Shown in pieces: positions 1 through 64,000 of a DNA stretch of 64,000 nucleotides. Position 1 is the first letter of the stretch; each line of letters starts with the position of its first letter. A model generated the notes under the pieces. The model had not been told where the DNA came from. It saw only the letters and a program-made list of their open reading frames with translations, and searched no databases. The DNA is from a virus: positions 22,927 through 86,926 of the IMG/VR virus record IMGVR_UViG_3300027754_005427, one strand, 5' to 3'. A program made the position numbers and the translations under genes.

Positions 1-461
1 AAATCTTCATTGAAATCAAAATATTCATTAATAGCTTGCCATCCAAGTAAAATCATTCCCCATTTAGTATTAATCTTATTAACTATATTACTAGTAGTTT
101 CAAATAGATCTTTTGGTATTGTTGAATCATCTTCAAATATTAAGCAATAATCATTTTCTGATTTAGATTCTTTGATAAATCTTCTCCAACACTTTAAATG
201 ACTTAGGTAACAACCAACTGCACCTTCTGTAAGAGATGAATTTGTTTTTCTTTCTTTTTTTGCTATAGCTTCTTTTAATTCTTCTACTGCTTTTTTTGAC
301 ATTTTATGTTCGTAATTTAACCACATACCATTTGTCGTATCGACAGCTTTTATAATATTGATTCTATCATCAATATTATTCCATTCCTTAAGAAATTTTA
401 TTTTTCTATCACTGTTTTTATCAAGGTTAATTACATACGCACCAGTGTATTTTGTAAACAT
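1..461 (-). CDS. Glycosyltransferase family 25-type protein, cut by the left edge
   Basis: Only the N-terminal 153 or so residues are in the window; the 3' end lies beyond position 1. Reverse-strand translation gives TGAYVINLDKNSDRK at the N-terminus, SLTEGAVGCYLSH in the middle and LIFEDDST as the acidic sugar-nucleotide/metal motif. These are the hallmarks of GT25 (LPS/collagen-type) glycosyltransferases. The same blocks occur in the complete gene at 30987-31706, so the two are paralogs. The ATG at 461 has no Shine-Dalgarno but has TATAAATA four bases upstream. Family assignment is firm; the acceptor is unknown, and tail-fibre proteins or surface glycan are possible. Confidence 0.8.
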   Translation of the reverse strand, partial: MFTKYTGAYVINLDKNSDRKIKFLKEWNNIDDRINIIKAVDTTNGMWLNYEHKMSKKAVEELKEAIAKKERKTNSSLTEGAVGCYLSHLKCWRRFIKESKSENDYCLIFEDDSTIPKDLFETTSNIVNKINTKWGMILLGWQAINEYFDFNED

Positions 462-506
462 GACATATTTATAAAGTTTATTTTTTTTTTCTCTTATAAA
501 TATAGA
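462..506. promoter_or_regulatory. Divergent pair of late-type promoters abutting both start codons
   Basis: TATAAATA lies at 466-473 on the minus strand, four bases before the ATG at 461. TATAAATA lies again at 495-502 on the plus strand, four bases before the ATG at 507. The octamer is the T4 late-promoter consensus (gp55-type sigma). With normal -10 to +1 spacing, transcription would begin at or very near the A of each ATG, so the mRNAs would be leaderless. Neither gene has a Shine-Dalgarno sequence. The role is inferred from consensus and spacing. Confidence 0.6.
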
Positions 507-1196
507 ATGATTGATGGAAATACAAAATTAGTTCATTTTGGCAATGATTGTGCCTCTGGTATCATAATAAATGATATTCTTAATATTAAAGAAAAACAGT
601 TATTTCAACTTGGATTTTACAGCTTCAATGATATATTAGAATATTTAAAAGAATCAAAATACGAAGAAATATACGATAAATCACATTTGTTTTTTGATAA
701 TATTAAAATAACTGAATTTTATAGTGATTTTAATGAATACAAACTTGGGCCGAGTATACTTAATAAAAAATATAATTTTAATTTAAATCATGATTATTTT
801 ATGCAAGACTATAAAATTATGAATTATGAATTCATAGTTAATAGCTTCAACACTAAAATAAAAAACTTCAAAGAATGTTTGGAATTAGAAAACAAAATTA
901 TATTCATTACATTCACTAATGTTGATATAAAATTATTAGAAATGATAAAGTTACTTAAAGAAAAAACCAATAATTGGTTTAAGTTAATAATATTCACCAA
1001 CAATAAAAATTTAAATTACTGCTTTGAGCAGGTAGAATTAATTTATTTGAACAATGAATATGATATTTGGTATTTAAGACCTTTAAAAGATAGACTTGTT
1101 CTCTACAAAGAAATTTACAGTAAATTTTATGAAATTACAATAAAACATATTAAACTGCCATGTTTTGAAGATACATTTTATTACAAAAACTTATAA
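507..1196 (+). CDS. Hypothetical protein, DUF1796 (putative cysteine peptidase)-like
   Basis: 229 residues. The N-terminus reads LVHFGNDCASGIIIND, followed by LFQLGFYSFNDILEYL. This resembles the 'GxxC...R/L...FDW' opening of DUF1796 proteins, a papain-like family common beside glycosyltransferases in phages and giant viruses. Cys15 would be the candidate nucleophile. The C-terminal half contains alternating hydrophobic strands but no motif I can place. The start is the ATG at 507, which sits four bases after TATAAATA and has no Shine-Dalgarno. Family membership is tentative because sequence similarity outside the first 60 residues is weak by eye. Confidence 0.45.
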   Translation: MIDGNTKLVHFGNDCASGIIINDILNIKEKQLFQLGFYSFNDILEYLKESKYEEIYDKSHLFFDNIKITEFYSDFNEYKLGPSILNKKYNFNLNHDYFMQDYKIMNYEFIVNSFNTKIKNFKECLELENKIIFITFTNVDIKLLEMIKLLKEKTNNWFKLIIFTNNKNLNYCFEQVELIYLNNEYDIWYLRPLKDRLVLYKEIYSKFYEITIKHIKLPCFEDTFYYKNL

Positions 1197-1267
1197 TTTT
1201 AAAAAATATGTATTGCATAATACAACTAACCTTTTTATAATGCTAAAAATTGAAAGGATTTACATTT

Positions 1268-1555
1268 ATGAATTATATGATTGCTGGATTTAGTTTTTTA
1301 ATTGGCATTTACTCATTGCCTTTTATGTTTAATGTTTTTGAATCAAAACATGATATATCAAATTTAAAACTATACAATAAAATTGTTTATGTTTTTTCTT
1401 TGTTCTTGTTTGTTACCTTTCCTTTTGTTAATTTTTCTAATTGCTTAGATATATTATATTTTAAATATTATATTTTTTCATATGTATCAGGAGTTTATGG
1501 AATTGCATTTCTGTTATTTTCTTCTTTAGATTTTATCAATATTAAAAAATCTTAA
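1268..1555 (+). CDS. Small membrane protein, three predicted TM segments
   Basis: 95 residues starting at the ATG at 1268, preceded by AAAGGA at 1254-1259. An in-frame TTG further upstream would include this ribosome site inside the coding region, so the internal ATG is preferred. The sequence is almost entirely hydrophobic, with helices around MIAGFSFLIGIYSL, VYVFSLFLFVTFPFV and YVSGVYGIAFLLFSSL. It ends in a basic KKS tail, so the C-terminus is likely cytoplasmic. It could be a holin-like or membrane-remodelling protein, but no family is recognisable. It is followed closely by another short membrane peptide gene. Confidence 0.55.
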   Translation: MNYMIAGFSFLIGIYSLPFMFNVFESKHDISNLKLYNKIVYVFSLFLFVTFPFVNFSNCLDILYFKYYIFSYVSGVYGIAFLLFSSLDFINIKKS

Positions 1556-1571
1556 TTTAAGAGAACTAAAC

Positions 1572-1718
1572 ATGAAAGAAAATGATGAATTAGATAAATT
1601 AAACCATGTTGATTGGTTCATAGTAGTAATACTAATACCTATTATGATAATAATTTCATTTTCTTTTATGATTATAAGGGATATTATTAATATTTTATTT
1701 GGAATAAAAATTTCTTAA
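1572..1718 (+). CDS. Short single-pass membrane peptide
   Basis: 48 residues. A charged N-terminus (MKENDELDKLNHVDW) is followed by one strongly hydrophobic segment, then an IRDIINILFGIKIS tail that could be a second, amphipathic helix. AAGAGA lies a few bases upstream of the ATG. The gene starts 17 bases after the preceding membrane protein gene and is probably in the same transcript. The function is unknown. Confidence 0.5.
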   Translation: MKENDELDKLNHVDWFIVVILIPIMIIISFSFMIIRDIINILFGIKIS

Positions 1719-1745
1719 TAATACAACAATAATTTAAAGTTAATT

Positions 1746-1758
1746 GATTATATAATCT
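1746..1758 (+). promoter_or_regulatory. 12-bp palindrome touching the start codon
   Basis: GATTATATAATC at 1746-1757 is a perfect palindrome ending one base before the ATG at 1759. An identical copy at 4191-4202 sits in the same place before the paralogous gene. The TATATA core lies about four bases from the ATG, like the late-type boxes elsewhere in the window. It is either a promoter or an operator. Confidence 0.4.
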
Positions 1759-4200
1759 ATGAACTTTAATTTTCAAGAATGGCTGTTGATATTAGAAGAA
1801 TTAAAACCAAAAGCTTTGGCTTTTAAAATACTTGGTAATACAGTAGATAAAACTGGCAAGCCTGTTCTTAGTACTGATCCTAACATTATAAAAACAACAA
1901 ATGAATTCAATAAGATATTTACCGCTTCTGGTATTCCTGAAGCACAACAAAAAAACATTTATCCAACGGCAGCTTATGTGTACAAAACAAACCCATCAGT
2001 TAGCGAAGGAGAATTCTCTCAAGATTTAAAAGATTATTATAAATTTGTAATAGCCAACCAACTTCCTGTTTTATCATTTAATGATGATGGAAATGTAACT
2101 GGTAATAATATTATAGGAAAATCTAAAAGTGAAGGAAATCCATATTTGCATTATGCTGATTGGGCAACTATTATACATACTAAAAATAGCGAAAGTGAAG
2201 ATGAAGTAAAAAAGAAATTCCACCAAACTTTATACAAATCTACAGGTGATGTAAGCGATCAAGAACTAGTTGCAAAATCACCAGATGAAAAGATAAAGGT
2301 TTATAAATCTAATGCAGTTGACAAGTGTATTATTCTTGGTAGAGGTCAAAAGTTTTGCATATCTCAACCTGGCAATTCAATGTTTCAATCTTACAGGAAT
2401 ACCAAAGATTCAACTTTCTACTTTGTTTATGATAATACAAGAAACGATGATCTTAAAGTAGTTGTAGTTGATGCCACAATAAGTAAAATTGAAATTACTG
2501 ATAGCTCAAATAGAACAGATAAATTCATGCAAGATCCATATGTAACCGATAAAGTAACAGAAATAACCTCAAATTCAAAATTATACTTAAAATATTTAAA
2601 AGAAAAAGGCGTTGATATAACTGTATTTAAAAACGAGCAAAGAACAGCAAAAGAAAATGAAGAACATGAAAAATTAGGTAAGGAAAATAAAGACTTAGCA
2701 TGGTTTAAATCTTTAACATATGAAGAAAAGAAAAACTATGTTGGCAGAGGACACAGACTTTCAAGTGAACAATTTAATTGGCTAGTTTCAATTAACTCTG
2801 AACCACTTTTAAAACAACATTTATCACTTGGTATAGTTTTGTATGGTAAGCAGTTGAACCTTGTTCTTAATGATCCTTATTTTAAAGATTTAAAATTAAA
2901 TTATCTTAACGCAAGAATGAATGGTCTTCCAGAAAGACAGCTAGCAATAAAAGAATATTTAGCCATGCCACCAAAATACAAACAAGAGTTGGCAGAAAAA
3001 TATGGAGATAAACTTAAAGATTATATTAATGTTAATAAGCTTCATGTTTTAGAATATATTAATCTTAAAGAAGAAGAAAAAACAGAAATTGAAAGATTGT
3101 TTAATTATGGTGACAATCTTGTCAAAAATATTCAGAGAAAATTAGGCATTGAATATTATATTGATCTTCCAGAAGATAAAAAAATAGAAGTGCGAAAAAT
3201 ATATGGAGCACAACTTCTAGAAGAAATTGAAAATTTTAACCTTGAATACTATCTTGATCTTTCAGAGGATAAAAAAACAGAATTGAAAAAATTATTTTTA
3301 TACACTGATGCTAATAATGGCTCTAGACTACTTCAAAACAAAATTCAAAGATTTGACATTCAAACTTATCTTGATCTACCAGAAGATAAAAAAATAGAAA
3401 CAAAAAAGTTATTTGGAAAATATATTAAAAACCAGATATCTCCATACTCTTATGGTGGATTGTTTGCAAAGTATATACATAACCCAACTTTAGAATTTAC
3501 TGATGAAGAAAAAGAATTGATTAATTGTGGAACACAAACTTTCTTAATCGATATTTTAGACCAACCAAACAAAAACAATGTTAAATTTATGACTAAAATG
3601 CTTGAAACATGTCCAAACGCAGTAGATTTTCAGTATTTAAATGACAGACACGCATTAACTACCATATTTCAAGAACTCAAGGGTGAAAAAGTTAAATTTA
3701 TAAATTTACTGCATCTTTTAAGTAATTATTCAAATCAAATGCGATTGGATAATATAGATATTATATTTAATTACATGATTAACATTCTTGGTAATGTTTC
3801 TAAATACATATTTATGTTTAGAAAATTCTTTGAAAAGTTTGCTTCAGATTTAAGCAGTGCCAGCAGTCACGATAGATACGAAGGTTCGCAACATCATTCT
3901 AAAGTAGAGAAGAATTTCTTTAATGAAAATAAAACTCTTAAGTTGTTTAGAAAAATATTTGATGGAAATCCATATCATATGGAAAAATATAGTACAAATG
4001 ATTTAATTTCAACTATGAAATTTATTGTAGATACAATTGGAAAAGAAAAGTTTCCAAGAACTACAAGAGATTTAATAAAAGAAAAAGCTGGAGAAGAAGG
4101 TTATAAATCTATATTCCCAGAAGAAGAAACAGAAACATCTCCAGCAGATTACGATAAAGCATACACAAGAGATTCTACTAGAGAAGCAAGGATTATATAA
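1759..4200 (+). CDS. Large repeat protein with capsid-targeting-like N-terminus (paralog 1)
   Basis: 813 residues, no recognised family. The first residues, MNFNFQEWLLILEELK, look like a T4 capsid targeting sequence: an amphipathic start ending in an I-L-E site that fits the gp21 prohead-protease consensus (L/I)-x-E. Residues 1-330 form a globular region shared with the next gene, including CIILGRGQKFCISQPGNS and STFYFVYDNTRNDDLKVV. From about residue 390 there are degenerate repeats of about 30 residues built around YLxLPEDKKxExKKLFG. The C-terminus ends in an acidic, low-complexity tail. It is likely a late virion protein, possibly packaged in the head. That role is inferred from the N-terminus only. 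Confidence 0.7.
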   Translation: MNFNFQEWLLILEELKPKALAFKILGNTVDKTGKPVLSTDPNIIKTTNEFNKIFTASGIPEAQQKNIYPTAAYVYKTNPSVSEGEFSQDLKDYYKFVIANQLPVLSFNDDGNVTGNNIIGKSKSEGNPYLHYADWATIIHTKNSESEDEVKKKFHQTLYKSTGDVSDQELVAKSPDEKIKVYKSNAVDKCIILGRGQKFCISQPGNSMFQSYRNTKDSTFYFVYDNTRNDDLKVVVVDATISKIEITDSSNRTDKFMQDPYVTDKVTEITSNSKLYLKYLKEKGVDITVFKNEQRTAKENEEHEKLGKENKDLAWFKSLTYEEKKNYVGRGHRLSSEQFNWLVSINSEPLLKQHLSLGIVLYGKQLNLVLNDPYFKDLKLNYLNARMNGLPERQLAIKEYLAMPPKYKQELAEKYGDKLKDYINVNKLHVLEYINLKEEEKTEIERLFNYGDNLVKNIQRKLGIEYYIDLPEDKKIEVRKIYGAQLLEEIENFNLEYYLDLSEDKKTELKKLFLYTDANNGSRLLQNKIQRFDIQTYLDLPEDKKIETKKLFGKYIKNQISPYSYGGLFAKYIHNPTLEFTDEEKELINCGTQTFLIDILDQPNKNNVKFMTKMLETCPNAVDFQYLNDRHALTTIFQELKGEKVKFINLLHLLSNYSNQMRLDNIDIIFNYMINILGNVSKYIFMFRKFFEKFASDLSSASSHDRYEGSQHHSKVEKNFFNENKTLKLFRKIFDGNPYHMEKYSTNDLISTMKFIVDTIGKEKFPRTTRDLIKEKAGEEGYKSIFPEEETETSPADYDKAYTRDSTREARII

Positions 4201-4202
4201 TC
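4191..4202 (+). promoter_or_regulatory. Second copy of the 12-bp start-proximal palindrome
   Basis: GATTATATAATC at 4191-4202 overlaps the TAA stop of the upstream paralog and ends one base before the ATG at 4204. It matches 1746-1757 exactly. The duplication that produced the two genes therefore included this element. Confidence 0.4.
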
Positions 4203-4203
4203 T

Positions 4204-6960
4204 ATGAACTTTAATTTTCAAGAATGGCTGTTAATATTAGAAGAATTAAAACCAAAGGCTTTGGCTTTTAAAATACTTGGCAATACAGTAGATAATGCTG
4301 GCAAGCCTGTACTTAGTACTGATCCTAATATTATAAAAACAACAAATGAATTCAATAAGATATTTTCTGCTTCAATTCCTGAAGCACAACAAAAAAACAT
4401 TTATCCAACAGCAGCTTATGTGTATAAAACAAATCCATCAGTTGGCGAAGCAGAATTCTCTCAAGATTTAAAAGATTATTATAAATTTGTAATAGCCAAC
4501 CAACTTCCTGTTTTATCATTTAATGATGATGGAAATGTAACTGGGAACTATATTATAGGAAAGCCAAAAGATACAGGAAATCCATATTCACATTATATTC
4601 ATTGGGCATCTGCTGTACATTCTAAAAATAGCGAAAATGAAGATGAAGAAAAAAAGAAATTTCACCAAAGCTTACAAAAATCTACAGGTGATGTAAGTGA
4701 TCAAGAATTAGTTGCAAAATCACCAGATGAAAAGATAAAGGTTTATAAAGCTAACGCAGTAGACAAGTGTATTATTCTTGGTAGAGGTCAAAAGTTTTGC
4801 ATATCTCAACCTGGTAATTCACAATTTCATGGTTACAGGAATACCAAAGATTCAACTTTCTACTTTGTTTATGATAATACAAGAAATGATGATCTTAAAG
4901 TAGTTGTAGTTGATGCCACAAGAAGAGGTATTGAAATTACTGATGGAAAAAACGACACAGCAAAAACTATGCAAGATCCATATGAAACTACACCAAAAAT
5001 AATAACATCAAATTCAGATTTATACTTAAAATATTTAAAAGAAAAAGGTGTTGATACAACTGTCTTTAAAAATGAACGAAAAACACCAAAGGAAGAAGCA
5101 GAAAACGAAAAATTAGGTAAGGGTAATCTTGAATTAGCATGGTTTAGATCTTTAACATATGAAGAAAGAAAGAACTATATTGGAAGAGGACATACTCTTT
5201 CAGATGAACAATTTAATTTTCTATTTACAACTAGATCTGAGCCACTTTTAAAAATATATGTATCAACTGGTATAATTTTGTATAGTGAGCAGTTGAACCT
5301 TGTTCTTAACAATCCTTATTTTAAAGATTTAAAATTAAATTATCTTAATGCAAGAATGCATAATTTTCCAAATAAACATCTGTTTGCAGAAGAATATTTA
5401 GCCATGCCACCAAAACAAAAACAAGAATTAGTAGAAAAATATGGAGATAAACTTAAAGATTATATAGAAATTAAAAATATTAAAATTAAATATTATGTTA
5501 ATTTACCAGAAGATAAAAAAACTGAAATTAAAAACTTATTTGGAAATGATTTTTTTAATTCAATGTTAAATAATTCTAGGTATTCTCTTAAGATTGAAGA
5601 TTATCTTAATTTACCAGAAGATAAAAAGACCGAAATTAAAAATTTATCTAAAGATAATGTTTATCATTTATTTGGATATCAGTCTACTAAAGTTGAAGAT
5701 TATCTTAGTTTACCAGAAGATAAAAGAACCGAACTCGAAAACTTACTTGGAGATAATTATAAAAGATTAATAATATTTAATTCAATTAACATTGAAGATT
5801 ATCTTAATTTCCCAGAAAATAAAAAAGCTGAAATTAAAAACTTACTTGGAAATGATTCTAAAGATTTAATAAAATATCAGTCTATTAAAATTGAAGATTA
5901 TCTTAATTTCCCAGAAGATAAAAAAACTGAAATTAAAAACTTTCTTGGGTATAATTATAGAGATTTAATAATGTATAGGTCTATTAAAATTGAAGATTAT
6001 CTTAATTTCCCAGAAAATAAAAAAGCAGAAATTAAAAAATTATTTGGAGATAGTTTCAAAAGTTATCTAATTTCAGATCATAGTGGTAGTTATATTAAAG
6101 CCGAAGATTATCTTAATTTACCAGAAGATAAAAAAACTGAAATTAAAAACTTTCTTGGAGATAGTTTCAAAGATTATGTATCAAATTTTTATGATTTATT
6201 TAGAAAATATGAAAAAAATCCAAGTTTGGAATTTAATGATGAAATAAAAAATTTAATTACTTGTAAAAATGCTGATTTTGTATCTGAAATTTTAAGACAA
6301 CCAAACAAAAACAATGTTAAGTTTTTGACTGATTTTTTAAGATCAAGTTGTAAAGGTTTAATAGATGATATATTAAGTAGCGGTGATAGTATTAGGGATA
6401 CATTTGATGAATTTTACGATAAAAAATTTAAAAGTATAGACAAAGTTAAAGTTATAAATTTATTGCATCTTTTAAGTACTTATTCAAATCAAATGCCAAT
6501 GAGAAATATATCAAATTTAATTAGCAATATTAGAGCTTATCTTGGTAGTAGTTCTAAATACATTGTTATGTTCAGAAAATTCTTCCAGAATTTTGCTTCA
6601 AAATTACAAGATGCCAAAGAAGTTAATCGTGATCAAGAAGACATGCATCATTCTGATGTAAGTAAAAATCATGAAAACACTAGTATAAAATTATTTGCAG
6701 ATATCTTAAGTTCTTTTGGAAAAATATTAGATAAAGATGCAATTTCAACTATTAAATTCATTGTAGATACAATTGGAAACGAAAAGATCCCAAGAACTAC
6801 AAGGGATTTAATAAAAGAAAAAGCTGGAGAAGAAGGTTATAAATCTATATTCCCAGAACAACAGCAACAACAACAAGCATCTCCAGAAGATTACGATAAA
6901 GCATACAGAGGAGATTCTACTAGAGAAGGAAGAGATTATAAGATGAATCGCTTAAGATAA
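4204..6960 (+). CDS. Large repeat protein with capsid-targeting-like N-terminus (paralog 2)
   Basis: 918 residues, a tandem paralog of 1759-4200. The first 300 residues are close to identical over long blocks, including the CTS-like MNFNFQEWLLILEE start. The repeat region is longer than in paralog 1, with seven or eight units of the form IEDYLNLPEDKKTEIKNLLG followed by a variable loop, between about residues 415 and 660. The C-terminal region is again shared (KFLTDFLR, INLLHLLSTYSNQM, TIGNEKIPRTTRDLIKEKAG) and ends with a Gln run. Unequal crossing-over between repeat units would explain the length difference. The function is unknown; a structural or injected protein is plausible. Confidence 0.7.
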   Translation: MNFNFQEWLLILEELKPKALAFKILGNTVDNAGKPVLSTDPNIIKTTNEFNKIFSASIPEAQQKNIYPTAAYVYKTNPSVGEAEFSQDLKDYYKFVIANQLPVLSFNDDGNVTGNYIIGKPKDTGNPYSHYIHWASAVHSKNSENEDEEKKKFHQSLQKSTGDVSDQELVAKSPDEKIKVYKANAVDKCIILGRGQKFCISQPGNSQFHGYRNTKDSTFYFVYDNTRNDDLKVVVVDATRRGIEITDGKNDTAKTMQDPYETTPKIITSNSDLYLKYLKEKGVDTTVFKNERKTPKEEAENEKLGKGNLELAWFRSLTYEERKNYIGRGHTLSDEQFNFLFTTRSEPLLKIYVSTGIILYSEQLNLVLNNPYFKDLKLNYLNARMHNFPNKHLFAEEYLAMPPKQKQELVEKYGDKLKDYIEIKNIKIKYYVNLPEDKKTEIKNLFGNDFFNSMLNNSRYSLKIEDYLNLPEDKKTEIKNLSKDNVYHLFGYQSTKVEDYLSLPEDKRTELENLLGDNYKRLIIFNSINIEDYLNFPENKKAEIKNLLGNDSKDLIKYQSIKIEDYLNFPEDKKTEIKNFLGYNYRDLIMYRSIKIEDYLNFPENKKAEIKKLFGDSFKSYLISDHSGSYIKAEDYLNLPEDKKTEIKNFLGDSFKDYVSNFYDLFRKYEKNPSLEFNDEIKNLITCKNADFVSEILRQPNKNNVKFLTDFLRSSCKGLIDDILSSGDSIRDTFDEFYDKKFKSIDKVKVINLLHLLSTYSNQMPMRNISNLISNIRAYLGSSSKYIVMFRKFFQNFASKLQDAKEVNRDQEDMHHSDVSKNHENTSIKLFADILSSFGKILDKDAISTIKFIVDTIGNEKIPRTTRDLIKEKAGEEGYKSIFPEQQQQQQASPEDYDKAYRGDSTREGRDYKMNRLR

Positions 6961-6965
6961 TAACC

Positions 6966-7787
6966 TTATTTTTTCTTTACTTCTGTTTGATTTAAAATTT
7001 CTTTATAATCTTCAATATTATTGAATGCTATTAAAAATCCGCTATTGTGACAAAAATTAGCTTTTTCATTAGGTGAAAATTTAACTATATCAACATTGTT
7101 ACTTACCATTCTGTATCCACCTTTTTTATTTCTACTATCTATAGTTAATATAACATCAACTTCAATTTTCCTGTCTTTGCAATACTTTTTAGTTGGAAGA
7201 TTTTCAATTTTAAATCCATCTTTTATTTTGCAATTAGTTAAATCTAATATTTTAATATTATTAAACAAAAAATGCTTTACACCATCTTCTATAATTTGCA
7301 TAAATTCTTTATTGTTTTCAATTTCTTCACAAATAGATTTTCCAATTTCTTTCATTAGTGAATATATTGGATCAGTAATTTCCCCAGTAATTTTAGAAAA
7401 AACTGATAAGATAGAGTTCCTAATAGGACTGAATATTATATTTAAACTTTCTTCAGATACATTGGCAAACTTTGCTGCTGCTTTTTGTCCATAACTATCA
7501 TATATTTCAACAAATTTAAGTTGCGGAAAATCTTCTCTGTAATCTTTTCCATAAAGATAATCAAGAACCATAGTAAAGCCACAAATTTGTTCCTTTATGT
7601 GATGATGATCAAAATTATGTAACTCTGGATTAAAAGATAATCCTTGATCAACAACCCAATATAAAGCACTTTCTAAATGTTCTGTAGTAGCTTTTGTTCT
7701 TAATGCTCTTTGATTTGTTTTATATATTAATACACAAGTAGCTAAGAAATCATCTTCATGTGCTCTTCCATCATGTACAATTATCAT
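6966..7787 (-). CDS. MYG1/UPF0160-like DHH-superfamily protein
   Basis: 273 residues. The N-terminal VHDGRAHEDDFLATCVLI and the later VVDQGLSFNPELHNFDHHH match the two metal-binding blocks of the MYG1 (UPF0160/GAMP) family: HDGxxHxDDxLA and DxGxxxxxxxxxFDHH. The fold is that of DHH phosphoesterases, and eukaryotic MYG1 is reported to be an exonuclease. A nuclease acting on RNA or DNA ends is therefore likely here. The protein is somewhat shorter than cellular MYG1. It is convergent with the large repeat genes and divergent from 7937. AAAAGG lies 10 bases upstream of the ATG. Confidence 0.8.
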   Translation of the reverse strand: MIIVHDGRAHEDDFLATCVLIYKTNQRALRTKATTEHLESALYWVVDQGLSFNPELHNFDHHHIKEQICGFTMVLDYLYGKDYREDFPQLKFVEIYDSYGQKAAAKFANVSEESLNIIFSPIRNSILSVFSKITGEITDPIYSLMKEIGKSICEEIENNKEFMQIIEDGVKHFLFNNIKILDLTNCKIKDGFKIENLPTKKYCKDRKIEVDVILTIDSRNKKGGYRMVSNNVDIVKFSPNEKANFCHNSGFLIAFNNIEDYKEILNQTEVKKK

Positions 7788-7936
7788 AATTGAACCTTTT
7801 ATTAAAAAATTAAATTTATTATATTTAATTTATAAGATAAGACTAATTATGTCAAGTTTAATAAAAATATACTTGCAATTATTAAATGTTAATATTAATA
7901 TGCTTAATAACAATATTTAAAAACTTAAGGATATTT

Positions 7937-8605
7937 ATGAATATTATTGATTTTACAAATGACCTTGATAAAACTAATTTAACCTTTAGGGAAGTTGAAG
8001 AGCAGATAAAAAACTTCACATTAGATTTTACAGGTACAAAAAATGAAGAATCAGAATATAGAATAAGTTTTCCAAGATACATTACGCCTTTTTACGAATA
8101 TGTTTTCAACAAACAAATTGTTCCAACTCAAATTCATTATGTTAATTATCTTTACATATCAAAAAACATTGAATGGCTTAATGAACAAAAATTCTCAGAT
8201 AAAATCATGAGAGGCTTGGAATTTAGACTAAAACAAACTTATCCATCTTTAGTAAGAGATTTACACTTTTGTTTATTTTTAAAAGAGAAAAGCAATTTTG
8301 ATAATATTATTTACAATATAGATTTAGACTTTAAACATGGAATAGATATTTTAATTAAAAAAGAAAATAAAAATTTTGGTGTCAATCTTTATACTAGTAC
8401 TAGAAGAGGAATGGAATTTAGAGAGAAGAAAAGTAAGAGGCACACATATTTTGATGATGTTTCAAACATAGAGTTACCAGTAGATTTTCACGGAAGTAGA
8501 ATATGCGGTAATTTCTTTTTATATGGTGACAGAGAAATGAATTTATTATCAAAAATAATTGATAGTAAATTACAATTAGAAAAAGAAATATCTTACAATC
8601 TATGA
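7937..8605 (+). CDS. Hypothetical protein, possible nuclease-like fold
   Basis: 222 residues from the ATG at 7937, which follows AAGGA. An in-frame extension back to 7886 would add a hydrophobic stretch without a ribosome site, so I reject it. The central segment DLHFCLFLKEKS..YNIDLDFKHGIDILIKKENKNFGVNLY loosely resembles the core strand order of PD-(D/E)xK nucleases (D in HGIDILI). The usual E-x-K is replaced by V-N-L, so catalytic activity is doubtful. There is no transmembrane segment. The 3' end overlaps the convergent gene at 8593 by 13 bases. Confidence 0.5.
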   Translation: MNIIDFTNDLDKTNLTFREVEEQIKNFTLDFTGTKNEESEYRISFPRYITPFYEYVFNKQIVPTQIHYVNYLYISKNIEWLNEQKFSDKIMRGLEFRLKQTYPSLVRDLHFCLFLKEKSNFDNIIYNIDLDFKHGIDILIKKENKNFGVNLYTSTRRGMEFREKKSKRHTYFDDVSNIELPVDFHGSRICGNFFLYGDREMNLLSKIIDSKLQLEKEISYNL

Positions 8606-8802
8606 GCTTTTTTTATATTCTTTAAAATTCCGTTGGCTAATTTAACAATTAAATCAGAGATTTCTATATCTCTATTAGAAATTTTGTTTTCAACAATATC
8701 ATTGTAAATAATTTGAGATGCTTTTTTCAAAGCATCTATTTGATTTAATACTTCAATTTTATTTTCAATAATAATACCCACGGCTTTATTAACATTAATC
8801 AT
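8593..8802 (-). CDS. Small helical protein of unknown function
   Basis: 69 residues, mostly predicted helix (VNKAVGIIIENKIEVLNQIDALKKASQ), charged and without cysteines. It overlaps the end of the upstream gene 8795-9298 by eight bases, with the start codon inside the last codons, so translational coupling is likely. No family is recognised. Confidence 0.5.
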   Translation of the reverse strand: MINVNKAVGIIIENKIEVLNQIDALKKASQIIYNDIVENKISNRDIEISDLIVKLANGILKNIKKAHRL

Positions 8803-9298
8803 TTTGACAAGTATTATAAAGTTTAAATATTTCGTTATCTAAGGTTTGTAATTTAGAAGGTTCTTTTTCCGATAAAAAACATTCATCGTCAAAGTATTCT
8901 GGTTTATTATTTAATAAGTATCTGCCATCAAACATTACTATGAGTTGATCATTATATTTACCAACAAAATCATCAATTGATTGCACTTCTTCTTTTATAG
9001 AATTGTATTTTGAAGTTTCAGCAACCATAAAAACAATTTGATTGTATTCAACTTTATTATCTTTATTTTTTCTAAGGACTGTGAATCCACTTTTTGAAGT
9101 TCCAATATATTCAATTATATTAGAAGCAATGTATTCAATTGATTCTTCGATTGTAGTTCCGTTACCAAAATCAATTAAGCTATTTGCATTTTCAATTACG
9201 CTATATCTAAATGGATAATTTTGATAATTCTGATCTAGCCACTTTCTGGTGTCTGAAATTAATTCTGTTATATTTTTATAGTTTTTAACTTCATGCAT
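8795..9298 (-). CDS. Hypothetical protein
   Basis: 167 residues from the ATG at 9298. The ATG three codons further upstream overlaps the AAAAGG ribosome site, so the second ATG, eight bases downstream of that site, is the better start. The sequence has an N-terminal helical part (NITELISDTRKWLDQNY) and a mixed alpha/beta C-terminal part (QLIVMFDGRYLL). No catalytic motif is evident. It is co-transcribed with the small gene 8593-8802. Confidence 0.5.
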   Translation of the reverse strand: MHEVKNYKNITELISDTRKWLDQNYQNYPFRYSVIENANSLIDFGNGTTIEESIEYIASNIIEYIGTSKSGFTVLRKNKDNKVEYNQIVFMVAETSKYNSIKEEVQSIDDFVGKYNDQLIVMFDGRYLLNNKPEYFDDECFLSEKEPSKLQTLDNEIFKLYNTCQND

Positions 9299-9394
9299 TT
9301 GGCACATCCTTTTGTTTTTAGAATTCGACTACATGTTTATTATATAAAAAATGTAATCAAAAGCAATTTTAGTTATTAAGTTTTATTTAAAAAG

Positions 9395-9907
9395 CTAAAA
9401 TGTTTTTTTCTTAACAAACCAAGCATATGGAGATATTCCGCATAGTTTAGAAGTACCGCATGCTTCACAATATCCTTTGTGATATTGTAAATAATACTGT
9501 GCAAAAATATCTTTGTTGTACCATGTATGTTGACCATATATGTCATTTATACAAAATAAACTTTCTTCAGTCATTTCACTTATTATGAAAAAATGGCCTT
9601 CTATTTTTTTAAAATCAAACATAAATGTTGATTTCATTATTATTATGTGATTTGAATTTAGAGCATCTTCTATTTCTTTTATAGTTGGTAAGTTTTTACA
9701 TTTTACATCGATGCCACTAATACTATTTAAACTTTTTTCAAAATATGGTTGATGTGTTCCTTCTTTTGTACACTTGCATTTTCTTTTATATTTAGAATAA
9801 TCTTTATTATAATTAATTTCTATTTCAAGCCATTTCAATACATTTAATATAGCAACTGGACCGCATGATGATTTGTTTTTTTGTGCAATCCATCTTGTTG
9901 TTGTCAT
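9395..9907 (-). CDS. Papain-like C39-type cysteine protease
   Basis: 170 residues. QKNKSSCGPVAILNVLKWL at the N-terminus is the nucleophile block (Gln for the oxyanion hole, then Cys) of C39 and related peptidases. The His block is EGHFFIISE, and a following Asn/Asp sits in CINDIYG, completing a plausible Cys-His-Asn/Asp triad. Two Cys-rich spots (KRKCKCTK and CEACGTSKLCG) may bind zinc. There is no signal peptide or ABC transporter domain, unlike bacteriocin-exporting C39 enzymes. The gene has a GAGGTG ribosome site. Cleavage of host or virion proteins is possible; the substrate is unknown. Confidence 0.7.
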   Translation of the reverse strand: MTTTRWIAQKNKSSCGPVAILNVLKWLEIEINYNKDYSKYKRKCKCTKEGTHQPYFEKSLNSISGIDVKCKNLPTIKEIEDALNSNHIIIMKSTFMFDFKKIEGHFFIISEMTEESLFCINDIYGQHTWYNKDIFAQYYLQYHKGYCEACGTSKLCGISPYAWFVKKKTF

Positions 9908-9961
9908 ATTACACCTCGTATTAAGAATTGTAATTTATTTATTCATAATTAATCAAATAAA

Positions 9962-10117
9962 TTATGTGCTTTCTTCTAAATTTATAGTTTCTTCATGTAA
10001 TCCATAAGGACAATTTTTGCAGCCACTTTTGCAACATTTGCCTCTTTTTAATAGAAATTCCTTAGTAAACACCATTAATCCATTTTCATCGTAATAAAAG
10101 TCTATGTTTTCTTGCAT
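9962..10117 (-). CDS. DUF5522-like cysteine-rich small protein
   Basis: 51 residues. The sequence YYDENGLMVFTKEF.LKRGKCCKSGCKNCPYG matches the short DUF5522 family (pattern: F-x-N-G-x-x-V-F-T, then L-x-R-G-x-C-C-x-x-x-C-x-x-C-P-Y). Four or five cysteines are arranged as a probable metal or Fe-S site. The family is common as a stand-alone small protein in bacteria; its role is unknown. Its conserved composition makes this short frame credible as a real gene. The ribosome site is weak. Confidence 0.75.
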   Translation of the reverse strand: MQENIDFYYDENGLMVFTKEFLLKRGKCCKSGCKNCPYGLHEETINLEEST

Positions 10118-10250
10118 TTTTATTAAATTTCACTTATTTTATATTAAAAATTAATAATATTATTCATCTTTTTAAAAGTTAAAGGCAATTTTCAATGTTT
10201 TCTCTTATTTTTTACCAAACAATATTACTTTTATTAATTAATACTATCAA
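10118..10250. other. AT-rich intergenic spacer
   Basis: About 130 bases of AT-rich sequence between two minus-strand genes. No open frame, clear hairpin or promoter consensus stands out. Confidence 0.4.
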
Positions 10251-10931
10251 TTAATTGTTTTTATCTAAACTGGTTAATTCAGCCAATACATTTGCATTTA
10301 AATTTTCTTCAACGAATTTTATATCATCTTCATCAAAATATTTCATGTATTGTTTTTTTGAATAAAAATTTTCATCTTTGTATTGCATACTATTAACTTG
10401 TCTGATTTCTGCTGCTTTACCTGGGTTTATATTTTCTGATGGAAACACTATGGTAGGAGATTTAAGTTTCATGTTAAATTTTTCAGCTATTTTTTTCAAA
10501 ACATCTTCAGTTTGTAACAGTAAAGAATCATATTTTATAAATATTTTTTTACCTGCTGTGTCGCAAAATAACCATGATTCATTCATTTTATTCCAAAGAA
10601 ATATAGGGTTTAATTCTTCGAATTGAGGAATTTTACTTGATCTATCTTTATATACGAATTTACTTCTAATGAATTTTTTAAAATCAAAACCTTTCGTTGC
10701 AGGAAATATATTAATTTTATTTTTTCTATTTGAATAAGTATAAATCGAATAAAGCCAAGAAAAAGGTTCTTTGAAAACAATGATTGTATTAGCTTCTAAA
10801 TCTTTTTTTATATGACCGTGTTTCCAAGCGTGTTGGTTAACTAATGGAATTACATCAAAATTTCTTAATATTAAAAATTCTAAAAAATTTGTTCCGCTTC
10901 TCATTAATCCGTGTATTTTTACAGAAGTCAT
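10251..10931 (-). CDS. Sulfotransferase-like P-loop protein
   Basis: 226 residues. KIHGLMRSGTNFLE is the 5'-phosphosulfate (PAPS) P-loop of sulfotransferases, here in the G-x-x-R-S-G-T form. IIVFKEPFSWLYSIYTYSN matches the 3'-phosphate-binding block (R/K-x-P-x-x-x-x-x-S). The length suits small carbohydrate sulfotransferases. The ATG overlaps the stop of the upstream glycine-rich gene (ATGA), so the two are translationally coupled. It may sulfate a glycan or a tyrosine on a virion or host-surface target; the acceptor cannot be read from sequence. Confidence 0.75.
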   Translation of the reverse strand: MTSVKIHGLMRSGTNFLEFLILRNFDVIPLVNQHAWKHGHIKKDLEANTIIVFKEPFSWLYSIYTYSNRKNKINIFPATKGFDFKKFIRSKFVYKDRSSKIPQFEELNPIFLWNKMNESWLFCDTAGKKIFIKYDSLLLQTEDVLKKIAEKFNMKLKSPTIVFPSENINPGKAAEIRQVNSMQYKDENFYSKKQYMKYFDEDDIKFVEENLNANVLAELTSLDKNN

Positions 10932-11716
10932 ATGCCATTTCCGCCATTGTTAAAGCCACCACCAAATTGACCACCACTAAATTGACCAAATCCCATATTG
11001 CCACGCATATTTTGACCGCCCATATTACCACCACCGCCACTCTGAAATGCTAAACCACCAACCCCAGACATAATACCCTGCATCGCCATAGAATAAAAGG
11101 GATTATTCATACCAATTGCTTGAACACCGCCACCTTGATTGAATCCACCACCTTGATTGAATCCACCACCTTGATTGAATCCACCACCTATTAAACTGCC
11201 ACTTTGATTGAATCCACCACCTTGATTGAATCCACCACCTTGATTGAATCCACCACCTTGATTGAATCCACCACCTTGATTGAATCCACCACCTTGATTG
11301 AATCCACCACCTTGATTGAATCCACCACCTTGATTGAATCCACCACCTTGATTGAATCCACCACCTTGATTGAATCCACCACCTTGATTGAATCCACCAC
11401 CTTGATTGAATCCACCACCTGTAGAAAGTGGAATTTGATAAAGCTTCGAGATTTGGATGCCTGGAGTATTATTTTGTGTGTATTGTGCAGTGCCTTGAAT
11501 GCCTCCTGTATTTTGTTGAAAACCGCCAAAACCGCCAACGCCACTAGAACTGCTTCCAGTATTAAAATTAATGTTTTGATTTGCTATTTGAGGCTGTACT
11601 GTATTATTTAAAGCAGGAGGAAATGAAGGACTTAGTGGTAAAATACTTCTATATTTTTGAGCTTGAGAAGTAGAAGCTATTATCAAAAACAAAAAAATTA
11701 CAATTGTTTTTTTCAT
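10928..11716 (-). CDS. Secreted glycine-rich GGGFNQ-repeat protein
   Basis: 262 residues. The N-terminus (MKKTIVIFLFLIIASTSQAQ) is a classical signal peptide with a likely cut after SQA. About fifteen tandem GGGFNQ hexapeptides follow, in blocks of twelve and three separated by SGSLI. The C-terminus is rich in Gly, Met, Asn and Gln (GGNMGGQNMRGNMGFGQF). Such composition is typical of amyloid- or prion-like, surface-adhesive or low-complexity extracellular proteins. A signal peptide on a phage protein implies export during infection. It is coupled to the sulfotransferase by an ATGA overlap. Confidence 0.7.
   Translation of the reverse strand: MKKTIVIFLFLIIASTSQAQKYRSILPLSPSFPPALNNTVQPQIANQNINFNTGSSSSGVGGFGGFQQNTGGIQGTAQYTQNNTPGIQISKLYQIPLSTGGGFNQGGGFNQGGGFNQGGGFNQGGGFNQGGGFNQGGGFNQGGGFNQGGGFNQGGGFNQGGGFNQGGGFNQSGSLIGGGFNQGGGFNQGGGFNQGGGVQAIGMNNPFYSMAMQGIMSGVGGLAFQSGGGGNMGGQNMRGNMGFGQFSGGQFGGGFNNGGNGI
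11130..11420 (-). repeat. 18-bp tandem repeat array inside the glycine-rich gene
   Basis: Units of CCACCTTGATTGAATCCA (plus strand) repeat nearly without change, interrupted once near 11185-11205. The 18-bp period keeps the frame, so copy number can vary without disrupting the protein. The near-identity at the DNA level indicates recent expansion. Confidence 0.85.
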
Positions 11717-11723
11717 GATTTAT

Positions 11724-12101
11724 TCAACCAATTTCTTCAATCGTACCAGACAATTCAATGATTGGTATTGCCTCCCAGTTAGTTAAATTATTGCTAAAAG
11801 ATGGTTTACCATGATTTTTATAATTAACTGCTATAGTGATATGTTTTATTTTGTTTTCTGAGAGCATATCTGTAATTACTCCAACCGCTATTACTTGCTC
11901 GTCAAAAGCAAGTGTAACTGCTTCTATTTCAACCTTTTGTCCTATCATATTTTTTATATTTTCATTTATAGTTTTAGAAGCTTTGCCTTTATTAATAGTC
12001 ATATGATGACAAACTATTTTCCAATCCTCATTAAAAAAAGGGGAAAATTTATCTTTAAGTTTGTTTTTAGATTTTTCGTCTAAGACTATTGCTGTGTACA
12101 T
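11724..12101 (-). CDS. 2H phosphoesterase-like protein
   Basis: 125 residues with two H-x-T signatures, CHHMTINKG and KHITIAVNY, spaced as in 2H phosphoesterases (RNA 2',3'-cyclic phosphodiesterases; closest in feel to the CPDase domain of plant/fungal-type tRNA ligases). Such enzymes reverse or finish RNA-end modification and can also cleave 2',5'-oligoadenylates. A role in RNA repair or in countering a nucleotide-based host defence is therefore possible. The ATG at 12101 is preceded at four bases by AATATATA and lacks a Shine-Dalgarno. Confidence 0.65.
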   Translation of the reverse strand: MYTAIVLDEKSKNKLKDKFSPFFNEDWKIVCHHMTINKGKASKTINENIKNMIGQKVEIEAVTLAFDEQVIAVGVITDMLSENKIKHITIAVNYKNHGKPSFSNNLTNWEAIPIIELSGTIEEIG

Positions 12102-12127
12102 GAATTATATATTAAATAAAATCATAA

Positions 12128-12496
12128 TTAATTATCATAATTTTTATTTTTAATAATTTCATAGTTTCCAATTGAAATTACATCATATTTAGAAAATATT
12201 TTAGGAATCTGAACTTTATTTAAAATTTTATCTTTACTCCATATTAAAGCATAAACATCACTAGGTAAATTTTCAATTAAATAATTAAATGTAAATTTAC
12301 CTAAGCCTTTATTTCTATAAGATTCACAAATATGAAAATTAATTAAATTATAATAATAAGCAGAAAATCTTTGAAGCGTATAATTTGTTTTTTCAAATAA
12401 TAAATATCCTATTTTTTCATGATTATGAAATAAATTTATATATTTGTTTTCTTCTAAAGTTATTTCGTAGCCTTCTTGATAAAAATCGATTACCAT
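12128..12496 (-). CDS. GNAT-family acetyltransferase
   Basis: 122 residues. The acetyl-CoA loop is visible in FHICESYRNKGLGKFTFNYLIE (R-x-x-G-x-G type). It is preceded by the strand pair EKIGYLLFEKTN and followed by DVYALIWSKDK. The protein is short for the superfamily but complete in its core. The substrate is unknown; protein, amino-sugar or small-molecule acetylation are all possible. It is divergent from the Fe-S carrier gene at 12604. Confidence 0.65.
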   Translation of the reverse strand: MVIDFYQEGYEITLEENKYINLFHNHEKIGYLLFEKTNYTLQRFSAYYYNLINFHICESYRNKGLGKFTFNYLIENLPSDVYALIWSKDKILNKVQIPKIFSKYDVISIGNYEIIKNKNYDN

Positions 12497-12533
12497 ATGT
12501 AAATATATATTACTAAAAATATTTTATTTTTTT

Positions 12534-12559
12534 ACATATAAGTATTTTTACTTATATGT
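12534..12559. promoter_or_regulatory. 11-bp perfect inverted repeat upstream of the Fe-S carrier gene
   Basis: ACATATAAGTA at 12534-12544 pairs exactly with TACTTATATGT at 12549-12559 across a TTTT loop. It sits between divergent genes, 45 bases before the ATG at 12604. It is either an operator for a dimeric regulator or an RNA hairpin in the leader. No U-run follows, so it is not a standard terminator. Confidence 0.45.
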
Positions 12560-12603
12560 TATATTAAATTAATTAGCATTTTAAATTTTAAAAGGATAAA
12601 GCC

Positions 12604-12954
12604 ATGGCAATTTCAATTACAAACAGAGCTAAGAACGAATTCATTCATATTATTGAAGAGCAAAAATCACAAGATCCAGAGTTTGCAAACAAGAAACAAT
12701 ACTTAAGGATTAGAGTTGTTGGAGGTGGTTGTTCTGGATTTCAATACAAGCTTACAGTTGATGATCAAGTAAATGAAAACTTAGATGATTGTCAAACAAT
12801 TAATGAAGTAGAGGTTGTAATTGACAAAAGAAGCATAATGTATATTTCTGAAGCAAAAATTGATTATTTAGATGATTTGAATGAAAGAGGATTCAAAATT
12901 GAAAATCCTGATACTAAAACAACTTGTGGATGTGGCAAAAGCTTTTCTTTTTAA
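12604..12954 (+). CDS. A-type iron-sulfur carrier protein (IscA/ErpA/HesB family)
   Basis: 116 residues. It has the three invariant cysteines of A-type carriers: Cys43 in GGGCSGFQY and Cys108/Cys110 in TTCGCGKSF. The family signature SIMYISEAKIDYLDDLNERGFKIENP is conserved. Such proteins receive Fe-S clusters from the scaffold and hand them to target enzymes. Phage copies are known in marine and freshwater myoviruses, where they are thought to support Fe-S proteins during infection. AAAAGGA lies 9 bases before the ATG. The following gene (12978) is in the same direction. Confidence 0.9.
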   Translation: MAISITNRAKNEFIHIIEEQKSQDPEFANKKQYLRIRVVGGGCSGFQYKLTVDDQVNENLDDCQTINEVEVVIDKRSIMYISEAKIDYLDDLNERGFKIENPDTKTTCGCGKSFSF

Positions 12955-12977
12955 ATAATGTTTCAACAGGAGAAAAA

Positions 12978-13427
12978 ATGAGTCCAGATAAAGAAAAAAG
13001 ACTTTATGATAATTATCCCGAGTTATTTTATTCAATGAATGATAAAAATCCAGAATTAACATTAATGTGGGGAATTGAATGTGAAGATGGTTGGTATGAT
13101 ATTATTGATTGTTTATGTTATGAAATTATTAAAAAATCAAGAAAGGAAAGGTCTGTAGAAAGGTCTTTAGAAGAATACGAAGAAGCAATGAAAAAATTTG
13201 AAAGAATTCCTTCTGTAATTCAAATTAAAGAAAAATTTGGATTGTTAACAGTTTGTATTAATAATATTAATAAGGAGCATAAAGCTTTAATTGATTTTGC
13301 CGAGAGATTAAGTTCTAAAACATGTGAATTTTGTGGTACATCTAAAGATGTAAAATTAACATCTGTTGGGTGGATAAAAACACTTTGTCCAGAACATACT
13401 GATTTATTTAATGGTAGAAAGGTATAA
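12978..13427 (+). CDS. Phage protein with C-terminal zinc-finger-like motif
   Basis: 149 residues from the ATG at 12978, which is preceded by AGGAG. A longer frame back to 12924 overlaps the Fe-S carrier gene and lacks a ribosome site. The sequence has WGIECEDGWYDIIDCLC near the N-terminus, IQIKEKFGLLTVCIN in the middle and TCEFCGTSKDVKL..GWIKTLCPEH at the end, giving a CxxC...CxxH metal site. This architecture recurs as a hypothetical protein in many tailed phages. I know no assigned function. Confidence 0.65.
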   Translation: MSPDKEKRLYDNYPELFYSMNDKNPELTLMWGIECEDGWYDIIDCLCYEIIKKSRKERSVERSLEEYEEAMKKFERIPSVIQIKEKFGLLTVCINNINKEHKALIDFAERLSSKTCEFCGTSKDVKLTSVGWIKTLCPEHTDLFNGRKV

Positions 13428-13710
13428 TTTAAAAAATATGAATGTTAACAATGTAAAAATAACTGTGGATATTGGAGATGGAACTTTATGGACATATGAA
13501 AATATTTGTAGTTTCGTTACAAAAGAAAGGTTGTTAAATGAAAATGACGACAGTACAAAAATTTATAGTATGAACATAGATTCTTTAAATGTAAAAATAG
13601 AAAAAAAAGAAATGCTAGATACATTACAGGAAATATCAAAAAAATTAGATATTTTAATTAACAAAGAAGATAAAAAGCCAGCGTGTAGAAAATCTAAATC
13701 AAATAACTAG
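13411..13710 (+). CDS. Small hypothetical protein
   Basis: 99 residues if translated from the ATG at 13411, which overlaps the preceding gene by 17 bases. An alternative ATG at 13438 would give 90 residues, with GAAAGG 15 bases upstream as a distant ribosome site. The sequence NVNNVKITVDIGDGTLWTYENICSF suggests a beta-rich N-terminus. KKEMLDTLQEISKKLDILINK suggests a C-terminal amphipathic or coiled-coil helix. Nothing identifies a family. Confidence 0.5.
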   Translation: MVERYNLKNMNVNNVKITVDIGDGTLWTYENICSFVTKERLLNENDDSTKIYSMNIDSLNVKIEKKEMLDTLQEISKKLDILINKEDKKPACRKSKSNN

Positions 13711-13743
13711 CTTGTTTAATTTATAACAATATACTATAATTAA

Positions 13744-13804
13744 TTAGGGCTGGGGATGGTATAATGGTGGTTATACGGGGAAATAGGTGGTATCCCCAGC
13801 CTAA
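13744..13804 (+). ncRNA. Candidate structured RNA: 13-bp closing stem with a 6-bp inner hairpin
   Basis: The arms 13744-13757 and 13792-13804 are complementary over 13 pairs, with one extra unpaired G in the left arm. Inside, GTATAA (13759-13764) pairs with TTATAC (13771-13776) around TGGTGG. The GC-rich stem is striking in this AT-rich genome and lies alone in a 133-base gap. ATGGTATAATGGT resembles a tRNA D-arm, and the terminal seven pairs resemble an acceptor stem, but there is no anticodon or T arm. It could be a tRNA-derived RNA, a processing signal or a terminator. The strand is uncertain. Confidence 0.5.
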
Positions 13805-13843
13805 TATAATTATAATATTTAAATAAAAAAACATATATAACGC

Positions 13844-14590
13844 ATGAGCAAAATAAATTTATCATATTGTACAACATGTTGTAATAGACTATGGCAATTA
13901 GCTTTAACTCTACAAGATAATTTAGAAAATTTAAATAAAAAAGAAGAACTCATATTAGTAAATTATGGGAGTACTGATAATTTAAACCGCTACATAAAAT
14001 CAAGTTATTGGTGTCAAAAATTAATGGATGATAATAGATTTAAATATATAGATGTTTTAGATGTAAGCAATTATAATTGCTCAAAAGCAAAAAATATAGC
14101 ACATAGATTTGCCAGCGGTAAATTTCTAGTTAATCTTGATGCTGACAATACTAATTATCTAATTAATAAAAGAGTTTTAAATACTGATAATAGAGATGAA
14201 GTTTTGATTCATTTATGGAATAAAATCATGGGTGGAACTTTTGGAAAAATATGTATACCTAAAGATATTTTTTATAAATTAGGAGGATATGATGAGTCTT
14301 TTCTTCCAATTGCATACCAAGATAACGATATAATGAACAGAGCAAAAGCTATGAATATTAAAGTTGTTGAAAATCTAATATCCATAGGTGTAATAACAAA
14401 TACCATAGAAGAAAAAGTAAATCAAACAGGATTAAAAAGTTGGTGGTCATGCTTACAAACTAATAAAACCACATCAGAATTTAATATTTCAAACAATAAA
14501 TTAATAGCAAACAAAGATACTGGGTGGGGATATGCAAAAGTAAAAATAAATTTTGGAAAAACACAAGAATTTAAAGAAATATTTCCATAA
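13844..14590 (+). CDS. Family 2 glycosyltransferase
   Basis: 248 residues of GT-A fold. N-terminal LSYCTTCCNRLWQLALTL and ILVNYGSTDNL form the nucleotide-binding start. FLVNLDADNTNYL carries the DxD metal motif, and LGGYDESFLPIAYQDNDIMNRAKA is the acceptor-side block of chondroitin-polymerase-like GT2 enzymes. The protein is soluble with no TM segment. No Shine-Dalgarno is present, but CATATATA sits four bases before the ATG, matching the late-type leaderless arrangement seen elsewhere. The donor and acceptor are unknown. Confidence 0.8.
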   Translation: MSKINLSYCTTCCNRLWQLALTLQDNLENLNKKEELILVNYGSTDNLNRYIKSSYWCQKLMDDNRFKYIDVLDVSNYNCSKAKNIAHRFASGKFLVNLDADNTNYLINKRVLNTDNRDEVLIHLWNKIMGGTFGKICIPKDIFYKLGGYDESFLPIAYQDNDIMNRAKAMNIKVVENLISIGVITNTIEEKVNQTGLKSWWSCLQTNKTTSEFNISNNKLIANKDTGWGYAKVKINFGKTQEFKEIFP

Positions 14591-14683
14591 GCAAAATAAT
14601 AATTATCATTGACTTATTTAAACAATATATTATATTTACATTGCGTACATTTGCCTTATATATTTAATAAAATAGAAATTATT

Positions 14684-15589
14684 ATGAATTTATCACTTTG
14701 TTGCATTTCTAATGTTTTATCTAATGAAGGCACTAGATTCAGAAGAATTACTTATAAAAGTTTTTCTAGTGTAAGTAAAAATGAAGCAATTAATAAAATA
14801 GGACTTATTGCTTTACATAATCTAGAAGTTTGCTTAAAAACAATTAAACAATGTGTAAACATTGGTATTTCTGGCTATAGAATTAGCAGCGATTTATTTC
14901 CTTTGCTAAATCATCCTGATATATGTATGGAAATTGATGATTTGCCAAATATAAAAGATATAAGTTTTTTATTAAATCAAATCAAATGCTTTGTTAAATC
15001 AAATGGAATAAGAATTTCTGCCCACCCAAGCGAGTATATAAGTCTTACTTCTGAAAACCCAAATACAATTTCTAATTCAATTAATGACCTTGAACTACAT
15101 GCTGATATATTTAATAGACTTGAATTACCTCTGAATTATCTATCGCCACTAAATATACACATTAGAAAAGATGGTAATGAAGAAGAGCTATCTAAAGTAT
15201 TCATGAAAAATTTTCAAAGACTATCTGATGGTGTTAAAAAAAGATTAGTATTAGAAAATAATGATAATGTTAAAGGTGTTTGGAGTACTAAAAAACTAGT
15301 TGAAATATTTTACCAGAGACATAACATTCCTATTACTTTTGATTGTTTACATCATAAATTTCTTGCTGATAATTTATCAGAAAAAGAAGCATTTGATTTA
15401 GCTTACAAAACTTGGGATTGCCAACCACTTTTTCACTATAGTGAATCAAAAGACGGTACTAAAGCACATGCAGATATGGCAAAAGAAATACCAAATTCTT
15501 ATGAAAAAAATGTTATGTTCGATGTAGAATTAAAAGGCAAAGACTTAGCTATATTAGATTTAATTAAAAGAATTAATTTAAAAAAGTAA
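14684..15589 (+). CDS. uvsE: UV damage endonuclease (UvdE/UvsE family)
   Basis: 301 residues from the ATG at 14684; an upstream in-frame TTG would add an implausible hydrophobic extension. The TIM-barrel family signatures are present: LCCISNVL at the start, GISGYRISSDLFPL, IRISAHPSEYISL, LNIHI, LVLENND, ITFDCLHHKF and a C-terminal FHYSESK. The conserved His, Glu and Asp residues are those that bind the metal cluster. The enzyme nicks DNA 5' to UV photoproducts and some abasic sites. In a phage it would repair genomes exposed to sunlight, consistent with a surface-water habitat. It overlaps the convergent DHFR gene by 17 bases. Confidence 0.9.
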   Translation: MNLSLCCISNVLSNEGTRFRRITYKSFSSVSKNEAINKIGLIALHNLEVCLKTIKQCVNIGISGYRISSDLFPLLNHPDICMEIDDLPNIKDISFLLNQIKCFVKSNGIRISAHPSEYISLTSENPNTISNSINDLELHADIFNRLELPLNYLSPLNIHIRKDGNEEELSKVFMKNFQRLSDGVKKRLVLENNDNVKGVWSTKKLVEIFYQRHNIPITFDCLHHKFLADNLSEKEAFDLAYKTWDCQPLFHYSESKDGTKAHADMAKEIPNSYEKNVMFDVELKGKDLAILDLIKRINLKK

Positions 15590-16025
15590 AAATAGAATAT
15601 TCAGAATAATGATCTTTAGATATTAATTTTAAAATTTTTGGTAATTTTGGAAAAAAAACATCTGCTTCATAACACCCATTAATCAAAGTTAAGAACAAGA
15701 AATTTAAATTCTGGTGATTTATTGCTTCTTCATAAATAGAGGCTCCTCCAATAATAAAAGGAGTTTGTTTTTTAAGCCAACAATAATCTAATGCTTTTTG
15801 AAGAGAATTAAACTTTAGATCTTTAGAAATTATTATATTTTCTCTATTTGGAAGAGGTTTTACTGGTAATGATTCCCAAGTTTTTCTTCCCATTATTAAT
15901 GGACTTGTATTAGTTATTTCTTTAAAAAACTTCAAATCACCTTTTATATCCCAAGGTAATTTTCCTTTATAACCGATGCCATGATTTAAGTCCATAGCAG
16001 CAATAATATTAAATTTATTTGTCAT
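15573..16025 (-). CDS. folA: Dihydrofolate reductase
   Basis: 150 residues from the ATG at 16025, which overlaps the thyA stop as ATGA. Motifs: MDLNHGIGYKGKLPWDIKGDLKFFK (substrate and Met20 loop), MGRKTWESLP (NADPH phosphate region) and FIIGGASIYEEA (glycine pair of the cofactor site). It reduces dihydrofolate to tetrahydrofolate using NADPH, regenerating the cofactor spent by ThyA. The order thyA-folA with a coupled start is a typical phage thymidylate operon. A longer reading frame upstream lies inside thyA and is rejected. Confidence 0.93.
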   Translation of the reverse strand: MTNKFNIIAAMDLNHGIGYKGKLPWDIKGDLKFFKEITNTSPLIMGRKTWESLPVKPLPNRENIIISKDLKFNSLQKALDYCWLKKQTPFIIGGASIYEEAINHQNLNFLFLTLINGCYEADVFFPKLPKILKLISKDHYSEYSIFTFLN

Positions 16026-16873
16026 ACTGCAACTTGACCTTTTATGAAATCGTGTGAGTTGTAATTTTTCAATACAGAGTCTACACAAGACCAATCAAAA
16101 ATATTATTAAATTTAGTAGTTTCAATAGAAGGAAAAGACAAAGGAGTTCTTTTTAATTGAGTCTTTACTGCATCTATGTGATTTACATACAAATGAACAT
16201 TATCTAAATAACCAGTTACCAATCCAGCTTCAAAATTGCTTTCTTTTGCTAATAAATGTAACAATAAAGCATATGAAGCGATATTAAATGGTAAGCCAAG
16301 AAATGTATCAACACTACGCATGTGAAATGCTAAATGAATTTTATTATCTATCTTGGTTACAGTCCAAACAAAATGACATGGTGGTAATGCCATAGAATCA
16401 AGTTGCGAAGGATTCCAAGCAGAACAAACCATTCTTCTATCATCTGGATTGCTTTTTAAGGTATCGACTATTTTTTTAAATTGATCATAGCCTTCTCCAT
16501 TAAAATTACGCCATTGAACACCATAAATTGGGCCAAGTTCATTTTCTTTTAACTGATATTCTTTCTTATGTTCTTCGCTTAATCCTTGTGGAATAAGTTT
16601 TGGTGAACACCATTCATTCCAAATATTGCATTTGCGATCTTTTAGCCATTGTTTATCATGCAAGCCTTTTATGAAGAATTCCAACTCAACTTTTATTGAA
16701 TTAAAGTTCATTTTTTTAGTTGTTAAAAGAGGAAATCCTTGATTCATATCATGCTGAAATAAAACATGAGGTATAGCAATGGTATCTATGCCAGTTCTAT
16801 TTTTGCAAATAATTCCATCTTTTAATATATTTCTTAATATTCCTAAATATAATTCTTCTGATGAATTTTTCAT
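16022..16873 (-). CDS. thyA: Thymidylate synthase ThyA
   Basis: 283 residues, close to the usual ThyA length. It contains KNRTGIDTIA at the N-terminus, the dUMP-binding PDDRRMVCSAWNP, the active-site cysteine block LPPCHFVWTV, LPFNIASYALLLHLLA, and YLDNVHLYVNHIDAVK near the C-terminus. It methylates dUMP to dTMP with methylene-tetrahydrofolate. A GAGG ribosome site precedes the ATG. It is translationally coupled to DHFR and supplies thymidine for an AT-rich genome. Confidence 0.95.
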   Translation of the reverse strand: MKNSSEELYLGILRNILKDGIICKNRTGIDTIAIPHVLFQHDMNQGFPLLTTKKMNFNSIKVELEFFIKGLHDKQWLKDRKCNIWNEWCSPKLIPQGLSEEHKKEYQLKENELGPIYGVQWRNFNGEGYDQFKKIVDTLKSNPDDRRMVCSAWNPSQLDSMALPPCHFVWTVTKIDNKIHLAFHMRSVDTFLGLPFNIASYALLLHLLAKESNFEAGLVTGYLDNVHLYVNHIDAVKTQLKRTPLSFPSIETTKFNNIFDWSCVDSVLKNYNSHDFIKGQVAV

Positions 16874-17044
16874 TTTGTCCTCAATCTATAACATTCAACA
16901 TTTATTATTTTACTAAATAGTTAAAATTACGGCAATGAAATTTAAAACAATAAAACTAAATAATTAGCACATGAAAAATTTAATATTAAAAAAATAATTT
17001 AATGAAGAAAAATACAGGTTTAAAAAGGAAATTATAAAAATATT
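16874..17044. promoter_or_regulatory. Divergent intergenic region between thyA and the metzincin gene
   Basis: About 170 AT-rich bases that must hold promoters for both directions. TATAAAAA at 17033-17040 lies four bases before the ATG at 17045 and resembles the late-type box; AAAAAGGAA also occurs just upstream of it. No small gene or strong hairpin is visible. Confidence 0.4.
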
Positions 17045-17797
17045 ATGGTAGAAAAAATTAAAACATGCATTTGTGAAAATTTTCCATTAAGTTTAAACAA
17101 TCAACTTTATGAATTTATAAAAGAAGAAAAAAGAATTAACAATGCATCAATTGCAGCAAGAACAGTCAATCTCTGGAAAGCTGGAAGAAAAATAAAGGTT
17201 TACTTTTCAATATTTAATGAAAATCCAAAAATTATTGATGAAATTCTTTTCGTAGCAAATGAATGGAGCAAGCACTGTTCAATTCATTTTGTTTTTGAAA
17301 AACAAAAAGAAGCTTCTGATATTTATGTTTCGCTTAAAATTGGGAATGGATTTTATTCTGCTATTGGTTTGCAATCAAAAGTATATATTTCAAAAGATAA
17401 ACCATCAATGAATCTTGATCCATCTTGGGGATTAAAGTTTGGATTTAGTAAAAGAAAAGAATTAAGATTTAAGTATTGCAAGTCCTTAGTATTGCATGAA
17501 TTTGGACACTCATTAGGATTAATACATGAACATCAAAGAAGCAACAGGCCTTTTACTTGGGACAAAAGATATATTAAAGAAAATTATTTAAAACTTGGTA
17601 TGCCAACATTTAAAAGTGCTAAAGGAAATATTTTAAAAGTTTGTAATGTAAATGATATTGTAAAATCTAGATTTGATTATAAGTCAATTATGATTTATCC
17701 TTTTGATAAAAAAATGGTTAAAGAAAGGTTTGGAATTAAAATACCTTTAGGATTATCAAAAAATGATAAAATAAAAATATCAAAAATTTATCCATAA
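17045..17797 (+). CDS. Astacin-like zinc metalloprotease (metzincin)
   Basis: 250 residues. VLHEFGHSLGLIHEHQR is the extended metzincin zinc site HExxHxxGxxH, with the E-H-x-R continuation typical of astacins. YKSIMIYPF supplies the Met-turn with its zinc-side tyrosine. The upstream RKIKVYFSIF and EWSKHCSIHFVF match the first strands of the catalytic domain. No signal peptide or propeptide is visible, so it acts inside the cell or is carried on the virion. It could process virion proteins or degrade host-surface protein during entry. Confidence 0.82.
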   Translation: MVEKIKTCICENFPLSLNNQLYEFIKEEKRINNASIAARTVNLWKAGRKIKVYFSIFNENPKIIDEILFVANEWSKHCSIHFVFEKQKEASDIYVSLKIGNGFYSAIGLQSKVYISKDKPSMNLDPSWGLKFGFSKRKELRFKYCKSLVLHEFGHSLGLIHEHQRSNRPFTWDKRYIKENYLKLGMPTFKSAKGNILKVCNVNDIVKSRFDYKSIMIYPFDKKMVKERFGIKIPLGLSKNDKIKISKIYP

Positions 17798-17813
17798 TTA
17801 ATATAATAATTAA

Positions 17814-18470
17814 ATGAATAATAAAAAATCAAAAATTAACATTAAAAAAAATAATTTAATTAAACAAAATGAACATCTAAAGGAAATGATAAAGAAGTTA
17901 AATTTAGAATTAAAAATTGTTAAAGAAAAAAATAATTTACAATTAAACGATGTTAAAGAAGCAGAAAAAACCCAAAATAATAAAGGAATTATAATACATG
18001 GAATTAATAAATTACATGACAATTGCTTTAATCTTCCTTGTATTTTTATAAGATTTCATGAAAGAAATATAAAACTAAAAATAAACCGTAAAAGATCTTT
18101 TGGAACAACTTATACATATTCTGGATTTTTTGATAATTACAATATAGGTTTGAATAGTAAAAAAATAATCAATAAAAAATATAAGAAATTTAATTTAAAT
18201 ATTTTCTTTTATTTTAATAAGAAAGACAATCATTTGTATGTAAGTTCAGAAGGAAGTATAAGAAAAGAAAAAAATATTATTGAATATATATTTTTCACAG
18301 AAAATAATAAAAAGCATTTTAAAAAATATAAATATGTAGAAGAAGAAACATTTAATTGGCCAATAATTCATAATTTAAAAATTAAAGATATTAATTCAAA
18401 TGAAGAAGAAGAAGTTAAAATTAAAATAATGAAATCTAATCAAATACATAAAAAAAACCCTAAAAGTTAA
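17814..18470 (+). CDS. Hypothetical protein with N-terminal coiled coil
   Basis: 218 residues, very Lys/Asn-rich. Residues 15-55 (KQNEHLKEMIKKLNLELKIV and following) have heptad spacing typical of a coiled coil. The remainder is predicted beta-rich with aromatic positions (TYTYSGFFDNYNIGL, FNLNIFFYFNKKDN). TATAATAA lies four bases before the ATG, and there is no Shine-Dalgarno. The C-terminus is strongly basic. No family is recognised; an oligomeric virion component is possible. Confidence 0.5.
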   Translation: MNNKKSKINIKKNNLIKQNEHLKEMIKKLNLELKIVKEKNNLQLNDVKEAEKTQNNKGIIIHGINKLHDNCFNLPCIFIRFHERNIKLKINRKRSFGTTYTYSGFFDNYNIGLNSKKIINKKYKKFNLNIFFYFNKKDNHLYVSSEGSIRKEKNIIEYIFFTENNKKHFKKYKYVEEETFNWPIIHNLKIKDINSNEEEEVKIKIMKSNQIHKKNPKS

Positions 18471-18483
18471 TAAATATATAACA

Positions 18484-18780
18484 ATGAATAAAGATATAGC
18501 TAATTTACTTTTTAAGACAGTACCAAAAATTACTTTCAAGGTAAACACAATTGATTACTCTGAGATATTTGAAAATCTTTTACCTGATAATAATTTTGAA
18601 AATATAGAAAAACAACTTAAAGATAAGACAGTTTACATACCTTATGTTGATTACCCTTTAAAACATGGTGATGAATTCGTACTTACAGGAATTCAAGCAA
18701 CTAAAGTAAAAAACATGTATATTAATAAAAAGCCCAAAATACTTGAAATATTAAAAATTGAAAGCATTTTTGCTAATTAA
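18484..18780 (+). CDS. Stand-alone copy of the N-terminal domain of the RCC1 protein at 26228-27607
   Basis: 98 residues. PKITFKVNTIDYSEIFENLLPD, KDKTVYIPYVDYPLKHGDEF and KVKNMYI align position by position with residues 5-85 of the fusion protein at 26228-27607 (PKITFKVKTINYEEL, NQTVYIEGVDYSLKDGDEF). The domain is small and beta-rich. In the fusion it precedes seven RCC1-type blades, so it is probably a virion-attachment or oligomerisation domain. The stand-alone copy could be a cap or a partner subunit. No known family is recognised. Confidence 0.6.
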   Translation: MNKDIANLLFKTVPKITFKVNTIDYSEIFENLLPDNNFENIEKQLKDKTVYIPYVDYPLKHGDEFVLTGIQATKVKNMYINKKPKILEILKIESIFAN

Positions 18781-18796
18781 AAACAGGAGTAAATAA

Positions 18797-19768
18797 ATGA
18801 ATTTTTTACTAGCACCAGGAATAGGAGATGTAACTTGGGCATTTTTTAAAATTCAATCTGTAGCAAAAAAATACAACAGTGATATAAATGTAAAAATTGC
18901 TTGTGAAGAGATTAATCTTATTGCAAAAAGATCATTAGATTTCATTAAAAGATTTGATTTTATCAATAGTGTTGAATTGCAAGTCTTTCCAACAAATAAT
19001 TCTAAGCATAGTGTAATTTTAAAACCAAATGAAAAAACAAACAAGAATGGAATATACAGATACATCAATAACGGAGAAACTAATAAATATAAAGATATTG
19101 ATTTTGTTTTAATTGCAAACGGCTCTTTAGAGAGAGGAATTGCATTAGATAATTGGTTTCCTGAATATAAAATAAATTGGAATATTATGGAAGACCATTA
19201 TAGTTTTACAAAAGAAGAATTAAATACAGCTAACGAATTAAAAAATGAAATAGGTGAATATGTAGTTTTTTATCTTGGCCCTTTGACAGGTAATTCAAAA
19301 TGTGGAGCCAATAAAGATGCTCTTTGGAAACCAGAAGATTGGGAAAGACTAGGTGAATATATTTACAAAAAACATGGCTACAAAATAGTATTAGTTGGTG
19401 CAAGCTATGATTTGACTTATTACAACAAATATTTAAAAAAACATATTAAAAATAAAAAGCATTGGGTTATAAAAATTGGTTCATATGAAATAAATCAAAC
19501 TTTTGCAATTTGCAAGAAAAGTAAGTTTGTAATTTCATATCCTTCAGGAATAGGAATTGTTTCGCATTATTTAAATGTTCCCACTTGTATATTCAATAGG
19601 CCAAAGGGTAATTCTTGGCACAATAGCTATTATGTATCATTTAAAGAAAGCATGGCAGATGCTTGGGCATATCCAAACAGCAGTAAAAATAAAAGATTTT
19701 TATCTGCCATCTATACAAAAGACACAGCAGAAAGTATTTTTAATTTTGTTGATAATAATTGGTGTTAG
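18797..19768 (+). CDS. Glycosyltransferase family 9-like (heptosyltransferase-type) protein
   Basis: 323 residues of GT-B fold. The N-terminal LLAPGIGDVTWAFFKIQSVAKK is the glycine-rich start of GT9 enzymes. The C-terminal half contains VVFYLGPLTGNSK, WKPEDWERLGEYIYKKHGYKIVLVGA (the second Rossmann repeat) and FAICKKSKFVISYPSGIGIVSHYLNVPTCI (the donor-site block normally reading SGxxHLA). It is preceded by AGGAG. It is followed at ten bases by a second GT9-like gene, so the two may act in succession on one glycan. Confidence 0.72.
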   Translation: MNFLLAPGIGDVTWAFFKIQSVAKKYNSDINVKIACEEINLIAKRSLDFIKRFDFINSVELQVFPTNNSKHSVILKPNEKTNKNGIYRYINNGETNKYKDIDFVLIANGSLERGIALDNWFPEYKINWNIMEDHYSFTKEELNTANELKNEIGEYVVFYLGPLTGNSKCGANKDALWKPEDWERLGEYIYKKHGYKIVLVGASYDLTYYNKYLKKHIKNKKHWVIKIGSYEINQTFAICKKSKFVISYPSGIGIVSHYLNVPTCIFNRPKGNSWHNSYYVSFKESMADAWAYPNSSKNKRFLSAIYTKDTAESIFNFVDNNWC

Positions 19769-19777
19769 GTAAAAAAA

Positions 19778-20590
19778 ATGAACAATGATATATGCTTTAA
19801 AAAGATTTTAATTACAGGTGGAGTTGGAGATTTTTTAGCAATAGATTCTTTTTTAAGTTATAATCAAAAAAGAAACATAGAAAAAATAATACTAGCAACA
19901 AGAGCATCTAATGAAATAAAATCATTGTTTAATGTAAAAAATACATATTACTCAAAATTAAAAAAAATTCAAATATTAAAATATAATTTTTTAGATAATC
20001 CTGCTTTTAACAGCAAAGAAATGGCAAAAGAATTTATTCCAATAAATGGATCTTTTTGGAATAATATTTATGATGGTAGTATATCAAATATGTTTAAATT
20101 AATAAGATCTAAAGATTTAAAATTTCATGAATCTTCATTTTTAAATTTAAATATCAATATTAAAAAATTTAAATTACCCGAAAAGTTTTTATTAATTTTG
20201 CCTTTTTCAAAAAATAAAGTAAATGAAAATCGTGATTTTAATGATGATGATTGGGAAAATTTAGAATCTTATTTAAGTAATAACAAAAAAAAAGGAGTTT
20301 GTATTGGAATAGAAAATAAAAAAATACCACAAAGTAAAAATTTAATAAACTTAATTAATCAAACAACAATGTTAGAAAGTATAGAAATTTTAAAAAAATC
20401 AACAGGATACATTGGAATTGATTCATGGATTAGTGTACTTGCACCAAAAGCTTTAAACAGAAAAAATATTTATATAAAAACAATCAGCAAACACTGCTTT
20501 AGATTTTCTTCAATTTATTTTAAACCTTTTGTTACTAAAAATTTTATTTTTAGTAACTTGAAAGAAATAAATAATTTTCAACAAAAATAA
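19778..20590 (+). CDS. Divergent glycosyltransferase family 9-like protein
   Basis: 270 residues. It opens with KKILITGGVGDFLAIDSFL, a GT9-type glycine loop, and has the C-terminal half in reduced form: FLLILPFSKNKVNENRDFNDDDWENLESYL, KKGVCIGIENK and SIEILKKSTGYIGIDSWISVLAP. It is shorter than its upstream neighbour and lacks some loops, so activity is less certain. AGG precedes the ATG by seven bases. It is probably in one transcript with 18797-19768. Confidence 0.6.
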   Translation: MNNDICFKKILITGGVGDFLAIDSFLSYNQKRNIEKIILATRASNEIKSLFNVKNTYYSKLKKIQILKYNFLDNPAFNSKEMAKEFIPINGSFWNNIYDGSISNMFKLIRSKDLKFHESSFLNLNINIKKFKLPEKFLLILPFSKNKVNENRDFNDDDWENLESYLSNNKKKGVCIGIENKKIPQSKNLINLINQTTMLESIEILKKSTGYIGIDSWISVLAPKALNRKNIYIKTISKHCFRFSSIYFKPFVTKNFIFSNLKEINNFQQK

Positions 20591-20652
20591 CACAATATTA
20601 TATTTGTAATATGTAAATACATTCAAGTATTAAATATTGCAAAAGGAATAAA

Positions 20653-21261
20653 ATGAAAGATGAAAAAATAATTAAAAGAATTAAAACTTTGTATAAAAAT
20701 TTTAATCCTTACTGTTTAGAAGAAAACGATACATATTTTTCTAAAAATATAGAAAAAAACAAAGACTTAGTTCCTACCTATGGAGAAATATTACCAAAAG
20801 CAGTATCTAAATTAATAGTAAATTTAAACATAAAAGAAAACGATGTGTTTGTTGATCTTGGATGTGGAAATGGAAAAGTTGTCTTACAGTTTTATTTGCA
20901 AACGCAAGTTAAACATTCTTTAGGAATTGAATTTTCAACAACAAGATTTAAACAAGCAGCTGAAGTAAAAAACAAAATTATTTTAACTCCAAATAAAAAA
21001 ATAGAATTTATAAGAGGAAATTTCTTAAATAAAGAAATAAATTTATCACATGGTACTATTTTTTATATTGCATCAACCTGCTTCTCAGATAAAACCATGA
21101 TTAAAATATGGAATAAAATAATTAAAAACAAAAATTTAAAAGCAATAATGGTTTTAAAGGAATTTCCTAATGAATGTGATTTTTCAAAAGTAAAAAGTAT
21201 TAAGGATATAGCAGTTGGATGTTCTTGGGCGATAAGCCAAACAAAATTATACTATTTTTAA
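20653..21261 (+). CDS. DOT1-like histone-lysine methyltransferase family protein
   Basis: 202 residues. PTYGEILPKAVSKLI followed by DVFVDLGCGNGKVVLQFYLQTQVKHSLGIEFSTTRFKQA matches the DOT1 core: the YGE-L-x-P helix, then motif I D-L-G-x-G-x-G-x-V-V-L-Q, then the acidic GIE. FIRGNFLN and TIFYIASTCFSD follow as motifs post-I and IV. DOT1 enzymes are SAM-dependent lysine methyltransferases with a class I fold. Bacterial and viral relatives have mostly unknown substrates. AAAAGGA precedes the ATG. Its stop directly abuts the stop of a SET-domain gene on the other strand. Confidence 0.75.
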   Translation: MKDEKIIKRIKTLYKNFNPYCLEENDTYFSKNIEKNKDLVPTYGEILPKAVSKLIVNLNIKENDVFVDLGCGNGKVVLQFYLQTQVKHSLGIEFSTTRFKQAAEVKNKIILTPNKKIEFIRGNFLNKEINLSHGTIFYIASTCFSDKTMIKIWNKIIKNKNLKAIMVLKEFPNECDFSKVKSIKDIAVGCSWAISQTKLYYF

Positions 21262-22008
21262 CTATTTTAAAGCAAATGTATTTTGTTTTGAAATAGTTAA
21301 CTCATCACCACTGTTTATTTTAACATTAGAAACAAAATAAACCTTTTCATTTTTTATAAAATAATTAATATTAGAATCTTCATTTACTTTGTAAATATTT
21401 GCAAAACCTAAAGGAATTAAAAAATTATTTTCCTTATTATAAAAAAACAATTTACTTAAACTGTGATTTTCACTTAAATAAAAAACATTTTTAAAATCAA
21501 TAGTGTGAGATATTTCAACTGTTTCATTCTTTGCAATTTTTTCACTTGCATAAACACCATTTTTTTTAATTTCAATTTTTCTACTTACAAAAACAGGTTT
21601 TTCTTTTTTTTTATTTGCATAAATTATTTTATTCATTATTTTTAAATTCTTATTTTTAAACCATTCATTGCCATAATCTATGGTAATTTGCTGATTCTTT
21701 TCGATGGCTTTAACTGTTTTATAAATAATTTTATTTTTTAAAACAGTAAAAGATAAATTGTTAATTCCAGCAGATGCATGATTATAAATAGATCCAAATC
21801 CAAAAGCTAAAGAATTTTTTTTACCATCGTAATGATAAGTATAATCGTTTGTTAATTTTAAATCTTCACATATTTCATTGTTATAAACATGCTTTGAAAT
21901 TGCAACTTCAATAATTGTTTCTTTTGGAATATACTCTGATGTGAATATTCCATATCCAATATTTTTAACTTTAGAAACAAACAATCTTTTGTCTATAAAT
22001 ATTTTCAT
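21262..22008 (-). CDS. SET-domain protein with a second, degenerate SET-like half
   Basis: 248 residues. The first half has the SET signatures: GYGIFTSEYIPKETIIEV (GxG strand), LAFGFGSIYNHA (the substrate/SAM block usually written NHS) and KAIEKNQQITIDYGNEWF (the D-Y-G/W knot motif). The second half repeats the opening (KKNGVYASEKIAKNETVEIS) and the closing (VKINSGDELTISK) but has lost the NH block (PLGFANIYKVNED). It looks like an internal duplication with a pseudo-domain. SET enzymes methylate protein lysines. It is tail-to-tail with the DOT1-like gene, with zero bases between stop codons. Confidence 0.75.
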   Translation of the reverse strand: MKIFIDKRLFVSKVKNIGYGIFTSEYIPKETIIEVAISKHVYNNEICEDLKLTNDYTYHYDGKKNSLAFGFGSIYNHASAGINNLSFTVLKNKIIYKTVKAIEKNQQITIDYGNEWFKNKNLKIMNKIIYANKKKEKPVFVSRKIEIKKNGVYASEKIAKNETVEISHTIDFKNVFYLSENHSLSKLFFYNKENNFLIPLGFANIYKVNEDSNINYFIKNEKVYFVSNVKINSGDELTISKQNTFALK

Positions 22009-22071
22009 TTAAACATTGTAATTGTTATTATTAAATAAATCAAGAAATTAAAATAAAACATTTAGTGTTTT

Positions 22072-23022
22072 TTAAAAATCATTAATGATTTCGCCATTTG
22101 CCCTTGTAACCAACGCAGCAAATGTATTAATTAATATATTGCTATTAATTGTCCTTACAGATCCATCTCCCATTAATGCATTCATAACATTAGTGTGAAA
22201 TGAATAAGGTTGACCAGTACCTTCAGTTCCAAATGGAACCATATTATAAGATGTATAATCAAAACCATTTGTACAATTAAAAGCACAATTGCCAGGGTAA
22301 GTTGTTCCAGTAGGATCAGAAGATATTAAATCTAAATCTGATGCAGGTCTACACCAACCTCCGCCATTTACTTTAACTGCTGGTATAGATCCAATTTTAA
22401 CGCCTTTTCTATATAAATAAGGGCGACCAGCAGATTCTACAATAGCTAATGTGTTAGACAGACCATCCATTACAGATGCTATTTTTACTGTTTTATTCTT
22501 TTCAATAATTCCAGGTATTGCAAATCCTGTAGTATTTACATTTGTAGCAAGTGGACTTACTCCTGTAATTGCTGCATAATCTGTTATAGCAACAATATCC
22601 CATACTCCAGTTTGAGGATCACCATCTAATCGTTCTAAGCTAGAAGGACATTGAAATATTTTAATTGGTTGTTTTGCAATTGGTAAATTAGCTACGGAAC
22701 TCCAAGTTGTTTTTAAATCATAAGATTTAACTAAATTACCTTGCTCTAAGAATGGCAAAACTGCAACTGCCCAGCTTATTCTTGGTAATGTTGTAACTCC
22801 GTTTGGCCTTGTACTAGTTGGAAAAGTTTCATTGTTTGCTGAAACATAAGAATGGATAGAAAGTCCAATTTGTTTTAAGTTATTTGCACATTGCATTTTG
22901 GCAGCAGAATCTCTAACCTTTTGTACTGCTGGTAGCAATAAACCAATTAAAATTGCAATTATTGCAATTACAACTAAAAGTTCAATTAGTGTAAATCCTT
23001 TGTGGCTATTTTTAACAAACAT
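22072..23022 (-). CDS. DUF1559 pseudopilin of the type found in Planctomycetes
   Basis: 316 residues. [18 protein letters not shown] is a prepilin leader with Gly9-Phe10 cleavage and Glu at +5. [31 protein letters not shown] is the nearly invariant continuation of DUF1559 proteins. The C-terminal [14 protein letters not shown] is the family's closing motif (H/DG-SVR). DUF1559 proteins are massively expanded in Planctomycetes (tens to hundreds per genome) and rare elsewhere. The phage copy is therefore a likely host-derived gene. It would be processed by a host prepilin peptidase and could be assembled in a pilus-like surface structure. GAAAGG lies 12 bases upstream. Confidence 0.9.
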
Positions 23023-23042
23023 AATTTAAACTACCTTTCGTT

Positions 23043-23285
23043 TTATAATTCCTGATCTTTATGCCAATGTATTTTATGGTCGCCTCTAGTATGTTTTTTA
23101 TGGTGAATAATACTTTTTTTTATAGGCATATGGCCTCTATTGCTGAAAAGTGTATCTGGCTGCACTTCACCTAATTTGATTATAATTTTATCGCCTTTTG
23201 GAGCTTTAGGATTATCTAAATTAAACATTTTTTTCTTTTTGTTTTCGCTCATAATCAACCAGTTTTTAAAAGTTTGGCCAAGCAT
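23043..23285 (-). CDS. Small basic protein with a capsid-targeting-like N-terminus
   Basis: 80 residues, rich in Lys and His (KKSIIHHKKHTRGDHKIHWHK). The N-terminus MLGQTFKNWLIMSENKKKK has the F-K-x-W-L...E layout shared with the other CTS-like proteins in this window, ending at M-S-E. AAAGG lies eight bases before the ATG. The basic, histidine-rich tail would suit contact with DNA or another polyanion. It sits just downstream of the pseudopilin gene. The function is not known. Confidence 0.5.
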   Translation of the reverse strand: MLGQTFKNWLIMSENKKKKMFNLDNPKAPKGDKIIIKLGEVQPDTLFSNRGHMPIKKSIIHHKKHTRGDHKIHWHKDQEL

Positions 23286-23321
23286 TTAATAAACCTTTTT
23301 TAAAAAAACAACTATTATATC

Positions 23322-23333
23322 TATAAATAACTT
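23322..23333 (+). promoter_or_regulatory. Late-type TATAAATA box four bases before the HNH gene
   Basis: TATAAATA occupies 23322-23329 and the ATG begins at 23334, exactly the spacing seen at 495-507. No Shine-Dalgarno lies between. This supports a leaderless transcript for the HNH gene. Confidence 0.55.
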
Positions 23334-23729
23334 ATGAAAAAAATATTTAATATTTTCTTAGATCAAATTAATAATTTAATTACATTTATTTGGAATTTAT
23401 TATCATCTAAAAAGATGATAAAGTTTAACATGGCTGAAGCCAAAACTATTCTTTCTATAAGAAGTGGCAAGTGGCGTTCAGTTAGGAATAATTTTTTAGA
23501 AGAAAATCCATGTTGTAAAGTATGTGGAAGTAAAGAAAACTTAGTTGTTCATCACATAATTCCTTTTCATGTAGATAAAAGTAAAGAATTAGATACGAAT
23601 AACCTTATACCATTGTGCCAAAACAAAACAATGAACTGTCATTTTATATTTGGACATTTATTAAACTGGACAAAAAACAATCCAAATATTATTGAAGATT
23701 CTAAAATATGGAACGACAAGCTAAAATAA
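23334..23729 (+). CDS. HNH endonuclease
   Basis: 131 residues. The HNH core is complete: CCKVCGSKENLVVHHIIPFHVDK (zinc CxxC and catalytic HH), DTNNLIPLCQ (N) and NCHFIFGH (final H). The preceding SGKWRSVRNNFLEENP is the usual helix before the motif. The first 25 residues are hydrophobic (IFNIFLDQINNLITFIWNLLSS) and could be a membrane anchor or amphipathic helix, which is unusual for this family. It may be a homing-type or packaging-related nuclease. Confidence 0.8.
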   Translation: MKKIFNIFLDQINNLITFIWNLLSSKKMIKFNMAEAKTILSIRSGKWRSVRNNFLEENPCCKVCGSKENLVVHHIIPFHVDKSKELDTNNLIPLCQNKTMNCHFIFGHLLNWTKNNPNIIEDSKIWNDKLK

Positions 23730-23791
23730 TATCATATTTTTAAATTTATATTAATATATAATTATAAGATTTATTTTAAATAGATAAATCC

Positions 23792-23813
23792 TAACCTTGG
23801 TTAACAAAGGTTA
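23792..23813 (+). promoter_or_regulatory. 7-bp hairpin in the leader of the small gene at 23845
   Basis: TAACCTT at 23792-23798 pairs with AAGGTTA at 23807-23813 around a loop containing GTTAAC. The hairpin ends 31 bases before the ATG and could stabilise the mRNA or serve as an operator. Confidence 0.4.
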
Positions 23814-23844
23814 AATTAAACTGTTTATAAACAAAGGAGAAATT

Positions 23845-24072
23845 ATGGCTAGTTTTCAAGTAAAGCTTGTTCCAGATGAAATTAATATCGGAAGCGAAGG
23901 TTATTTAGATACTTCTGTTTCTAATGGACTTTCTAAACAACGCACTGTTAATGTTATTAACACTGTTACTAGTGGTGGTGTTAGTGTAATGCATGTAGCA
24001 TTAGCTGATGGCATGTATTTCAATGATACACCAGAAACATTATCAAATGTTCCTGGCATTATTTTAGATTAA
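23845..24072 (+). CDS. Small hypothetical protein in its own transcription unit
   Basis: 75 residues, beta-rich and without cysteines: FQVKLVPDEINIGSEGYLDTSV, RTVNVINTVTSGG, VMHVALADGMYF. An excellent ribosome site (AAAGGAG) precedes the ATG. A leader hairpin and a strong terminator frame the gene, so it is probably abundantly expressed on its own. A small virion decoration protein would fit, but no family is recognised. Confidence 0.6.
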   Translation: MASFQVKLVPDEINIGSEGYLDTSVSNGLSKQRTVNVINTVTSGGVSVMHVALADGMYFNDTPETLSNVPGIILD

Positions 24073-24087
24073 ATTATTAAAGATTTG

Positions 24088-24116
24088 AAAAAGGCCTCTT
24101 ATTTAGAGGCCTTTTT
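24088..24116. terminator. Strong bidirectional intrinsic terminator
   Basis: AAAAAGGCCTCT (24088-24099) pairs with AGAGGCCTTTTT (24105-24116) around TATTT. The T-run on the plus strand ends the gene at 23845-24072, and the A-run gives a U-run on the minus strand for the convergent gene at 24126. Confidence 0.9.
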
Positions 24117-24125
24117 CTATTTGTA

Positions 24126-25205
24126 CTATCGTTTCCGAGTAATTAAATCTAAGTCAATTAACTTTTGATTTATCTTAACACCTCTACCTGTTCCTTCATG
24201 GCTTATGCAATCTTTATCGAAAATATGAAAGCTAAATATTCCATCATTGCCACGAATTCTACCATACCAATCCCTGCCAGAATCAAATTTATTAACATGA
24301 TCATTTGTATTTTCGTGACATTTCATACAGCTTTTTGAATCTACATTAATAAATGCACCATCATAATTTTTAGGAACTATATGAAAATCTTCTTTTGTAC
24401 TAGGAGCAGCAGAAGGATTTTTAGTAGTTCTCCAAAATTTATCTACGCAAGATTTAAAAGTTGTATTTTTAAGTAAGAAAACTACATTTTCATCGTTAAT
24501 TTTAGGTAAGTAATCTATGTCTGCTATTGAAGAAAAGACTTTATTAGGTTGATCATCTTCTAATTTAAGAGTGACTACAGAATCATTGTTTTTAAGGTGA
24601 TCAATTAATTTTTTCAAATCTTCAAACTCAGAATAATTTGGCCAACGACTTTTAATAGTATCAATCAAGTCATCTACAGTTGGAAATGGTCTAAAAACAT
24701 TTGGCCTCCATTTTCCATCTATCTTCCTTCTAGTTCTAATTTCAAATACAATTGGTTCATCATTAAGCTTAACAAATAAAACTTCACCAATTAAAGTATC
24801 TTCTGGAAATTCCCAATTATAACTTCCATCATTATTTCTTTCATATTCAATTTTTTTATTATTAGGTAAATTAATAAATTTTAATTCTGAAAAGTTTTTT
24901 ACCCTATGCATTCCAGCAGGTTTACCCCAAGGGAATTCAACATTGCCATTTCCAAAAGGTTCACTGTAATTAGCAGAAATATTGTAAGAAGGGCTATGAA
25001 TGCCTCGCAAAGCTCCTTCAAAATCTTGATATGCCTTTGGCATAGTTTTATCGGAATAAAAATAAACAGAATCAGATCTGATTCTAGAATTTATAATTTG
25101 ATCTTGAATCTTCGGAAGAATTGAAATAACTTCATTTTTTTGTTCCTCATCTAAAAATGTATCCATTCCAATTGTTAAACTTAAAAACATAAATATAGCT
25201 TGCAT
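24126..25205 (-). CDS. Secreted protein with a CxxCH heme-binding motif
   Basis: 359 residues. The short hydrophobic N-terminus (MQAIFMFLSLTIGMDTF) may be a signal peptide. Near residue 300, DSKSCMKCHENTNDHV is a c-type cytochrome CxxCH site with a further His. The preceding 290 residues have no obvious family (YSEPFGNGNVEFPWGKPAGMHRV, EIRTRRKIDGKWRPNVFRPFP). Proteins that combine a long unknown region with a single C-terminal CxxCH are frequent in Planctomycetes. Heme attachment would need export and the host cytochrome c maturation system. The AGGAG site supports the start. Confidence 0.65.
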   Translation of the reverse strand: MQAIFMFLSLTIGMDTFLDEEQKNEVISILPKIQDQIINSRIRSDSVYFYSDKTMPKAYQDFEGALRGIHSPSYNISANYSEPFGNGNVEFPWGKPAGMHRVKNFSELKFINLPNNKKIEYERNNDGSYNWEFPEDTLIGEVLFVKLNDEPIVFEIRTRRKIDGKWRPNVFRPFPTVDDLIDTIKSRWPNYSEFEDLKKLIDHLKNNDSVVTLKLEDDQPNKVFSSIADIDYLPKINDENVVFLLKNTTFKSCVDKFWRTTKNPSAAPSTKEDFHIVPKNYDGAFINVDSKSCMKCHENTNDHVNKFDSGRDWYGRIRGNDGIFSFHIFDKDCISHEGTGRGVKINQKLIDLDLITRKR

Positions 25206-25349
25206 AGCATAGTCTCCTTTACACTAAGATAATAAGTACTAAACTTTTTATATCATAAAAAATTTACTTAACAATAGTAAAACATATTTTATTTGTTTTT
25301 TATTTTAAAAAATGATAAAATATAATTATAAATTTATTAAGAAGGAATT
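25206..25349. promoter_or_regulatory. Divergent AT-rich promoter region
   Basis: 144 bases between divergent genes. The AGAAGGA site for 25350 and the AGGAG site for 25205 are evident. Promoter boxes cannot be chosen with confidence in this AT-rich stretch. Confidence 0.35.
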
Positions 25350-26231
25350 ATGTCAAAAATAAAATTAACTATTGGTTGGGCTTGTCATGATGATGCAGAA
25401 GGTAGCTTTTGGACTGCTAGTGCTTTGAGACTTTATCATTTAGGTAATTCAAGAATAAGAAGCGATATTCAAATACTAGTAATAGATGATTATCCAAAAA
25501 AAACAGAAGGCTTAAATAATTTAGTTAATATTGTTGGAGGCAAATATGTTCATCAGCCTAAAGGAAAAGGCCCAGCACATGCTAAAAATTCTGTTTTTGA
25601 ACATGCAGATGGTGAATATGTTTTATTGTTAGATAGCCATGTTATTCTTCAAAATGGTGCTATAGATTATATCTCAAAGGGAATTAATAATAATACAATT
25701 AAAAAAGATATGTGGTGTGGCCCACTTTTAAATGAAAACAAAGATGTTATTGCAACTCATATGGAAGCAAAGTGGCGTGGAGATTTCTTTGGTGTTTGGA
25801 GAATTAGAAATCCTTTGCAAAAAGTTTTTGAAATTCCAATGCATGGCACTGCAATGTTTTTAATGAAAAAAGAATATTGGCCAAAGTTTAGTAATAACTT
25901 TAGCGGATTTGCTGGTGAAGAAGGTTATATCCATGAAAAAGTAAGAAATAACGGTGGGAAAGTATATTGTCATTCAGCTTTAGGATGGATACACAGATTT
26001 TTAAGAAGCAAGCCTATTACTTACACATGTACTTTAGAAGATAAAATTTACAATTACTTAATTGCTTTTTATGAAACAGGTAAAAATCCACAAGCAGTAA
26101 TTAATTTCTTTTCTAAAACACAACCAGAACCAGTAATAAATACGGCTAGGAACCAAGCCCTAGCCGTTTATTCAGATTTATTAAAAAAGTTTTCTAGTCT
26201 TACTGATGTCCCAGATATAGAACCAGATTAA
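25350..26231 (+). CDS. GT-A glycosyltransferase (GT2/GT27-like)
   Basis: 293 residues. IQILVIDDYPKKTEG and GKGPAHAKNSVFEHADGEYVLLLDSHVIL form the nucleotide-binding half; the D-S-H triplet replaces DxD, as in polypeptide GalNAc-transferases. MHGTAMFLMKKEYWPKF and FAGEEGYIHEKVRNNGGKVYCHSALGWIH are the acceptor-side and conserved C-terminal motifs. A DxH enzyme that modifies protein Ser/Thr would fit with the Thr-rich collagen-like fibres downstream, but this is inference. AGAAGGA precedes the ATG. The stop overlaps the convergent RCC1 gene by four bases. Confidence 0.75.
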   Translation: MSKIKLTIGWACHDDAEGSFWTASALRLYHLGNSRIRSDIQILVIDDYPKKTEGLNNLVNIVGGKYVHQPKGKGPAHAKNSVFEHADGEYVLLLDSHVILQNGAIDYISKGINNNTIKKDMWCGPLLNENKDVIATHMEAKWRGDFFGVWRIRNPLQKVFEIPMHGTAMFLMKKEYWPKFSNNFSGFAGEEGYIHEKVRNNGGKVYCHSALGWIHRFLRSKPITYTCTLEDKIYNYLIAFYETGKNPQAVINFFSKTQPEPVINTARNQALAVYSDLLKKFSSLTDVPDIEPD

Positions 26232-27607
26232 GCCTTCCTGATTCCAAAGGTAGTCTCATATCCAGCGGAAACATATATCCAGTTGGTGTCTGCCATAATT
26301 GTTTGAACTGGGGATGATCTATTGTCGGCATCATCTACTCCCAATCGACCACTGCCATTGTCGCCCCAAACCCAACATGTTCCGTCATTCTTGATCGCAG
26401 CGGAATGCTCCTGTCCTCCGTCAACCTGCTTCCAATCAGTACCATATGTAACCGTTTGAATTGGTGAAGATTTATCGTCTGTTGTTTCATCGCCCAATTG
26501 ACCATTACCGTTACTTCCCCAAGTCCAGCATGTTCCGTCATTCTTGATCGCAATCATGTGATTGTCGCCACATGAAATTTGCTTCCAGTCAGTTCCTCCA
26601 GCTATGGTTTGAATTGGTGAAGATTTATCGTCTGTTGTTTCATCGCCCAATTGACCATAAGCGTTTTCGCCCCAAGTCCAACATGTTCCATTGTTCTTTA
26701 TTGCTGCGGTAAATTTTTCTCCACAAGAAACGGATTTCCAGTCAGTTCCGCCACAAACTGTTTGAACTGGTGATGATTTATTTATAATTGTGTTGTCGCC
26801 AATTTGACCCTTACCATTCCTACCCCACATCCAAAGAGTTCCATTGTTTTTTATTGCTGCCGTGTGATTACCACCAGAAGCAATCTGCTTCCATTCAGTT
26901 CCACCGCATACTGTTTGAACTGGTGATGATTTATCATCAGTTGTTTCATCACCGATTTCTCCATATTCGTTATAACCCCAAAGCCATAATGTTCCATCAG
27001 TCTTTATTGCAGCACAATGTTCGTAGTAGGTTCCAACCACCATTGTTTTCCAATCAGTTCCACCAGCAATTGTTTGTACTGGAGAAGATCTATAAACAGT
27101 TGTGTTATCTCCCAAACCACCATCGCTATTCTCACCCCAAGTCCAAAGTGTTCCATCATCTTTCAAACCAGCGATGTTGTAGTAGCCACAATTGATTTCA
27201 ACCCAATTGCTACCACCGCAAATAGTTTGAACTGGAGATGATCTGTTATCTGTTGTATTGTCGCCAAGTTCACCATTATCATTTGATCCAACACCCCATA
27301 CTGTTCCAACGATTGGTGTGACAGGAGTTACAGGAGGTGTTGGAGGCCCAAAATATATTATTTCTAAATTTATATTTGGTTGCACTTGATTAGCAACATA
27401 AAGGTTATAAACATACATAGCCTCTTTGCCATATAATGTAAATTCATCTCCATCTTTTAAAGAATAATCAACACCTTCAATATAAACAGTTTGATTTTTT
27501 AAATTATTCAAAATGTTATTGAAATTTTGATCAGGAACAAGCGTACTGTAAAGTTCCTCGTAATTAATTGTTTTTACTTTGAATGTGATTTTTGGTTGTA
27601 GTTGCAT
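26228..27607 (-). CDS. RCC1-repeat protein with a phage-specific N-terminal domain
   Basis: 459 residues. Residues 1-85 match the stand-alone protein at 18484-18780, and a Pro/Val linker (PPTPPVTPVTP) follows. From about residue 105, seven units of 50 residues repeat the pattern G-T-L/C-W-x-W-G-x-N-x-x-G-x-L/I-G-D-x-T-x-x-x-x-S-S-P-V-Q-T. This is the RCC1 (BLIP-II-like) beta-propeller signature with Gly/Trp positions conserved. Seven blades suggest one complete propeller. Its likely role is adhesion or receptor binding on the tail. It sits far from the other RCC1 genes (50433-64000) and has diverged from them. AAAGGA ribosome site. Confidence 0.8.
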   Translation of the reverse strand: MQLQPKITFKVKTINYEELYSTLVPDQNFNNILNNLKNQTVYIEGVDYSLKDGDEFTLYGKEAMYVYNLYVANQVQPNINLEIIYFGPPTPPVTPVTPIVGTVWGVGSNDNGELGDNTTDNRSSPVQTICGGSNWVEINCGYYNIAGLKDDGTLWTWGENSDGGLGDNTTVYRSSPVQTIAGGTDWKTMVVGTYYEHCAAIKTDGTLWLWGYNEYGEIGDETTDDKSSPVQTVCGGTEWKQIASGGNHTAAIKNNGTLWMWGRNGKGQIGDNTIINKSSPVQTVCGGTDWKSVSCGEKFTAAIKNNGTCWTWGENAYGQLGDETTDDKSSPIQTIAGGTDWKQISCGDNHMIAIKNDGTCWTWGSNGNGQLGDETTDDKSSPIQTVTYGTDWKQVDGGQEHSAAIKNDGTCWVWGDNGSGRLGVDDADNRSSPVQTIMADTNWIYVSAGYETTFGIRKA

Positions 27608-27676
27608 ATTTTTCCTTTAATAGAAATAGGTTATAATATTATTTATTAAAAATAGTCATTATTATTTATTAAAATA

Positions 27677-28576
27677 ATGACTATAATAAATCAAATGGGT
27701 AAAATAGCTTTAAAAAGACCAGGTGCATTAGGTGATATTATAATGAGTTTTAACTTTATTGAAAAGTTAAAAGAAAATCATGAAGTTTATTATTTTTGTC
27801 ACACTAGTAGTTTTAATGTTTTAAATAATTTTGTGACAAAAAATAAAATTGTTAATTTCCATGTTCTTGAAGATTATAAAGAAGAAGAATATGATGAAAC
27901 AATAAATTTAATTGGATATCCACTTCATGAAGGTTATCCACATGAAAAAATGAAAAAACATTTACTTCAATATTTATCAAATGAAATGGGAACTAATTTT
28001 TCATTTGATCAATTCGTATTAGATTTACCAAGTTTTCCTAAAAAGATTAAAAACAGAAATAGTCCTAGATATATTACTTTTCAAACTAAGACTGGTTGGT
28101 CTACATACAAAGAATGGTGGGGATGGCAAGATTTAATTAACTTAATAAAATATAAAAGACCAGATATTGAAATTTATCAAATAGGTGGATCTAAAGATCC
28201 ACAAATAGAAAATACAGATGGTAGTTTTTGCGGTGATTCATTTGAAGAAAATATTGCTGCTCAAGCATGGTCGAATATTCATATCGGATTAGACTCTGTA
28301 TTTAATCATACTACCAATATAAATTGGCGTAACAAAGGTAAAATAAAAAGCATTATACTTTTTGGATCTACACAAGCAGAAGCAAGCGGGTATCCACACA
28401 ATGAAAATATATCACTGGGATTATCTTGCCAACCATGCTTCAAAGAAGATCCAAGAATAAGCAGAGTTCCATTGGGATTATGTGACAATCCTCCAAATCA
28501 AACTTATGAAAATCCACAACATGCTTGTATGAAAGGCATTAAACCAGAAATGGTTTTTGATAAAATTAAATTATGA
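27677..28576 (+). CDS. Glycosyltransferase family 9-like protein
   Basis: 299 residues. IALKRPGALGDIIMSFNFIEKL is the heptosyltransferase-type start. PRYITFQTKTGWSTYKEWWGWQDLINLIKY, IEIYQIGGSKDPQIE and ENIAAQAWSNIHIGLDSVFNHTTNI are the C-terminal donor-domain blocks, with SVFNHTTN in the place of SGxxHLA. Two cysteine-containing loops near the end (LSCQPCFKE, LGLCDN, HACMKG) are unusual for the family and may bind a metal. Its stop overlaps the start of the 802-residue fusion gene (ATGA). Confidence 0.7.
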   Translation: MTIINQMGKIALKRPGALGDIIMSFNFIEKLKENHEVYYFCHTSSFNVLNNFVTKNKIVNFHVLEDYKEEEYDETINLIGYPLHEGYPHEKMKKHLLQYLSNEMGTNFSFDQFVLDLPSFPKKIKNRNSPRYITFQTKTGWSTYKEWWGWQDLINLIKYKRPDIEIYQIGGSKDPQIENTDGSFCGDSFEENIAAQAWSNIHIGLDSVFNHTTNINWRNKGKIKSIILFGSTQAEASGYPHNENISLGLSCQPCFKEDPRISRVPLGLCDNPPNQTYENPQHACMKGIKPEMVFDKIKL

Positions 28577-30981
28577 AAGAAACATCTAAGTGTCAAGAAG
28601 GAAGAAAAAAAGCAGGTCATTTTGATCTATATTTAAAAGGAAAAGGAATTGACATTGGCTGTGGCGATGACAAGTTAATAGTAGAACAAGGTACTGTAGA
28701 TTGTTGGGATTTAAACAATGGTGATGCAATGTTAATGGAAAGCATTGCAAATGATACTTATGATTTTGTTTATTCTTCACATTGCTTAGAACATTTAAAA
28801 AATGTTGAAATAAGTCTTTATAATTGGTTTAGAATACTTAAAAAAAATGGACATCTATACTTCATAGTTCCAGAATATATTCTTTACGAAAAAATGACAT
28901 TTCCATCTATATTCAATAAAGATCACAAACAAACATTTTCATATTACATCACAAAAGAACAAGTAAAAAGAAAAAATCATTATCATTATACAGATATAAT
29001 TAAAATAATTGAAAATCTAAACATGGAAGTTGAAGTTTCAAAACTAGAAGATGATAACTACGATTACAGTAAAGGAACCGCTGGAGATCAAACTTTAGAC
29101 GATGCATCGGCACAAATTTTATTTGTCGCAAGGAAAAAAGAAAAAACTCCAGTTAGTCAAATGAGAGCAGATGATTGGGTTTTAACTCGTCATAAAAAAG
29201 GATATTTTGTTGATGCTGGCTGTTGTGACGGTGAAAATATAAGCAATACTTACAAGCTTGAAAAATTAGGTTGGAATGGAATATGCATAGATGTTTTTCC
29301 AAAGAATTTTGAAAGAAGACCCAATTCTAAAGTTGTTAATGCTGCACTTTATGGAATAAAAGATTTAGAGTTAGATTTTACAATATCAAAATCTCCAGAA
29401 ATAAGTGGCATCACTGATTATCTTGGAAAGCAAGGAACAGCAGCTTATACTGGGTGGAAGCCATATGTAGACAAAACCATTAAAGTAAAAACTCAATTAT
29501 TACATGAAATATTAGATGCAAACAATGCACCTAACTTTATTGAATATTTAAGCATTGATATTGAAGGAGTAGAATTAGAAGTATTACAAACTTTTCCTTT
29601 TGATAAATATAAATTTGGTTGTATTTCTTTAGAACATAATTATGATGAGCAAAAAAGAAATTTAATAAAAGAACTTTTAGCAAGAAACAATTATAAATTT
29701 TTCAAACAAGAAAAAGCAGATGATTGGTTTTACTATGATGAAGATAAAAATACAACTATAGTTGAAGATAAAAATCCTACTATAGTTGAAGATAAAAAAC
29801 CAGCTATAGTTGAAGATAAAAAACCAGCTAATGATGCAAGAGAATTAACTTTTGAATTTGTAAAAAGTAAAAAAATTGGTTTATGCATGATCGTCAAAAA
29901 CGAAAGCAAAATAATTGAAAGATGCTTAAATAGTGTAAAGCCATTAATTGATTATGTTTGTATTACAGATACTGGATCAACAGACAATACAATTCAAATT
30001 ATTAATGATTGGTGTAAAAATAATAATATTGCTGGTGAAGTTACATGTGATCCTTGGATTAATTTTGCACATAATAGAAGTTTAGCATTAGAAAAAATTA
30101 GAAAAATACAAGATATTGATTATGCTTTAATGATTGATGCAGATGAAATTTTAATGTACGAAGAAAATGTAAATTTTTCAAAAATAAAAGAAAGTTTAAA
30201 CTGTGATCTTTATAATATAACTTGTAAACTTGGAAGTGTAGAATATGCAAGAACATCAATTACAAAAAATGATATGCCTTATTTTTACAAAGGTGTTGTT
30301 CATGAATATTTAGAGTGCAAAGAACACATTAAAACTAGAGAAACAATAAAAGGAATTTATAACATTCCTTTTCAAGATTCTGCTAGAAATCAAAACATAG
30401 AAAAATATCAACATGATGCCAAAATTCTAGAAGATGCTCTTAAGACAGAAACAGATCCTTTTTTAATTTCAAGATACACATTTTATCTTGCTCAATCTTA
30501 TCGTGATTCACTTGAAAAAGAAAAAGCAATTTATTGGTATAATAAAAGATCTAAATTGAAATTTTGGGATCAAGAAATTTACATTTCATTATATAAAGTA
30601 GCAAAGTTAAAAGAAGAACTTGAATATCCAGAAGATGACATCATCCAAAGCTACATGATGGCACATGAAGTAAGCCCAGAAAGAATCGAAGCCATTCACG
30701 GAGCAGTTAGTTTTTGCAGAAGACATGGAAGAAACCATCAAGCGTACACACTGGCTAAACACGCCATATCAATGCCTGTCAACAAAACAGGTCTATTTTC
30801 AGAAAATTGGATATGGGATTACGGAATACATGATGAATTTACAATTTCATGTTATTGGTCTGGTCATTACAAAGAAGGTTTAGAAGTATCCGAAAAACTT
30901 CTAGATAAAATTCCAGAAGAACAAAAAGAAAGAATTTTAAAAAATACAGGATATCTAAAAGAAAAATTAAATTCTAAATAA
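28573..30981 (+). CDS. Fusion: SAM methyltransferase + FkbM methyltransferase + GT2 glycosyltransferase
   Basis: 802 residues with three catalytic modules. Residues 1-190: class I methyltransferase (GIDIGCGDDKLIVEQ, YDFVYSSHCLEHL, WFRILKKNGHLYF). Residues 200-390: FkbM-type methyltransferase (YFVDAGCCDGENISNT, GICIDVFPKNF, EYLSIDIEGVELEVLQ). Residues about 394-420: a linker of four EDKxPxIV repeats encoded by 24-bp DNA repeats. Residues 430-800: GT2 of the SunS/TPR type (GLCMIVKNESKIIERCLNSV, ITDTGSTDNT, LMIDADEIL) with a helical repeat tail (FYLAQSYRDSLEKEKAIYWYNK). It may add and O-methylate sugars on one target in sequence. The gene is coupled to 27677 by ATGA. Confidence 0.85.
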   Translation: MKETSKCQEGRKKAGHFDLYLKGKGIDIGCGDDKLIVEQGTVDCWDLNNGDAMLMESIANDTYDFVYSSHCLEHLKNVEISLYNWFRILKKNGHLYFIVPEYILYEKMTFPSIFNKDHKQTFSYYITKEQVKRKNHYHYTDIIKIIENLNMEVEVSKLEDDNYDYSKGTAGDQTLDDASAQILFVARKKEKTPVSQMRADDWVLTRHKKGYFVDAGCCDGENISNTYKLEKLGWNGICIDVFPKNFERRPNSKVVNAALYGIKDLELDFTISKSPEISGITDYLGKQGTAAYTGWKPYVDKTIKVKTQLLHEILDANNAPNFIEYLSIDIEGVELEVLQTFPFDKYKFGCISLEHNYDEQKRNLIKELLARNNYKFFKQEKADDWFYYDEDKNTTIVEDKNPTIVEDKKPAIVEDKKPANDARELTFEFVKSKKIGLCMIVKNESKIIERCLNSVKPLIDYVCITDTGSTDNTIQIINDWCKNNNIAGEVTCDPWINFAHNRSLALEKIRKIQDIDYALMIDADEILMYEENVNFSKIKESLNCDLYNITCKLGSVEYARTSITKNDMPYFYKGVVHEYLECKEHIKTRETIKGIYNIPFQDSARNQNIEKYQHDAKILEDALKTETDPFLISRYTFYLAQSYRDSLEKEKAIYWYNKRSKLKFWDQEIYISLYKVAKLKEELEYPEDDIIQSYMMAHEVSPERIEAIHGAVSFCRRHGRNHQAYTLAKHAISMPVNKTGLFSENWIWDYGIHDEFTISCYWSGHYKEGLEVSEKLLDKIPEEQKERILKNTGYLKEKLNSK

Positions 30982-30986
30982 TTAGA

Positions 30987-31706
30987 TTATCTATTATAAT
31001 TTATAATGTAATCATTTTGATTTTTAAAATTAATATTTGCTGTGTTTATATTCTGGACATGGGTTTTCATTTTTGAATTTTGAAAACATATGACTTTAAT
31101 CAATCCAAGTATAATTATTTCTTTAGAATAATCTGACATAAATGCATCAACTTGTTTTTCTATTTTATTATGTAGCCTCAAAAGAGTTTCAGCACCATGG
31201 TTACTAAGTAAATACGCATGTGTTAAAAAAAATCTATCCACTATAGCTAAATTATTATTTAAAATTTGATATGGAGTCGTACTAGCCCATCCTAAATTTA
31301 TCATCCCCCATTTAATTTTTACTTCATTTACAACTTTGTTTATTTTTGAAAAAATATCTTCTGGTATTGTCGAATCATCTTCTAAAATCAAACAATAATC
31401 GCCATCTTTATTTTTTAAGCACTCCTCCCAACACTTCATATGACTCAAATAACAACCAACTGCACCTTCTGTCAAAGACTCATGAAATTTTCTTTTTTTA
31501 TTTTTAATCGCACTAATTAATTCTGTAGTGGCATCTATAGAAATTTTATTTTCACAAGCAAATTTATGCCACAAATCTCCTCTGCTATCAACTGCTTCTA
31601 TGAATTCCAATTTCCAATCATTATTCCATTGCTTAAGAAATTCATTTTTTCTCATGGAATCATCCTTGAGATTTATGACAAACGCACCTTTATAATTATA
31701 AAACAC
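30987..31706 (-). CDS. Glycosyltransferase family 25-type protein
   Basis: 239 residues from a GTG start at 31706, six bases after AAAGG. Motifs: GAFVINLKDDSMRKNEFL, SLTEGAVGCYLSHMKCWEECL and YCLILEDDSTIPEDIF, followed by WGMINLGWAS. GT25 includes LPS galactosyltransferases and collagen galactosyl/glucosyltransferases. The truncated gene at 1-461 is a close paralog. It is convergent with the 802-residue fusion. Confidence 0.85.
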   Translation of the reverse strand: MFYNYKGAFVINLKDDSMRKNEFLKQWNNDWKLEFIEAVDSRGDLWHKFACENKISIDATTELISAIKNKKRKFHESLTEGAVGCYLSHMKCWEECLKNKDGDYCLILEDDSTIPEDIFSKINKVVNEVKIKWGMINLGWASTTPYQILNNNLAIVDRFFLTHAYLLSNHGAETLLRLHNKIEKQVDAFMSDYSKEIIILGLIKVICFQNSKMKTHVQNINTANINFKNQNDYIINYNR

Positions 31707-31757
31707 ATTAACCTTTCACTATGTAAAACTGGAATATCTTAAGTTAAAATTAATACA

Positions 31758-32150
31758 CTAAACAATAGCCAAGTTTGTATCAATTGCCATTAATTCTTCT
31801 AGCACTATAGCAGTTTGAATTGCTTTTCTTTTAGTTGCAAATGAACTTGCCAACATTGATCTTGCATTACCATAGTTCAACATCAATGATGTCATTTTTT
31901 CTAAAGAATTAAAAGTTATTATAGAATCATCAATTGCAATTATTTTTGGCAAAGGCAATCCTAAACTAGAAGCTTCTTTTGCCAATGCATAAGCTCCAGA
32001 TAATAACGCAATATCATTTGCAGATATACCAATGCTAAAACCTTGGCCAGAATTCCATCCAGAATTTAATAGTTTTTTCCATTGATTGTTAAGTTCTATT
32101 AATTTTTTAATTCTAATAAAATATAATCGGAAGCTTTCTACAATACTCAT
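31758..32150 (-). CDS. Paralog of the C-terminal part of the virion protein at 57919-58482
   Basis: 130 residues from the ATG at 32150, which is preceded by AAAGG; an upstream in-frame ATG overlaps the sulfotransferase gene. The stretch SGWNSGQGFSIGISANDIALLSGAYALAKEASSLGLPLPKI aligns with IGWDSGRGYHLGISSSDVALLVGVFSLAKEAAALGLPLP of 57919-58482. KMTSLMLNYGNARSMLASSFATKRKA aligns as well. The shared domain is helical and lies in a tail-fibre cluster in the paralog. It is probably a virion or fibre-associated protein. Confidence 0.6.
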   Translation of the reverse strand: MSIVESFRLYFIRIKKLIELNNQWKKLLNSGWNSGQGFSIGISANDIALLSGAYALAKEASSLGLPLPKIIAIDDSIITFNSLEKMTSLMLNYGNARSMLASSFATKRKAIQTAIVLEELMAIDTNLAIV

Positions 32151-32160
32151 TTTTAAACCT

Positions 32161-32955
32161 TTAAACATTAATGTTAAATTTATCATAATAATTTGTTAAA
32201 TATTCTCCCAAAATTTCCTTTGGGCTTGTACTTGTCTTTTCTAATTTACTTCTGATTGCATGAAGATTATCTAATCCCCATGCTTTATCTTTAGTCTCTG
32301 CACAAACATTATCGATGTTATTAAAATTGTAATTTTTATATTCATCTAAACCAATAAAATCATATATCTTTTTCATTGTTTCAACTGGGGCTTGAACTAA
32401 ATCATCATAATTAACTAAATGCAAACATTCTAAATGATTTTTTATTCCATGCACAGTACTTTGATATGGATCAGAAATATATTCTTCCCATAATACTTTA
32501 GCTCTATTTTCTGTGCTAATGTGTAATCTTTTACTTCTCAATGTGTTGTCAACAAAATTATCTTCTTGCTTGTTATTTATAATCAATTTTATATATGATG
32601 TTATAACTTCACTAATTGGTCTAACAGTGCAAATTATCTTAGGATTAGAACTTACAAACATTTTTGCTGGAATTATATTTCTTGGCCAGCCTCTATGCTT
32701 ATCAAATACTACATCTGTTTTAAATTGATTGTAATAGGAATCAATTATAGCCTTGTAAACACCATTAGACAAGCCTTCTGCATCAAAAGTGTAGTTGGAG
32801 TTTAATTTAGAAAAAGCCTCGTTATTTAAGCATAACAAGTCCAGCAAAGGACTTGTTGGTGTAACTTTTATTTTTGAATTTTGACCTAAAATAGAACCAA
32901 GCAGCGTTGATCCACTTCTTGGTAATCCACTAAGGAAAAATATAGATTTTTTCAT
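32161..32955 (-). CDS. Sulfotransferase family protein
   Basis: 264 residues. FFLSGLPRSGSTLLGSILGQ is the PAPS 5'-phosphosulfate loop. KIICTVRPISEVITSYIKLI carries the 3'-phosphate R/S pair, and HLVNYDDLVQAPVETMKKIYDFIGLDEY is the usual C-terminal block. This is a second sulfotransferase, of a different subtype from 10251-10931. Its start overlaps the stop of the GNAT gene upstream (TGATG-type overlap). The substrate is unknown. Confidence 0.85.
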   Translation of the reverse strand: MKKSIFFLSGLPRSGSTLLGSILGQNSKIKVTPTSPLLDLLCLNNEAFSKLNSNYTFDAEGLSNGVYKAIIDSYYNQFKTDVVFDKHRGWPRNIIPAKMFVSSNPKIICTVRPISEVITSYIKLIINNKQEDNFVDNTLRSKRLHISTENRAKVLWEEYISDPYQSTVHGIKNHLECLHLVNYDDLVQAPVETMKKIYDFIGLDEYKNYNFNNIDNVCAETKDKAWGLDNLHAIRSKLEKTSTSPKEILGEYLTNYYDKFNINV

Positions 32956-33404
32956 GTTTTCACCATGTAAACTGCATTTAAACCATAATAATCAATAGTT
33001 TTCTGATTTTGAAATCCAAACTTATTCCAAAAGTTTTCAGATTCAAGAACAGACATAAGAACTTTTGGATTTGACTTTATTCTTAATACTTGATCGACCA
33101 AAGCAATTCCATATCCCTTACCTCGATGTGATTTTTCAACACAAAGATCATGAATGTAATGACAATCAGGACCTTCAACTTTTTTATAATTCTCATTTAT
33201 TGGGTAATATTCCCACAAAGTGTAAGGAAAAGAAATAATATATCCTACTATTTCCTTATTAATCTCACAAACGAAACAACCTTCTGGGTATCCTAATATC
33301 TTGGAACGAAAAGATTCACTACCCTCATAGTAATTATCAGGATAACTACTTGTTCCAATGTGATCTATGAAATCAAAATCTTCTTTTTTTGCATATCTAA
33401 TCAT
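32952..33404 (-). CDS. GNAT-family acetyltransferase
   Basis: 150 residues from the ATG at 33404, which lies four bases after TATAATAA and has no Shine-Dalgarno. A longer frame from 33443 adds only low-complexity residues. MIRYAKKEDFDFIDHI is the typical N-terminus, CFVCEINKEIVGYIISFP the central strands, and YIHDLCVEKSHRGKGYGIALVDQVLR the acetyl-CoA loop (R-G-K-G-Y-G). NFWNKFGFQN is the C-terminal FYxKxGF-like motif. The substrate is unknown. Confidence 0.8.
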   Translation of the reverse strand: MIRYAKKEDFDFIDHIGTSSYPDNYYEGSESFRSKILGYPEGCFVCEINKEIVGYIISFPYTLWEYYPINENYKKVEGPDCHYIHDLCVEKSHRGKGYGIALVDQVLRIKSNPKVLMSVLESENFWNKFGFQNQKTIDYYGLNAVYMVKT

Positions 33405-33464
33405 AGTTTTATTATAGCGTTTGATATATATATTGATATGCAAAATTAATAGGGAGTAATTGTC

Positions 33465-34424
33465 ATGAAATCATTTATGGAATATGTACAACTGAAAAAC
33501 GAAGGCTACTTTGATTTTTTCAAACCGAAAAAACCTGCTCCTGCTGGTGCTTCAACTGCTCCTACTGGTGCTTCAACTGCTCCTACTGGTGCTTCTGACA
33601 GAGAGAAAAAAAGAAAGCCTTTAGGTACTTATGATCCTTACACTGCCAAATATAGTCCTCTAACGAAAGATGGACCAAGCTATGTAAATGATAAGCGTAT
33701 GTCGCCTGATAAAGCAGCAGCAGCCGAAGATCAATATGATAAAAACAGTGCGACTGCATATCCTATAGAAAAACAAGATCCTGGCATGAAAGCATTAATA
33801 GACCAGGGCAATGCTGTGGATAAATTTAAAAAATTAGAAGACGATATTAAATATGGAAGATTTTCGTACGATACAAGCAATGTTCCAAAAATGATGCTTT
33901 TTATGTTGAATAATCATATGGATGGCAGCTATATGCCATTTTTCGGTTCTTTGGTAAAAAACAATGCGGTTAAAATGATTCCATATGATCTCGCTTTGAG
34001 AACTATGGAATTAAACTTTGGAAATAACTCAAGTACGATGGCACTTAAATCTTTTCTCGCAAGACATCTTATGGAAAAAACTCCAAGTAAAATACAAGGT
34101 TTAGAATCATTGGAGTTAATCAGACAAAGTTTAGTATCAACTGATAAATGGGCAAAAAGAATTTTACATACACCTGATTTCTTACAACACATAAAAGAAG
34201 AAGATATAAAAGACATTTTGTTGAAATTCTTTGAAAGAAGACCAGACTTGGCGAAGAAATATTACGAAGAAAATGGCGAAAGAATGCGACTTAATCAAAA
34301 GTACAAACAAGCAAATGACTCAAGATATCAGAAACCAAATGATATGGAAAATTTAATCTATTCCATGTTTGGCGGAAAAAACGAATCATTCAAGACACAT
34401 AAAAAATCACTATTCGAATGGTAA
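33465..34424 (+). CDS. Hypothetical protein with a capsid-targeting-like N-terminus
   Basis: 319 residues. MKSFMEYVQLKNEGYF follows the CTS-like layout, with an acidic residue before Gly where cleavage could occur (K-N-E/G, not a perfect L-x-E). A short linker holds 24-bp repeats encoding GASTAPT. Residues 90-310 are mostly helical (MMLFMLNNHMDGSYMPFFGSL, TMALKSFLARHLMEK, DILLKFFERRPDLAKKYYEE). AGGGAG precedes the ATG. It is immediately followed by another CTS-like gene with three bases between. It is a candidate internal head protein. Confidence 0.6.
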   Translation: MKSFMEYVQLKNEGYFDFFKPKKPAPAGASTAPTGASTAPTGASDREKKRKPLGTYDPYTAKYSPLTKDGPSYVNDKRMSPDKAAAAEDQYDKNSATAYPIEKQDPGMKALIDQGNAVDKFKKLEDDIKYGRFSYDTSNVPKMMLFMLNNHMDGSYMPFFGSLVKNNAVKMIPYDLALRTMELNFGNNSSTMALKSFLARHLMEKTPSKIQGLESLELIRQSLVSTDKWAKRILHTPDFLQHIKEEDIKDILLKFFERRPDLAKKYYEENGERMRLNQKYKQANDSRYQKPNDMENLIYSMFGGKNESFKTHKKSLFEW

Positions 34425-34427
34425 ACT

Positions 34428-34751
34428 ATGAACTTTAAAGAATGGCTACAAAATCGTGATCCCGAAATGTTGAATGAAGGCAAAAAACCATTCAAAAATT
34501 TCAACAAAGAAAAAAACCATCCAGAAGGTGGACTTAAACCATCATATGCCAAAAAATTAGGTATTCACGCAGGTATTGAAACTAAGCGTGAAGCCGAAAG
34601 AAAAGGCGGTGTTGATAAAATGTCTAAAAAAACAAAAGCTAGAAGAAAATCATTTTGTGCAAGAATGTGTAAAGCAGGAACAGAAAAAAGTAGAAATGAT
34701 CCTGAAAGCAAACAAAGAGCAGCTTTGAGAGTTTGGAAGTGCAGATGCTAG
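34428..34751 (+). CDS. DUF6321-like basic protein with a capsid-targeting-like N-terminus
   Basis: 107 residues. MNFKEWLQNRDPEMLNEGKK has the CTS layout and a perfect L-N-E/G protease-like site at residues 15-18. The rest is strongly basic and ends with TKARRKSFCARMCKAGTEKS..DPESKQRAALRVWKCRC. This RRKSFCARM...LRxWxC signature is found in a family of small phage and bacterial proteins (DUF6321-type). A DNA-bound protein released inside the capsid would fit. Its start is three bases after the preceding stop, so the two genes are probably co-translated. Confidence 0.65.
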   Translation: MNFKEWLQNRDPEMLNEGKKPFKNFNKEKNHPEGGLKPSYAKKLGIHAGIETKREAERKGGVDKMSKKTKARRKSFCARMCKAGTEKSRNDPESKQRAALRVWKCRC

Positions 34752-34768
34752 TTTTTAAGGATAATTAA

Positions 34769-35380
34769 ATGAATATAATAAAAACTTGGCAAGAATACAT
34801 AGAAAAAAACTTACTTGATTTAATTAATGATCCTCTTGAGGGTAACCTTTACTCTAGTCATTTAAAAAGAACAAAAGAACCTGCAATGTTTTATAAACAA
34901 AAAAACATTGTAAATCTTATAGAATTACTTAAACCTAAAAATATATTAGAAATAGGATTCAATGCTGGTTTCTCGACATTGCTAATGAAAATAATTGATC
35001 CAGAAATAAACATGACTTGTATAGACATAAATAGTCACTCTTATGTAATACCATGTTACAAGCAAATATGCAAGGATTACAAAAATATAAAACTTATATT
35101 AAAAAACTCAATAATAGCATTGCCAGAATTAATTGAAATGAAATTAAAATTCGATATAATCCATATAGATGGAGATCACAATGTAAAACAAGCAGAAAAA
35201 GATTTGAATTTTTGCTTAAGCTTATGCACTTCAAAAAGTGTAATTATTATAGATGATACAAACTTACAAAGTATAAATGATTTGTGTGAAAAATACATAC
35301 ATAAAAAAGTTGTAAAAGAATGCACTCTATGTAAAGTAGAATGTGAAAAATACAAACATAAATTTTTAGAAGTATTATGA
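34769..35380 (+). CDS. Class I SAM-dependent methyltransferase
   Basis: 203 residues of the Methyltransf_24 / cephalosporin-hydroxylase-like type. NILEIGFNAGFSTLLMKIID is motif I, MTCIDINSHSYVIP motif II, and FDIIHIDGDHNVKQAEKDL the acidic motif III typical of small-molecule or sugar O-methyltransferases. VIIIDDTNLQS follows. A basic Cys-rich tail (ECTLCKVECEKYK) closes the protein. Its stop overlaps the start of the glycosyltransferase gene at 35377. Confidence 0.8.
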   Translation: MNIIKTWQEYIEKNLLDLINDPLEGNLYSSHLKRTKEPAMFYKQKNIVNLIELLKPKNILEIGFNAGFSTLLMKIIDPEINMTCIDINSHSYVIPCYKQICKDYKNIKLILKNSIIALPELIEMKLKFDIIHIDGDHNVKQAEKDLNFCLSLCTSKSVIIIDDTNLQSINDLCEKYIHKKVVKECTLCKVECEKYKHKFLEVL

Positions 35381-36138
35381 AAATATACATATCTTTAACC
35401 AGTATATTTCAAAATCAAAATATTCTTTTGAAAACATTGAAAAGTATAAAAGAACAAACACTAAAGCCAAACGAATGCATAATTTACTTGTCTGAAAAAC
35501 CTTATCTTTTAGATGCTGGATTTAAAGGTAGAATACTTAACAACGACTTAAGTATTTTCTTAAAAGAAAATGAACTTTTTAAAATCAAATGGTGTAAAAA
35601 TACAGGGCCGTATAGAAAACTTTTGCCTTTATTGAAAAAAAAACTAGAAGAAGATTGTTTAATTATAGCAATAGATGACGATACTGAATATCATCCTTCA
35701 TTAATAGAAAATTATGTTAATGATTATAAAGATAAAAACTGTTGTATATCTTACAGAGGATTTACAATGATGAAAAATAATGAAAATAAAATAGATTATG
35801 ATGTAAGAGGAAAATTTATAAATAATAATCTATTTAATTTTCATGTGGGAAAAGCAGGTGTCTTATATCATCCTAAATTTTTCAGTAAAACAAAAGATAT
35901 AATTTTCAAAAGAAAAATTTACACAGAGTGTTGCGAAACTGGTGATGATATTTGGTTTAACTTTATGCGTATAGCAAATGGAATAAATTGTTATATTGAT
36001 CAAAAACCATATATGACAAATGATTTTACTAATCCAATTACTGCTTTGTGGTTTAATTTTAATAGTGTCAATAAATTAGATACAATTAATATTAATAAAA
36101 CAATTGAAAAATTAATTAAATTAAATGTTTTAAGTTAA
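35377..36138 (+). CDS. GT-A glycosyltransferase-like protein
   Basis: 253 residues. MKIYISLTSIFQNQNILLKTLKSIKEQTLKPNECIIYL is the GT2-like start, and CLIIAIDDDTEYHPSLIENY contains the metal-binding DDD. GKAGVLYHPKFF and ETGDDIWFNFMRIANGINCYI resemble the acceptor-side and late catalytic acidic motifs. This form occurs in viral and bacterial glycan clusters. It is coupled to the preceding methyltransferase by an ATGA overlap. Confidence 0.7.
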   Translation: MKIYISLTSIFQNQNILLKTLKSIKEQTLKPNECIIYLSEKPYLLDAGFKGRILNNDLSIFLKENELFKIKWCKNTGPYRKLLPLLKKKLEEDCLIIAIDDDTEYHPSLIENYVNDYKDKNCCISYRGFTMMKNNENKIDYDVRGKFINNNLFNFHVGKAGVLYHPKFFSKTKDIIFKRKIYTECCETGDDIWFNFMRIANGINCYIDQKPYMTNDFTNPITALWFNFNSVNKLDTININKTIEKLIKLNVLS

Positions 36139-36224
36139 TTAATCTTACAAACATAAAAATTAATATCATCTGACAAATAATAATTTCTTATTAAATATTT
36201 AATAGTAACTAATTTTATCAAATG
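36135..36224 (-). pseudogene. C-terminal remnant of a methyltransferase like 36986-37564
   Basis: Directly after the TAG stop of the glycosyltransferase at 36225, and in the same frame, 29 codons read LIKLVTIKYLIRNYYLSDD, then INFYVCKI, then N and TAA. This aligns with the C-terminus of the intact methyltransferase at 36986 (LMKSVTSEYVIRNDYLPND then LTVYAYKI). No start or SAM-binding part remains. It is a relic of a second methyltransferase copy, now truncated or fused behind a stop codon. Confidence 0.7.
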
Positions 36225-36971
36225 CTAATTTTTAGAGTTGTTTAATTCAAATATTTCTTTCAACTCTGGAAAAAGTTCAAATAATTTTTTAACCAAGATT
36301 GTCCTGTGCTCGTAATGTCCTTTTCTTTGCCAAATAGCATTTCCTGTAAAAATCTCTTTGAATCTTAAATTATATCTTTTGTTGAATTTTTTTGTTTGTA
36401 AAATTGAAACAATGCTTAGGAAAATATCTTCTCCATTCCATATTGGATTACATTCTTGAACATAAGGTTCTATTAAACATGACATTTCAATTGCTTTTTT
36501 TACAATAAACCTAGAAGTCATTGCAAATTGTGTTAAAATTACTGGGACATTTTCAGATAATGCATCCTTTCTAATATATGAATCTTCTGTTATATACCTT
36601 CCTCTAAAACCATGAATTAAGTTTTTTTCGTTTAACCATTTTTCATGACAAAAAATTATCGAGTCGTTGTCAATCAAAAAATCATCATCCTGAAAAACAA
36701 TGCAATTTGTATTTGTATTTGTATTTGTATTTGTATTTGTATTTTCGGAAGCTAAAAACCTACAATAAAGACCAACTTTTTTATTTTCCTCAAAATGCTT
36801 TAAATGTAAAACCTTTTCATCATTTGAATAATTTTCAAAATAAGTTTCTTCTAATGCATGAGATATTATTATCTTTTCAGTTAACTTGTTTTCTAATAAA
36901 CTTGGTATAATATGTTCAATTAAGTTTTTTGGTCTTTTATAATTTAAAATAACAAATGATATTTTTTCCAC
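36225..36971 (-). CDS. GT-A glycosyltransferase-like protein with an Asn-Thr repeat
   Basis: 248 residues. ISFVILNYKRPKNLIEHIIPSL opens the GT2-like fold, and CIVFQDDDFLIDN carries the acidic metal motif. HGFRGRYI and CNPIWNGEDIFLSIVSIL are the acceptor-side blocks. Just before the DDD strand, six NT dipeptides are encoded by a 6-bp microsatellite at 36706-36744. The ORF ends in TAG, followed in frame by a methyltransferase relic. It lies directly downstream of the intact methyltransferase gene. Confidence 0.7.
   Translation of the reverse strand: MEKISFVILNYKRPKNLIEHIIPSLLENKLTEKIIISHALEETYFENYSNDEKVLHLKHFEENKKVGLYCRFLASENTNTNTNTNTNTNCIVFQDDDFLIDNDSIIFCHEKWLNEKNLIHGFRGRYITEDSYIRKDALSENVPVILTQFAMTSRFIVKKAIEMSCLIEPYVQECNPIWNGEDIFLSIVSILQTKKFNKRYNLRFKEIFTGNAIWQRKGHYEHRTILVKKLFELFPELKEIFELNNSKN
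36706..36744 (-). repeat. Hexanucleotide microsatellite (Asn-Thr)
   Basis: About six and a half copies of TTGTAT (plus strand) inside the glycosyltransferase gene. Copy changes would add or remove NT pairs next to the active-site strand without breaking the frame. Confidence 0.85.
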
Positions 36972-36985
36972 TATTAAACCTCTTT

Positions 36986-37564
36986 TTAAATTTTATAAGC
37001 GTAAACAGTAAGATCATTTGGTAAATAATCATTCCTTATTACATATTCACTAGTAACTGATTTCATCAAAAATAAAACATCATCTGTTGTACAATGTTTC
37101 ATATCAACATCTTTGTTCTCGCAAGAATCAGAAAGCAAATTGAAAGCAATTCCTTTTTTGCATAAGTTAAACATTTTCTGAATTGTATTTTGTGTTATTT
37201 CTTCCCAATTATCTTTAAACGCAAAAATTCCAGATGCAAAACACCAATCAAATTCTCCTTCAGTCTCAAATACAGATTGATTCAAGAAATTACCTTGAAA
37301 TAAACCCTTCCATTTATCCTCATACTTTTGCTTAGCGGTAATGATGGCAGAATTTCGCAAATCAATTCCAAGATAATCATCAAAATGATAGCTCAAATCA
37401 CCATGACCACAACCAACATCCAAAACACTATCCGTAATCTCCAATCCAGATATTTCCATCAATACCTTGAATCTTATTTTTTGGGTGTGTTCGTTGCTCC
37501 ATCCTAATGACCTAACACCAACTTCTTTTCCAAACTTTTCTTGATATGTTTTTTCCAAATCCAC
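36986..37564 (-). CDS. Class I SAM-dependent methyltransferase
   Basis: 192 residues from a GTG at 37564, seven bases after AGGA. VLDVGCGHGDLSYHFDDYLGIDLRNSAI gives motifs I and II, and FDWCFASGIFAF gives motif III-IV. KMFNLCKKGIAFNLLSD follows. The type is common in phage and giant-virus glycan clusters, where it methylates sugars or small metabolites. A C-terminal remnant of a paralog is preserved at 36135-36224. Confidence 0.82.
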   Translation of the reverse strand: MDLEKTYQEKFGKEVGVRSLGWSNEHTQKIRFKVLMEISGLEITDSVLDVGCGHGDLSYHFDDYLGIDLRNSAIITAKQKYEDKWKGLFQGNFLNQSVFETEGEFDWCFASGIFAFKDNWEEITQNTIQKMFNLCKKGIAFNLLSDSCENKDVDMKHCTTDDVLFLMKSVTSEYVIRNDYLPNDLTVYAYKI

Positions 37565-37587
37565 TATGTTTTCCTATGAATTATGAA

Positions 37588-37618
37588 GAACTACTAATTT
37601 AAAAAAAATTAGTAGTTC
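37588..37618. terminator. 13-bp hairpin between the RNA genes and the methyltransferase
   Basis: The arm at 37588-37600 pairs perfectly with 37606-37618 around a five-A loop. On the minus strand it follows the structured RNA candidate and could end that transcript; no pronounced U-run follows the stem, so it may instead be a processing signal. Confidence 0.6.
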
Positions 37619-37627
37619 GTTGTAAAT

Positions 37628-37685
37628 TACCCCGATTATATCTGAAAAACAACGGAATTCGACCATTTCACCATATAATCGGGTA
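37628..37685 (-). ncRNA. Candidate structured RNA adjoining tRNA-Arg
   Basis: On the minus strand, 37685-37673 pairs with 37641-37628 over 13 pairs, with a single extra base in the G-run of the 3' arm. It begins two bases after the tRNA-Arg 3' end. The loop contains ATGGTGAAATGG (close to ATGGTATAATGG in the RNA candidate at 13744) and a possible 5-bp arm around TCGAATT that resembles a T-arm. Size and design match the other candidate. It could be a tRNA-derived small RNA or a precursor-processing element. Confidence 0.5.
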
Positions 37686-37686
37686 G

Positions 37687-37759
37687 TACCCCTAGCAGGA
37701 TTCGCACCTGCGACCAATAAATTAGAAATTTATTGCTCTATCTCCTGAGCTATAGGGGC
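37687..37759 (-). tRNA. tRNA-Arg (anticodon UCU)
   Basis: A 73-base cloverleaf. The acceptor GCCCCTA/TAGGGGT has seven pairs (one G-U). The D-arm is GCTC...GAGC, the anticodon stem ATAAA/TTTAT encloses TTTCTAA, giving anticodon TCT, and the T-arm is GCAGG/CCTGC around the usual TGCGAAT loop. The discriminator is A and CCA is not encoded. It reads AGA, the dominant arginine codon in these AT-rich genes, so it probably supplements the host tRNA pool. Confidence 0.95.
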
Positions 37760-37778
37760 AAAAAATTATTATAATCAA

Positions 37779-37805
37779 AAAATAATTATTTTTCCACTAC
37801 AAACA
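37779..37805 (+). repeat. 27-bp direct repeat, copy 1
   Basis: Identical over 27 bases to 38530-38556, with core TTTTTCCACTACAAACA. The two copies bracket the CTS-like gene at 37817-38485. Copy 1 lies between the tRNA gene and that gene's stop codon. Confidence 0.85.
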
Positions 37806-37816
37806 TATAAACTAAA

Positions 37817-38485
37817 TTAAGTGTCTAAATTTAATTTTTTATTTTTTTCTAATTCTTGTGTGTAAGTTATAGGTGAAGGAAGACCACTTTGCTTAGTTGA
37901 AACAAGTTTTAAGTTAAACCTTTGAGCTATTTGTTCAAAATTAGGTATTTTTTTTCCTATTTCTGGCGAATAATAAAGTGTATCCCATATAATTTCTTTT
38001 CCAAAAACAAGTGCTTCATCGTAATGAGAGCGAGTAGGATTGAGTGGAGTAATTGGAAGTGATTCTGTAGAATTGTCGTCTAAAAGATTTGTAGATACAT
38101 CTTTTGCATAGTAATATTCAATTCGCCCAATACCAGAAATAACAAGTTCTGTATTCCACACACCTTTAGCTTTTTCGCCAATAGAAACAGAAATTTGTTT
38201 GATGCTATTTATTATATTGTATATTCTTTCTTCAAAGTCATCTAACGCAATCGTTTTGTAAACTTTAACTTTATTATTATACTTCTTATTGATTATCGCA
38301 GCCCTGCCTCTTGCTTTTTGCTCCATTTCCTTGGCTTGTTTTGGATTTTTGTAGGCATGGTCAGGATTAGAATTCCAAGAAATAATTTTTTCTTTATCTT
38401 TTTTAGAATTAGGAACTTGCGGAGTCCTATTGAAAAGATCTTCTTTTATTTGAAAACTTTCCATCCATTTCACAAATGATTTCAT
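37817..38485 (-). CDS. Hypothetical protein with a capsid-targeting-like N-terminus
   Basis: 222 residues. MKSFVKWMESFQIKEDLFN has the CTS layout with a perfect I-K-E site at residues 13-15. The region AKEMEQKARGRAAIINKKYN is basic and helical. IGRIEYYYAKDVSTNLLDD and EALVFGKEIIWDTLYYSP are mixed. No family is recognised. The start lies four bases after CATAAATA, without a Shine-Dalgarno. Perfect 27-bp direct repeats flank the gene, so it may have moved as a cassette. Confidence 0.6.
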   Translation of the reverse strand: MKSFVKWMESFQIKEDLFNRTPQVPNSKKDKEKIISWNSNPDHAYKNPKQAKEMEQKARGRAAIINKKYNNKVKVYKTIALDDFEERIYNIINSIKQISVSIGEKAKGVWNTELVISGIGRIEYYYAKDVSTNLLDDNSTESLPITPLNPTRSHYDEALVFGKEIIWDTLYYSPEIGKKIPNFEQIAQRFNLKLVSTKQSGLPSPITYTQELEKNKKLNLDT

Positions 38486-38529
38486 GCATTATTTATGAAG
38501 CCATTTATGAATTCATAATATTTTATTTC

Positions 38530-38581
38530 AAAATAATTATTTTTCCACTACAAACAGGCAATATCCTGTCCCGTATAAATA
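38530..38581 (+). promoter_or_regulatory. 27-bp direct repeat copy 2 and TATAAATA promoter
   Basis: Copy 2 of the direct repeat occupies 38530-38556. TATAAATA follows at 38574-38581 and would drive the two plus-strand genes from 38685. Here the box lies 103 bases before the ATG, giving a normal leader with a GGAG ribosome site, in contrast to the start-abutting boxes elsewhere. Confidence 0.5.
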
Positions 38582-38684
38582 GAAGAAAATTTATTTTAAG
38601 AAAATATTCATTTTTAATTGAATATTTCCCAACTTGAAACGAACAAGATAGTAGGAAGATAACTTTAACCCACGGAGAATCAAA

Positions 38685-39119
38685 ATGATTCGAGAAGATG
38701 AAGAAAACATTCTTAATTGTAATTGCAGCAGGTATTACATCGTACCAATGGACAAAATGGCTGATTTAATGGGAATACCATTAACTTTAGATGAGTTTGG
38801 AATGGATGAAAGAGATTATGATGTTACACACAAAGTATTTGAGGCTGGTGGTGATTTTGTTAACCTTGAAACTGGCGAAATGGAAGCAGAACCAGTCAAA
38901 ATAGTCAAGAAATACAAACTTGATGCAGATGGCAATAATGAAGTAATAATCGAAATTAGAGCAATTAAATCGACTGCCCATAGGTTTCTAATGAAAGGAG
39001 AACTAACAAGGAACGAGTATGTCTTGAAAAGAACAAAAGAACTAGGATTAAATGGTATTGACCTGATCAATAACATTGAAAAGCTTTACGAAGAATACAA
39101 ACAACTAACAGCCAGCTAA
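38685..39119 (+). CDS. Hypothetical protein
   Basis: 144 residues, acidic. ILNCNCSRYYIVPMDKMADLMGI near the start, a beta region (PVKIVKKYKLDADGNNEVIIEIRAIK) and a helical end (LTRNEYVLKRTKELGLNGIDLINNIEKLYEEY). No family is recognised. The GGAG site precedes the ATG, and the gene forms an operon with 39131-39559, 11 bases downstream. Confidence 0.55.
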   Translation: MIREDEENILNCNCSRYYIVPMDKMADLMGIPLTLDEFGMDERDYDVTHKVFEAGGDFVNLETGEMEAEPVKIVKKYKLDADGNNEVIIEIRAIKSTAHRFLMKGELTRNEYVLKRTKELGLNGIDLINNIEKLYEEYKQLTAS

Positions 39120-39130
39120 GGAGAATTACA

Positions 39131-39559
39131 ATGGAAAGAGAATGCGAAGATTGCGGAATTACATTTACAGACAATAGGTACTTTAAAGGAGAACTTCCTA
39201 AAAACGCTTTTTGCCCACTTTGTTGTTTAGAGAGATTTTTTGCAGATGTAGACCATGGAAATAAAATTCTCAAAGAAGAAACTTGGAATTTTAGATCAAA
39301 TTGGAAAGCAAAAGTTTGGAATAGCTCATCCCTATACGAAGAAGGCTCTGATTTTATTCATATAGATATAAAACAAGAAAAACTTGAATTACAATTAGCC
39401 ATTAAAAAAAGAGAAGGTTCTACTGATGAATTCCTTGTTTGGATTGGAGACAAGCAGTTTATATGTAAAGCAGAACCAATAGATGAAGAAGCAAGGCATG
39501 AACAAGGTAAAATATTAAGTGAACATAGTCCTTTAGAGATATTGGACAAAGAAATATGA
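39131..39559 (+). CDS. Hypothetical protein with an N-terminal zinc ribbon
   Basis: 142 residues. ECEDCGITFTDNRYFKGELPKNAFCPLCC presents CxxC twice, 20 residues apart, a probable zinc ribbon. The rest is charged (WNFRSNWKAKVWNSSS, EKLELQLAIKKREGS) without a known motif. AAGGAG precedes the ATG by seven bases. A long hairpin at 39613 ends the operon. Confidence 0.6.
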   Translation: MERECEDCGITFTDNRYFKGELPKNAFCPLCCLERFFADVDHGNKILKEETWNFRSNWKAKVWNSSSLYEEGSDFIHIDIKQEKLELQLAIKKREGSTDEFLVWIGDKQFICKAEPIDEEARHEQGKILSEHSPLEILDKEI

Positions 39560-39612
39560 TCTCTTAGTTCACTTTGCTGGACTAAAGAAGCTCCTTAGTT
39601 CACGCAAACCGC

Positions 39613-39649
39613 TTTCCCTTAACTAAGGACATTCTTTAGTTAAGGGAAA
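39613..39649. terminator. Strong 14-bp hairpin between convergent genes
   Basis: TTTCCCTTAACTAA (39613-39626) pairs perfectly with TTAGTTAAGGGAAA (39636-39649) around nine bases. It lies between converging genes and would serve both strands. Two nearby TTAGTTCAC copies (39563 and 39596) suggest older rearrangement. Confidence 0.7.
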
Positions 39650-39654
39650 TTAAC

Positions 39655-40005
39655 TTAACCATTCCAATATTTGACTGGAATTAGTCTTTTGGGAAAATGT
39701 TTCAAAGCTATGGCAATACGATGATGTCCATCAGTTAAAGTTTGATTTTCATCCTTATCAACATGAATTTCAATTGGAGTCTTAATTCCATCTTTTAAAA
39801 TCTTATCAAGTAAACCTGTTTTTTTGGCATTATCATATTTAAAATCCAACAGCTTTTTGTCATCACCATTAGCAAAATCAAATCTTCCACGAAGATCATC
39901 GTGATCTTCAAAACTAACCGAACCAATTATTTCTTTGGCAGACAAAGATTTTGGCAAATGTTCAAATTGCGTATTTTTGTTTTCTAAAAATTCTTTAAAT
40001 CTCAT
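39655..40005 (-). CDS. ParB/sulfiredoxin-like domain protein with a capsid-targeting-like N-terminus
   Basis: 116 residues from the ATG at 40005; an ATG five codons upstream is possible but would overlap the box GATAAATA. DGIKTPIEIHVDKDENQTLTDGHHRIAIAL is the ParB/Srx nucleotide-binding core (D-G-x-H-R). MRFKEFLENKNTQFEH at the start matches the CTS layout but without a perfect L/I-x-E site. ParB-like domains bind CTP or ATP and include DNA nucleases. Here it may be an injected DNA-interacting protein. Confidence 0.65.
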   Translation of the reverse strand: MRFKEFLENKNTQFEHLPKSLSAKEIIGSVSFEDHDDLRGRFDFANGDDKKLLDFKYDNAKKTGLLDKILKDGIKTPIEIHVDKDENQTLTDGHHRIAIALKHFPKRLIPVKYWNG

Positions 40006-40120
40006 GTAATTATTTATCATAAAAATATCAAGAAAATCTTAAAATAATCTAATATATATTAAATAATTTTTAGTTAAAAGAATTTTAATATTATTTTTAA
40101 TATAAACAATAAATAATATT

Positions 40121-40573
40121 ATGAAATTTAAAGATTATGTTGAAAAAAGAGATCTGCTTGAAGCTAACTGGTGGGAAGACGATAAAGAAACTCTTGGAAA
40201 AATCAAAGAAATAATAGCAGGTGTAGTAATGAAGTCTGGTAAAACTCCAGATGAATACAAAAAGATAACAGAATCATTGTATGAACTTTTATATTCTTTT
40301 TATAGATCAATAAAAATTATAAAAGAAAAAGAATCTAAGGATAGTAGCTTTTCTACTTTGAAAAAAAATGGTTTACTTGATATGACTAAAGATATTGAAA
40401 ATAATAAAAATATAAAAAAAGCTATTATGAATAAATTAAACAATGATGGTATTGTGTCTAAAATTGAAAAAGAAATAGTAACAGCAGTAGAAAAAGAAAT
40501 AGAAAATGAAAATATGTCAGACGCAAAAAGATATGCAGATGGCAAAGATCAATCTAATAACGCTTTTAGATAA
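40121..40573 (+). CDS. Hypothetical helical protein with a capsid-targeting-like N-terminus
   Basis: 150 residues. MKFKDYVEKRDLLEANWW is the clearest CTS in the window: short amphipathic start and an exact L-L-E/A cleavage-type site at residues 12-15. The remaining protein is almost all charged helix (LGKIKEIIAGVVMKSGKTPDE, KIEKEIVTAVEKEIENEN), like T4 internal proteins. AATAAATA lies five bases before the ATG, without a Shine-Dalgarno. It is convergent with the GT25-like genes. Confidence 0.62.
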   Translation: MKFKDYVEKRDLLEANWWEDDKETLGKIKEIIAGVVMKSGKTPDEYKKITESLYELLYSFYRSIKIIKEKESKDSSFSTLKKNGLLDMTKDIENNKNIKKAIMNKLNNDGIVSKIEKEIVTAVEKEIENENMSDAKRYADGKDQSNNAFR

Positions 40574-40577
40574 TTAC

Positions 40578-41291
40578 TTATAAAATCTTATTATTAATCC
40601 TCATAAGTCTAGGATCTTTTTTCTTGTCATCTTTTTCTGGTGATGTGCTAACTCCATCTGCCTGATCATAAGCAAATATTCCAAATTGTAATATTGTATA
40701 AATATCACTTCTAAGCATTACATCAATTGATGTTGTAATACCATTTTTAACAATGCTAGACAAAAGTCTTTTTGCCATCACTGGGTCAATAGAATAAGAA
40801 TGTGTTCTTAAACAAAATCTATAATTGCAATTCAACTGACCATGAATTGGGATACTGCCCCAATAATTATTTTGAAGCTGCTCAATACTTCCTAAATATA
40901 TAATCGCATTAAATGCTGGATGATGTGTAAAGTTTTGTAAAACAATTGCATCATGCTCCAAAGCAATAATTGGTCTATCTATTTCAACACAATGTGCCCA
41001 AAGTGCAACATGACTTAAAACATTACAAATTTCAGTAAAAGCTAAAGCTTCATTTACAACTTTAACCCATTTTAACCAATTTTGATTTTTCAAATGTTCT
41101 GGAACTATTATTTCTCCAGTAGTTCCATTGAATGCTTCTGATACTTTATATGGCATTCCAACTTTATCACAGCTTTCTGCACATCTTCTAGACATCGACT
41201 CCGAAAGCTCATGATCTTTTATCGTAATGATATATGCAGATTCTATTTCTGTATTATAATTGAAATTTAATGTCTCTTTTAGTTTTTCCAT
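40578..41291 (-). CDS. GT25-like glycosyltransferase (tandem copy 2)
   Basis: 237 residues. SAYIITIKDHELSESMSRRCAESC is the GT25-like start, ICNVLSHVALWAHCVEID matches G-C-x-L-S-H, and RPIIALEHDAIVLQ holds the acidic block as E-H-D instead of E-D-D. The gene is clearly homologous to 41294-41971, two bases upstream, over the whole length. The tail after the glycosyltransferase domain differs (charged KDDKKKDPRLMRI). The acceptor is unknown. Confidence 0.7.
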   Translation of the reverse strand: MEKLKETLNFNYNTEIESAYIITIKDHELSESMSRRCAESCDKVGMPYKVSEAFNGTTGEIIVPEHLKNQNWLKWVKVVNEALAFTEICNVLSHVALWAHCVEIDRPIIALEHDAIVLQNFTHHPAFNAIIYLGSIEQLQNNYWGSIPIHGQLNCNYRFCLRTHSYSIDPVMAKRLLSSIVKNGITTSIDVMLRSDIYTILQFGIFAYDQADGVSTSPEKDDKKKDPRLMRINNKIL

Positions 41292-41293
41292 TG

Positions 41294-41971
41294 TTAAGCC
41301 TTAAAGGGAACATCATGTTCATATATGGTAGTTTCTCCTGCCATGTCTGCTGCAAATATACCAAATGATACTATTGAAAACTCTTGCATCTTCATCATCA
41401 CATCAACCGCAGTATAAATTCCTCTTTCAATCGCATGAGATACCAAATTTTTAGCAATTAATGGATCAATTGAGTAAGCGTGTGTTCTAAGAATATAACG
41501 ATAATTATGACCAAGTTGTGCATGTGGTGGTATTGGATTCCAATAATTGCTTTTAACTTGTTCGCTACTTCCTAAATAAACAATTGAATTAAATACATTA
41601 TGGTGCGTAAAAGGTTGAAGCATAATAGCATCGTGCTCTAGTGCTACTAAAGGCATGTCTTCTTCTATACATTTACACCAAAGAGAAAAATGAGAAAGCC
41701 AGCAGCAAATTTCTGGTTTAGTTAAACTGTAATTTGTTAATTTCAACCACTTCAACCAATTAGTATTTCTAGCATGTTCTGGAACTTTGATCTTTTCGCC
41801 AGTACCATCAAAGGCATCCCATATAACTGCCTTTTGTCCAACGCTATTGCAAGAATCAAGACATCGTTGCCCCATAAGCTCTGAATTCTTATGATCTTTG
41901 ATGGTGATAATATAAGAATTACTTACTTCTGTATTGTAGTTCCAGTTAAGTGTTGGTTCTAATATTTCCAT
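41294..41971 (-). CDS. GT25-like glycosyltransferase (tandem copy 1)
   Basis: 225 residues, paralog of the neighbouring 40578-41291. SYIITIKDHKNSELMGQRCLDSC, ICCWLSHFSLWCKCIEED and PLVALEHDAIMLQPFTHH are the shared motifs; RYILRTHAYSIDPLIAKNLVSHAI follows. Again E-H-D replaces the E-D-D of classical GT25, so both copies descend from a variant ancestor. The gene stands at the head of the pair in the long minus-strand transcription unit. Confidence 0.7.
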   Translation of the reverse strand: MEILEPTLNWNYNTEVSNSYIITIKDHKNSELMGQRCLDSCNSVGQKAVIWDAFDGTGEKIKVPEHARNTNWLKWLKLTNYSLTKPEICCWLSHFSLWCKCIEEDMPLVALEHDAIMLQPFTHHNVFNSIVYLGSSEQVKSNYWNPIPPHAQLGHNYRYILRTHAYSIDPLIAKNLVSHAIERGIYTAVDVMMKMQEFSIVSFGIFAADMAGETTIYEHDVPFKA

Positions 41972-41972
41972 T

Positions 41973-42164
41973 TTATCTTAAGTCATCTATAAGAATTTCT
42001 TGATCAAATTCTTTTGAAAAACATCCAAGATCAAACATTTTTTTTATATACTTATTGTAAAGATCTGTAGTTGGACTTTTTTGAATTGCATGATTCCTTG
42101 CCATTCCAGCAAGTTTTATTGAAATTTCTTTTAATTCTTCAAATTCTTTTTTATAGTTTTTCAT
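41973..42164 (-). CDS. Small hypothetical protein
   Basis: 63 residues, helical and charged (YKKEFEELKEISIKLAGMARNHAIQKS). It overlaps the end of the TPR-methyltransferase gene by 14 bases and is followed by the GT25-like pair with almost no gap. It is likely translated from the same message. The function is unknown. Confidence 0.5.
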   Translation of the reverse strand: MKNYKKEFEELKEISIKLAGMARNHAIQKSPTTDLYNKYIKKMFDLGCFSKEFDQEILIDDLR

Positions 42165-43053
42165 ATATTAAAATAGTATTCCGAAACCAATTGCATCCAT
42201 ATGGATTTATAATATTTCTTGCTTTTGTAGAATCTTCTTTCAAATAACGAAATCCTCTTTTTTCAATCTCTGGTATTACTTCATCATTGTTTAAACAATT
42301 AACATGAGAAGAACTGTGTTGACCTCTTATAGCCCAAGATAATATTAATTTGTCATCACAAGCATTGCAAATATTATCTAAAAAAACATCTTTATGTTGT
42401 TTTGGAATATGTTCGCCAACTTCTAAACAAATCACATTTCCTTTTTTGTTTACTTTAAAAGTTTCTGATAAATCTTGTTTTAATATATTTGAAAATTCTT
42501 TATTTGGTACTTCACCTTCATATCCAGTCAAATCAACGAATCCTTTGCTATTTAAATGTTTTAAATAACTGCCAATTCCACATCCAAAATCATGAATTGT
42601 TTTATTATTATCAAGATAATTACTTATCCATTCTGCTAACTCTTCACAAAAAATATGTATTTCTGCTAATTTCAAACTCCAACAACCAGTCGCAGAAACT
42701 TCTTTTTTATGTTCCATTGCTTTTAATATGTCATTTTTCATCACTAAAACATCTGGAGTTGGTGGTAAAATGTTTAAAATTTTCAATGCTTCTTCATTCA
42801 TATTGGCAAATAAATAAATTCTAGCCATATTATTAAAAATTTCATTTTTTACATTATAATCAAATGTCATCGAAAGTGTTTTTTCACAAGCATCTATTGC
42901 CTTATCATATTCATGAATTGAAAAATATGCTTTTGATAATTCAATGTAATCATTTAAATCTTTTGAATGTTCTGAAAAGTGATCAACAACTTCAATTGCA
43001 AGTTTTGTTTTACCTGTATTAGCCAAAAATTTAACTAAATTTTCTAATGTCAT
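42151..43053 (-). CDS. TPR-like N-terminus fused to a SAM-dependent methyltransferase
   Basis: 300 residues. Residues 1-110 are helical repeats (KLAIEVVDHFSEHSKDLNDYIELSKAYFSIHEYDKAIDACEKTL, written here only to residue blocks) resembling TPRs and the N-terminus of 47913-49334. Residues 145-300 form the methyltransferase: KTIHDFGCGIGSYLKHL (motif I), GYEGEVPNKEF, and NVICLEVGEHIPKQHKDVFLDNI. LSWAIRGQHSSSHVN follows. The TPR part may bind the glycoprotein or fibre substrate. AAAAGG precedes the ATG. Confidence 0.75.
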   Translation of the reverse strand: MTLENLVKFLANTGKTKLAIEVVDHFSEHSKDLNDYIELSKAYFSIHEYDKAIDACEKTLSMTFDYNVKNEIFNNMARIYLFANMNEEALKILNILPPTPDVLVMKNDILKAMEHKKEVSATGCWSLKLAEIHIFCEELAEWISNYLDNNKTIHDFGCGIGSYLKHLNSKGFVDLTGYEGEVPNKEFSNILKQDLSETFKVNKKGNVICLEVGEHIPKQHKDVFLDNICNACDDKLILSWAIRGQHSSSHVNCLNNDEVIPEIEKRGFRYLKEDSTKARNIINPYGCNWFRNTILIYEKL

Positions 43054-43055
43054 TT

Positions 43056-43259
43056 TTAACCTTTTGAATTAATCAAACTTGTGAATCTTCCTTTTTTGAT
43101 TTTTTCTTTTATTCTCGGCAACCTTTTTTCAGATTCAACATCTTTACGAAGTTTTTTCAACTTTATAACTTCGACCAATAATTGAAATGTTAAATATGAT
43201 AAATATAATAAAATGCCAATAATAGTTATGGGCATTAATATAAAAAATACAGCAATCAC
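43056..43259 (-). CDS. Small single-pass membrane protein
   Basis: 67 residues. One or two N-terminal membrane helices (AVFFILMPITIIGILLYLSY) are followed by a basic tail (KKLRKDVESEKRLPRIKEKIKKGR). The start overlaps the stop of the upstream membrane gene by four bases. Size and layout would suit a holin or membrane regulator, but no family is recognised. Confidence 0.5.
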   Translation of the reverse strand: MIAVFFILMPITIIGILLYLSYLTFQLLVEVIKLKKLRKDVESEKRLPRIKEKIKKGRFTSLINSKG

Positions 43260-43633
43260 TTACTTGGCATCCATTTGTTTAGAGGAAATTCAACATTGAC
43301 CCATTTAGTGAGAGGAAATTCAATTTGTTTTCCATCACTCGAAACATAATAACATTTTATAACTCCACTTTCATATCCTTTAGTCAAAATTGAAGCCTGC
43401 CAACCAATCAACTTTTCTTGAGTTTTAGCACTCTCGTATCCATCGCTAAACCCAGTATTATAGTTCGTTAGTTCCTCGTAGTTTACCTTATCTTCTAGGA
43501 CAAAAGCCTTACTGTGCATATACTTGTAATCCTCCATTGCGTTTTTCATCTCTGCATTCAAATATATGCAGTACGAAATAGGAACCAATATTAGAAGAAT
43601 GTATATCGCAATAACTGGAGAATTAATTTTCAT
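43256..43633 (-). CDS. Membrane-anchored small protein
   Basis: 125 residues. An N-terminal anchor (PVIAIYILLILVPISYCIYL) is followed by a soluble part with FSDGYESAKTQEKLIGWQ and a C-terminal beta region (VIKCYYVSSDGKQIEFPLTKW, then a near repeat VNVEFPLNKW). Its start overlaps the end of 43623-43985, and its stop overlaps the next membrane gene. A spanin-like or periplasmic role is possible but unsupported by motif. Confidence 0.5.
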   Translation of the reverse strand: MKINSPVIAIYILLILVPISYCIYLNAEMKNAMEDYKYMHSKAFVLEDKVNYEELTNYNTGFSDGYESAKTQEKLIGWQASILTKGYESGVIKCYYVSSDGKQIEFPLTKWVNVEFPLNKWMPSK

Positions 43634-43985
43634 TTTTTCTTTCTTTCTTTATTTTTTTGCCCAATTTAACAGCATCATCAACACCAGTCCAACGAAAACA
43701 TTCTATCATGGAATTGGTAGTTTGCATATCCATTATTTCTGGACATTTCTCACACATTTCTTGAATATGTGATACATCAGGGTAATGTCGCAAACATCCC
43801 TTAGCCATTTCTCGTACTTCTTTTGGAATTCTCTTTAAATTAAATGCAAGATCAACCAAGAATTTTCTTGTTTGTGCAATTGACCTAGTTCTTTCCTGTG
43901 GCAAAGTCATATTTTCCCCGATATTCAAACAACTTAATATATCTTCTCCATTATCAAACTTCTCATCAAACTCTTCTGCCTTCAT
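43623..43985 (-). CDS. Hypothetical protein
   Basis: 120 residues from the ATG at 43985, which overlaps the upstream stop as ATGA; a longer frame to 44030 lies inside the preceding gene. Mostly helical: MKAEEFDEKFDNGEDILSCL, TRSIAQTRKFLVDLAFNLKRI, PKEVREMAKGCLRHYPDVSHI. The C-terminal half has six cysteines or histidines that could bind a metal. No family is recognised. Confidence 0.5.
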   Translation of the reverse strand: MKAEEFDEKFDNGEDILSCLNIGENMTLPQERTRSIAQTRKFLVDLAFNLKRIPKEVREMAKGCLRHYPDVSHIQEMCEKCPEIMDMQTTNSMIECFRWTGVDDAVKLGKKIKKERKNEN

Positions 43986-44218
43986 CGCAATCTCACAATA
44001 CATCTGGCAGAGCAAGCTAGTGTTGCACAACCACTAACTACTGCTTCATATGCGATTTTATCTTGCTCTTTTAACGCAAGTTGATATTTCTTCGAAACAA
44101 TATTATATCTTTTGTGAGATTCCAAAGTAGCAATTCTTGCATTTCGCAAGGCTAACTTTGATTTGTGAACGGAAAAAGAAGCGTCTAAAACCTCTTGCTG
44201 CAATTCTTGTAAATTCAT
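43982..44218 (-). CDS. Small helical protein
   Basis: 78 residues, an extended heptad-rich helix (LQELQQEVLDASFSVHKSKL, LESHKRYNIVSKKYQLALKE) with a C-terminal SGCATLACSARCIV. It is coupled by ATGA overlaps both to the preceding membrane peptide and to the following gene. No function can be assigned. Confidence 0.5.
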   Translation of the reverse strand: MNLQELQQEVLDASFSVHKSKLALRNARIATLESHKRYNIVSKKYQLALKEQDKIAYEAVVSGCATLACSARCIVRLR

Positions 44219-44319
44219 TCTTCAATCTCATCGACATTTGGACTAAGCAATACTACGATTGGAACAAATATCACTAAAAATAGCAATGCCAAAATTAAAT
44301 GATTCAAAGTCATGTGCAT
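44215..44319 (-). CDS. Very short membrane peptide
   Basis: 34 residues: MHMTLNHLILALLFLVIFVP opens a single hydrophobic helix, followed by IVVLLSPNVDEIEE. AGGAT lies eight bases before the ATG, and the stop overlaps the next start as ATGA. The overlap and ribosome site support a real gene despite the length. Confidence 0.5.
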   Translation of the reverse strand: MHMTLNHLILALLFLVIFVPIVVLLSPNVDEIEE

Positions 44320-44321
44320 TT

Positions 44322-44795
44322 TTACATCCTAAATTTCTTGTTGACTTCGGAAAGGTCTGAAACTGTAATGACATGCACGAAATCTTGATCATAAATATCA
44401 TTGATCACACATATCCATTTTTCTCCAACTTTAATCTCTACATTCAAATCATTATTTTTTCTTGATAGTCTAACATGTGATGTCGAAACAGTTTCAGAAC
44501 AGTTTAATTCTTTTATTTCGGCAATAGTTTTTTTTACTGCTTGTTCATCTATTTCAATTTTATTAGTAAAGACAACCTCTTCTGATCTAACATCTTTAGA
44601 ATAGCTTTTAAACTCTTCTATAACAGTTTCAGAAGCGGTTTCGCCAAATCCATTATTGTAGTCATTAGGTTTGCTCGAAAGATATGTCACTCTAGCTTGT
44701 GTGTTATTGATGCCACAGTAAAGAACTTTATTATCCCAATAAGTGAATTGATTACGATATAGATTTGTCGTTCTTTCAATTACTCTATATATCAT
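44322..44795 (-). CDS. Hypothetical protein
   Basis: 157 residues, beta-rich with charged loops (YRVIERTTNLYRNQFTYWDN, KWICVINDIYDQDFVHVITV) and a central helical stretch (DEQAVKKTIAEIKELNCSE). No cysteine motif, signal or membrane segment. It is not recognised; part of the block of uncharacterised co-directional genes 43056-47916. Confidence 0.5.
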   Translation of the reverse strand: MIYRVIERTTNLYRNQFTYWDNKVLYCGINNTQARVTYLSSKPNDYNNGFGETASETVIEEFKSYSKDVRSEEVVFTNKIEIDEQAVKKTIAEIKELNCSETVSTSHVRLSRKNNDLNVEIKVGEKWICVINDIYDQDFVHVITVSDLSEVNKKFRM

Positions 44796-44810
44796 TTTTC
44801 ATTTCCTTGT

Positions 44811-44860
44811 TCAGATCAATAGGAATCGTATGCACACCATTCAATCTCTTTGTCGCTCAT
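44811..44860 (-). pseudogene. Internally deleted remnant of a copy of 45745-46173
   Basis: A 14-codon frame (MSDKEIEWCAYDSY) begins behind AGGAGAACAGAA, the same leader that precedes the ATG of 45745-46173. In another frame the DNA reads NGVHTIPIDLNK, the C-terminus of that protein. The start and the end of the gene are thus joined by a deletion that also shifts the frame. Confidence 0.55.
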
Positions 44861-45672
44861 TTCTGTTCTCCTGTTGCTTTTTTCGCTCTATCTTCACGAA
44901 TATCTTTTGCGTTCCAAAGTATGACTTCATTGGCATCGTCTTCTTTTGCAATTTCTCCTTTGTTAATTTCTACATCTACAACTGTGGATTCACCACTCAC
45001 ATTTAATGCGAAGGTTGCTTTTAAGATGTCTTTTGCATAACGATGCGAATATTTTGCATCTTTAGCAATTGCAGCTTCACCTAATTTAAATGGTCCTTTT
45101 AAAACATATTTTGCGTAATCATAAGACCATTGTGAACTTGTAGCTATTGCAGCTTCACCTTTTAAAAATGGTGCTTGTAAAACTCGTCTTGCATAAACAT
45201 GAGAACATATTGCACTTGTAGCTATCGCCTTTTCACCTAATGGAAAAGGTGCATTTAAAACATATAGTGCATAATCATAAGACCATTCTGCACTTCTAGC
45301 TATTGCCTCTTCGCCTATTGCAAAAGGTGCTTTCAAAACATCTCTCGCATAAATAAAAGAATAATATTCATCTGTAGCTATCGCCTTTTCACCTAACGGA
45401 AAAGGTGCTTTCAAAACATTCAACGCATACATATGAGAACGATTTGCACATTTAGCTATCGCAGCTTCACCTAACGGAAAAGGTGCTTCTAAAACATTCA
45501 ATGCATAATAGTAAGACCATTTTGCATCTTTAGCTATTGTCTCTTCCCCATCCTTCCAAGGTGCTAGTAATTTGAACATGACTTTATCACTCAAAGCATA
45601 TTCGTAACATGCTTTTGCATTCCATTTTTCTTCGTAAGTAACTTCGTCATTTTTTTCTGTAATCTTGATCAT
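44857..45672 (-). CDS. Repeat protein with YALNVLKAPFPLGE-type units (DUF4116-like)
   Basis: 271 residues. About eight consecutive units of 24 residues follow the pattern A-I-A-x-x-A-x-x-S-x-x-Y-A-x-x-V-L-x-A-P-F-P-L-G-E (for example YALNVLKAPFPLGEKAIATD). This resembles helical repeat proteins annotated as DUF4116 in phages, giant viruses and intracellular bacteria. Such solenoids usually bind protein partners. The C-terminus (VSGESTVVDVEINKGEIAKE) is outside the repeats. The DNA repeats are well conserved, which indicates recent expansion. Confidence 0.6.
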   Translation of the reverse strand: MIKITEKNDEVTYEEKWNAKACYEYALSDKVMFKLLAPWKDGEETIAKDAKWSYYYALNVLEAPFPLGEAAIAKCANRSHMYALNVLKAPFPLGEKAIATDEYYSFIYARDVLKAPFAIGEEAIARSAEWSYDYALYVLNAPFPLGEKAIATSAICSHVYARRVLQAPFLKGEAAIATSSQWSYDYAKYVLKGPFKLGEAAIAKDAKYSHRYAKDILKATFALNVSGESTVVDVEINKGEIAKEDDANEVILWNAKDIREDRAKKATGEQK

Positions 45673-45744
45673 TACTATCTCCTTTGTTGGTTTTTTACAT
45701 CTACATCGTAACAGAGTTTGTCAAAAAGTAAACCCTATTTAAAT

Positions 45745-46173
45745 TTATTTTTCATCAACAGTTACTTTATTTAGATCAATAGGAATCGTATGCACCCCAT
45801 TCAAATACGCATCAAGCACATCCGCACTGGTCATATTCTTTTTCAATATAATCACACCAGTCACATCATCAACTAATGTATGTGCATCAAGCTCACCACT
45901 TTTACTTTCAAATTTGCTCATGAATTTATCCTGTGCTGCTCTCCATGCTCTACTATGTCCTTCTCTTGTGTCATGAGTTGTTGTTAATTGATCGAGGTCG
46001 ATTAGCACCTCTAATTTCATGACGCATTTCCCTTTTTTGTTACGCTTCCCAAGACCGAAAGAATTAACCTCAAACTCTTGACCATTTAAAAACATCTTCA
46101 TCATACTTGGATCATTTGGATCGGTCACAATTTTCCATTCATCTTTTACTGGTCTTTGATCTAGATCACTCAT
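45745..46173 (-). CDS. Hypothetical protein
   Basis: 142 residues, mixed alpha/beta: MSDLDQRPVKDEWKIV, MKMFLNGQEFEVNSFGLGKR, EGHSRAWRAAQDKFMSKFES. AGGAG lies eight bases before the ATG. A decayed partial copy lies at 44811-44860. The N-terminal part loosely resembles the small protein at 46366-46596 (a GxEF strand after a short Gly-rich turn). The function is unknown. Confidence 0.55.
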   Translation of the reverse strand: MSDLDQRPVKDEWKIVTDPNDPSMMKMFLNGQEFEVNSFGLGKRNKKGKCVMKLEVLIDLDQLTTTHDTREGHSRAWRAAQDKFMSKFESKSGELDAHTLVDDVTGVIILKKNMTSADVLDAYLNGVHTIPIDLNKVTVDEK

Positions 46174-46183
46174 TTCTGTTCTC

Positions 46184-46369
46184 CTATTGTTTAATTTCTT
46201 TTTTGATAATATCGCTTACCAACCTTATCATCATGAGATTATTTTCTAACATTTCATCTCTTGATTTTTTCAAATTTGTTTGTGCGATATGTATTGCTAC
46301 AATGCTCCAAATGAGTGCAGACACGCTAATGCCAATAACAAACGCAAGACATTTATCAGTTAGGCTCAT
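46184..46369 (-). CDS. Small single-pass membrane protein
   Basis: 61 residues: a membrane helix (CLAFVIGISVSALIWSIVAI) near the N-terminus and a helical C-terminus (KKSRDEMLENNLMMIRLVSDIIKKEIK). AGGAG precedes the start, and the start overlaps the stop of 46366-46596. The function is unknown. Confidence 0.5.
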   Translation of the reverse strand: MSLTDKCLAFVIGISVSALIWSIVAIHIAQTNLKKSRDEMLENNLMMIRLVSDIIKKEIKQ

Positions 46370-46596
46370 AATTGTTCTCCTGTTATTGGTTTGTCAAAGT
46401 TTACTAAAAGTTTTATTTCAGTAAATTCGGTATTAACAATGTCGGATTCCATCCTGCTAGAGTGAATATTGAACTCCTTACCACCAGTGTACAACTTGCC
46501 TCCATTTATATCGAGAACGATGTTGTTCTCGTTTATTTTTTTCACTTCTGATGTCAATTTGCGAAGTGTACTTAATTCTTCTGGTGTTATGCCCAT
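46366..46596 (-). CDS. Small hypothetical protein
   Basis: 76 residues. A helical start (ITPEELSTLRKLTSEVKKIN) precedes a beta hairpin (NIVLDINGGKLYTGGKEFNI) and a C-terminal strand (FTEIKLLVNFDKPI). AAAGGA lies about eight bases upstream. It overlaps the small membrane gene downstream. No family is recognised. Confidence 0.5.
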   Translation of the reverse strand: MGITPEELSTLRKLTSEVKKINENNIVLDINGGKLYTGGKEFNIHSSRMESDIVNTEFTEIKLLVNFDKPITGEQL

Positions 46597-46622
46597 GATT
46601 GTTGTCCTTTTAATGTGACGAG

Positions 46623-47723
46623 CTACAAACTACTCTCTTCTAAATTTACCAACATTTGTTCTCTAACGGAAAGCAATCCTAAAGCCATTTTCAATTTAAC
46701 TTTCAAATCTGCATTTTCTTTTTCTAATTCTTTGGTCACAGTTTGTGACCTTATAGTTTTTGCCCTTATAATTTCTGTATTATAAATTGCCGACCACAGC
46801 TTTTTATTCATTTCTAAATCTGGTATCTGAACTTCATCAATTCCAATATTTTTCCAATGTTGTGTCATTTCTTCTTTATGCTCTAATATCGCTTTTTCGT
46901 ATCGCTCGACTAGCATCTCCAACATCCCATGATATGATTGAAGCTCAAGATTATAACTATTGGTGGTGTCAATAAGCTTTTTAAGTTCTTCAATATATTC
47001 TCGTTGAGATTTTTGAATCTCAAGATTGCATTCGCTATTATCAAGCATAGCCCTTTCGAGTTCAACTATATATTGCTGTGGGCTTTTTCCAGCCTCACCT
47101 TCTTTTCCAAGATGTCCTACTACTCCACTTGCTGCCGTCAGTGGATGACTTGAATCCCATTCCTCCCATTCTTTGCCGATATGTCTCTCTTTGATATCAT
47201 CCCTAAATTCGCTTTGTGATGCCTCATCTCCCTTAATTTTATCTAATTCTACATTCAGTTTATTATTTCTATCTTTTTGAGATAATTCAGGATAAGCCAT
47301 CTCAAGTATTTGTGAGGCAGATTTTTCTTGGTCTGTTTTGTCTAATTCGCCCCTAAGAATTACTTTCAAAACATACGAAGAAAGAATTGAATCGACAAGA
47401 TGAAATACACCTACAAGTTCAGCTGTATAAACAGAGTTGCCAAAATATCGTTGCAAACCCATCAAAATAATTTTATCAAAATGCTTCATCGGCAATTCTA
47501 TTGAAACTAAAGACGCAGGTTCCGTCATCTCAGACCATGCCTTCACAACAATTATTTCTTCGGAAATCCTACTACTATCTATGGACTCTATTTTGGTAAG
47601 GCACATCGTTCCTTCTTTACCAGCAGGGTGTAACTCAAGTCCATAAAGTACAATCTTATAGATGTGGAATGAATAAAGATTCATCTCTACTGAGACATAC
47701 ATCGGCTCTTCTTCAGTTATCAT
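46623..47723 (-). CDS. Hypothetical protein with a long coiled-coil C-terminal half
   Basis: 366 residues. The N-terminal third is beta-rich (YVSVEMNLYSFHIYKIVLYG, SLVSIELPMKHFDKIILMG). From about residue 215 the protein is a continuous series of heptads (YIVELERAMLDNSECNLEIQ, YIEELKKLIDTTNSYNLELQ, ENADLKVKLKMALGLLSVRE), suggesting a rod or oligomerisation region. The ATG overlaps the stop of the small membrane gene 47713-47916. It could be a fibre or scaffold protein. Confidence 0.55.
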   Translation of the reverse strand: MITEEEPMYVSVEMNLYSFHIYKIVLYGLELHPAGKEGTMCLTKIESIDSSRISEEIIVVKAWSEMTEPASLVSIELPMKHFDKIILMGLQRYFGNSVYTAELVGVFHLVDSILSSYVLKVILRGELDKTDQEKSASQILEMAYPELSQKDRNNKLNVELDKIKGDEASQSEFRDDIKERHIGKEWEEWDSSHPLTAASGVVGHLGKEGEAGKSPQQYIVELERAMLDNSECNLEIQKSQREYIEELKKLIDTTNSYNLELQSYHGMLEMLVERYEKAILEHKEEMTQHWKNIGIDEVQIPDLEMNKKLWSAIYNTEIIRAKTIRSQTVTKELEKENADLKVKLKMALGLLSVREQMLVNLEESSL

Positions 47724-47916
47724 AATTTTTATCTTCCATCATAAAATAATCTACAATCAAAGGAACACCAATTTGCAACACGAAAATCATTGCTATTATC
47801 AAAAACAAAATATAATATTCGTTTTTCATCAATTTTTCAATTTCACAAGAGAGACAAAACAAAAAATAAAAAAAACTAAATTGAAAATCAGAATAGTTGT
47901 AATAAGACTTTATCAT
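47713..47916 (-). CDS. Small membrane protein
   Basis: 67 residues. Two hydrophobic stretches (FSFFYFLFCLSCEIEKLM and YYILFLIIAMIFVLQIGVPL) flank a short charged loop, followed by an acidic tail. The ATG overlaps the stop of 47913-49334 (ATGA), which supports a real coupled gene. The function is unknown. Confidence 0.5.
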   Translation of the reverse strand: MIKSYYNYSDFQFSFFYFLFCLSCEIEKLMKNEYYILFLIIAMIFVLQIGVPLIVDYFMMEDKNYDN

Positions 47917-49334
47917 TTTAAAATTTTCTTGTCAAATAATATCTTCTTCAATTTTTCCAATGGTGCTTTCCAACATCTTGGCTTTTCTTGTCGTAAAAGT
48001 GTCACATTATCACCATACCAAGGAGATTTATCGCCACTATGACTCCAAACATAATAAGCGGAAATCGGAACCATTACGAACACTTCTTTGCCACTTGCAG
48101 CACAAAGATGTGCAATACTTGTGCAACTCGTAATTATAAAATCAAGACTTTGAATGAATCCTAAAGTCTCTTGAAACGAATCCATTTTTTCAGATAAATC
48201 AATCAAATTAGGGAAGTCCTTGATTTCCTCAAGCCCATTATCTCGTTGCAGACTATAGAATGTTCCATCAACATCTTTTAATACTTCATATAAATCTTTT
48301 ACTTTAAAACTTCTGTGCAAATCATGATCATAAGCAGGGCAACCCTGCCATCTAATGCCTATTTTTGGAGACTTTCCATCTAACTTGCACTTATCATCGT
48401 ATTCTTTAGAAGATGAGATGTAAGGCTTATCCCATAGGTCTTTATATTCAAGATTTAGATATATAGGAAGATGCATTGAATATGTCCATTTTAAGTCTGG
48501 AATATCCTTCAATTCTTCCAAATTCGTAATCACAGGGAATCCACTGTTTTTAAATATATCAAGAAGTCCTTTTCTTTCATTCTTCCATTCTTCTTTATGC
48601 CAAACTGCATACCAATAAGCATTTATTCCTCTTCCCTTGAGATGCTGCATGAATCTTATATTGATAATTTCATCTCCGCTTCCAGCTTCTGCGTAAATTA
48701 CCAAGTTTTTCACATCTGGAGAACCTTCCCAGAAAGGAAGATTTAATTTCTTGTTTCTTGAAAATATTGTTTCTGTATTCCACAAACGCATCTTTGCACC
48801 ATCGAGAATAAAGTGCCTTAATCCTTCTTGGAATTTATCTCTATAAAGGTAATATGTTCCAAGATTAAACTTTATTTTGAGTGCAGTTTCTTCTGGGAGT
48901 TCTTTATAATTTGCAAGTACATGGTGCAATATTTCTTCAGCTTCTGTTTTCCTGTTTGAAAGGAATAGAGCATATGCTTTTTCCAGTTGCAAATCATAGT
49001 CCATTGGAATAAGTTTTTCGTTAGCATTTATGTAATTTAATGCTTTTTCTGGATAATTTGCGTGGTTGTAAACATTTATAAGATTAAATCTAGTCATGTA
49101 CATCAGTTGTGGACTGTGTGCGTTTACAAGTGCCTTCTCACCATGCTTTATAGCTTCTTCATAATGTTGAAGTTTAAAATAACATTTACTAATATTGTCT
49201 TGTTGCTCAAACGAAAAAGCGTTTTTAGCAAACACATCAAGCACTTGTTTGGCAAGACTCTTTGCACCTAAATTTTTAAGTGTCATTACGAATGGCTCAA
49301 GATCATTAACGCCAACATTTTCTTCTTTTTTCAT
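47913..49334 (-). CDS. TPR-containing GT9-like glycosyltransferase
   Basis: 473 residues. Residues 1-170 are tetratricopeptide-like repeats (YFKLQHYEEAIKHGEKAL, NHANYPEKALNYINANEKL, LSNRKTEAEEILHHVLANY). Residues 195-470 are a GT9-type domain: NLVIYAEAGSGDEIINIRFMQHL, SPKIGIRWQGCPAYDHDLHRSF, ETLGFIQSLDFIITSCTSIAHLCAASGKEVFVMVP (the donor block) and WYGDNVTLLRQ. TPR-GT enzymes of this kind often glycosylate proteins, which would suit fibre modification. The N-terminus resembles that of 42151-43053. AAGGAA precedes the ATG. Confidence 0.8.
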   Translation of the reverse strand: MKKEENVGVNDLEPFVMTLKNLGAKSLAKQVLDVFAKNAFSFEQQDNISKCYFKLQHYEEAIKHGEKALVNAHSPQLMYMTRFNLINVYNHANYPEKALNYINANEKLIPMDYDLQLEKAYALFLSNRKTEAEEILHHVLANYKELPEETALKIKFNLGTYYLYRDKFQEGLRHFILDGAKMRLWNTETIFSRNKKLNLPFWEGSPDVKNLVIYAEAGSGDEIINIRFMQHLKGRGINAYWYAVWHKEEWKNERKGLLDIFKNSGFPVITNLEELKDIPDLKWTYSMHLPIYLNLEYKDLWDKPYISSSKEYDDKCKLDGKSPKIGIRWQGCPAYDHDLHRSFKVKDLYEVLKDVDGTFYSLQRDNGLEEIKDFPNLIDLSEKMDSFQETLGFIQSLDFIITSCTSIAHLCAASGKEVFVMVPISAYYVWSHSGDKSPWYGDNVTLLRQEKPRCWKAPLEKLKKILFDKKILK

Positions 49335-49337
49335 GTG

Positions 49338-49880
49338 TTATTCCTTTATAACGATTAATTTGATAAAAACATCTTGATAAACATTTACAAGGTGTTCTGC
49401 GTATCTTGCGATTTCTTCATACTTACCTTCAGCTTCAAGCTGTGCATAGTCTGCATGGATTGAATAGTTGTAATCTAATACCTCAAAATCAACATTGTGA
49501 GTAATTGCATGTCCAGAAGAAGACCCATAGGTTTCTTGATGCCAAAGGCAGTATTTTTTACTGAACTGTTTGAACATCTCAACAGTTAAAGCACGACAGT
49601 GGGTATAATCCCCGAAGAAGTTTCTTGCGAAGTGGTGTGGGAAAGCTATGTCTACTACTGCACCATTTTTGCATACTCTATAAATTTCTTTTATGACATG
49701 ACCCAAATCGTGTATATGTTCTAGGATGTGGTGTGCTTTTACTTCCTCCACTGTGCTGTCTTCGAATGGAAGTTTTTCTGTTTCTAGGTTGTGGAGGTAT
49801 TCTGGTTTGGTGTTTGGATCTGCATCTACATTTACGAATCCCTCAAATCTTTTTAGTCCACCGCCAATATTGATCTTCAT
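49338..49880 (-). CDS. SAM-dependent methyltransferase (Methyltransf_11-like)
   Basis: 180 residues. KINIGGGLKRFEGFVNVDADPNT is a compact motif I-II, and LPFEDSTVEEVKAHHILEHIHDLGHVIKEIYRVCKNGAVVDIAFPH gives motifs IV-V in two consecutive blocks. The protein has HxLEH, the hallmark of this subfamily in sugar-modification clusters. AAGGAC precedes the ATG. Four bases separate it from the TPR-GT9 gene downstream, so they are probably one functional unit. Confidence 0.82.
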   Translation of the reverse strand: MKINIGGGLKRFEGFVNVDADPNTKPEYLHNLETEKLPFEDSTVEEVKAHHILEHIHDLGHVIKEIYRVCKNGAVVDIAFPHHFARNFFGDYTHCRALTVEMFKQFSKKYCLWHQETYGSSSGHAITHNVDFEVLDYNYSIHADYAQLEAEGKYEEIARYAEHLVNVYQDVFIKLIVIKE

Positions 49881-49969
49881 ATTTGTCCTTGTTGTAATGA
49901 CTAATTCTTTTGTAATTGTCCTTGTTATTATTATAAGATAGGAGGCTTGATTTTAGCAAATTTATTTCC

Positions 49970-50037
49970 ATATGTTAGGCAGACTGAGATATGGATTGGA
50001 TTTGCGTCTATATGTTAGGCAGACTGAGATATGGATT
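49970..50037. repeat. Two 28-bp direct repeats containing an inverted repeat
   Basis: 49970-49997 and 50010-50037 are identical over 28 bases, with a 40-bp period. Copy 1 is bracketed by CCATAT and ATATGG, so each unit can form a 5-6 bp hairpin presenting GTTAGGCAGACTGAG. The second copy overlaps the stop codon of the gene at 50036. It lies in the only sizeable gap before 49880, so it may regulate the block downstream on the minus strand. Confidence 0.7.
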
Positions 50038-50443
50038 ATGTGGTTTTTTCTTTTATGAATTCATCTGGTCCATTTATGAAGATTTTGCCGTCATATTGGA
50101 TTATTGCTGGGCAGTTGTGTGTTTGGCAGAATGTTTGGATTTCTATTAAGACATTATCATCCATTTTAGTTCCCATTTCGATAGCTCTGAGAAATTGACC
50201 TTTGCTCCAGTTTTCTACTGATATGATGACTTTTGATTTTTCTGGTTTGAGGTTTTCTGAGAAAAGACCTTGGAGCCAAGCACACTGGTAGGTTTTGCAG
50301 ACTTCTGGTCTGGTTTCGTATATTGAGCAATTTCCTTTAAGGAAATGGCATGGTTTTCCTCCGCCAAATTCGTGGCTGTAGGATTTTCCTTTTAGCCAGA
50401 CACAACAGGCATTGCAATCTCCACATTCTCTATTAATAGTCAT
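50036..50443 (-). CDS. YkgJ-like CxxC-cluster protein (zinc/iron-chelating family)
   Basis: 135 residues from the ATG at 50443, which overlaps the end of the RCC1 gene by 11 bases; a longer frame lies inside that gene. RECGDCNACCVWLKG, PCHFLKGNCSIYETRPEVCKTYQCAWLQG is the cysteine pattern of the YkgJ/UPF0153 family (CxxCxxCC, then C-x-I-Y-x-x-R-P-x-x-C). These proteins bind zinc or an Fe-S cluster; the role is not established. In phages they recur among fibre and hydroxylase genes. Alternative: a metal-dependent modification partner of the adjacent adhesins. Confidence 0.75.
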   Translation of the reverse strand: MTINRECGDCNACCVWLKGKSYSHEFGGGKPCHFLKGNCSIYETRPEVCKTYQCAWLQGLFSENLKPEKSKVIISVENWSKGQFLRAIEMGTKMDDNVLIEIQTFCQTHNCPAIIQYDGKIFINGPDEFIKEKTT

Positions 50444-51602
50444 CTTGATATTGTATCGCTGCTGTAAAATACATGTTACCAGTAGTTTTTTGCCAGTTTG
50501 TTCCATACATTATAGTTTGAACTGGTGATGATTTGTCGACTGATGTGTTGTCGCCTAATTGTCCACTAAAATTCCTTCCCCAAACCCACAAAGTTCCGTC
50601 TGTCTTTATTGCTGTGGTTGCAGATCCACAAGAAACTTGTTTCCATGTTTTTCCAAATGCAACTGTCTGCACTGGAGAACTTCTGTATAATGTAGTATTA
50701 TCTCCTAGTTTACCATAAGAATTATCTCCCCAAAGCCACAAAGTTCCGTCTGTTTTAACGGCTGCTGTGTGTTCATATCCAGAAGAAACTTGTTTCCATG
50801 TTGTTCCACCTGAAATTGTTTGAACTGGTGATGACTTGCTTATAATTGTATTGTCACCTAATTGACCACTTGTATTTTTACCCCAAGTCCACAAAGTACC
50901 ATCTGTTTTTATTGCTGCTGTACTGTTAATACCAGCAGAAACTTGTTTCCAATTATTTGCAAAAGTAATTGTTTGAACTGGTGATGATTTGCTTACAGTA
51001 CTATTATCGCCCAATTGACCGTAAGGATAATTTGTTCCCCAACACCACAATGTACCATCTGTCTTTATAGCTGTTACATTAGAGGTTCCACAAGCAACTT
51101 GTTTCCAGTTTGTACCAAAGGTACATGTTTGAACTGGTGACGATCTATTTGTTGCTGTGTTGTCGCCAATAGTACCACTAAAATTAGCACCCCAACACCA
51201 AAGTGTACCATCTGTCTTTATTGCTGCTGTTGATGCATCCGCACATGAAACTTCTTTCCAGTTTGTAGCAAATGTAATAGTTTGAACTGGTGATTGCTTG
51301 TTTACACTTGTATTGTCACCAAGATTTCCGTTGGTGTTGTCTCCCCAACACCACAAAGTACCGTCTGTCTTTATCGCTGCTGTGAAAAACTGACTAGAAG
51401 AAATTTCTTTCCAGTTTGACCCAAACGCAACTGTTTGTACTGGTGAACTTTTTCTTGCAACTGTATTGTCGCCAAGCTGACCTTGAGTATTATATCCCCA
51501 AGACCACAGATTCCCGCTTTTAAAGTAATCAGCACGAACATAATAGTCTTCAAAATCTACTATAATATTATCGGCATTCTTGAATCTAAATGGTGTTGAC
51601 AT
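50433..51602 (-). CDS. RCC1-repeat adhesin-like protein
   Basis: 389 residues. After about 30 N-terminal residues, seven units of 50 residues carry the pattern G-x-L-W-x-W-G-x-N-x-x-G-Q-L-G-D-N-T and S-S-P-V-Q-T, ending in [11 protein letters not shown]. This is an RCC1/BLIP-II-like seven-bladed propeller. No signal peptide or membrane segment is present, as expected for a virion protein. GGAGG precedes the ATG. Adjacent paralogs at 52086, 53956 and 61011 indicate repeated duplication. Likely tail tip or fibre adhesin. Confidence 0.8.
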   Translation of the reverse strand: MSTPFRFKNADNIIVDFEDYYVRADYFKSGNLWSWGYNTQGQLGDNTVARKSSPVQTVAFGSNWKEISSSQFFTAAIKTDGTLWCWGDNTNGNLGDNTSVNKQSPVQTITFATNWKEVSCADASTAAIKTDGTLWCWGANFSGTIGDNTATNRSSPVQTCTFGTNWKQVACGTSNVTAIKTDGTLWCWGTNYPYGQLGDNSTVSKSSPVQTITFANNWKQVSAGINSTAAIKTDGTLWTWGKNTSGQLGDNTIISKSSPVQTISGGTTWKQVSSGYEHTAAVKTDGTLWLWGDNSYGKLGDNTTLYRSSPVQTVAFGKTWKQVSCGSATTAIKTDGTLWVWGRNFSGQLGDNTSVDKSSPVQTIMYGTNWQKTTGNMYFTAAIQYQDDY

Positions 51603-52089
51603 GTGCCTCCAGATAGAAAACCTTCACAAGATTTTTGGAAATTGAGTGCCACAAAAAAGGCTTGAACATTACCATATCACCAGCGTTAAGTTCAAATGTA
51701 GCTGAGTCATTCCAATTTTCTTTATTGAAGCAGTTTTCTTTTATAAATCCTTGTAGTTCTTCTTGTACTTGCATGACATTCGAGTAGTTCTTTTCCTTGT
51801 GTCTATGCAATTTAAATGTAGTCTTCTCAAGTGGTATTATGCAAACCCAAAGGCTATTATGGTTAAAACTTTCAAAGTGTATGTTATCAAATGTTTTTCT
51901 CAGGATTCCAGATTCCTTCGTGATGGTAATTTCTTGATTGAGGATTTCACCAAATACTTTATGTAAGTTTTCTGGTATTAAATTAAAATCTATGACTTCC
52001 TCACCATATGTGTTTTCTTTGAATTGGAGATCTTTTACCACTTCATATAGATTTTGCGTATTATAAAAATTTTCTATCTGTATAATCAA
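51586..52089 (-). CDS. Possible double-stranded beta-helix (2OG-oxygenase/cupin-like) protein
   Basis: 167 residues from a TTG at 52089 that overlaps the TGA of the upstream RCC1 gene. LWVCIIPLEKTTFKLHRHKEKNYSNVM contains HxHxxE, and ATFELNAGDMVMFKPFLWHSISKN contains the later H, the layout of Fe(II)-binding cupin or 2OG hydroxylase cores. The surrounding strands fit a beta-helix. The gene is embedded between two RCC1 adhesin genes, so it could hydroxylate them or a collagen-like fibre. The family assignment is tentative. Confidence 0.5.
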   Translation of the reverse strand: MIIQIENFYNTQNLYEVVKDLQFKENTYGEEVIDFNLIPENLHKVFGEILNQEITITKESGILRKTFDNIHFESFNHNSLWVCIIPLEKTTFKLHRHKEKNYSNVMQVQEELQGFIKENCFNKENWNDSATFELNAGDMVMFKPFLWHSISKNLVKVFYLEAHVNTI

Positions 52090-53294
52090 AAGTCACCGTC
52101 CTTTATGACTGCTGCGTGATAGCCTCCACAAGCAACTTGTTTCCAATTTGTACCATATGCTGTTGTTTGAACTGGCGATGATCTATTTATAATTGTGTTG
52201 TCACCTAATTGACCGTAAGGAGTATTTACTCCCCAATTCCACAAAGTACCATCTGTTTTTATTGCTGCTGTAAATTTATAACCAGCAGAGACTTGTTTCC
52301 AGTTTGTGCCAAATGCAATTGTTTGAACTGGTGATGATTTGCTTATAATTGTGTTGTCGCCTAATTGTCCATCTGTATTAGAACCCCAACACCATAATGT
52401 TCCATCTGTCTTTATTGCTGTTGTATGATAATAACCAGCAGAAACACTTTTCCAGTTTGTGCCAAATGTTATAGTCTGAACTGGTGAACTTTTTGATATA
52501 ACAGTATTATCGCCAAGTTCTCCTTTATCGCTATTTCCCCAAATCCATAATGTTCCATCGTTTTTTATTGCTGCTGTGGTTCTTCCACCAGCAGAAACTT
52601 GTTTCCAATTTGTGCCATAAGTAACCGTTTGCACTGGTGATGACTTGCTTATTATTGTGATGTCGCCTAATTGTCCATAAGTATTTTTACCCCAAGTCCA
52701 CAAAGTTCCATCTGTTTTTATCGCAGTAGTATAATAGCTTGAACAAGAAACCTGTTTCCAGTTTGTGCCAAATGCAACAGTTTGAACTGGTGAACTTTTT
52801 CGAACAACAGTATTATCTCCTAATTGACCGTTAGTACCATTTGCTCCCCACAACCACAAAGTACCATCTGTCTTTATTGCTGCTGTTTGATAACCAGCAG
52901 AAACTTGTTTCCAATTTGTGCCGAATGTAACAGTTTGAACTGGGGATGATTTATTTGCAGCACTATTGTCACCAAGGGCACCTGCTAAGTTATATCCAAA
53001 CATCCACAGAGTTCCGTCTGTCTTTATCGCTGCTGTATGAAGATTTCCACAAGCAAAACTTTTCCAGTTTGCACCACTAGCAATAGTTTGAACTGGATTT
53101 GAATTGTCTATAATTGTATTGTTACCCAATTCGCCATAACCATTATATCCCCAAGTCATCAACATGGGAGTATTAAACTGGTTCATTATATTTGGGTATA
53201 CGGAAATAAGGTAATCCTTCTCGATCAGGGTTTTGCCAAGATCGACACCTTTCTCATCTATAAATCTAGTTGTAATACTTCCAGTAACTGCCAT
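52086..53294 (-). CDS. RCC1-repeat adhesin-like protein
   Basis: 402 residues: a short N-terminal region (TGSITTRFIDEKGVDLGKTL) and seven RCC1-type units. The units share [23 protein letters not shown] blocks with 53956-55137 at nearly identical DNA, for example the shared ISKSSPVQT and GNSDKGELGDN unit. AAGGA precedes the ATG. It is probably a receptor-binding or accessory fibre protein; the variable loops between conserved Trp/Gly positions are the likely binding surface. Confidence 0.8.
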   Translation of the reverse strand: MAVTGSITTRFIDEKGVDLGKTLIEKDYLISVYPNIMNQFNTPMLMTWGYNGYGELGNNTIIDNSNPVQTIASGANWKSFACGNLHTAAIKTDGTLWMFGYNLAGALGDNSAANKSSPVQTVTFGTNWKQVSAGYQTAAIKTDGTLWLWGANGTNGQLGDNTVVRKSSPVQTVAFGTNWKQVSCSSYYTTAIKTDGTLWTWGKNTYGQLGDITIISKSSPVQTVTYGTNWKQVSAGGRTTAAIKNDGTLWIWGNSDKGELGDNTVISKSSPVQTITFGTNWKSVSAGYYHTTAIKTDGTLWCWGSNTDGQLGDNTIISKSSPVQTIAFGTNWKQVSAGYKFTAAIKTDGTLWNWGVNTPYGQLGDNTIINRSSPVQTTAYGTNWKQVACGGYHAAVIKDGDF

Positions 53295-53295
53295 A

Positions 53296-53952
53296 TTATC
53301 CTTCTGGTGTTGGAGTAGGGCTAGACACTACTTCTTTTAATATTATAGTGTCAATTGAAATATGATCTGCTGCGTTTTCTATTTCGTTTAATTTTGTAAA
53401 TTCCCAATCGAAAGCAGCTTGAACAACCTTGTCTATTTCTGAGATGATTATTTCTAAATCAGACTTCGTAATTTCTATCCAAGTCTGTGGAAATTTCCAG
53501 TGTGCAGTAAGATCGCCTATCGTCAATATTTTTGACGCATATACAGCACGACTTTCCCTGTCTGTACTAACTGTTACTTCTTGTCCTTTAAGGGTTATAT
53601 TTATGTCTTTTATTTCCCTAAATCTTCTTTCTAAAGATAGTTGTTGTTTCAAATTAGCTTTTGCTATTTGTAGTATAAGAGGCTTTACTTCATAGTTTGC
53701 TATTGCAAAATCTTCTGTTATTTCCCAGTTAGGCCCAGTCAATTCCTCTATCTTTGGGTTGTATTCTGGTTTTATTTCCCTTACTTGGAATATCTTTGTT
53801 TCTTCGTTTATAGTCCATGGAACATTTGCTTCGTCTGGGAAATGAACCTTGATGTCTAGCTCAAGCTCCTCTTGGAGAATTGAACTGATCATCCTTGGAT
53901 TCCATTTCAATAAAGTTTGAATTATATTTCCGTTGTTTATTATTGCGTACAT
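53296..53952 (-). CDS. DUF4376 domain protein, fibre-associated
   Basis: 218 residues. The N-terminus (YAIINNGNIIQTLLKWNPRM) and NVPWTINEETKIFQVRE resemble tail-fibre assembly-type starts. Residues 110-200 contain a DUF4376-like domain: RRFREIKDINITLKGQEVTVSTDRESRAVY, WKFPQTWIEITKSDLEIIISEIDKVVQAAFDWEFTKLNEIENA. DUF4376 is found in phage tail and fibre genes. It lies between two RCC1 genes with gaps of a few bases and likely assists fibre assembly or attaches an adhesin. GGAG precedes the start. Confidence 0.7.
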   Translation of the reverse strand: MYAIINNGNIIQTLLKWNPRMISSILQEELELDIKVHFPDEANVPWTINEETKIFQVREIKPEYNPKIEELTGPNWEITEDFAIANYEVKPLILQIAKANLKQQLSLERRFREIKDINITLKGQEVTVSTDRESRAVYASKILTIGDLTAHWKFPQTWIEITKSDLEIIISEIDKVVQAAFDWEFTKLNEIENAADHISIDTIILKEVVSSPTPTPEG

Positions 53953-53955
53953 ATT

Positions 53956-55136
53956 TTATATATCTCCATTTGTTACTGCTACTGTGTGATAACCCCCACA
54001 AGAAACTTGTTTCCAATTTGTGCCATATGCTGTTGTTTGAACTGGCGATGATCTACTTGCTGTTGTATTGTCGCCTAATTGACCGTTATTGGTATTTGCT
54101 CCCCAATTCCACAAAGTGCCATCTGTTTTTATTGCTGCTGTAAATTTATAACCAGCAGAAACTTGTTTCCAGCTTGTACCAAATGCAATTGTTTGAACTG
54201 GCGATGATTTGCTTACAATAGTATTGTCGCCTAATTGTCCATCTGTATTAGAACCCCAACACCATAATGTTCCATCTGTCTTTATTGCTGTTGTATGATA
54301 ATAACCAGCGGAAACCTGTTTCCAGTTTGTTCCAAATGTTATTGTCTGAATCGGTGAACTTTTTCTATTGTTTCCTGATACATAACTTAGATTATCGCCA
54401 AGTTCTCCTTTATCACCATCACCCCAAATCCATAATGTTCCATCGTTTTTTATTGCTGCTGTGGTTCTTCCACCAGCAGAAACACTTTTCCAATTTGTGC
54501 CATAGGCAACAGTTTGCACTGGCGATGATTTATTTGCTACTGTATTTATGCCCAATTGTGCATAATTATTTCTTCCCCAAGTCCACAAAGTTCCATCTGT
54601 TTTTATAGCTGCACAATGGTAAAATCCAGAAGAAACTTGTTTCCAGTTTGTGCCAAATGCAACTGTTTGTACTGGTGAGCTTTTTGGTGCAACAGTATTG
54701 TCGCCAAGCTGACCAAAGGTGACATTCGGCCCCCAAGTCCACAATGTTCCATCTGTCTTAATCGCTGCTGTATAATAACCGCTAGAAACTTGCTTCCAAT
54801 TTGTGCCAAATGCAATTGTCTGGACAGGTGATGATCTATTTATAATTGTGCTGTCGCCTAACTGTCCATTAGCATTTTGCCCCCAAGCCCACAAAGTACC
54901 GTCTGTTTTAATTCCAACTGTATGAGTATTAATACTGCCAGAAATTTGCTTCCAATTTATTCCGCCAGCTACTGTCTGAACTGGATTTGACTTGTTTGCA
55001 ATTGTATTGTCACCAAGCTGACCCACACCATTATATCCCCAAGTAAAAAGTGTATTACCAACGAATTGGTCAAGAAGCCAAGCGTCAGAAACGAAAGCGT
55101 TTTTAAGGTCGCCATCAGGACCAGAAATGAAAGCCA

Positions 55137-55137
<1 letters not shown>
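53956..55137 (-). CDS. RCC1-repeat adhesin-like protein
   Basis: 393 residues: a short unique start (AFISGPDGDLKNAFVSDAWLLDQFVGNTLFTW) and seven RCC1 units. One blade has an extra loop (GDNLSYVSGNNRKSSPIQT) relative to its counterpart in 52086-53294, otherwise the two are close. GGAGG precedes the ATG. The stop/start arrangement with the collagen-like gene (55137) is contiguous. Likely tail adhesin. Confidence 0.8.
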
Positions 55138-57918
<2,781 letters not shown>

Positions 57919-58482
57919 TTAAATTATAACACCTACAACTCCAACCTCCGTAGCATTTTCTACCGCTTTTCTTTTATCTGCAAATGTACCAGCTAGAATT
58001 GAACGAGCTTGTCCATATTCTAAAAGAACAGTTGTCATTTCCTCTATAGAAGAGAAAACAACAGCCGTATTTTCCATGCTAATTAAATTTGGCAAAGGAA
58101 GACCTAACGCTGCTGCTTCTTTTGCAAGAGAAAATACACCTACAAGAAGTGCTACATCAGAGGATGAAATACCTAAATGGTATCCACGACCAGAATCCCA
58201 ACCAATTTTTTCTAAAGCTGCCCATTCATTATCTATATTTTGGAATGACCATGCTTTTGCTTGAGAAAGAGGATCTGGTGCAGCAGTTGGATTATAATTC
58301 CATGCTTGATCAGAAAGATTAGATATAAATTTTCCGATTTCTGAGTCAAGTAAAACTGGCATGGTTATATTTCTTGAAACACCATCTGAATCTGTTTTTA
58401 TCAGATTTATGTTAAAGATATCCTCTGTTGCTATTCCAGAGGCATCTATTCTATTTGTCAAAATAATACTTAAACTTAACAT
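57919..58482 (-). CDS. Virion-associated protein sharing a domain with 31758-32150
   Basis: 187 residues. The N-terminal part (LSLSIILTNRIDASGIATED) is beta-rich, followed by AWNYNPTAAPDPLSQAKAW and the domain IGWDSGRGYHLGISSSDVALLVGVFSLAKEAAALGLPLP. MTTVLLEYGQARSILAGTFADKRKAVENA at the end is the typical helical closing of DUF4376-like fibre proteins. GGAG precedes the ATG. It is directly downstream of the tail-collar genes and therefore likely a fibre component. Confidence 0.6.
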   Translation of the reverse strand: MLSLSIILTNRIDASGIATEDIFNINLIKTDSDGVSRNITMPVLLDSEIGKFISNLSDQAWNYNPTAAPDPLSQAKAWSFQNIDNEWAALEKIGWDSGRGYHLGISSSDVALLVGVFSLAKEAAALGLPLPNLISMENTAVVFSSIEEMTTVLLEYGQARSILAGTFADKRKAVENATEVGVVGVII

Positions 58483-58491
58483 TTTTTTCTC

Positions 58492-59175
58492 CTATACTTT
58501 TATAATGAAGTTAACAACTATTGATGGTAACATAATTCCAACTGGAGTTCCACTTCCTGTGCTAGAATTCGTCACCGAATGCGTATGGTTAGCACTTTCA
58601 GTTCCTGTGGTAGTTGAATGGCTGTGATCAGCACTAACATATCCAGTATTCGGAGTTCCATTGGCACTTCTATTAGCACCATCCCTTAAACCATAGCTAC
58701 CACTTGATCCAACATTTCTCCCCCAACCATGTGTATGGTTAGCAGATGCACCGCCACTAGTGCCTGTATGTGTATGATTGGCACTTTGTGTTCCTACTGT
58801 TGCTGTGTGAGTATGAGATGGGAGATTAGTTTCCGCTAATGTTGCTGTTTCTGCTCCCACATTTGATCCTAAAGTTCTAGCTGTTAAAGAAGCACCTGTT
58901 CCAACACCGATAGGGCATCTTCCACGCATATCTGGCAAGGTGAATGTGGTGTTGGAATTACCAACACCATAGGTTGTACCAATAATCTTAAACAAGTCAC
59001 CATAAGCACTTCTGCTTACAGCATCGCCATTACATATCAACCATCCGTTTGGTGCGGTAGAACCAGCAAACAATCTTATAACTCCAATAGGAGTAATAGA
59101 TGATTGCAAGCCTTGAAAAGAACTACCTTTTGGGGAGTTAGTCGGTATCGAATTATAAGAAAAAGATCCAGCCAA
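58492..59175 (-). CDS. Phage tail collar domain protein (copy 3)
   Basis: 227 residues from a TTG at 59175, behind AGGAG. The collar signature IRLFAGSTAPNGWLICNGDAVSRSAYGDLFKIIGTTYG and NTTFTLPDMRGRCPIGVGTG is complete. The C-terminal domain is full of HTHTxTxG motifs (SHTHTATVGTQSANHTHTGTSGG), as in fibre tips that bind metal in trimeric His clusters. It is nearly identical in its core to 59184 and 59876. Likely a short tail fibre or a baseplate-associated adhesin. Confidence 0.88.
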   Translation of the reverse strand: MAGSFSYNSIPTNSPKGSSFQGLQSSITPIGVIRLFAGSTAPNGWLICNGDAVSRSAYGDLFKIIGTTYGVGNSNTTFTLPDMRGRCPIGVGTGASLTARTLGSNVGAETATLAETNLPSHTHTATVGTQSANHTHTGTSGGASANHTHGWGRNVGSSGSYGLRDGANRSANGTPNTGYVSADHSHSTTTGTESANHTHSVTNSSTGSGTPVGIMLPSIVVNFIIKV

Positions 59176-59183
59176 TTATTCTC

Positions 59184-59867
59184 CTATGTTTTTATAATGA
59201 AGTTTACAACTATTGATGGCGACATAATTCCAAACGCTGTTCCACTTCCAGTATTAGAATTTGTAACCGAATGTGTATGGTTAGCACTTTCATTTCCTGT
59301 GGTAGTTGAATGGGTATGATCAGCACTAATACCTCCAGTACTAGGTTGCCCCGAACTACTAGCTGTGGCTGAGTCCATTAAACCATAAGAACCCGATGTA
59401 CCAGCAGTATGAGAAAAATAGTGTGTGTGGTCTGCACTTTGTCCACCGCTTGTGCCTGTGTGTGTATGATTGGCACTTTGTGTTCCTACTGTTGCTGTGT
59501 GAGTATGAGATGGGAGATTAGTTTCCGCTAATGTTGCTGTTTCTGCTCCCACATTTGATCCTAAAGTTCTAGCGGTTAAAGAAGCACCTGTTCCAACACC
59601 GATAGGGCATCTTCCACGCATATCTGGCAAAGTAAATGTGGAGTTAGAATTACCAACACCATAAGTAGTTCCGATAATCTTAAACAAATCACTATAAGCA
59701 CTTCTGCTTACAGCATCGCCATTACAAATCAACCATCCGTTTGGTGCGGTAGAACCAGCAAACATTTCTATTATCCCAGTCGGAATAATTGGAGGTTTTA
59801 CAGATTCAAACGAACTGCCTTTCGGAAGGTTGGTCGGTATCGTGTTGTAAGAAAAAGATCCAGCCAA
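59184..59867 (-). CDS. Phage tail collar domain protein (copy 2)
   Basis: 227 residues, TTG start at 59867 in the same GGAG-TTG context as copy 3. The collar core (GIIEMFAGSTAPNGWLICNGDAVSRS, FTLPDMRGRCPIGVG) is nearly unchanged, while the His-rich tip segment after GTSGG (YFSHTAGTSGSYGLMDSATA) differs. The divergence concentrated in the tip suggests selection for different receptors. It is eight bases upstream of copy 3. Confidence 0.88.
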   Translation of the reverse strand: MAGSFSYNTIPTNLPKGSSFESVKPPIIPTGIIEMFAGSTAPNGWLICNGDAVSRSAYSDLFKIIGTTYGVGNSNSTFTLPDMRGRCPIGVGTGASLTARTLGSNVGAETATLAETNLPSHTHTATVGTQSANHTHTGTSGGQSADHTHYFSHTAGTSGSYGLMDSATASSSGQPSTGGISADHTHSTTTGNESANHTHSVTNSNTGSGTAFGIMSPSIVVNFIIKT

Positions 59868-59875
59868 TTATTCTC

Positions 59876-60562
59876 CTATGTTTTTATAATGAAGTTTACA
59901 ACTATTGATGGCGACATAATTCCAAACGCTGTTCCACTTCCAGTATTAGAATTCGCAACCGAATGTGTATGTGTGGCACTTCCAGTTCCGAATGTAGTTG
60001 CATGTGTATGATCGGCAGATGAACCGCCAGTTATTGGTGTTCCAGAACTACTTGCAGTAACTGAGTCTATAATACCGCTAGTAGCTCCAGTTGTTCCTAT
60101 AGGTGTTCCATAACTGTGATAGTGATTAGCAGACACACCACCGCTTGTGCCTGTGTGTGTATGGGTGGCACTTTGTGTTCCAACTGTTGCTGTATGAGTG
60201 TGAGATGGGAGATTAGCTTCTGCTAATGTAGCTGTTTCCGCACCTACATTTGATCCTAAAGTCCTAGCTGTTAATCCAGTTCCAGTTCCAACACCGATAG
60301 GACATCTTCCACGCATATCTGGCAAAGTAAATGTGGTGTTTGAATTGCCAGCACCATAAGTCGTGCCTAAAATCTTAAACAAGTCACTATAAGCACTTCT
60401 GCTTACAGCATCGCCATTACATATCAACCATCCGTTTGGTGCGGTAGAACCAGCAAACATTTGTATGCTACCAGATGATATAAAAGTATCTTGAACTGCT
60501 TGAAACGCAGAACCTTTTGGAGAATTAGCTGGTATCATTCCATAGCTAAACGCTCCAGCCAT
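59876..60562 (-). CDS. Phage tail collar domain protein (copy 1)
   Basis: 228 residues from an ATG at 60562 that overlaps the preceding stop (TAATG). The collar core (IQMFAGSTAPNGWLICNGD, LPDMRGRCPIGVGTG) is conserved; the tip (YGTPIGTTGATSGIIDSVTA) is different from those of copies 2 and 3. GGAGG lies nine bases upstream. It is the only copy with an ATG, and could be the ancestral or most strongly expressed one. Confidence 0.88.
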   Translation of the reverse strand: MAGAFSYGMIPANSPKGSAFQAVQDTFISSGSIQMFAGSTAPNGWLICNGDAVSRSAYSDLFKILGTTYGAGNSNTTFTLPDMRGRCPIGVGTGTGLTARTLGSNVGAETATLAEANLPSHTHTATVGTQSATHTHTGTSGGVSANHYHSYGTPIGTTGATSGIIDSVTASSSGTPITGGSSADHTHATTFGTGSATHTHSVANSNTGSGTAFGIMSPSIVVNFIIKT

Positions 60563-61008
60563 TAGTAACTGCCTCCAAATGTAAATACTTGCAAAGCAGT
60601 CGTACTAGCAGTAGTAGTTACTGATACTGATGCATAAAGTTTGTATGTAGAAGGTAACACAAGAGGATTAGTAAATGTTATTGTAGTTGTAAATCCTGCT
60701 GTTGTAGTAGATGGAACTACTGCTGTAACTGCAATTTCATTATAAAGCTGTGCATTAGTACCATCCCATATCCATATACCAACCAAGTTAGCTGCTGTAG
60801 TTGCTGTCATAGAAGTAGAACAAGCATTTACTTGAATGCTGTCAACTCTACAACCATTAGTGGTTGTATTTAAAAGCTGTATAATATTAGCTCCAGCAAG
60901 AGATGCGGTTGCAGTCTTTCCTCTTGTTGTACAAGCTGTTTGTGCTGACATGTCTAAATATCCAATCAAAGGCGATTGAACGAAAATCGGTGTTGCTGTT
61001 ACTGCCAT
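60562..61008 (-). CDS. Beta-rich virion-type protein
   Basis: 148 residues, Thr- and Ala-rich beta strands: TATPIFVQSPLIGYLDMS, GIWIWDGTNAQLYNEIAV, VPSTTTAGFTTTITFTNP. This is typical of phage baseplate or fibre-associated beta-sandwich proteins; I do not recognise a specific family. The GGAGG site precedes the ATG, and the stop overlaps the collar protein start, so it is translated in step with the fibre genes. Confidence 0.6.
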   Translation of the reverse strand: MAVTATPIFVQSPLIGYLDMSAQTACTTRGKTATASLAGANIIQLLNTTTNGCRVDSIQVNACSTSMTATTAANLVGIWIWDGTNAQLYNEIAVTAVVPSTTTAGFTTTITFTNPLVLPSTYKLYASVSVTTTASTTALQVFTFGGSY

Positions 61009-61010
61009 AG

Positions 61011-64000
<2,990 letters not shown>

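Follow-up and report, generated by a model that had tools for sequence, protein, structure and literature searches.

Unrelated proteins of a lake-water giant phage share an N-terminal tag that resembles the T4 capsid-targeting sequence

INTRODUCTION

Why should proteins with unrelated bodies begin in the same way? The question is raised by a giant phage from lake water, in which 15 or more proteins with nothing else in common carry the same short N-terminal label. The stretch of its DNA analysed here, called the window, comprises 64 kb of 86.9 kb (bases 22,927–86,926 of an 86,926-base linear IMG/VR virus record). The original prediction, made from the window, read these N-termini as capsid-targeting sequences (CTS) of the kind carried by the internal proteins (IPs) and Alt of phage T4.

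The T-even IPs have only their leader in common and block type IV restriction enzymes (PMC12373910), and Alt is a packaged ADP-ribosyltransferase (PMC9026906, PMC12373910). In suppressor mutagenesis of the T4 IPIII leader, targeting was traced to positions 4 and 7 and processing to positions 8 and 10; gp21 cleaves after L/I-x-E (PMC9026906). In the giant phages, the shared label suggests that a large ready-made toolkit is brought into the host.

RESULTS AND DISCUSSION

Tagged proteins of the record

All eight N-termini of the original prediction are present at the genes it named, as follows (a slash follows the glutamate of the tag).

1759..4200, + strand: tagged protein 1, 813 aa; MNFNFQEWLLILE/E, tag at 1759–1797
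4204..6960, + strand: tagged protein 2, 918 aa, tandem paralogue of the 1759 protein; identical tag at 4204–4242
23043..23285, − strand: tagged protein, 80 aa; MLGQTFKNWLIMSE/N, tag at 23244–23285
33465..34424, + strand: tagged protein, 319 aa, weaker member; MKSFMEYVQLKNEG, tag-like, no exact L/I-x-E
34428..34751, + strand: tagged small basic Cys-rich protein, 107 aa, weakly DUF6321-like; MNFKEWLQNRDPEMLNE/G, tag at 34428–34478
37817..38485, − strand: tagged protein, 222 aa, body function unassigned; MKSFVKWMESFQIKE/D, tag at 38441–38485
39655..40020, − strand: tagged ParB/Srx-like protein with a DGHHR motif, weaker member; tag MRFKEFLENKN at about 39973–40005, no L/I-x-E
40121..40573, + strand: tagged protein, 150 aa; MKFKDYVEKRDLLE/A, tag at 40121–40162

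Four distinct N-termini contain an exact L/I-x-E, as had been predicted: ILE (1759 and its paralogue 4204), LNE (34428), IKE (37817) and LLE (40121). The tags at 33465 and 39655 are without it; the start of the latter is an internal Met, codon 6, near position 40005. The tag at 23043–23285, which reads MLGQT-FKNWLIMSE/N, has M-S-E instead. The claimed likeness among unrelated bodies is confirmed; the 1759 and 4204 proteins, 70% identical over 558 aa, are counted once because they are tandem paralogues. The ParB-like and DUF6321-like labels amount to weak database matches, and for most tagged bodies inside the window no confident database match was found. Tagged protein 1 consists, after the tag, of a ∼400-aa domain of unassigned function, found also in an ankyrin protein that is itself tagged and encoded upstream of the window, and of helical repeats; the AlphaFold model of this 1759-family domain (A5) had a mean pLDDT of 65 and its fold search gave nothing useful.

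Of 105 ORFs, 79 are matched in G001, a relative of 101 kb. Its relative of the 1759 protein is 63% identical with the tag exactly kept, that of the 23043 protein (at 32745; 65% identical) starts MDNINFKDWLIMKE/N, and that of the 34428 protein keeps both tag and site (MQNFKEWLQNRDPEMLDE/T). For the 40121 protein the body is only 34% identical, yet MKFKIYVENRDIFE/N is kept.

The expectation that further such N-termini would be found beyond the window was borne out by nine more tagged ORFs at record positions 1662–19688. These lie in the 22.9 kb missing from the window and have stronger tags, the window set being the weaker half: MNFKQWLILSE/N, MNFKSWLLISE/S, MNFKSWLLITE/A, MQNFKEWLLKE/S, MNFKSWLLLSE/N, MNFKSWLVISE/M, MNFKSWLLSE, MLKFRNWLMRFES and MKFKKWLLLIE/T. 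Among the upstream bodies are ankyrin repeats, zinc-finger/HNH nucleases and a kinase-like protein, and tagged proteins account for 24% of the coding sequence in the record.

Excess over chance and modularity

The strict core F-x-x-W-(hydrophobic) occurs at residues 2–5 of 10 ORFs of the record, where 0.06 are expected from the internal rate within the same proteins (Poisson p = 7e-20). A motif-free scan of ∼1,500 spaced residue pairs, comparing the first 14 residues with internal segments, also ranked FxxW as the most over-represented N-terminal pair in the record (11 seen vs 0.34 expected, p = 7e-14), followed by WxxxxE. FxxW was likewise the first-ranked pair in G001, G017, G021 and the 595-kb phage LR756511, and N-terminal over-representation of the tag was observed in 8/8 clade records tested. 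phiKZ had no motif excess in the 100 kb sampled (1 vs 0.63 expected). No tags were found in 100 kb sampled from LR756508, a more distant giant phage with an S77 homologue; the device is therefore clade-limited or unevenly placed, and S77 alone is no predictor of it.

It is highly improbable that the likeness is a functionless product of common descent or recent duplication of one family, or of chance N-terminal composition. Such an origin would fit the 1759/4204 tandem duplicates and the repeats that several large tagged proteins have in common, but not the strict-core excess in the record set against the phiKZ control, nor the sorting of 312 tagged ORFs into 142 body families by single linkage. 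Tags also survive where the bodies have diverged: at <40% body identity, the best homologue was itself tagged for 69 of 101 tagged proteins, compared with 29 of 493 untagged ones. Some apparently untagged homologues were ORFs cut by contig ends, and these were excluded as instances of tag loss.

The modular nature of the tag can be followed on one gene of the window.

11724..12101, − strand: untagged 2H/tRNA-ligase-CPD-like phosphoesterase; the G005 body is 43% identical and tagged

This phosphoesterase is untagged in the window, G001 and G010, and a 16-residue N-terminal tag is added in G005, whose residue 17 meets residue 2 of the untagged proteins as the start of the body. The alignment indicates that the tag is gained or lost as a unit on this protein.

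Tag-like C-termini (KTFEQFLINK, ESFKEWLSKK, ESFNNWLIE) were seen on some proteins, several of them N-terminally tagged too, at G000 (the record) 9588–12557, upstream of the window, and at L058:14427–15125, G017 188266 and G013 57350; overall, the C-terminal copy was just slightly above chance. In T4, the C-terminus of Alt is also trimmed.

Likeness to the T4 leader and the end of the tag

The tag pattern recovers known T4 leaders. In a 33-kb T4 sample its matches were IPII and IPIII, which start MKTYQEFIAE/A, and one spurious ORF; IPI starts MKTFKEF, with ITE/A further on (NC_000866). Leader residues 4, 7, 8 and 10 of T4 correspond to the conserved F, W, L and E columns of the tag, although in most tags of this clade the E sits one or two residues further on than in T4. 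As in T4 IPI, IPII, IPIII and Alt, a short N-terminal leader with aromatics three apart and then hydrophobic-x-E precedes unrelated mature bodies; relatives with a head module also have an S77 protease in the head cluster. The F/Y-x-x-W/F/Y spacing that forms the conserved core appears to match the aromatics at leader positions 4 and 7.

Relatives had been gathered by a DNA-pattern scan of viral contigs that demanded E at W+5. An initial count of (L/I)-x-E was dropped as biased, since the fetching pattern required this residue, and the cleavage-site test was repeated with the pattern-matching tags removed (the ascertainment-free set). In this set, conservation stops at the P1 glutamate: E(+5) carries 0.96 bits, the residue after it 0.14, and later positions ∼0; information is also high at the F, W and L, of which F and W are fixed by the selection of tags. 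(L/I)-x-E was present in 67 of 99 ascertainment-free tags against 32.1 ± 4.4 in shuffled ones, and in 28 of 41 against 11.5 in the strictest subset, limited to the window record, G001 and loci that were capsid-selected or belong to a head module. A gp21-type (L/I)-x-E closing the leader is a property of the group: about one third of tags are without the exact motif, including members such as 33465 and 39655. The tag is real, modular and clade-wide, with the layout of the T4 CTS and a gp21-type glutamate context.

The scale differs from that of T4. T4 has three small IPs, whereas about 12–42 pattern matches, a few of them by chance, were found per clade record examined, and in some fragments the tagged genes occupy as much as a quarter to a third of the coding capacity. 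The tagged bodies reach ∼1,000 aa, many are enzymes, and the consensus is the W-rich MNFKxWLLxSE.

Head genes, prohead protease and capsid site

A prohead protease was expected from the original prediction. In the record, a ∼87-kb fragment, searches found neither a capsid gene nor a prohead-protease (S77) gene nor any other head gene; since this fragment yielded no head genes at all, its S77 negative is uninformative. In relatives with a head module the protease is present. The link between tag and S77 rests on relatives with part of their genes in common, since the record has no head gene: large tag-bearing contigs have genes in common with the window's phage, at identities of about 25–65% (18 genes matched in G017).

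The head cluster of these relatives has the order Portal_T4, a ∼600-aa protein, Peptidase_S77, a scaffold-position protein and Gp23. The T4-like order gp20, S77 (gp21), gp22-like, gp23 is found in the relatives, where the gp22-like scaffold is named by position alone, and is absent from the window's record. Pfam Portal_T4, Peptidase_S77 and Gp23 were all detected in G021, where an S77 protease is encoded at 129421–130089. The capsid-protein search returned 359 loci, of which 80 were kept. S77 was present in 56/56 major-capsid loci with ≥3 kb of upstream DNA, in each of the 20 head-module clade records searched in full, and in LR756511. In the whole-record searches a capsid gene was always accompanied by S77, and fragments without a capsid gene had neither. 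All 80 capsid proteins have hydrophobic-N-E (I/M/V/F-N-E) a few residues before the Gp23 domain, where T4 gp23 has LTE/A; this predicted cleavage site takes the form L-(I/M/V/F)-N-E or a close variant. Of the 38 eligible head loci, at least 19 have a small tagged gene no more than 1.5 kb upstream of the gene for the 600-aa protein, approximately the position of T4 genes 67/68.

Two minor features of the head genes were observed. A second, divergent S77 homologue is located distant from the head cluster (LR756511 242240–243133; G030:238190–238609), and the T4-type portal gene of G021 (L055:4643–7153) includes an intein-like splicing domain.

The recovery of the T4 IPs, the end of conservation at the P1 glutamate, and S77 with a matching capsid site in relatives support the capsid-targeting reading, which the sequence evidence would widen to a large arsenal in the clade. 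Very probably, a T4-type capsid-targeting system has been expanded in a clade of giant T4-like phages and loads, trims and injects this arsenal. By analogy with T4, we infer targeting, cleavage, packaging, injection and action of the cargo. The tag would be a removable T4-type capsid-targeting propeptide, in which the aromatic pair three apart (F/Y-x-x-W/F/Y-L/I) may direct the protein to the prohead core and the S77 (gp21-type) protease would cleave after the glutamate of (L/I)-x-E. Trimmed cargo would remain in the head beside the DNA and enter the cell upon infection. The clade would have put this device on dozens of unrelated, often enzymatic proteins, the outcome being a pre-loaded kit for host takeover and counter-defence.

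The tagged proteins could have another fate. The tag may join proteins to the prohead core as core or scaffold components, most of which leave or are degraded, with few injected effectors. T4 core proteins are mostly removed at maturation (PMC9026906), and some small tagged proteins of the clade occupy the gp67/68 position of the head cluster. We consider this account rather unlikely, given that most tagged genes are distant from the head cluster and that their bodies include types without a scaffold role (ART, Nudix, CCA polymerase, C39 peptidase, HAD-SAK), which differ by clade member. Alternatively, the tag could send proteins uncut elsewhere in the infected cell, to the membrane, a replication compartment or a partner complex. 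It does resemble a short amphipathic helix, a third of tags are without the exact L/I-x-E, and many cargo enzymes could act late as well as early. This destination is nonetheless unlikely: conservation ends abruptly at a glutamate that fits gp21 specificity, tagged genes are located within the head-gene cluster, T4 IPs with the same motif are known to be packaged and trimmed, and the nucleus-forming phiKZ has no motif excess.

The proposed delivery of proteins also has parallels outside T4. The giant phages phiKZ and SPN3US package numerous proteins and eject them, and a prohead protease trims some of these (PMC5694885, PMC10052503); phiKZ differs in having no excess of the motif in its sample, and the present clade has T4-type Gp23, gp20 and S77. 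Polyvalent proteins of phages and plasmids similarly bring in injected ART and other conflict domains, and one tagged protein matches Pfam ART-PolyVal. They are, however, single long multi-domain polypeptides, whereas here the genes are separate, with a targeting tag on each. The T4 leader and S77 in jumbo phages are already in the literature; in open-licence papers we found no description of the expansion of the tag.

Cargo of the tagged proteins

Tagged proteins in relatives match ART-PolyVal (E = 9.6e-19), NUDIX (5.6e-17), PolyA_pol (3e-22), AAA_33 (6.6e-17), Peptidase_C39/C70 (2.3e-18) and HAD_SAK_1 (1.6e-15). Across the clade, the tagged bodies comprise ADP-ribosyltransferase, Nudix, CCA/poly(A) polymerase, 2H phosphoesterase, HAD-SAK, kinase-like, C39 peptidase, HNH and ankyrin proteins. 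Judged by these matches, the cargo activities are of RNA-repair, NAD/ADP-ribose and host-modifying types, from which we infer that the cargo may act as a counter-defence kit.

Should the tag function as it does in T4, sequence alone would reveal which proteins hundreds of uncultured giant phages inject, and any gene starting F-x-x-W-L ... (L/I)-x-E would be a candidate injected effector. Many candidate proteins for counter-defence and host takeover could then be listed, the majority without an assigned fold, and a portable tag would be available to load proteins into T4-type heads. More tentatively, and with slightly less than even confidence, we propose that the propeptide is a general secretion-like code, carried by dozens of genes per genome with cargo swapped behind the tag. 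The cargo would then make up a counter-defence kit, prepared in advance, of RNA-repair and NAD/ADP-ribose functions (CCA polymerase, 2H and HAD-SAK phosphoesterase/phosphatase, PNK-like kinase, Nudix, ART, protease and nuclease), delivered at DNA entry, for the window's phage probably into a Planctomycetota host.

A tagged family with a YHRT...GxGLYTT signature is ADP-ribosyltransferase-like (L044:7770–9245, with relatives in G005, G010 and G021) and has a weak sequence match to Tox-ART-HYD1 (0.12). The AlphaFold model of this domain (A6), a suspected ART, had a mean pLDDT of 61 and no significant PDB match (best E 0.08), its matches including several ART-fold toxins, MbcT and tankyrase, with ART-fold E values of 0.2 or worse; neither this model nor that of A5 is used as evidence. 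Profile searches of the PDB gave nothing useful.

Host and other genes of the record

The record holds tail-collar and RCC1-repeat proteins, thymidylate synthase and DHFR. At window positions 22072–23022 it encodes a DUF1559 pseudopilin of planctomycete type. A Planctomycetota host for the window's phage is plausible from this gene alone, because the pseudopilin is 74% identical to a protein of a Planctomycetota MAG from Lake Pavin. A SET-domain protein (E = 1.7e-11) is encoded by the phage at window positions 21262–22008. RCC1-repeat proteins are found at 26228–27607, 50433–55137 and 61011–63638, near tail-collar genes, and are possibly adhesins or fibres.
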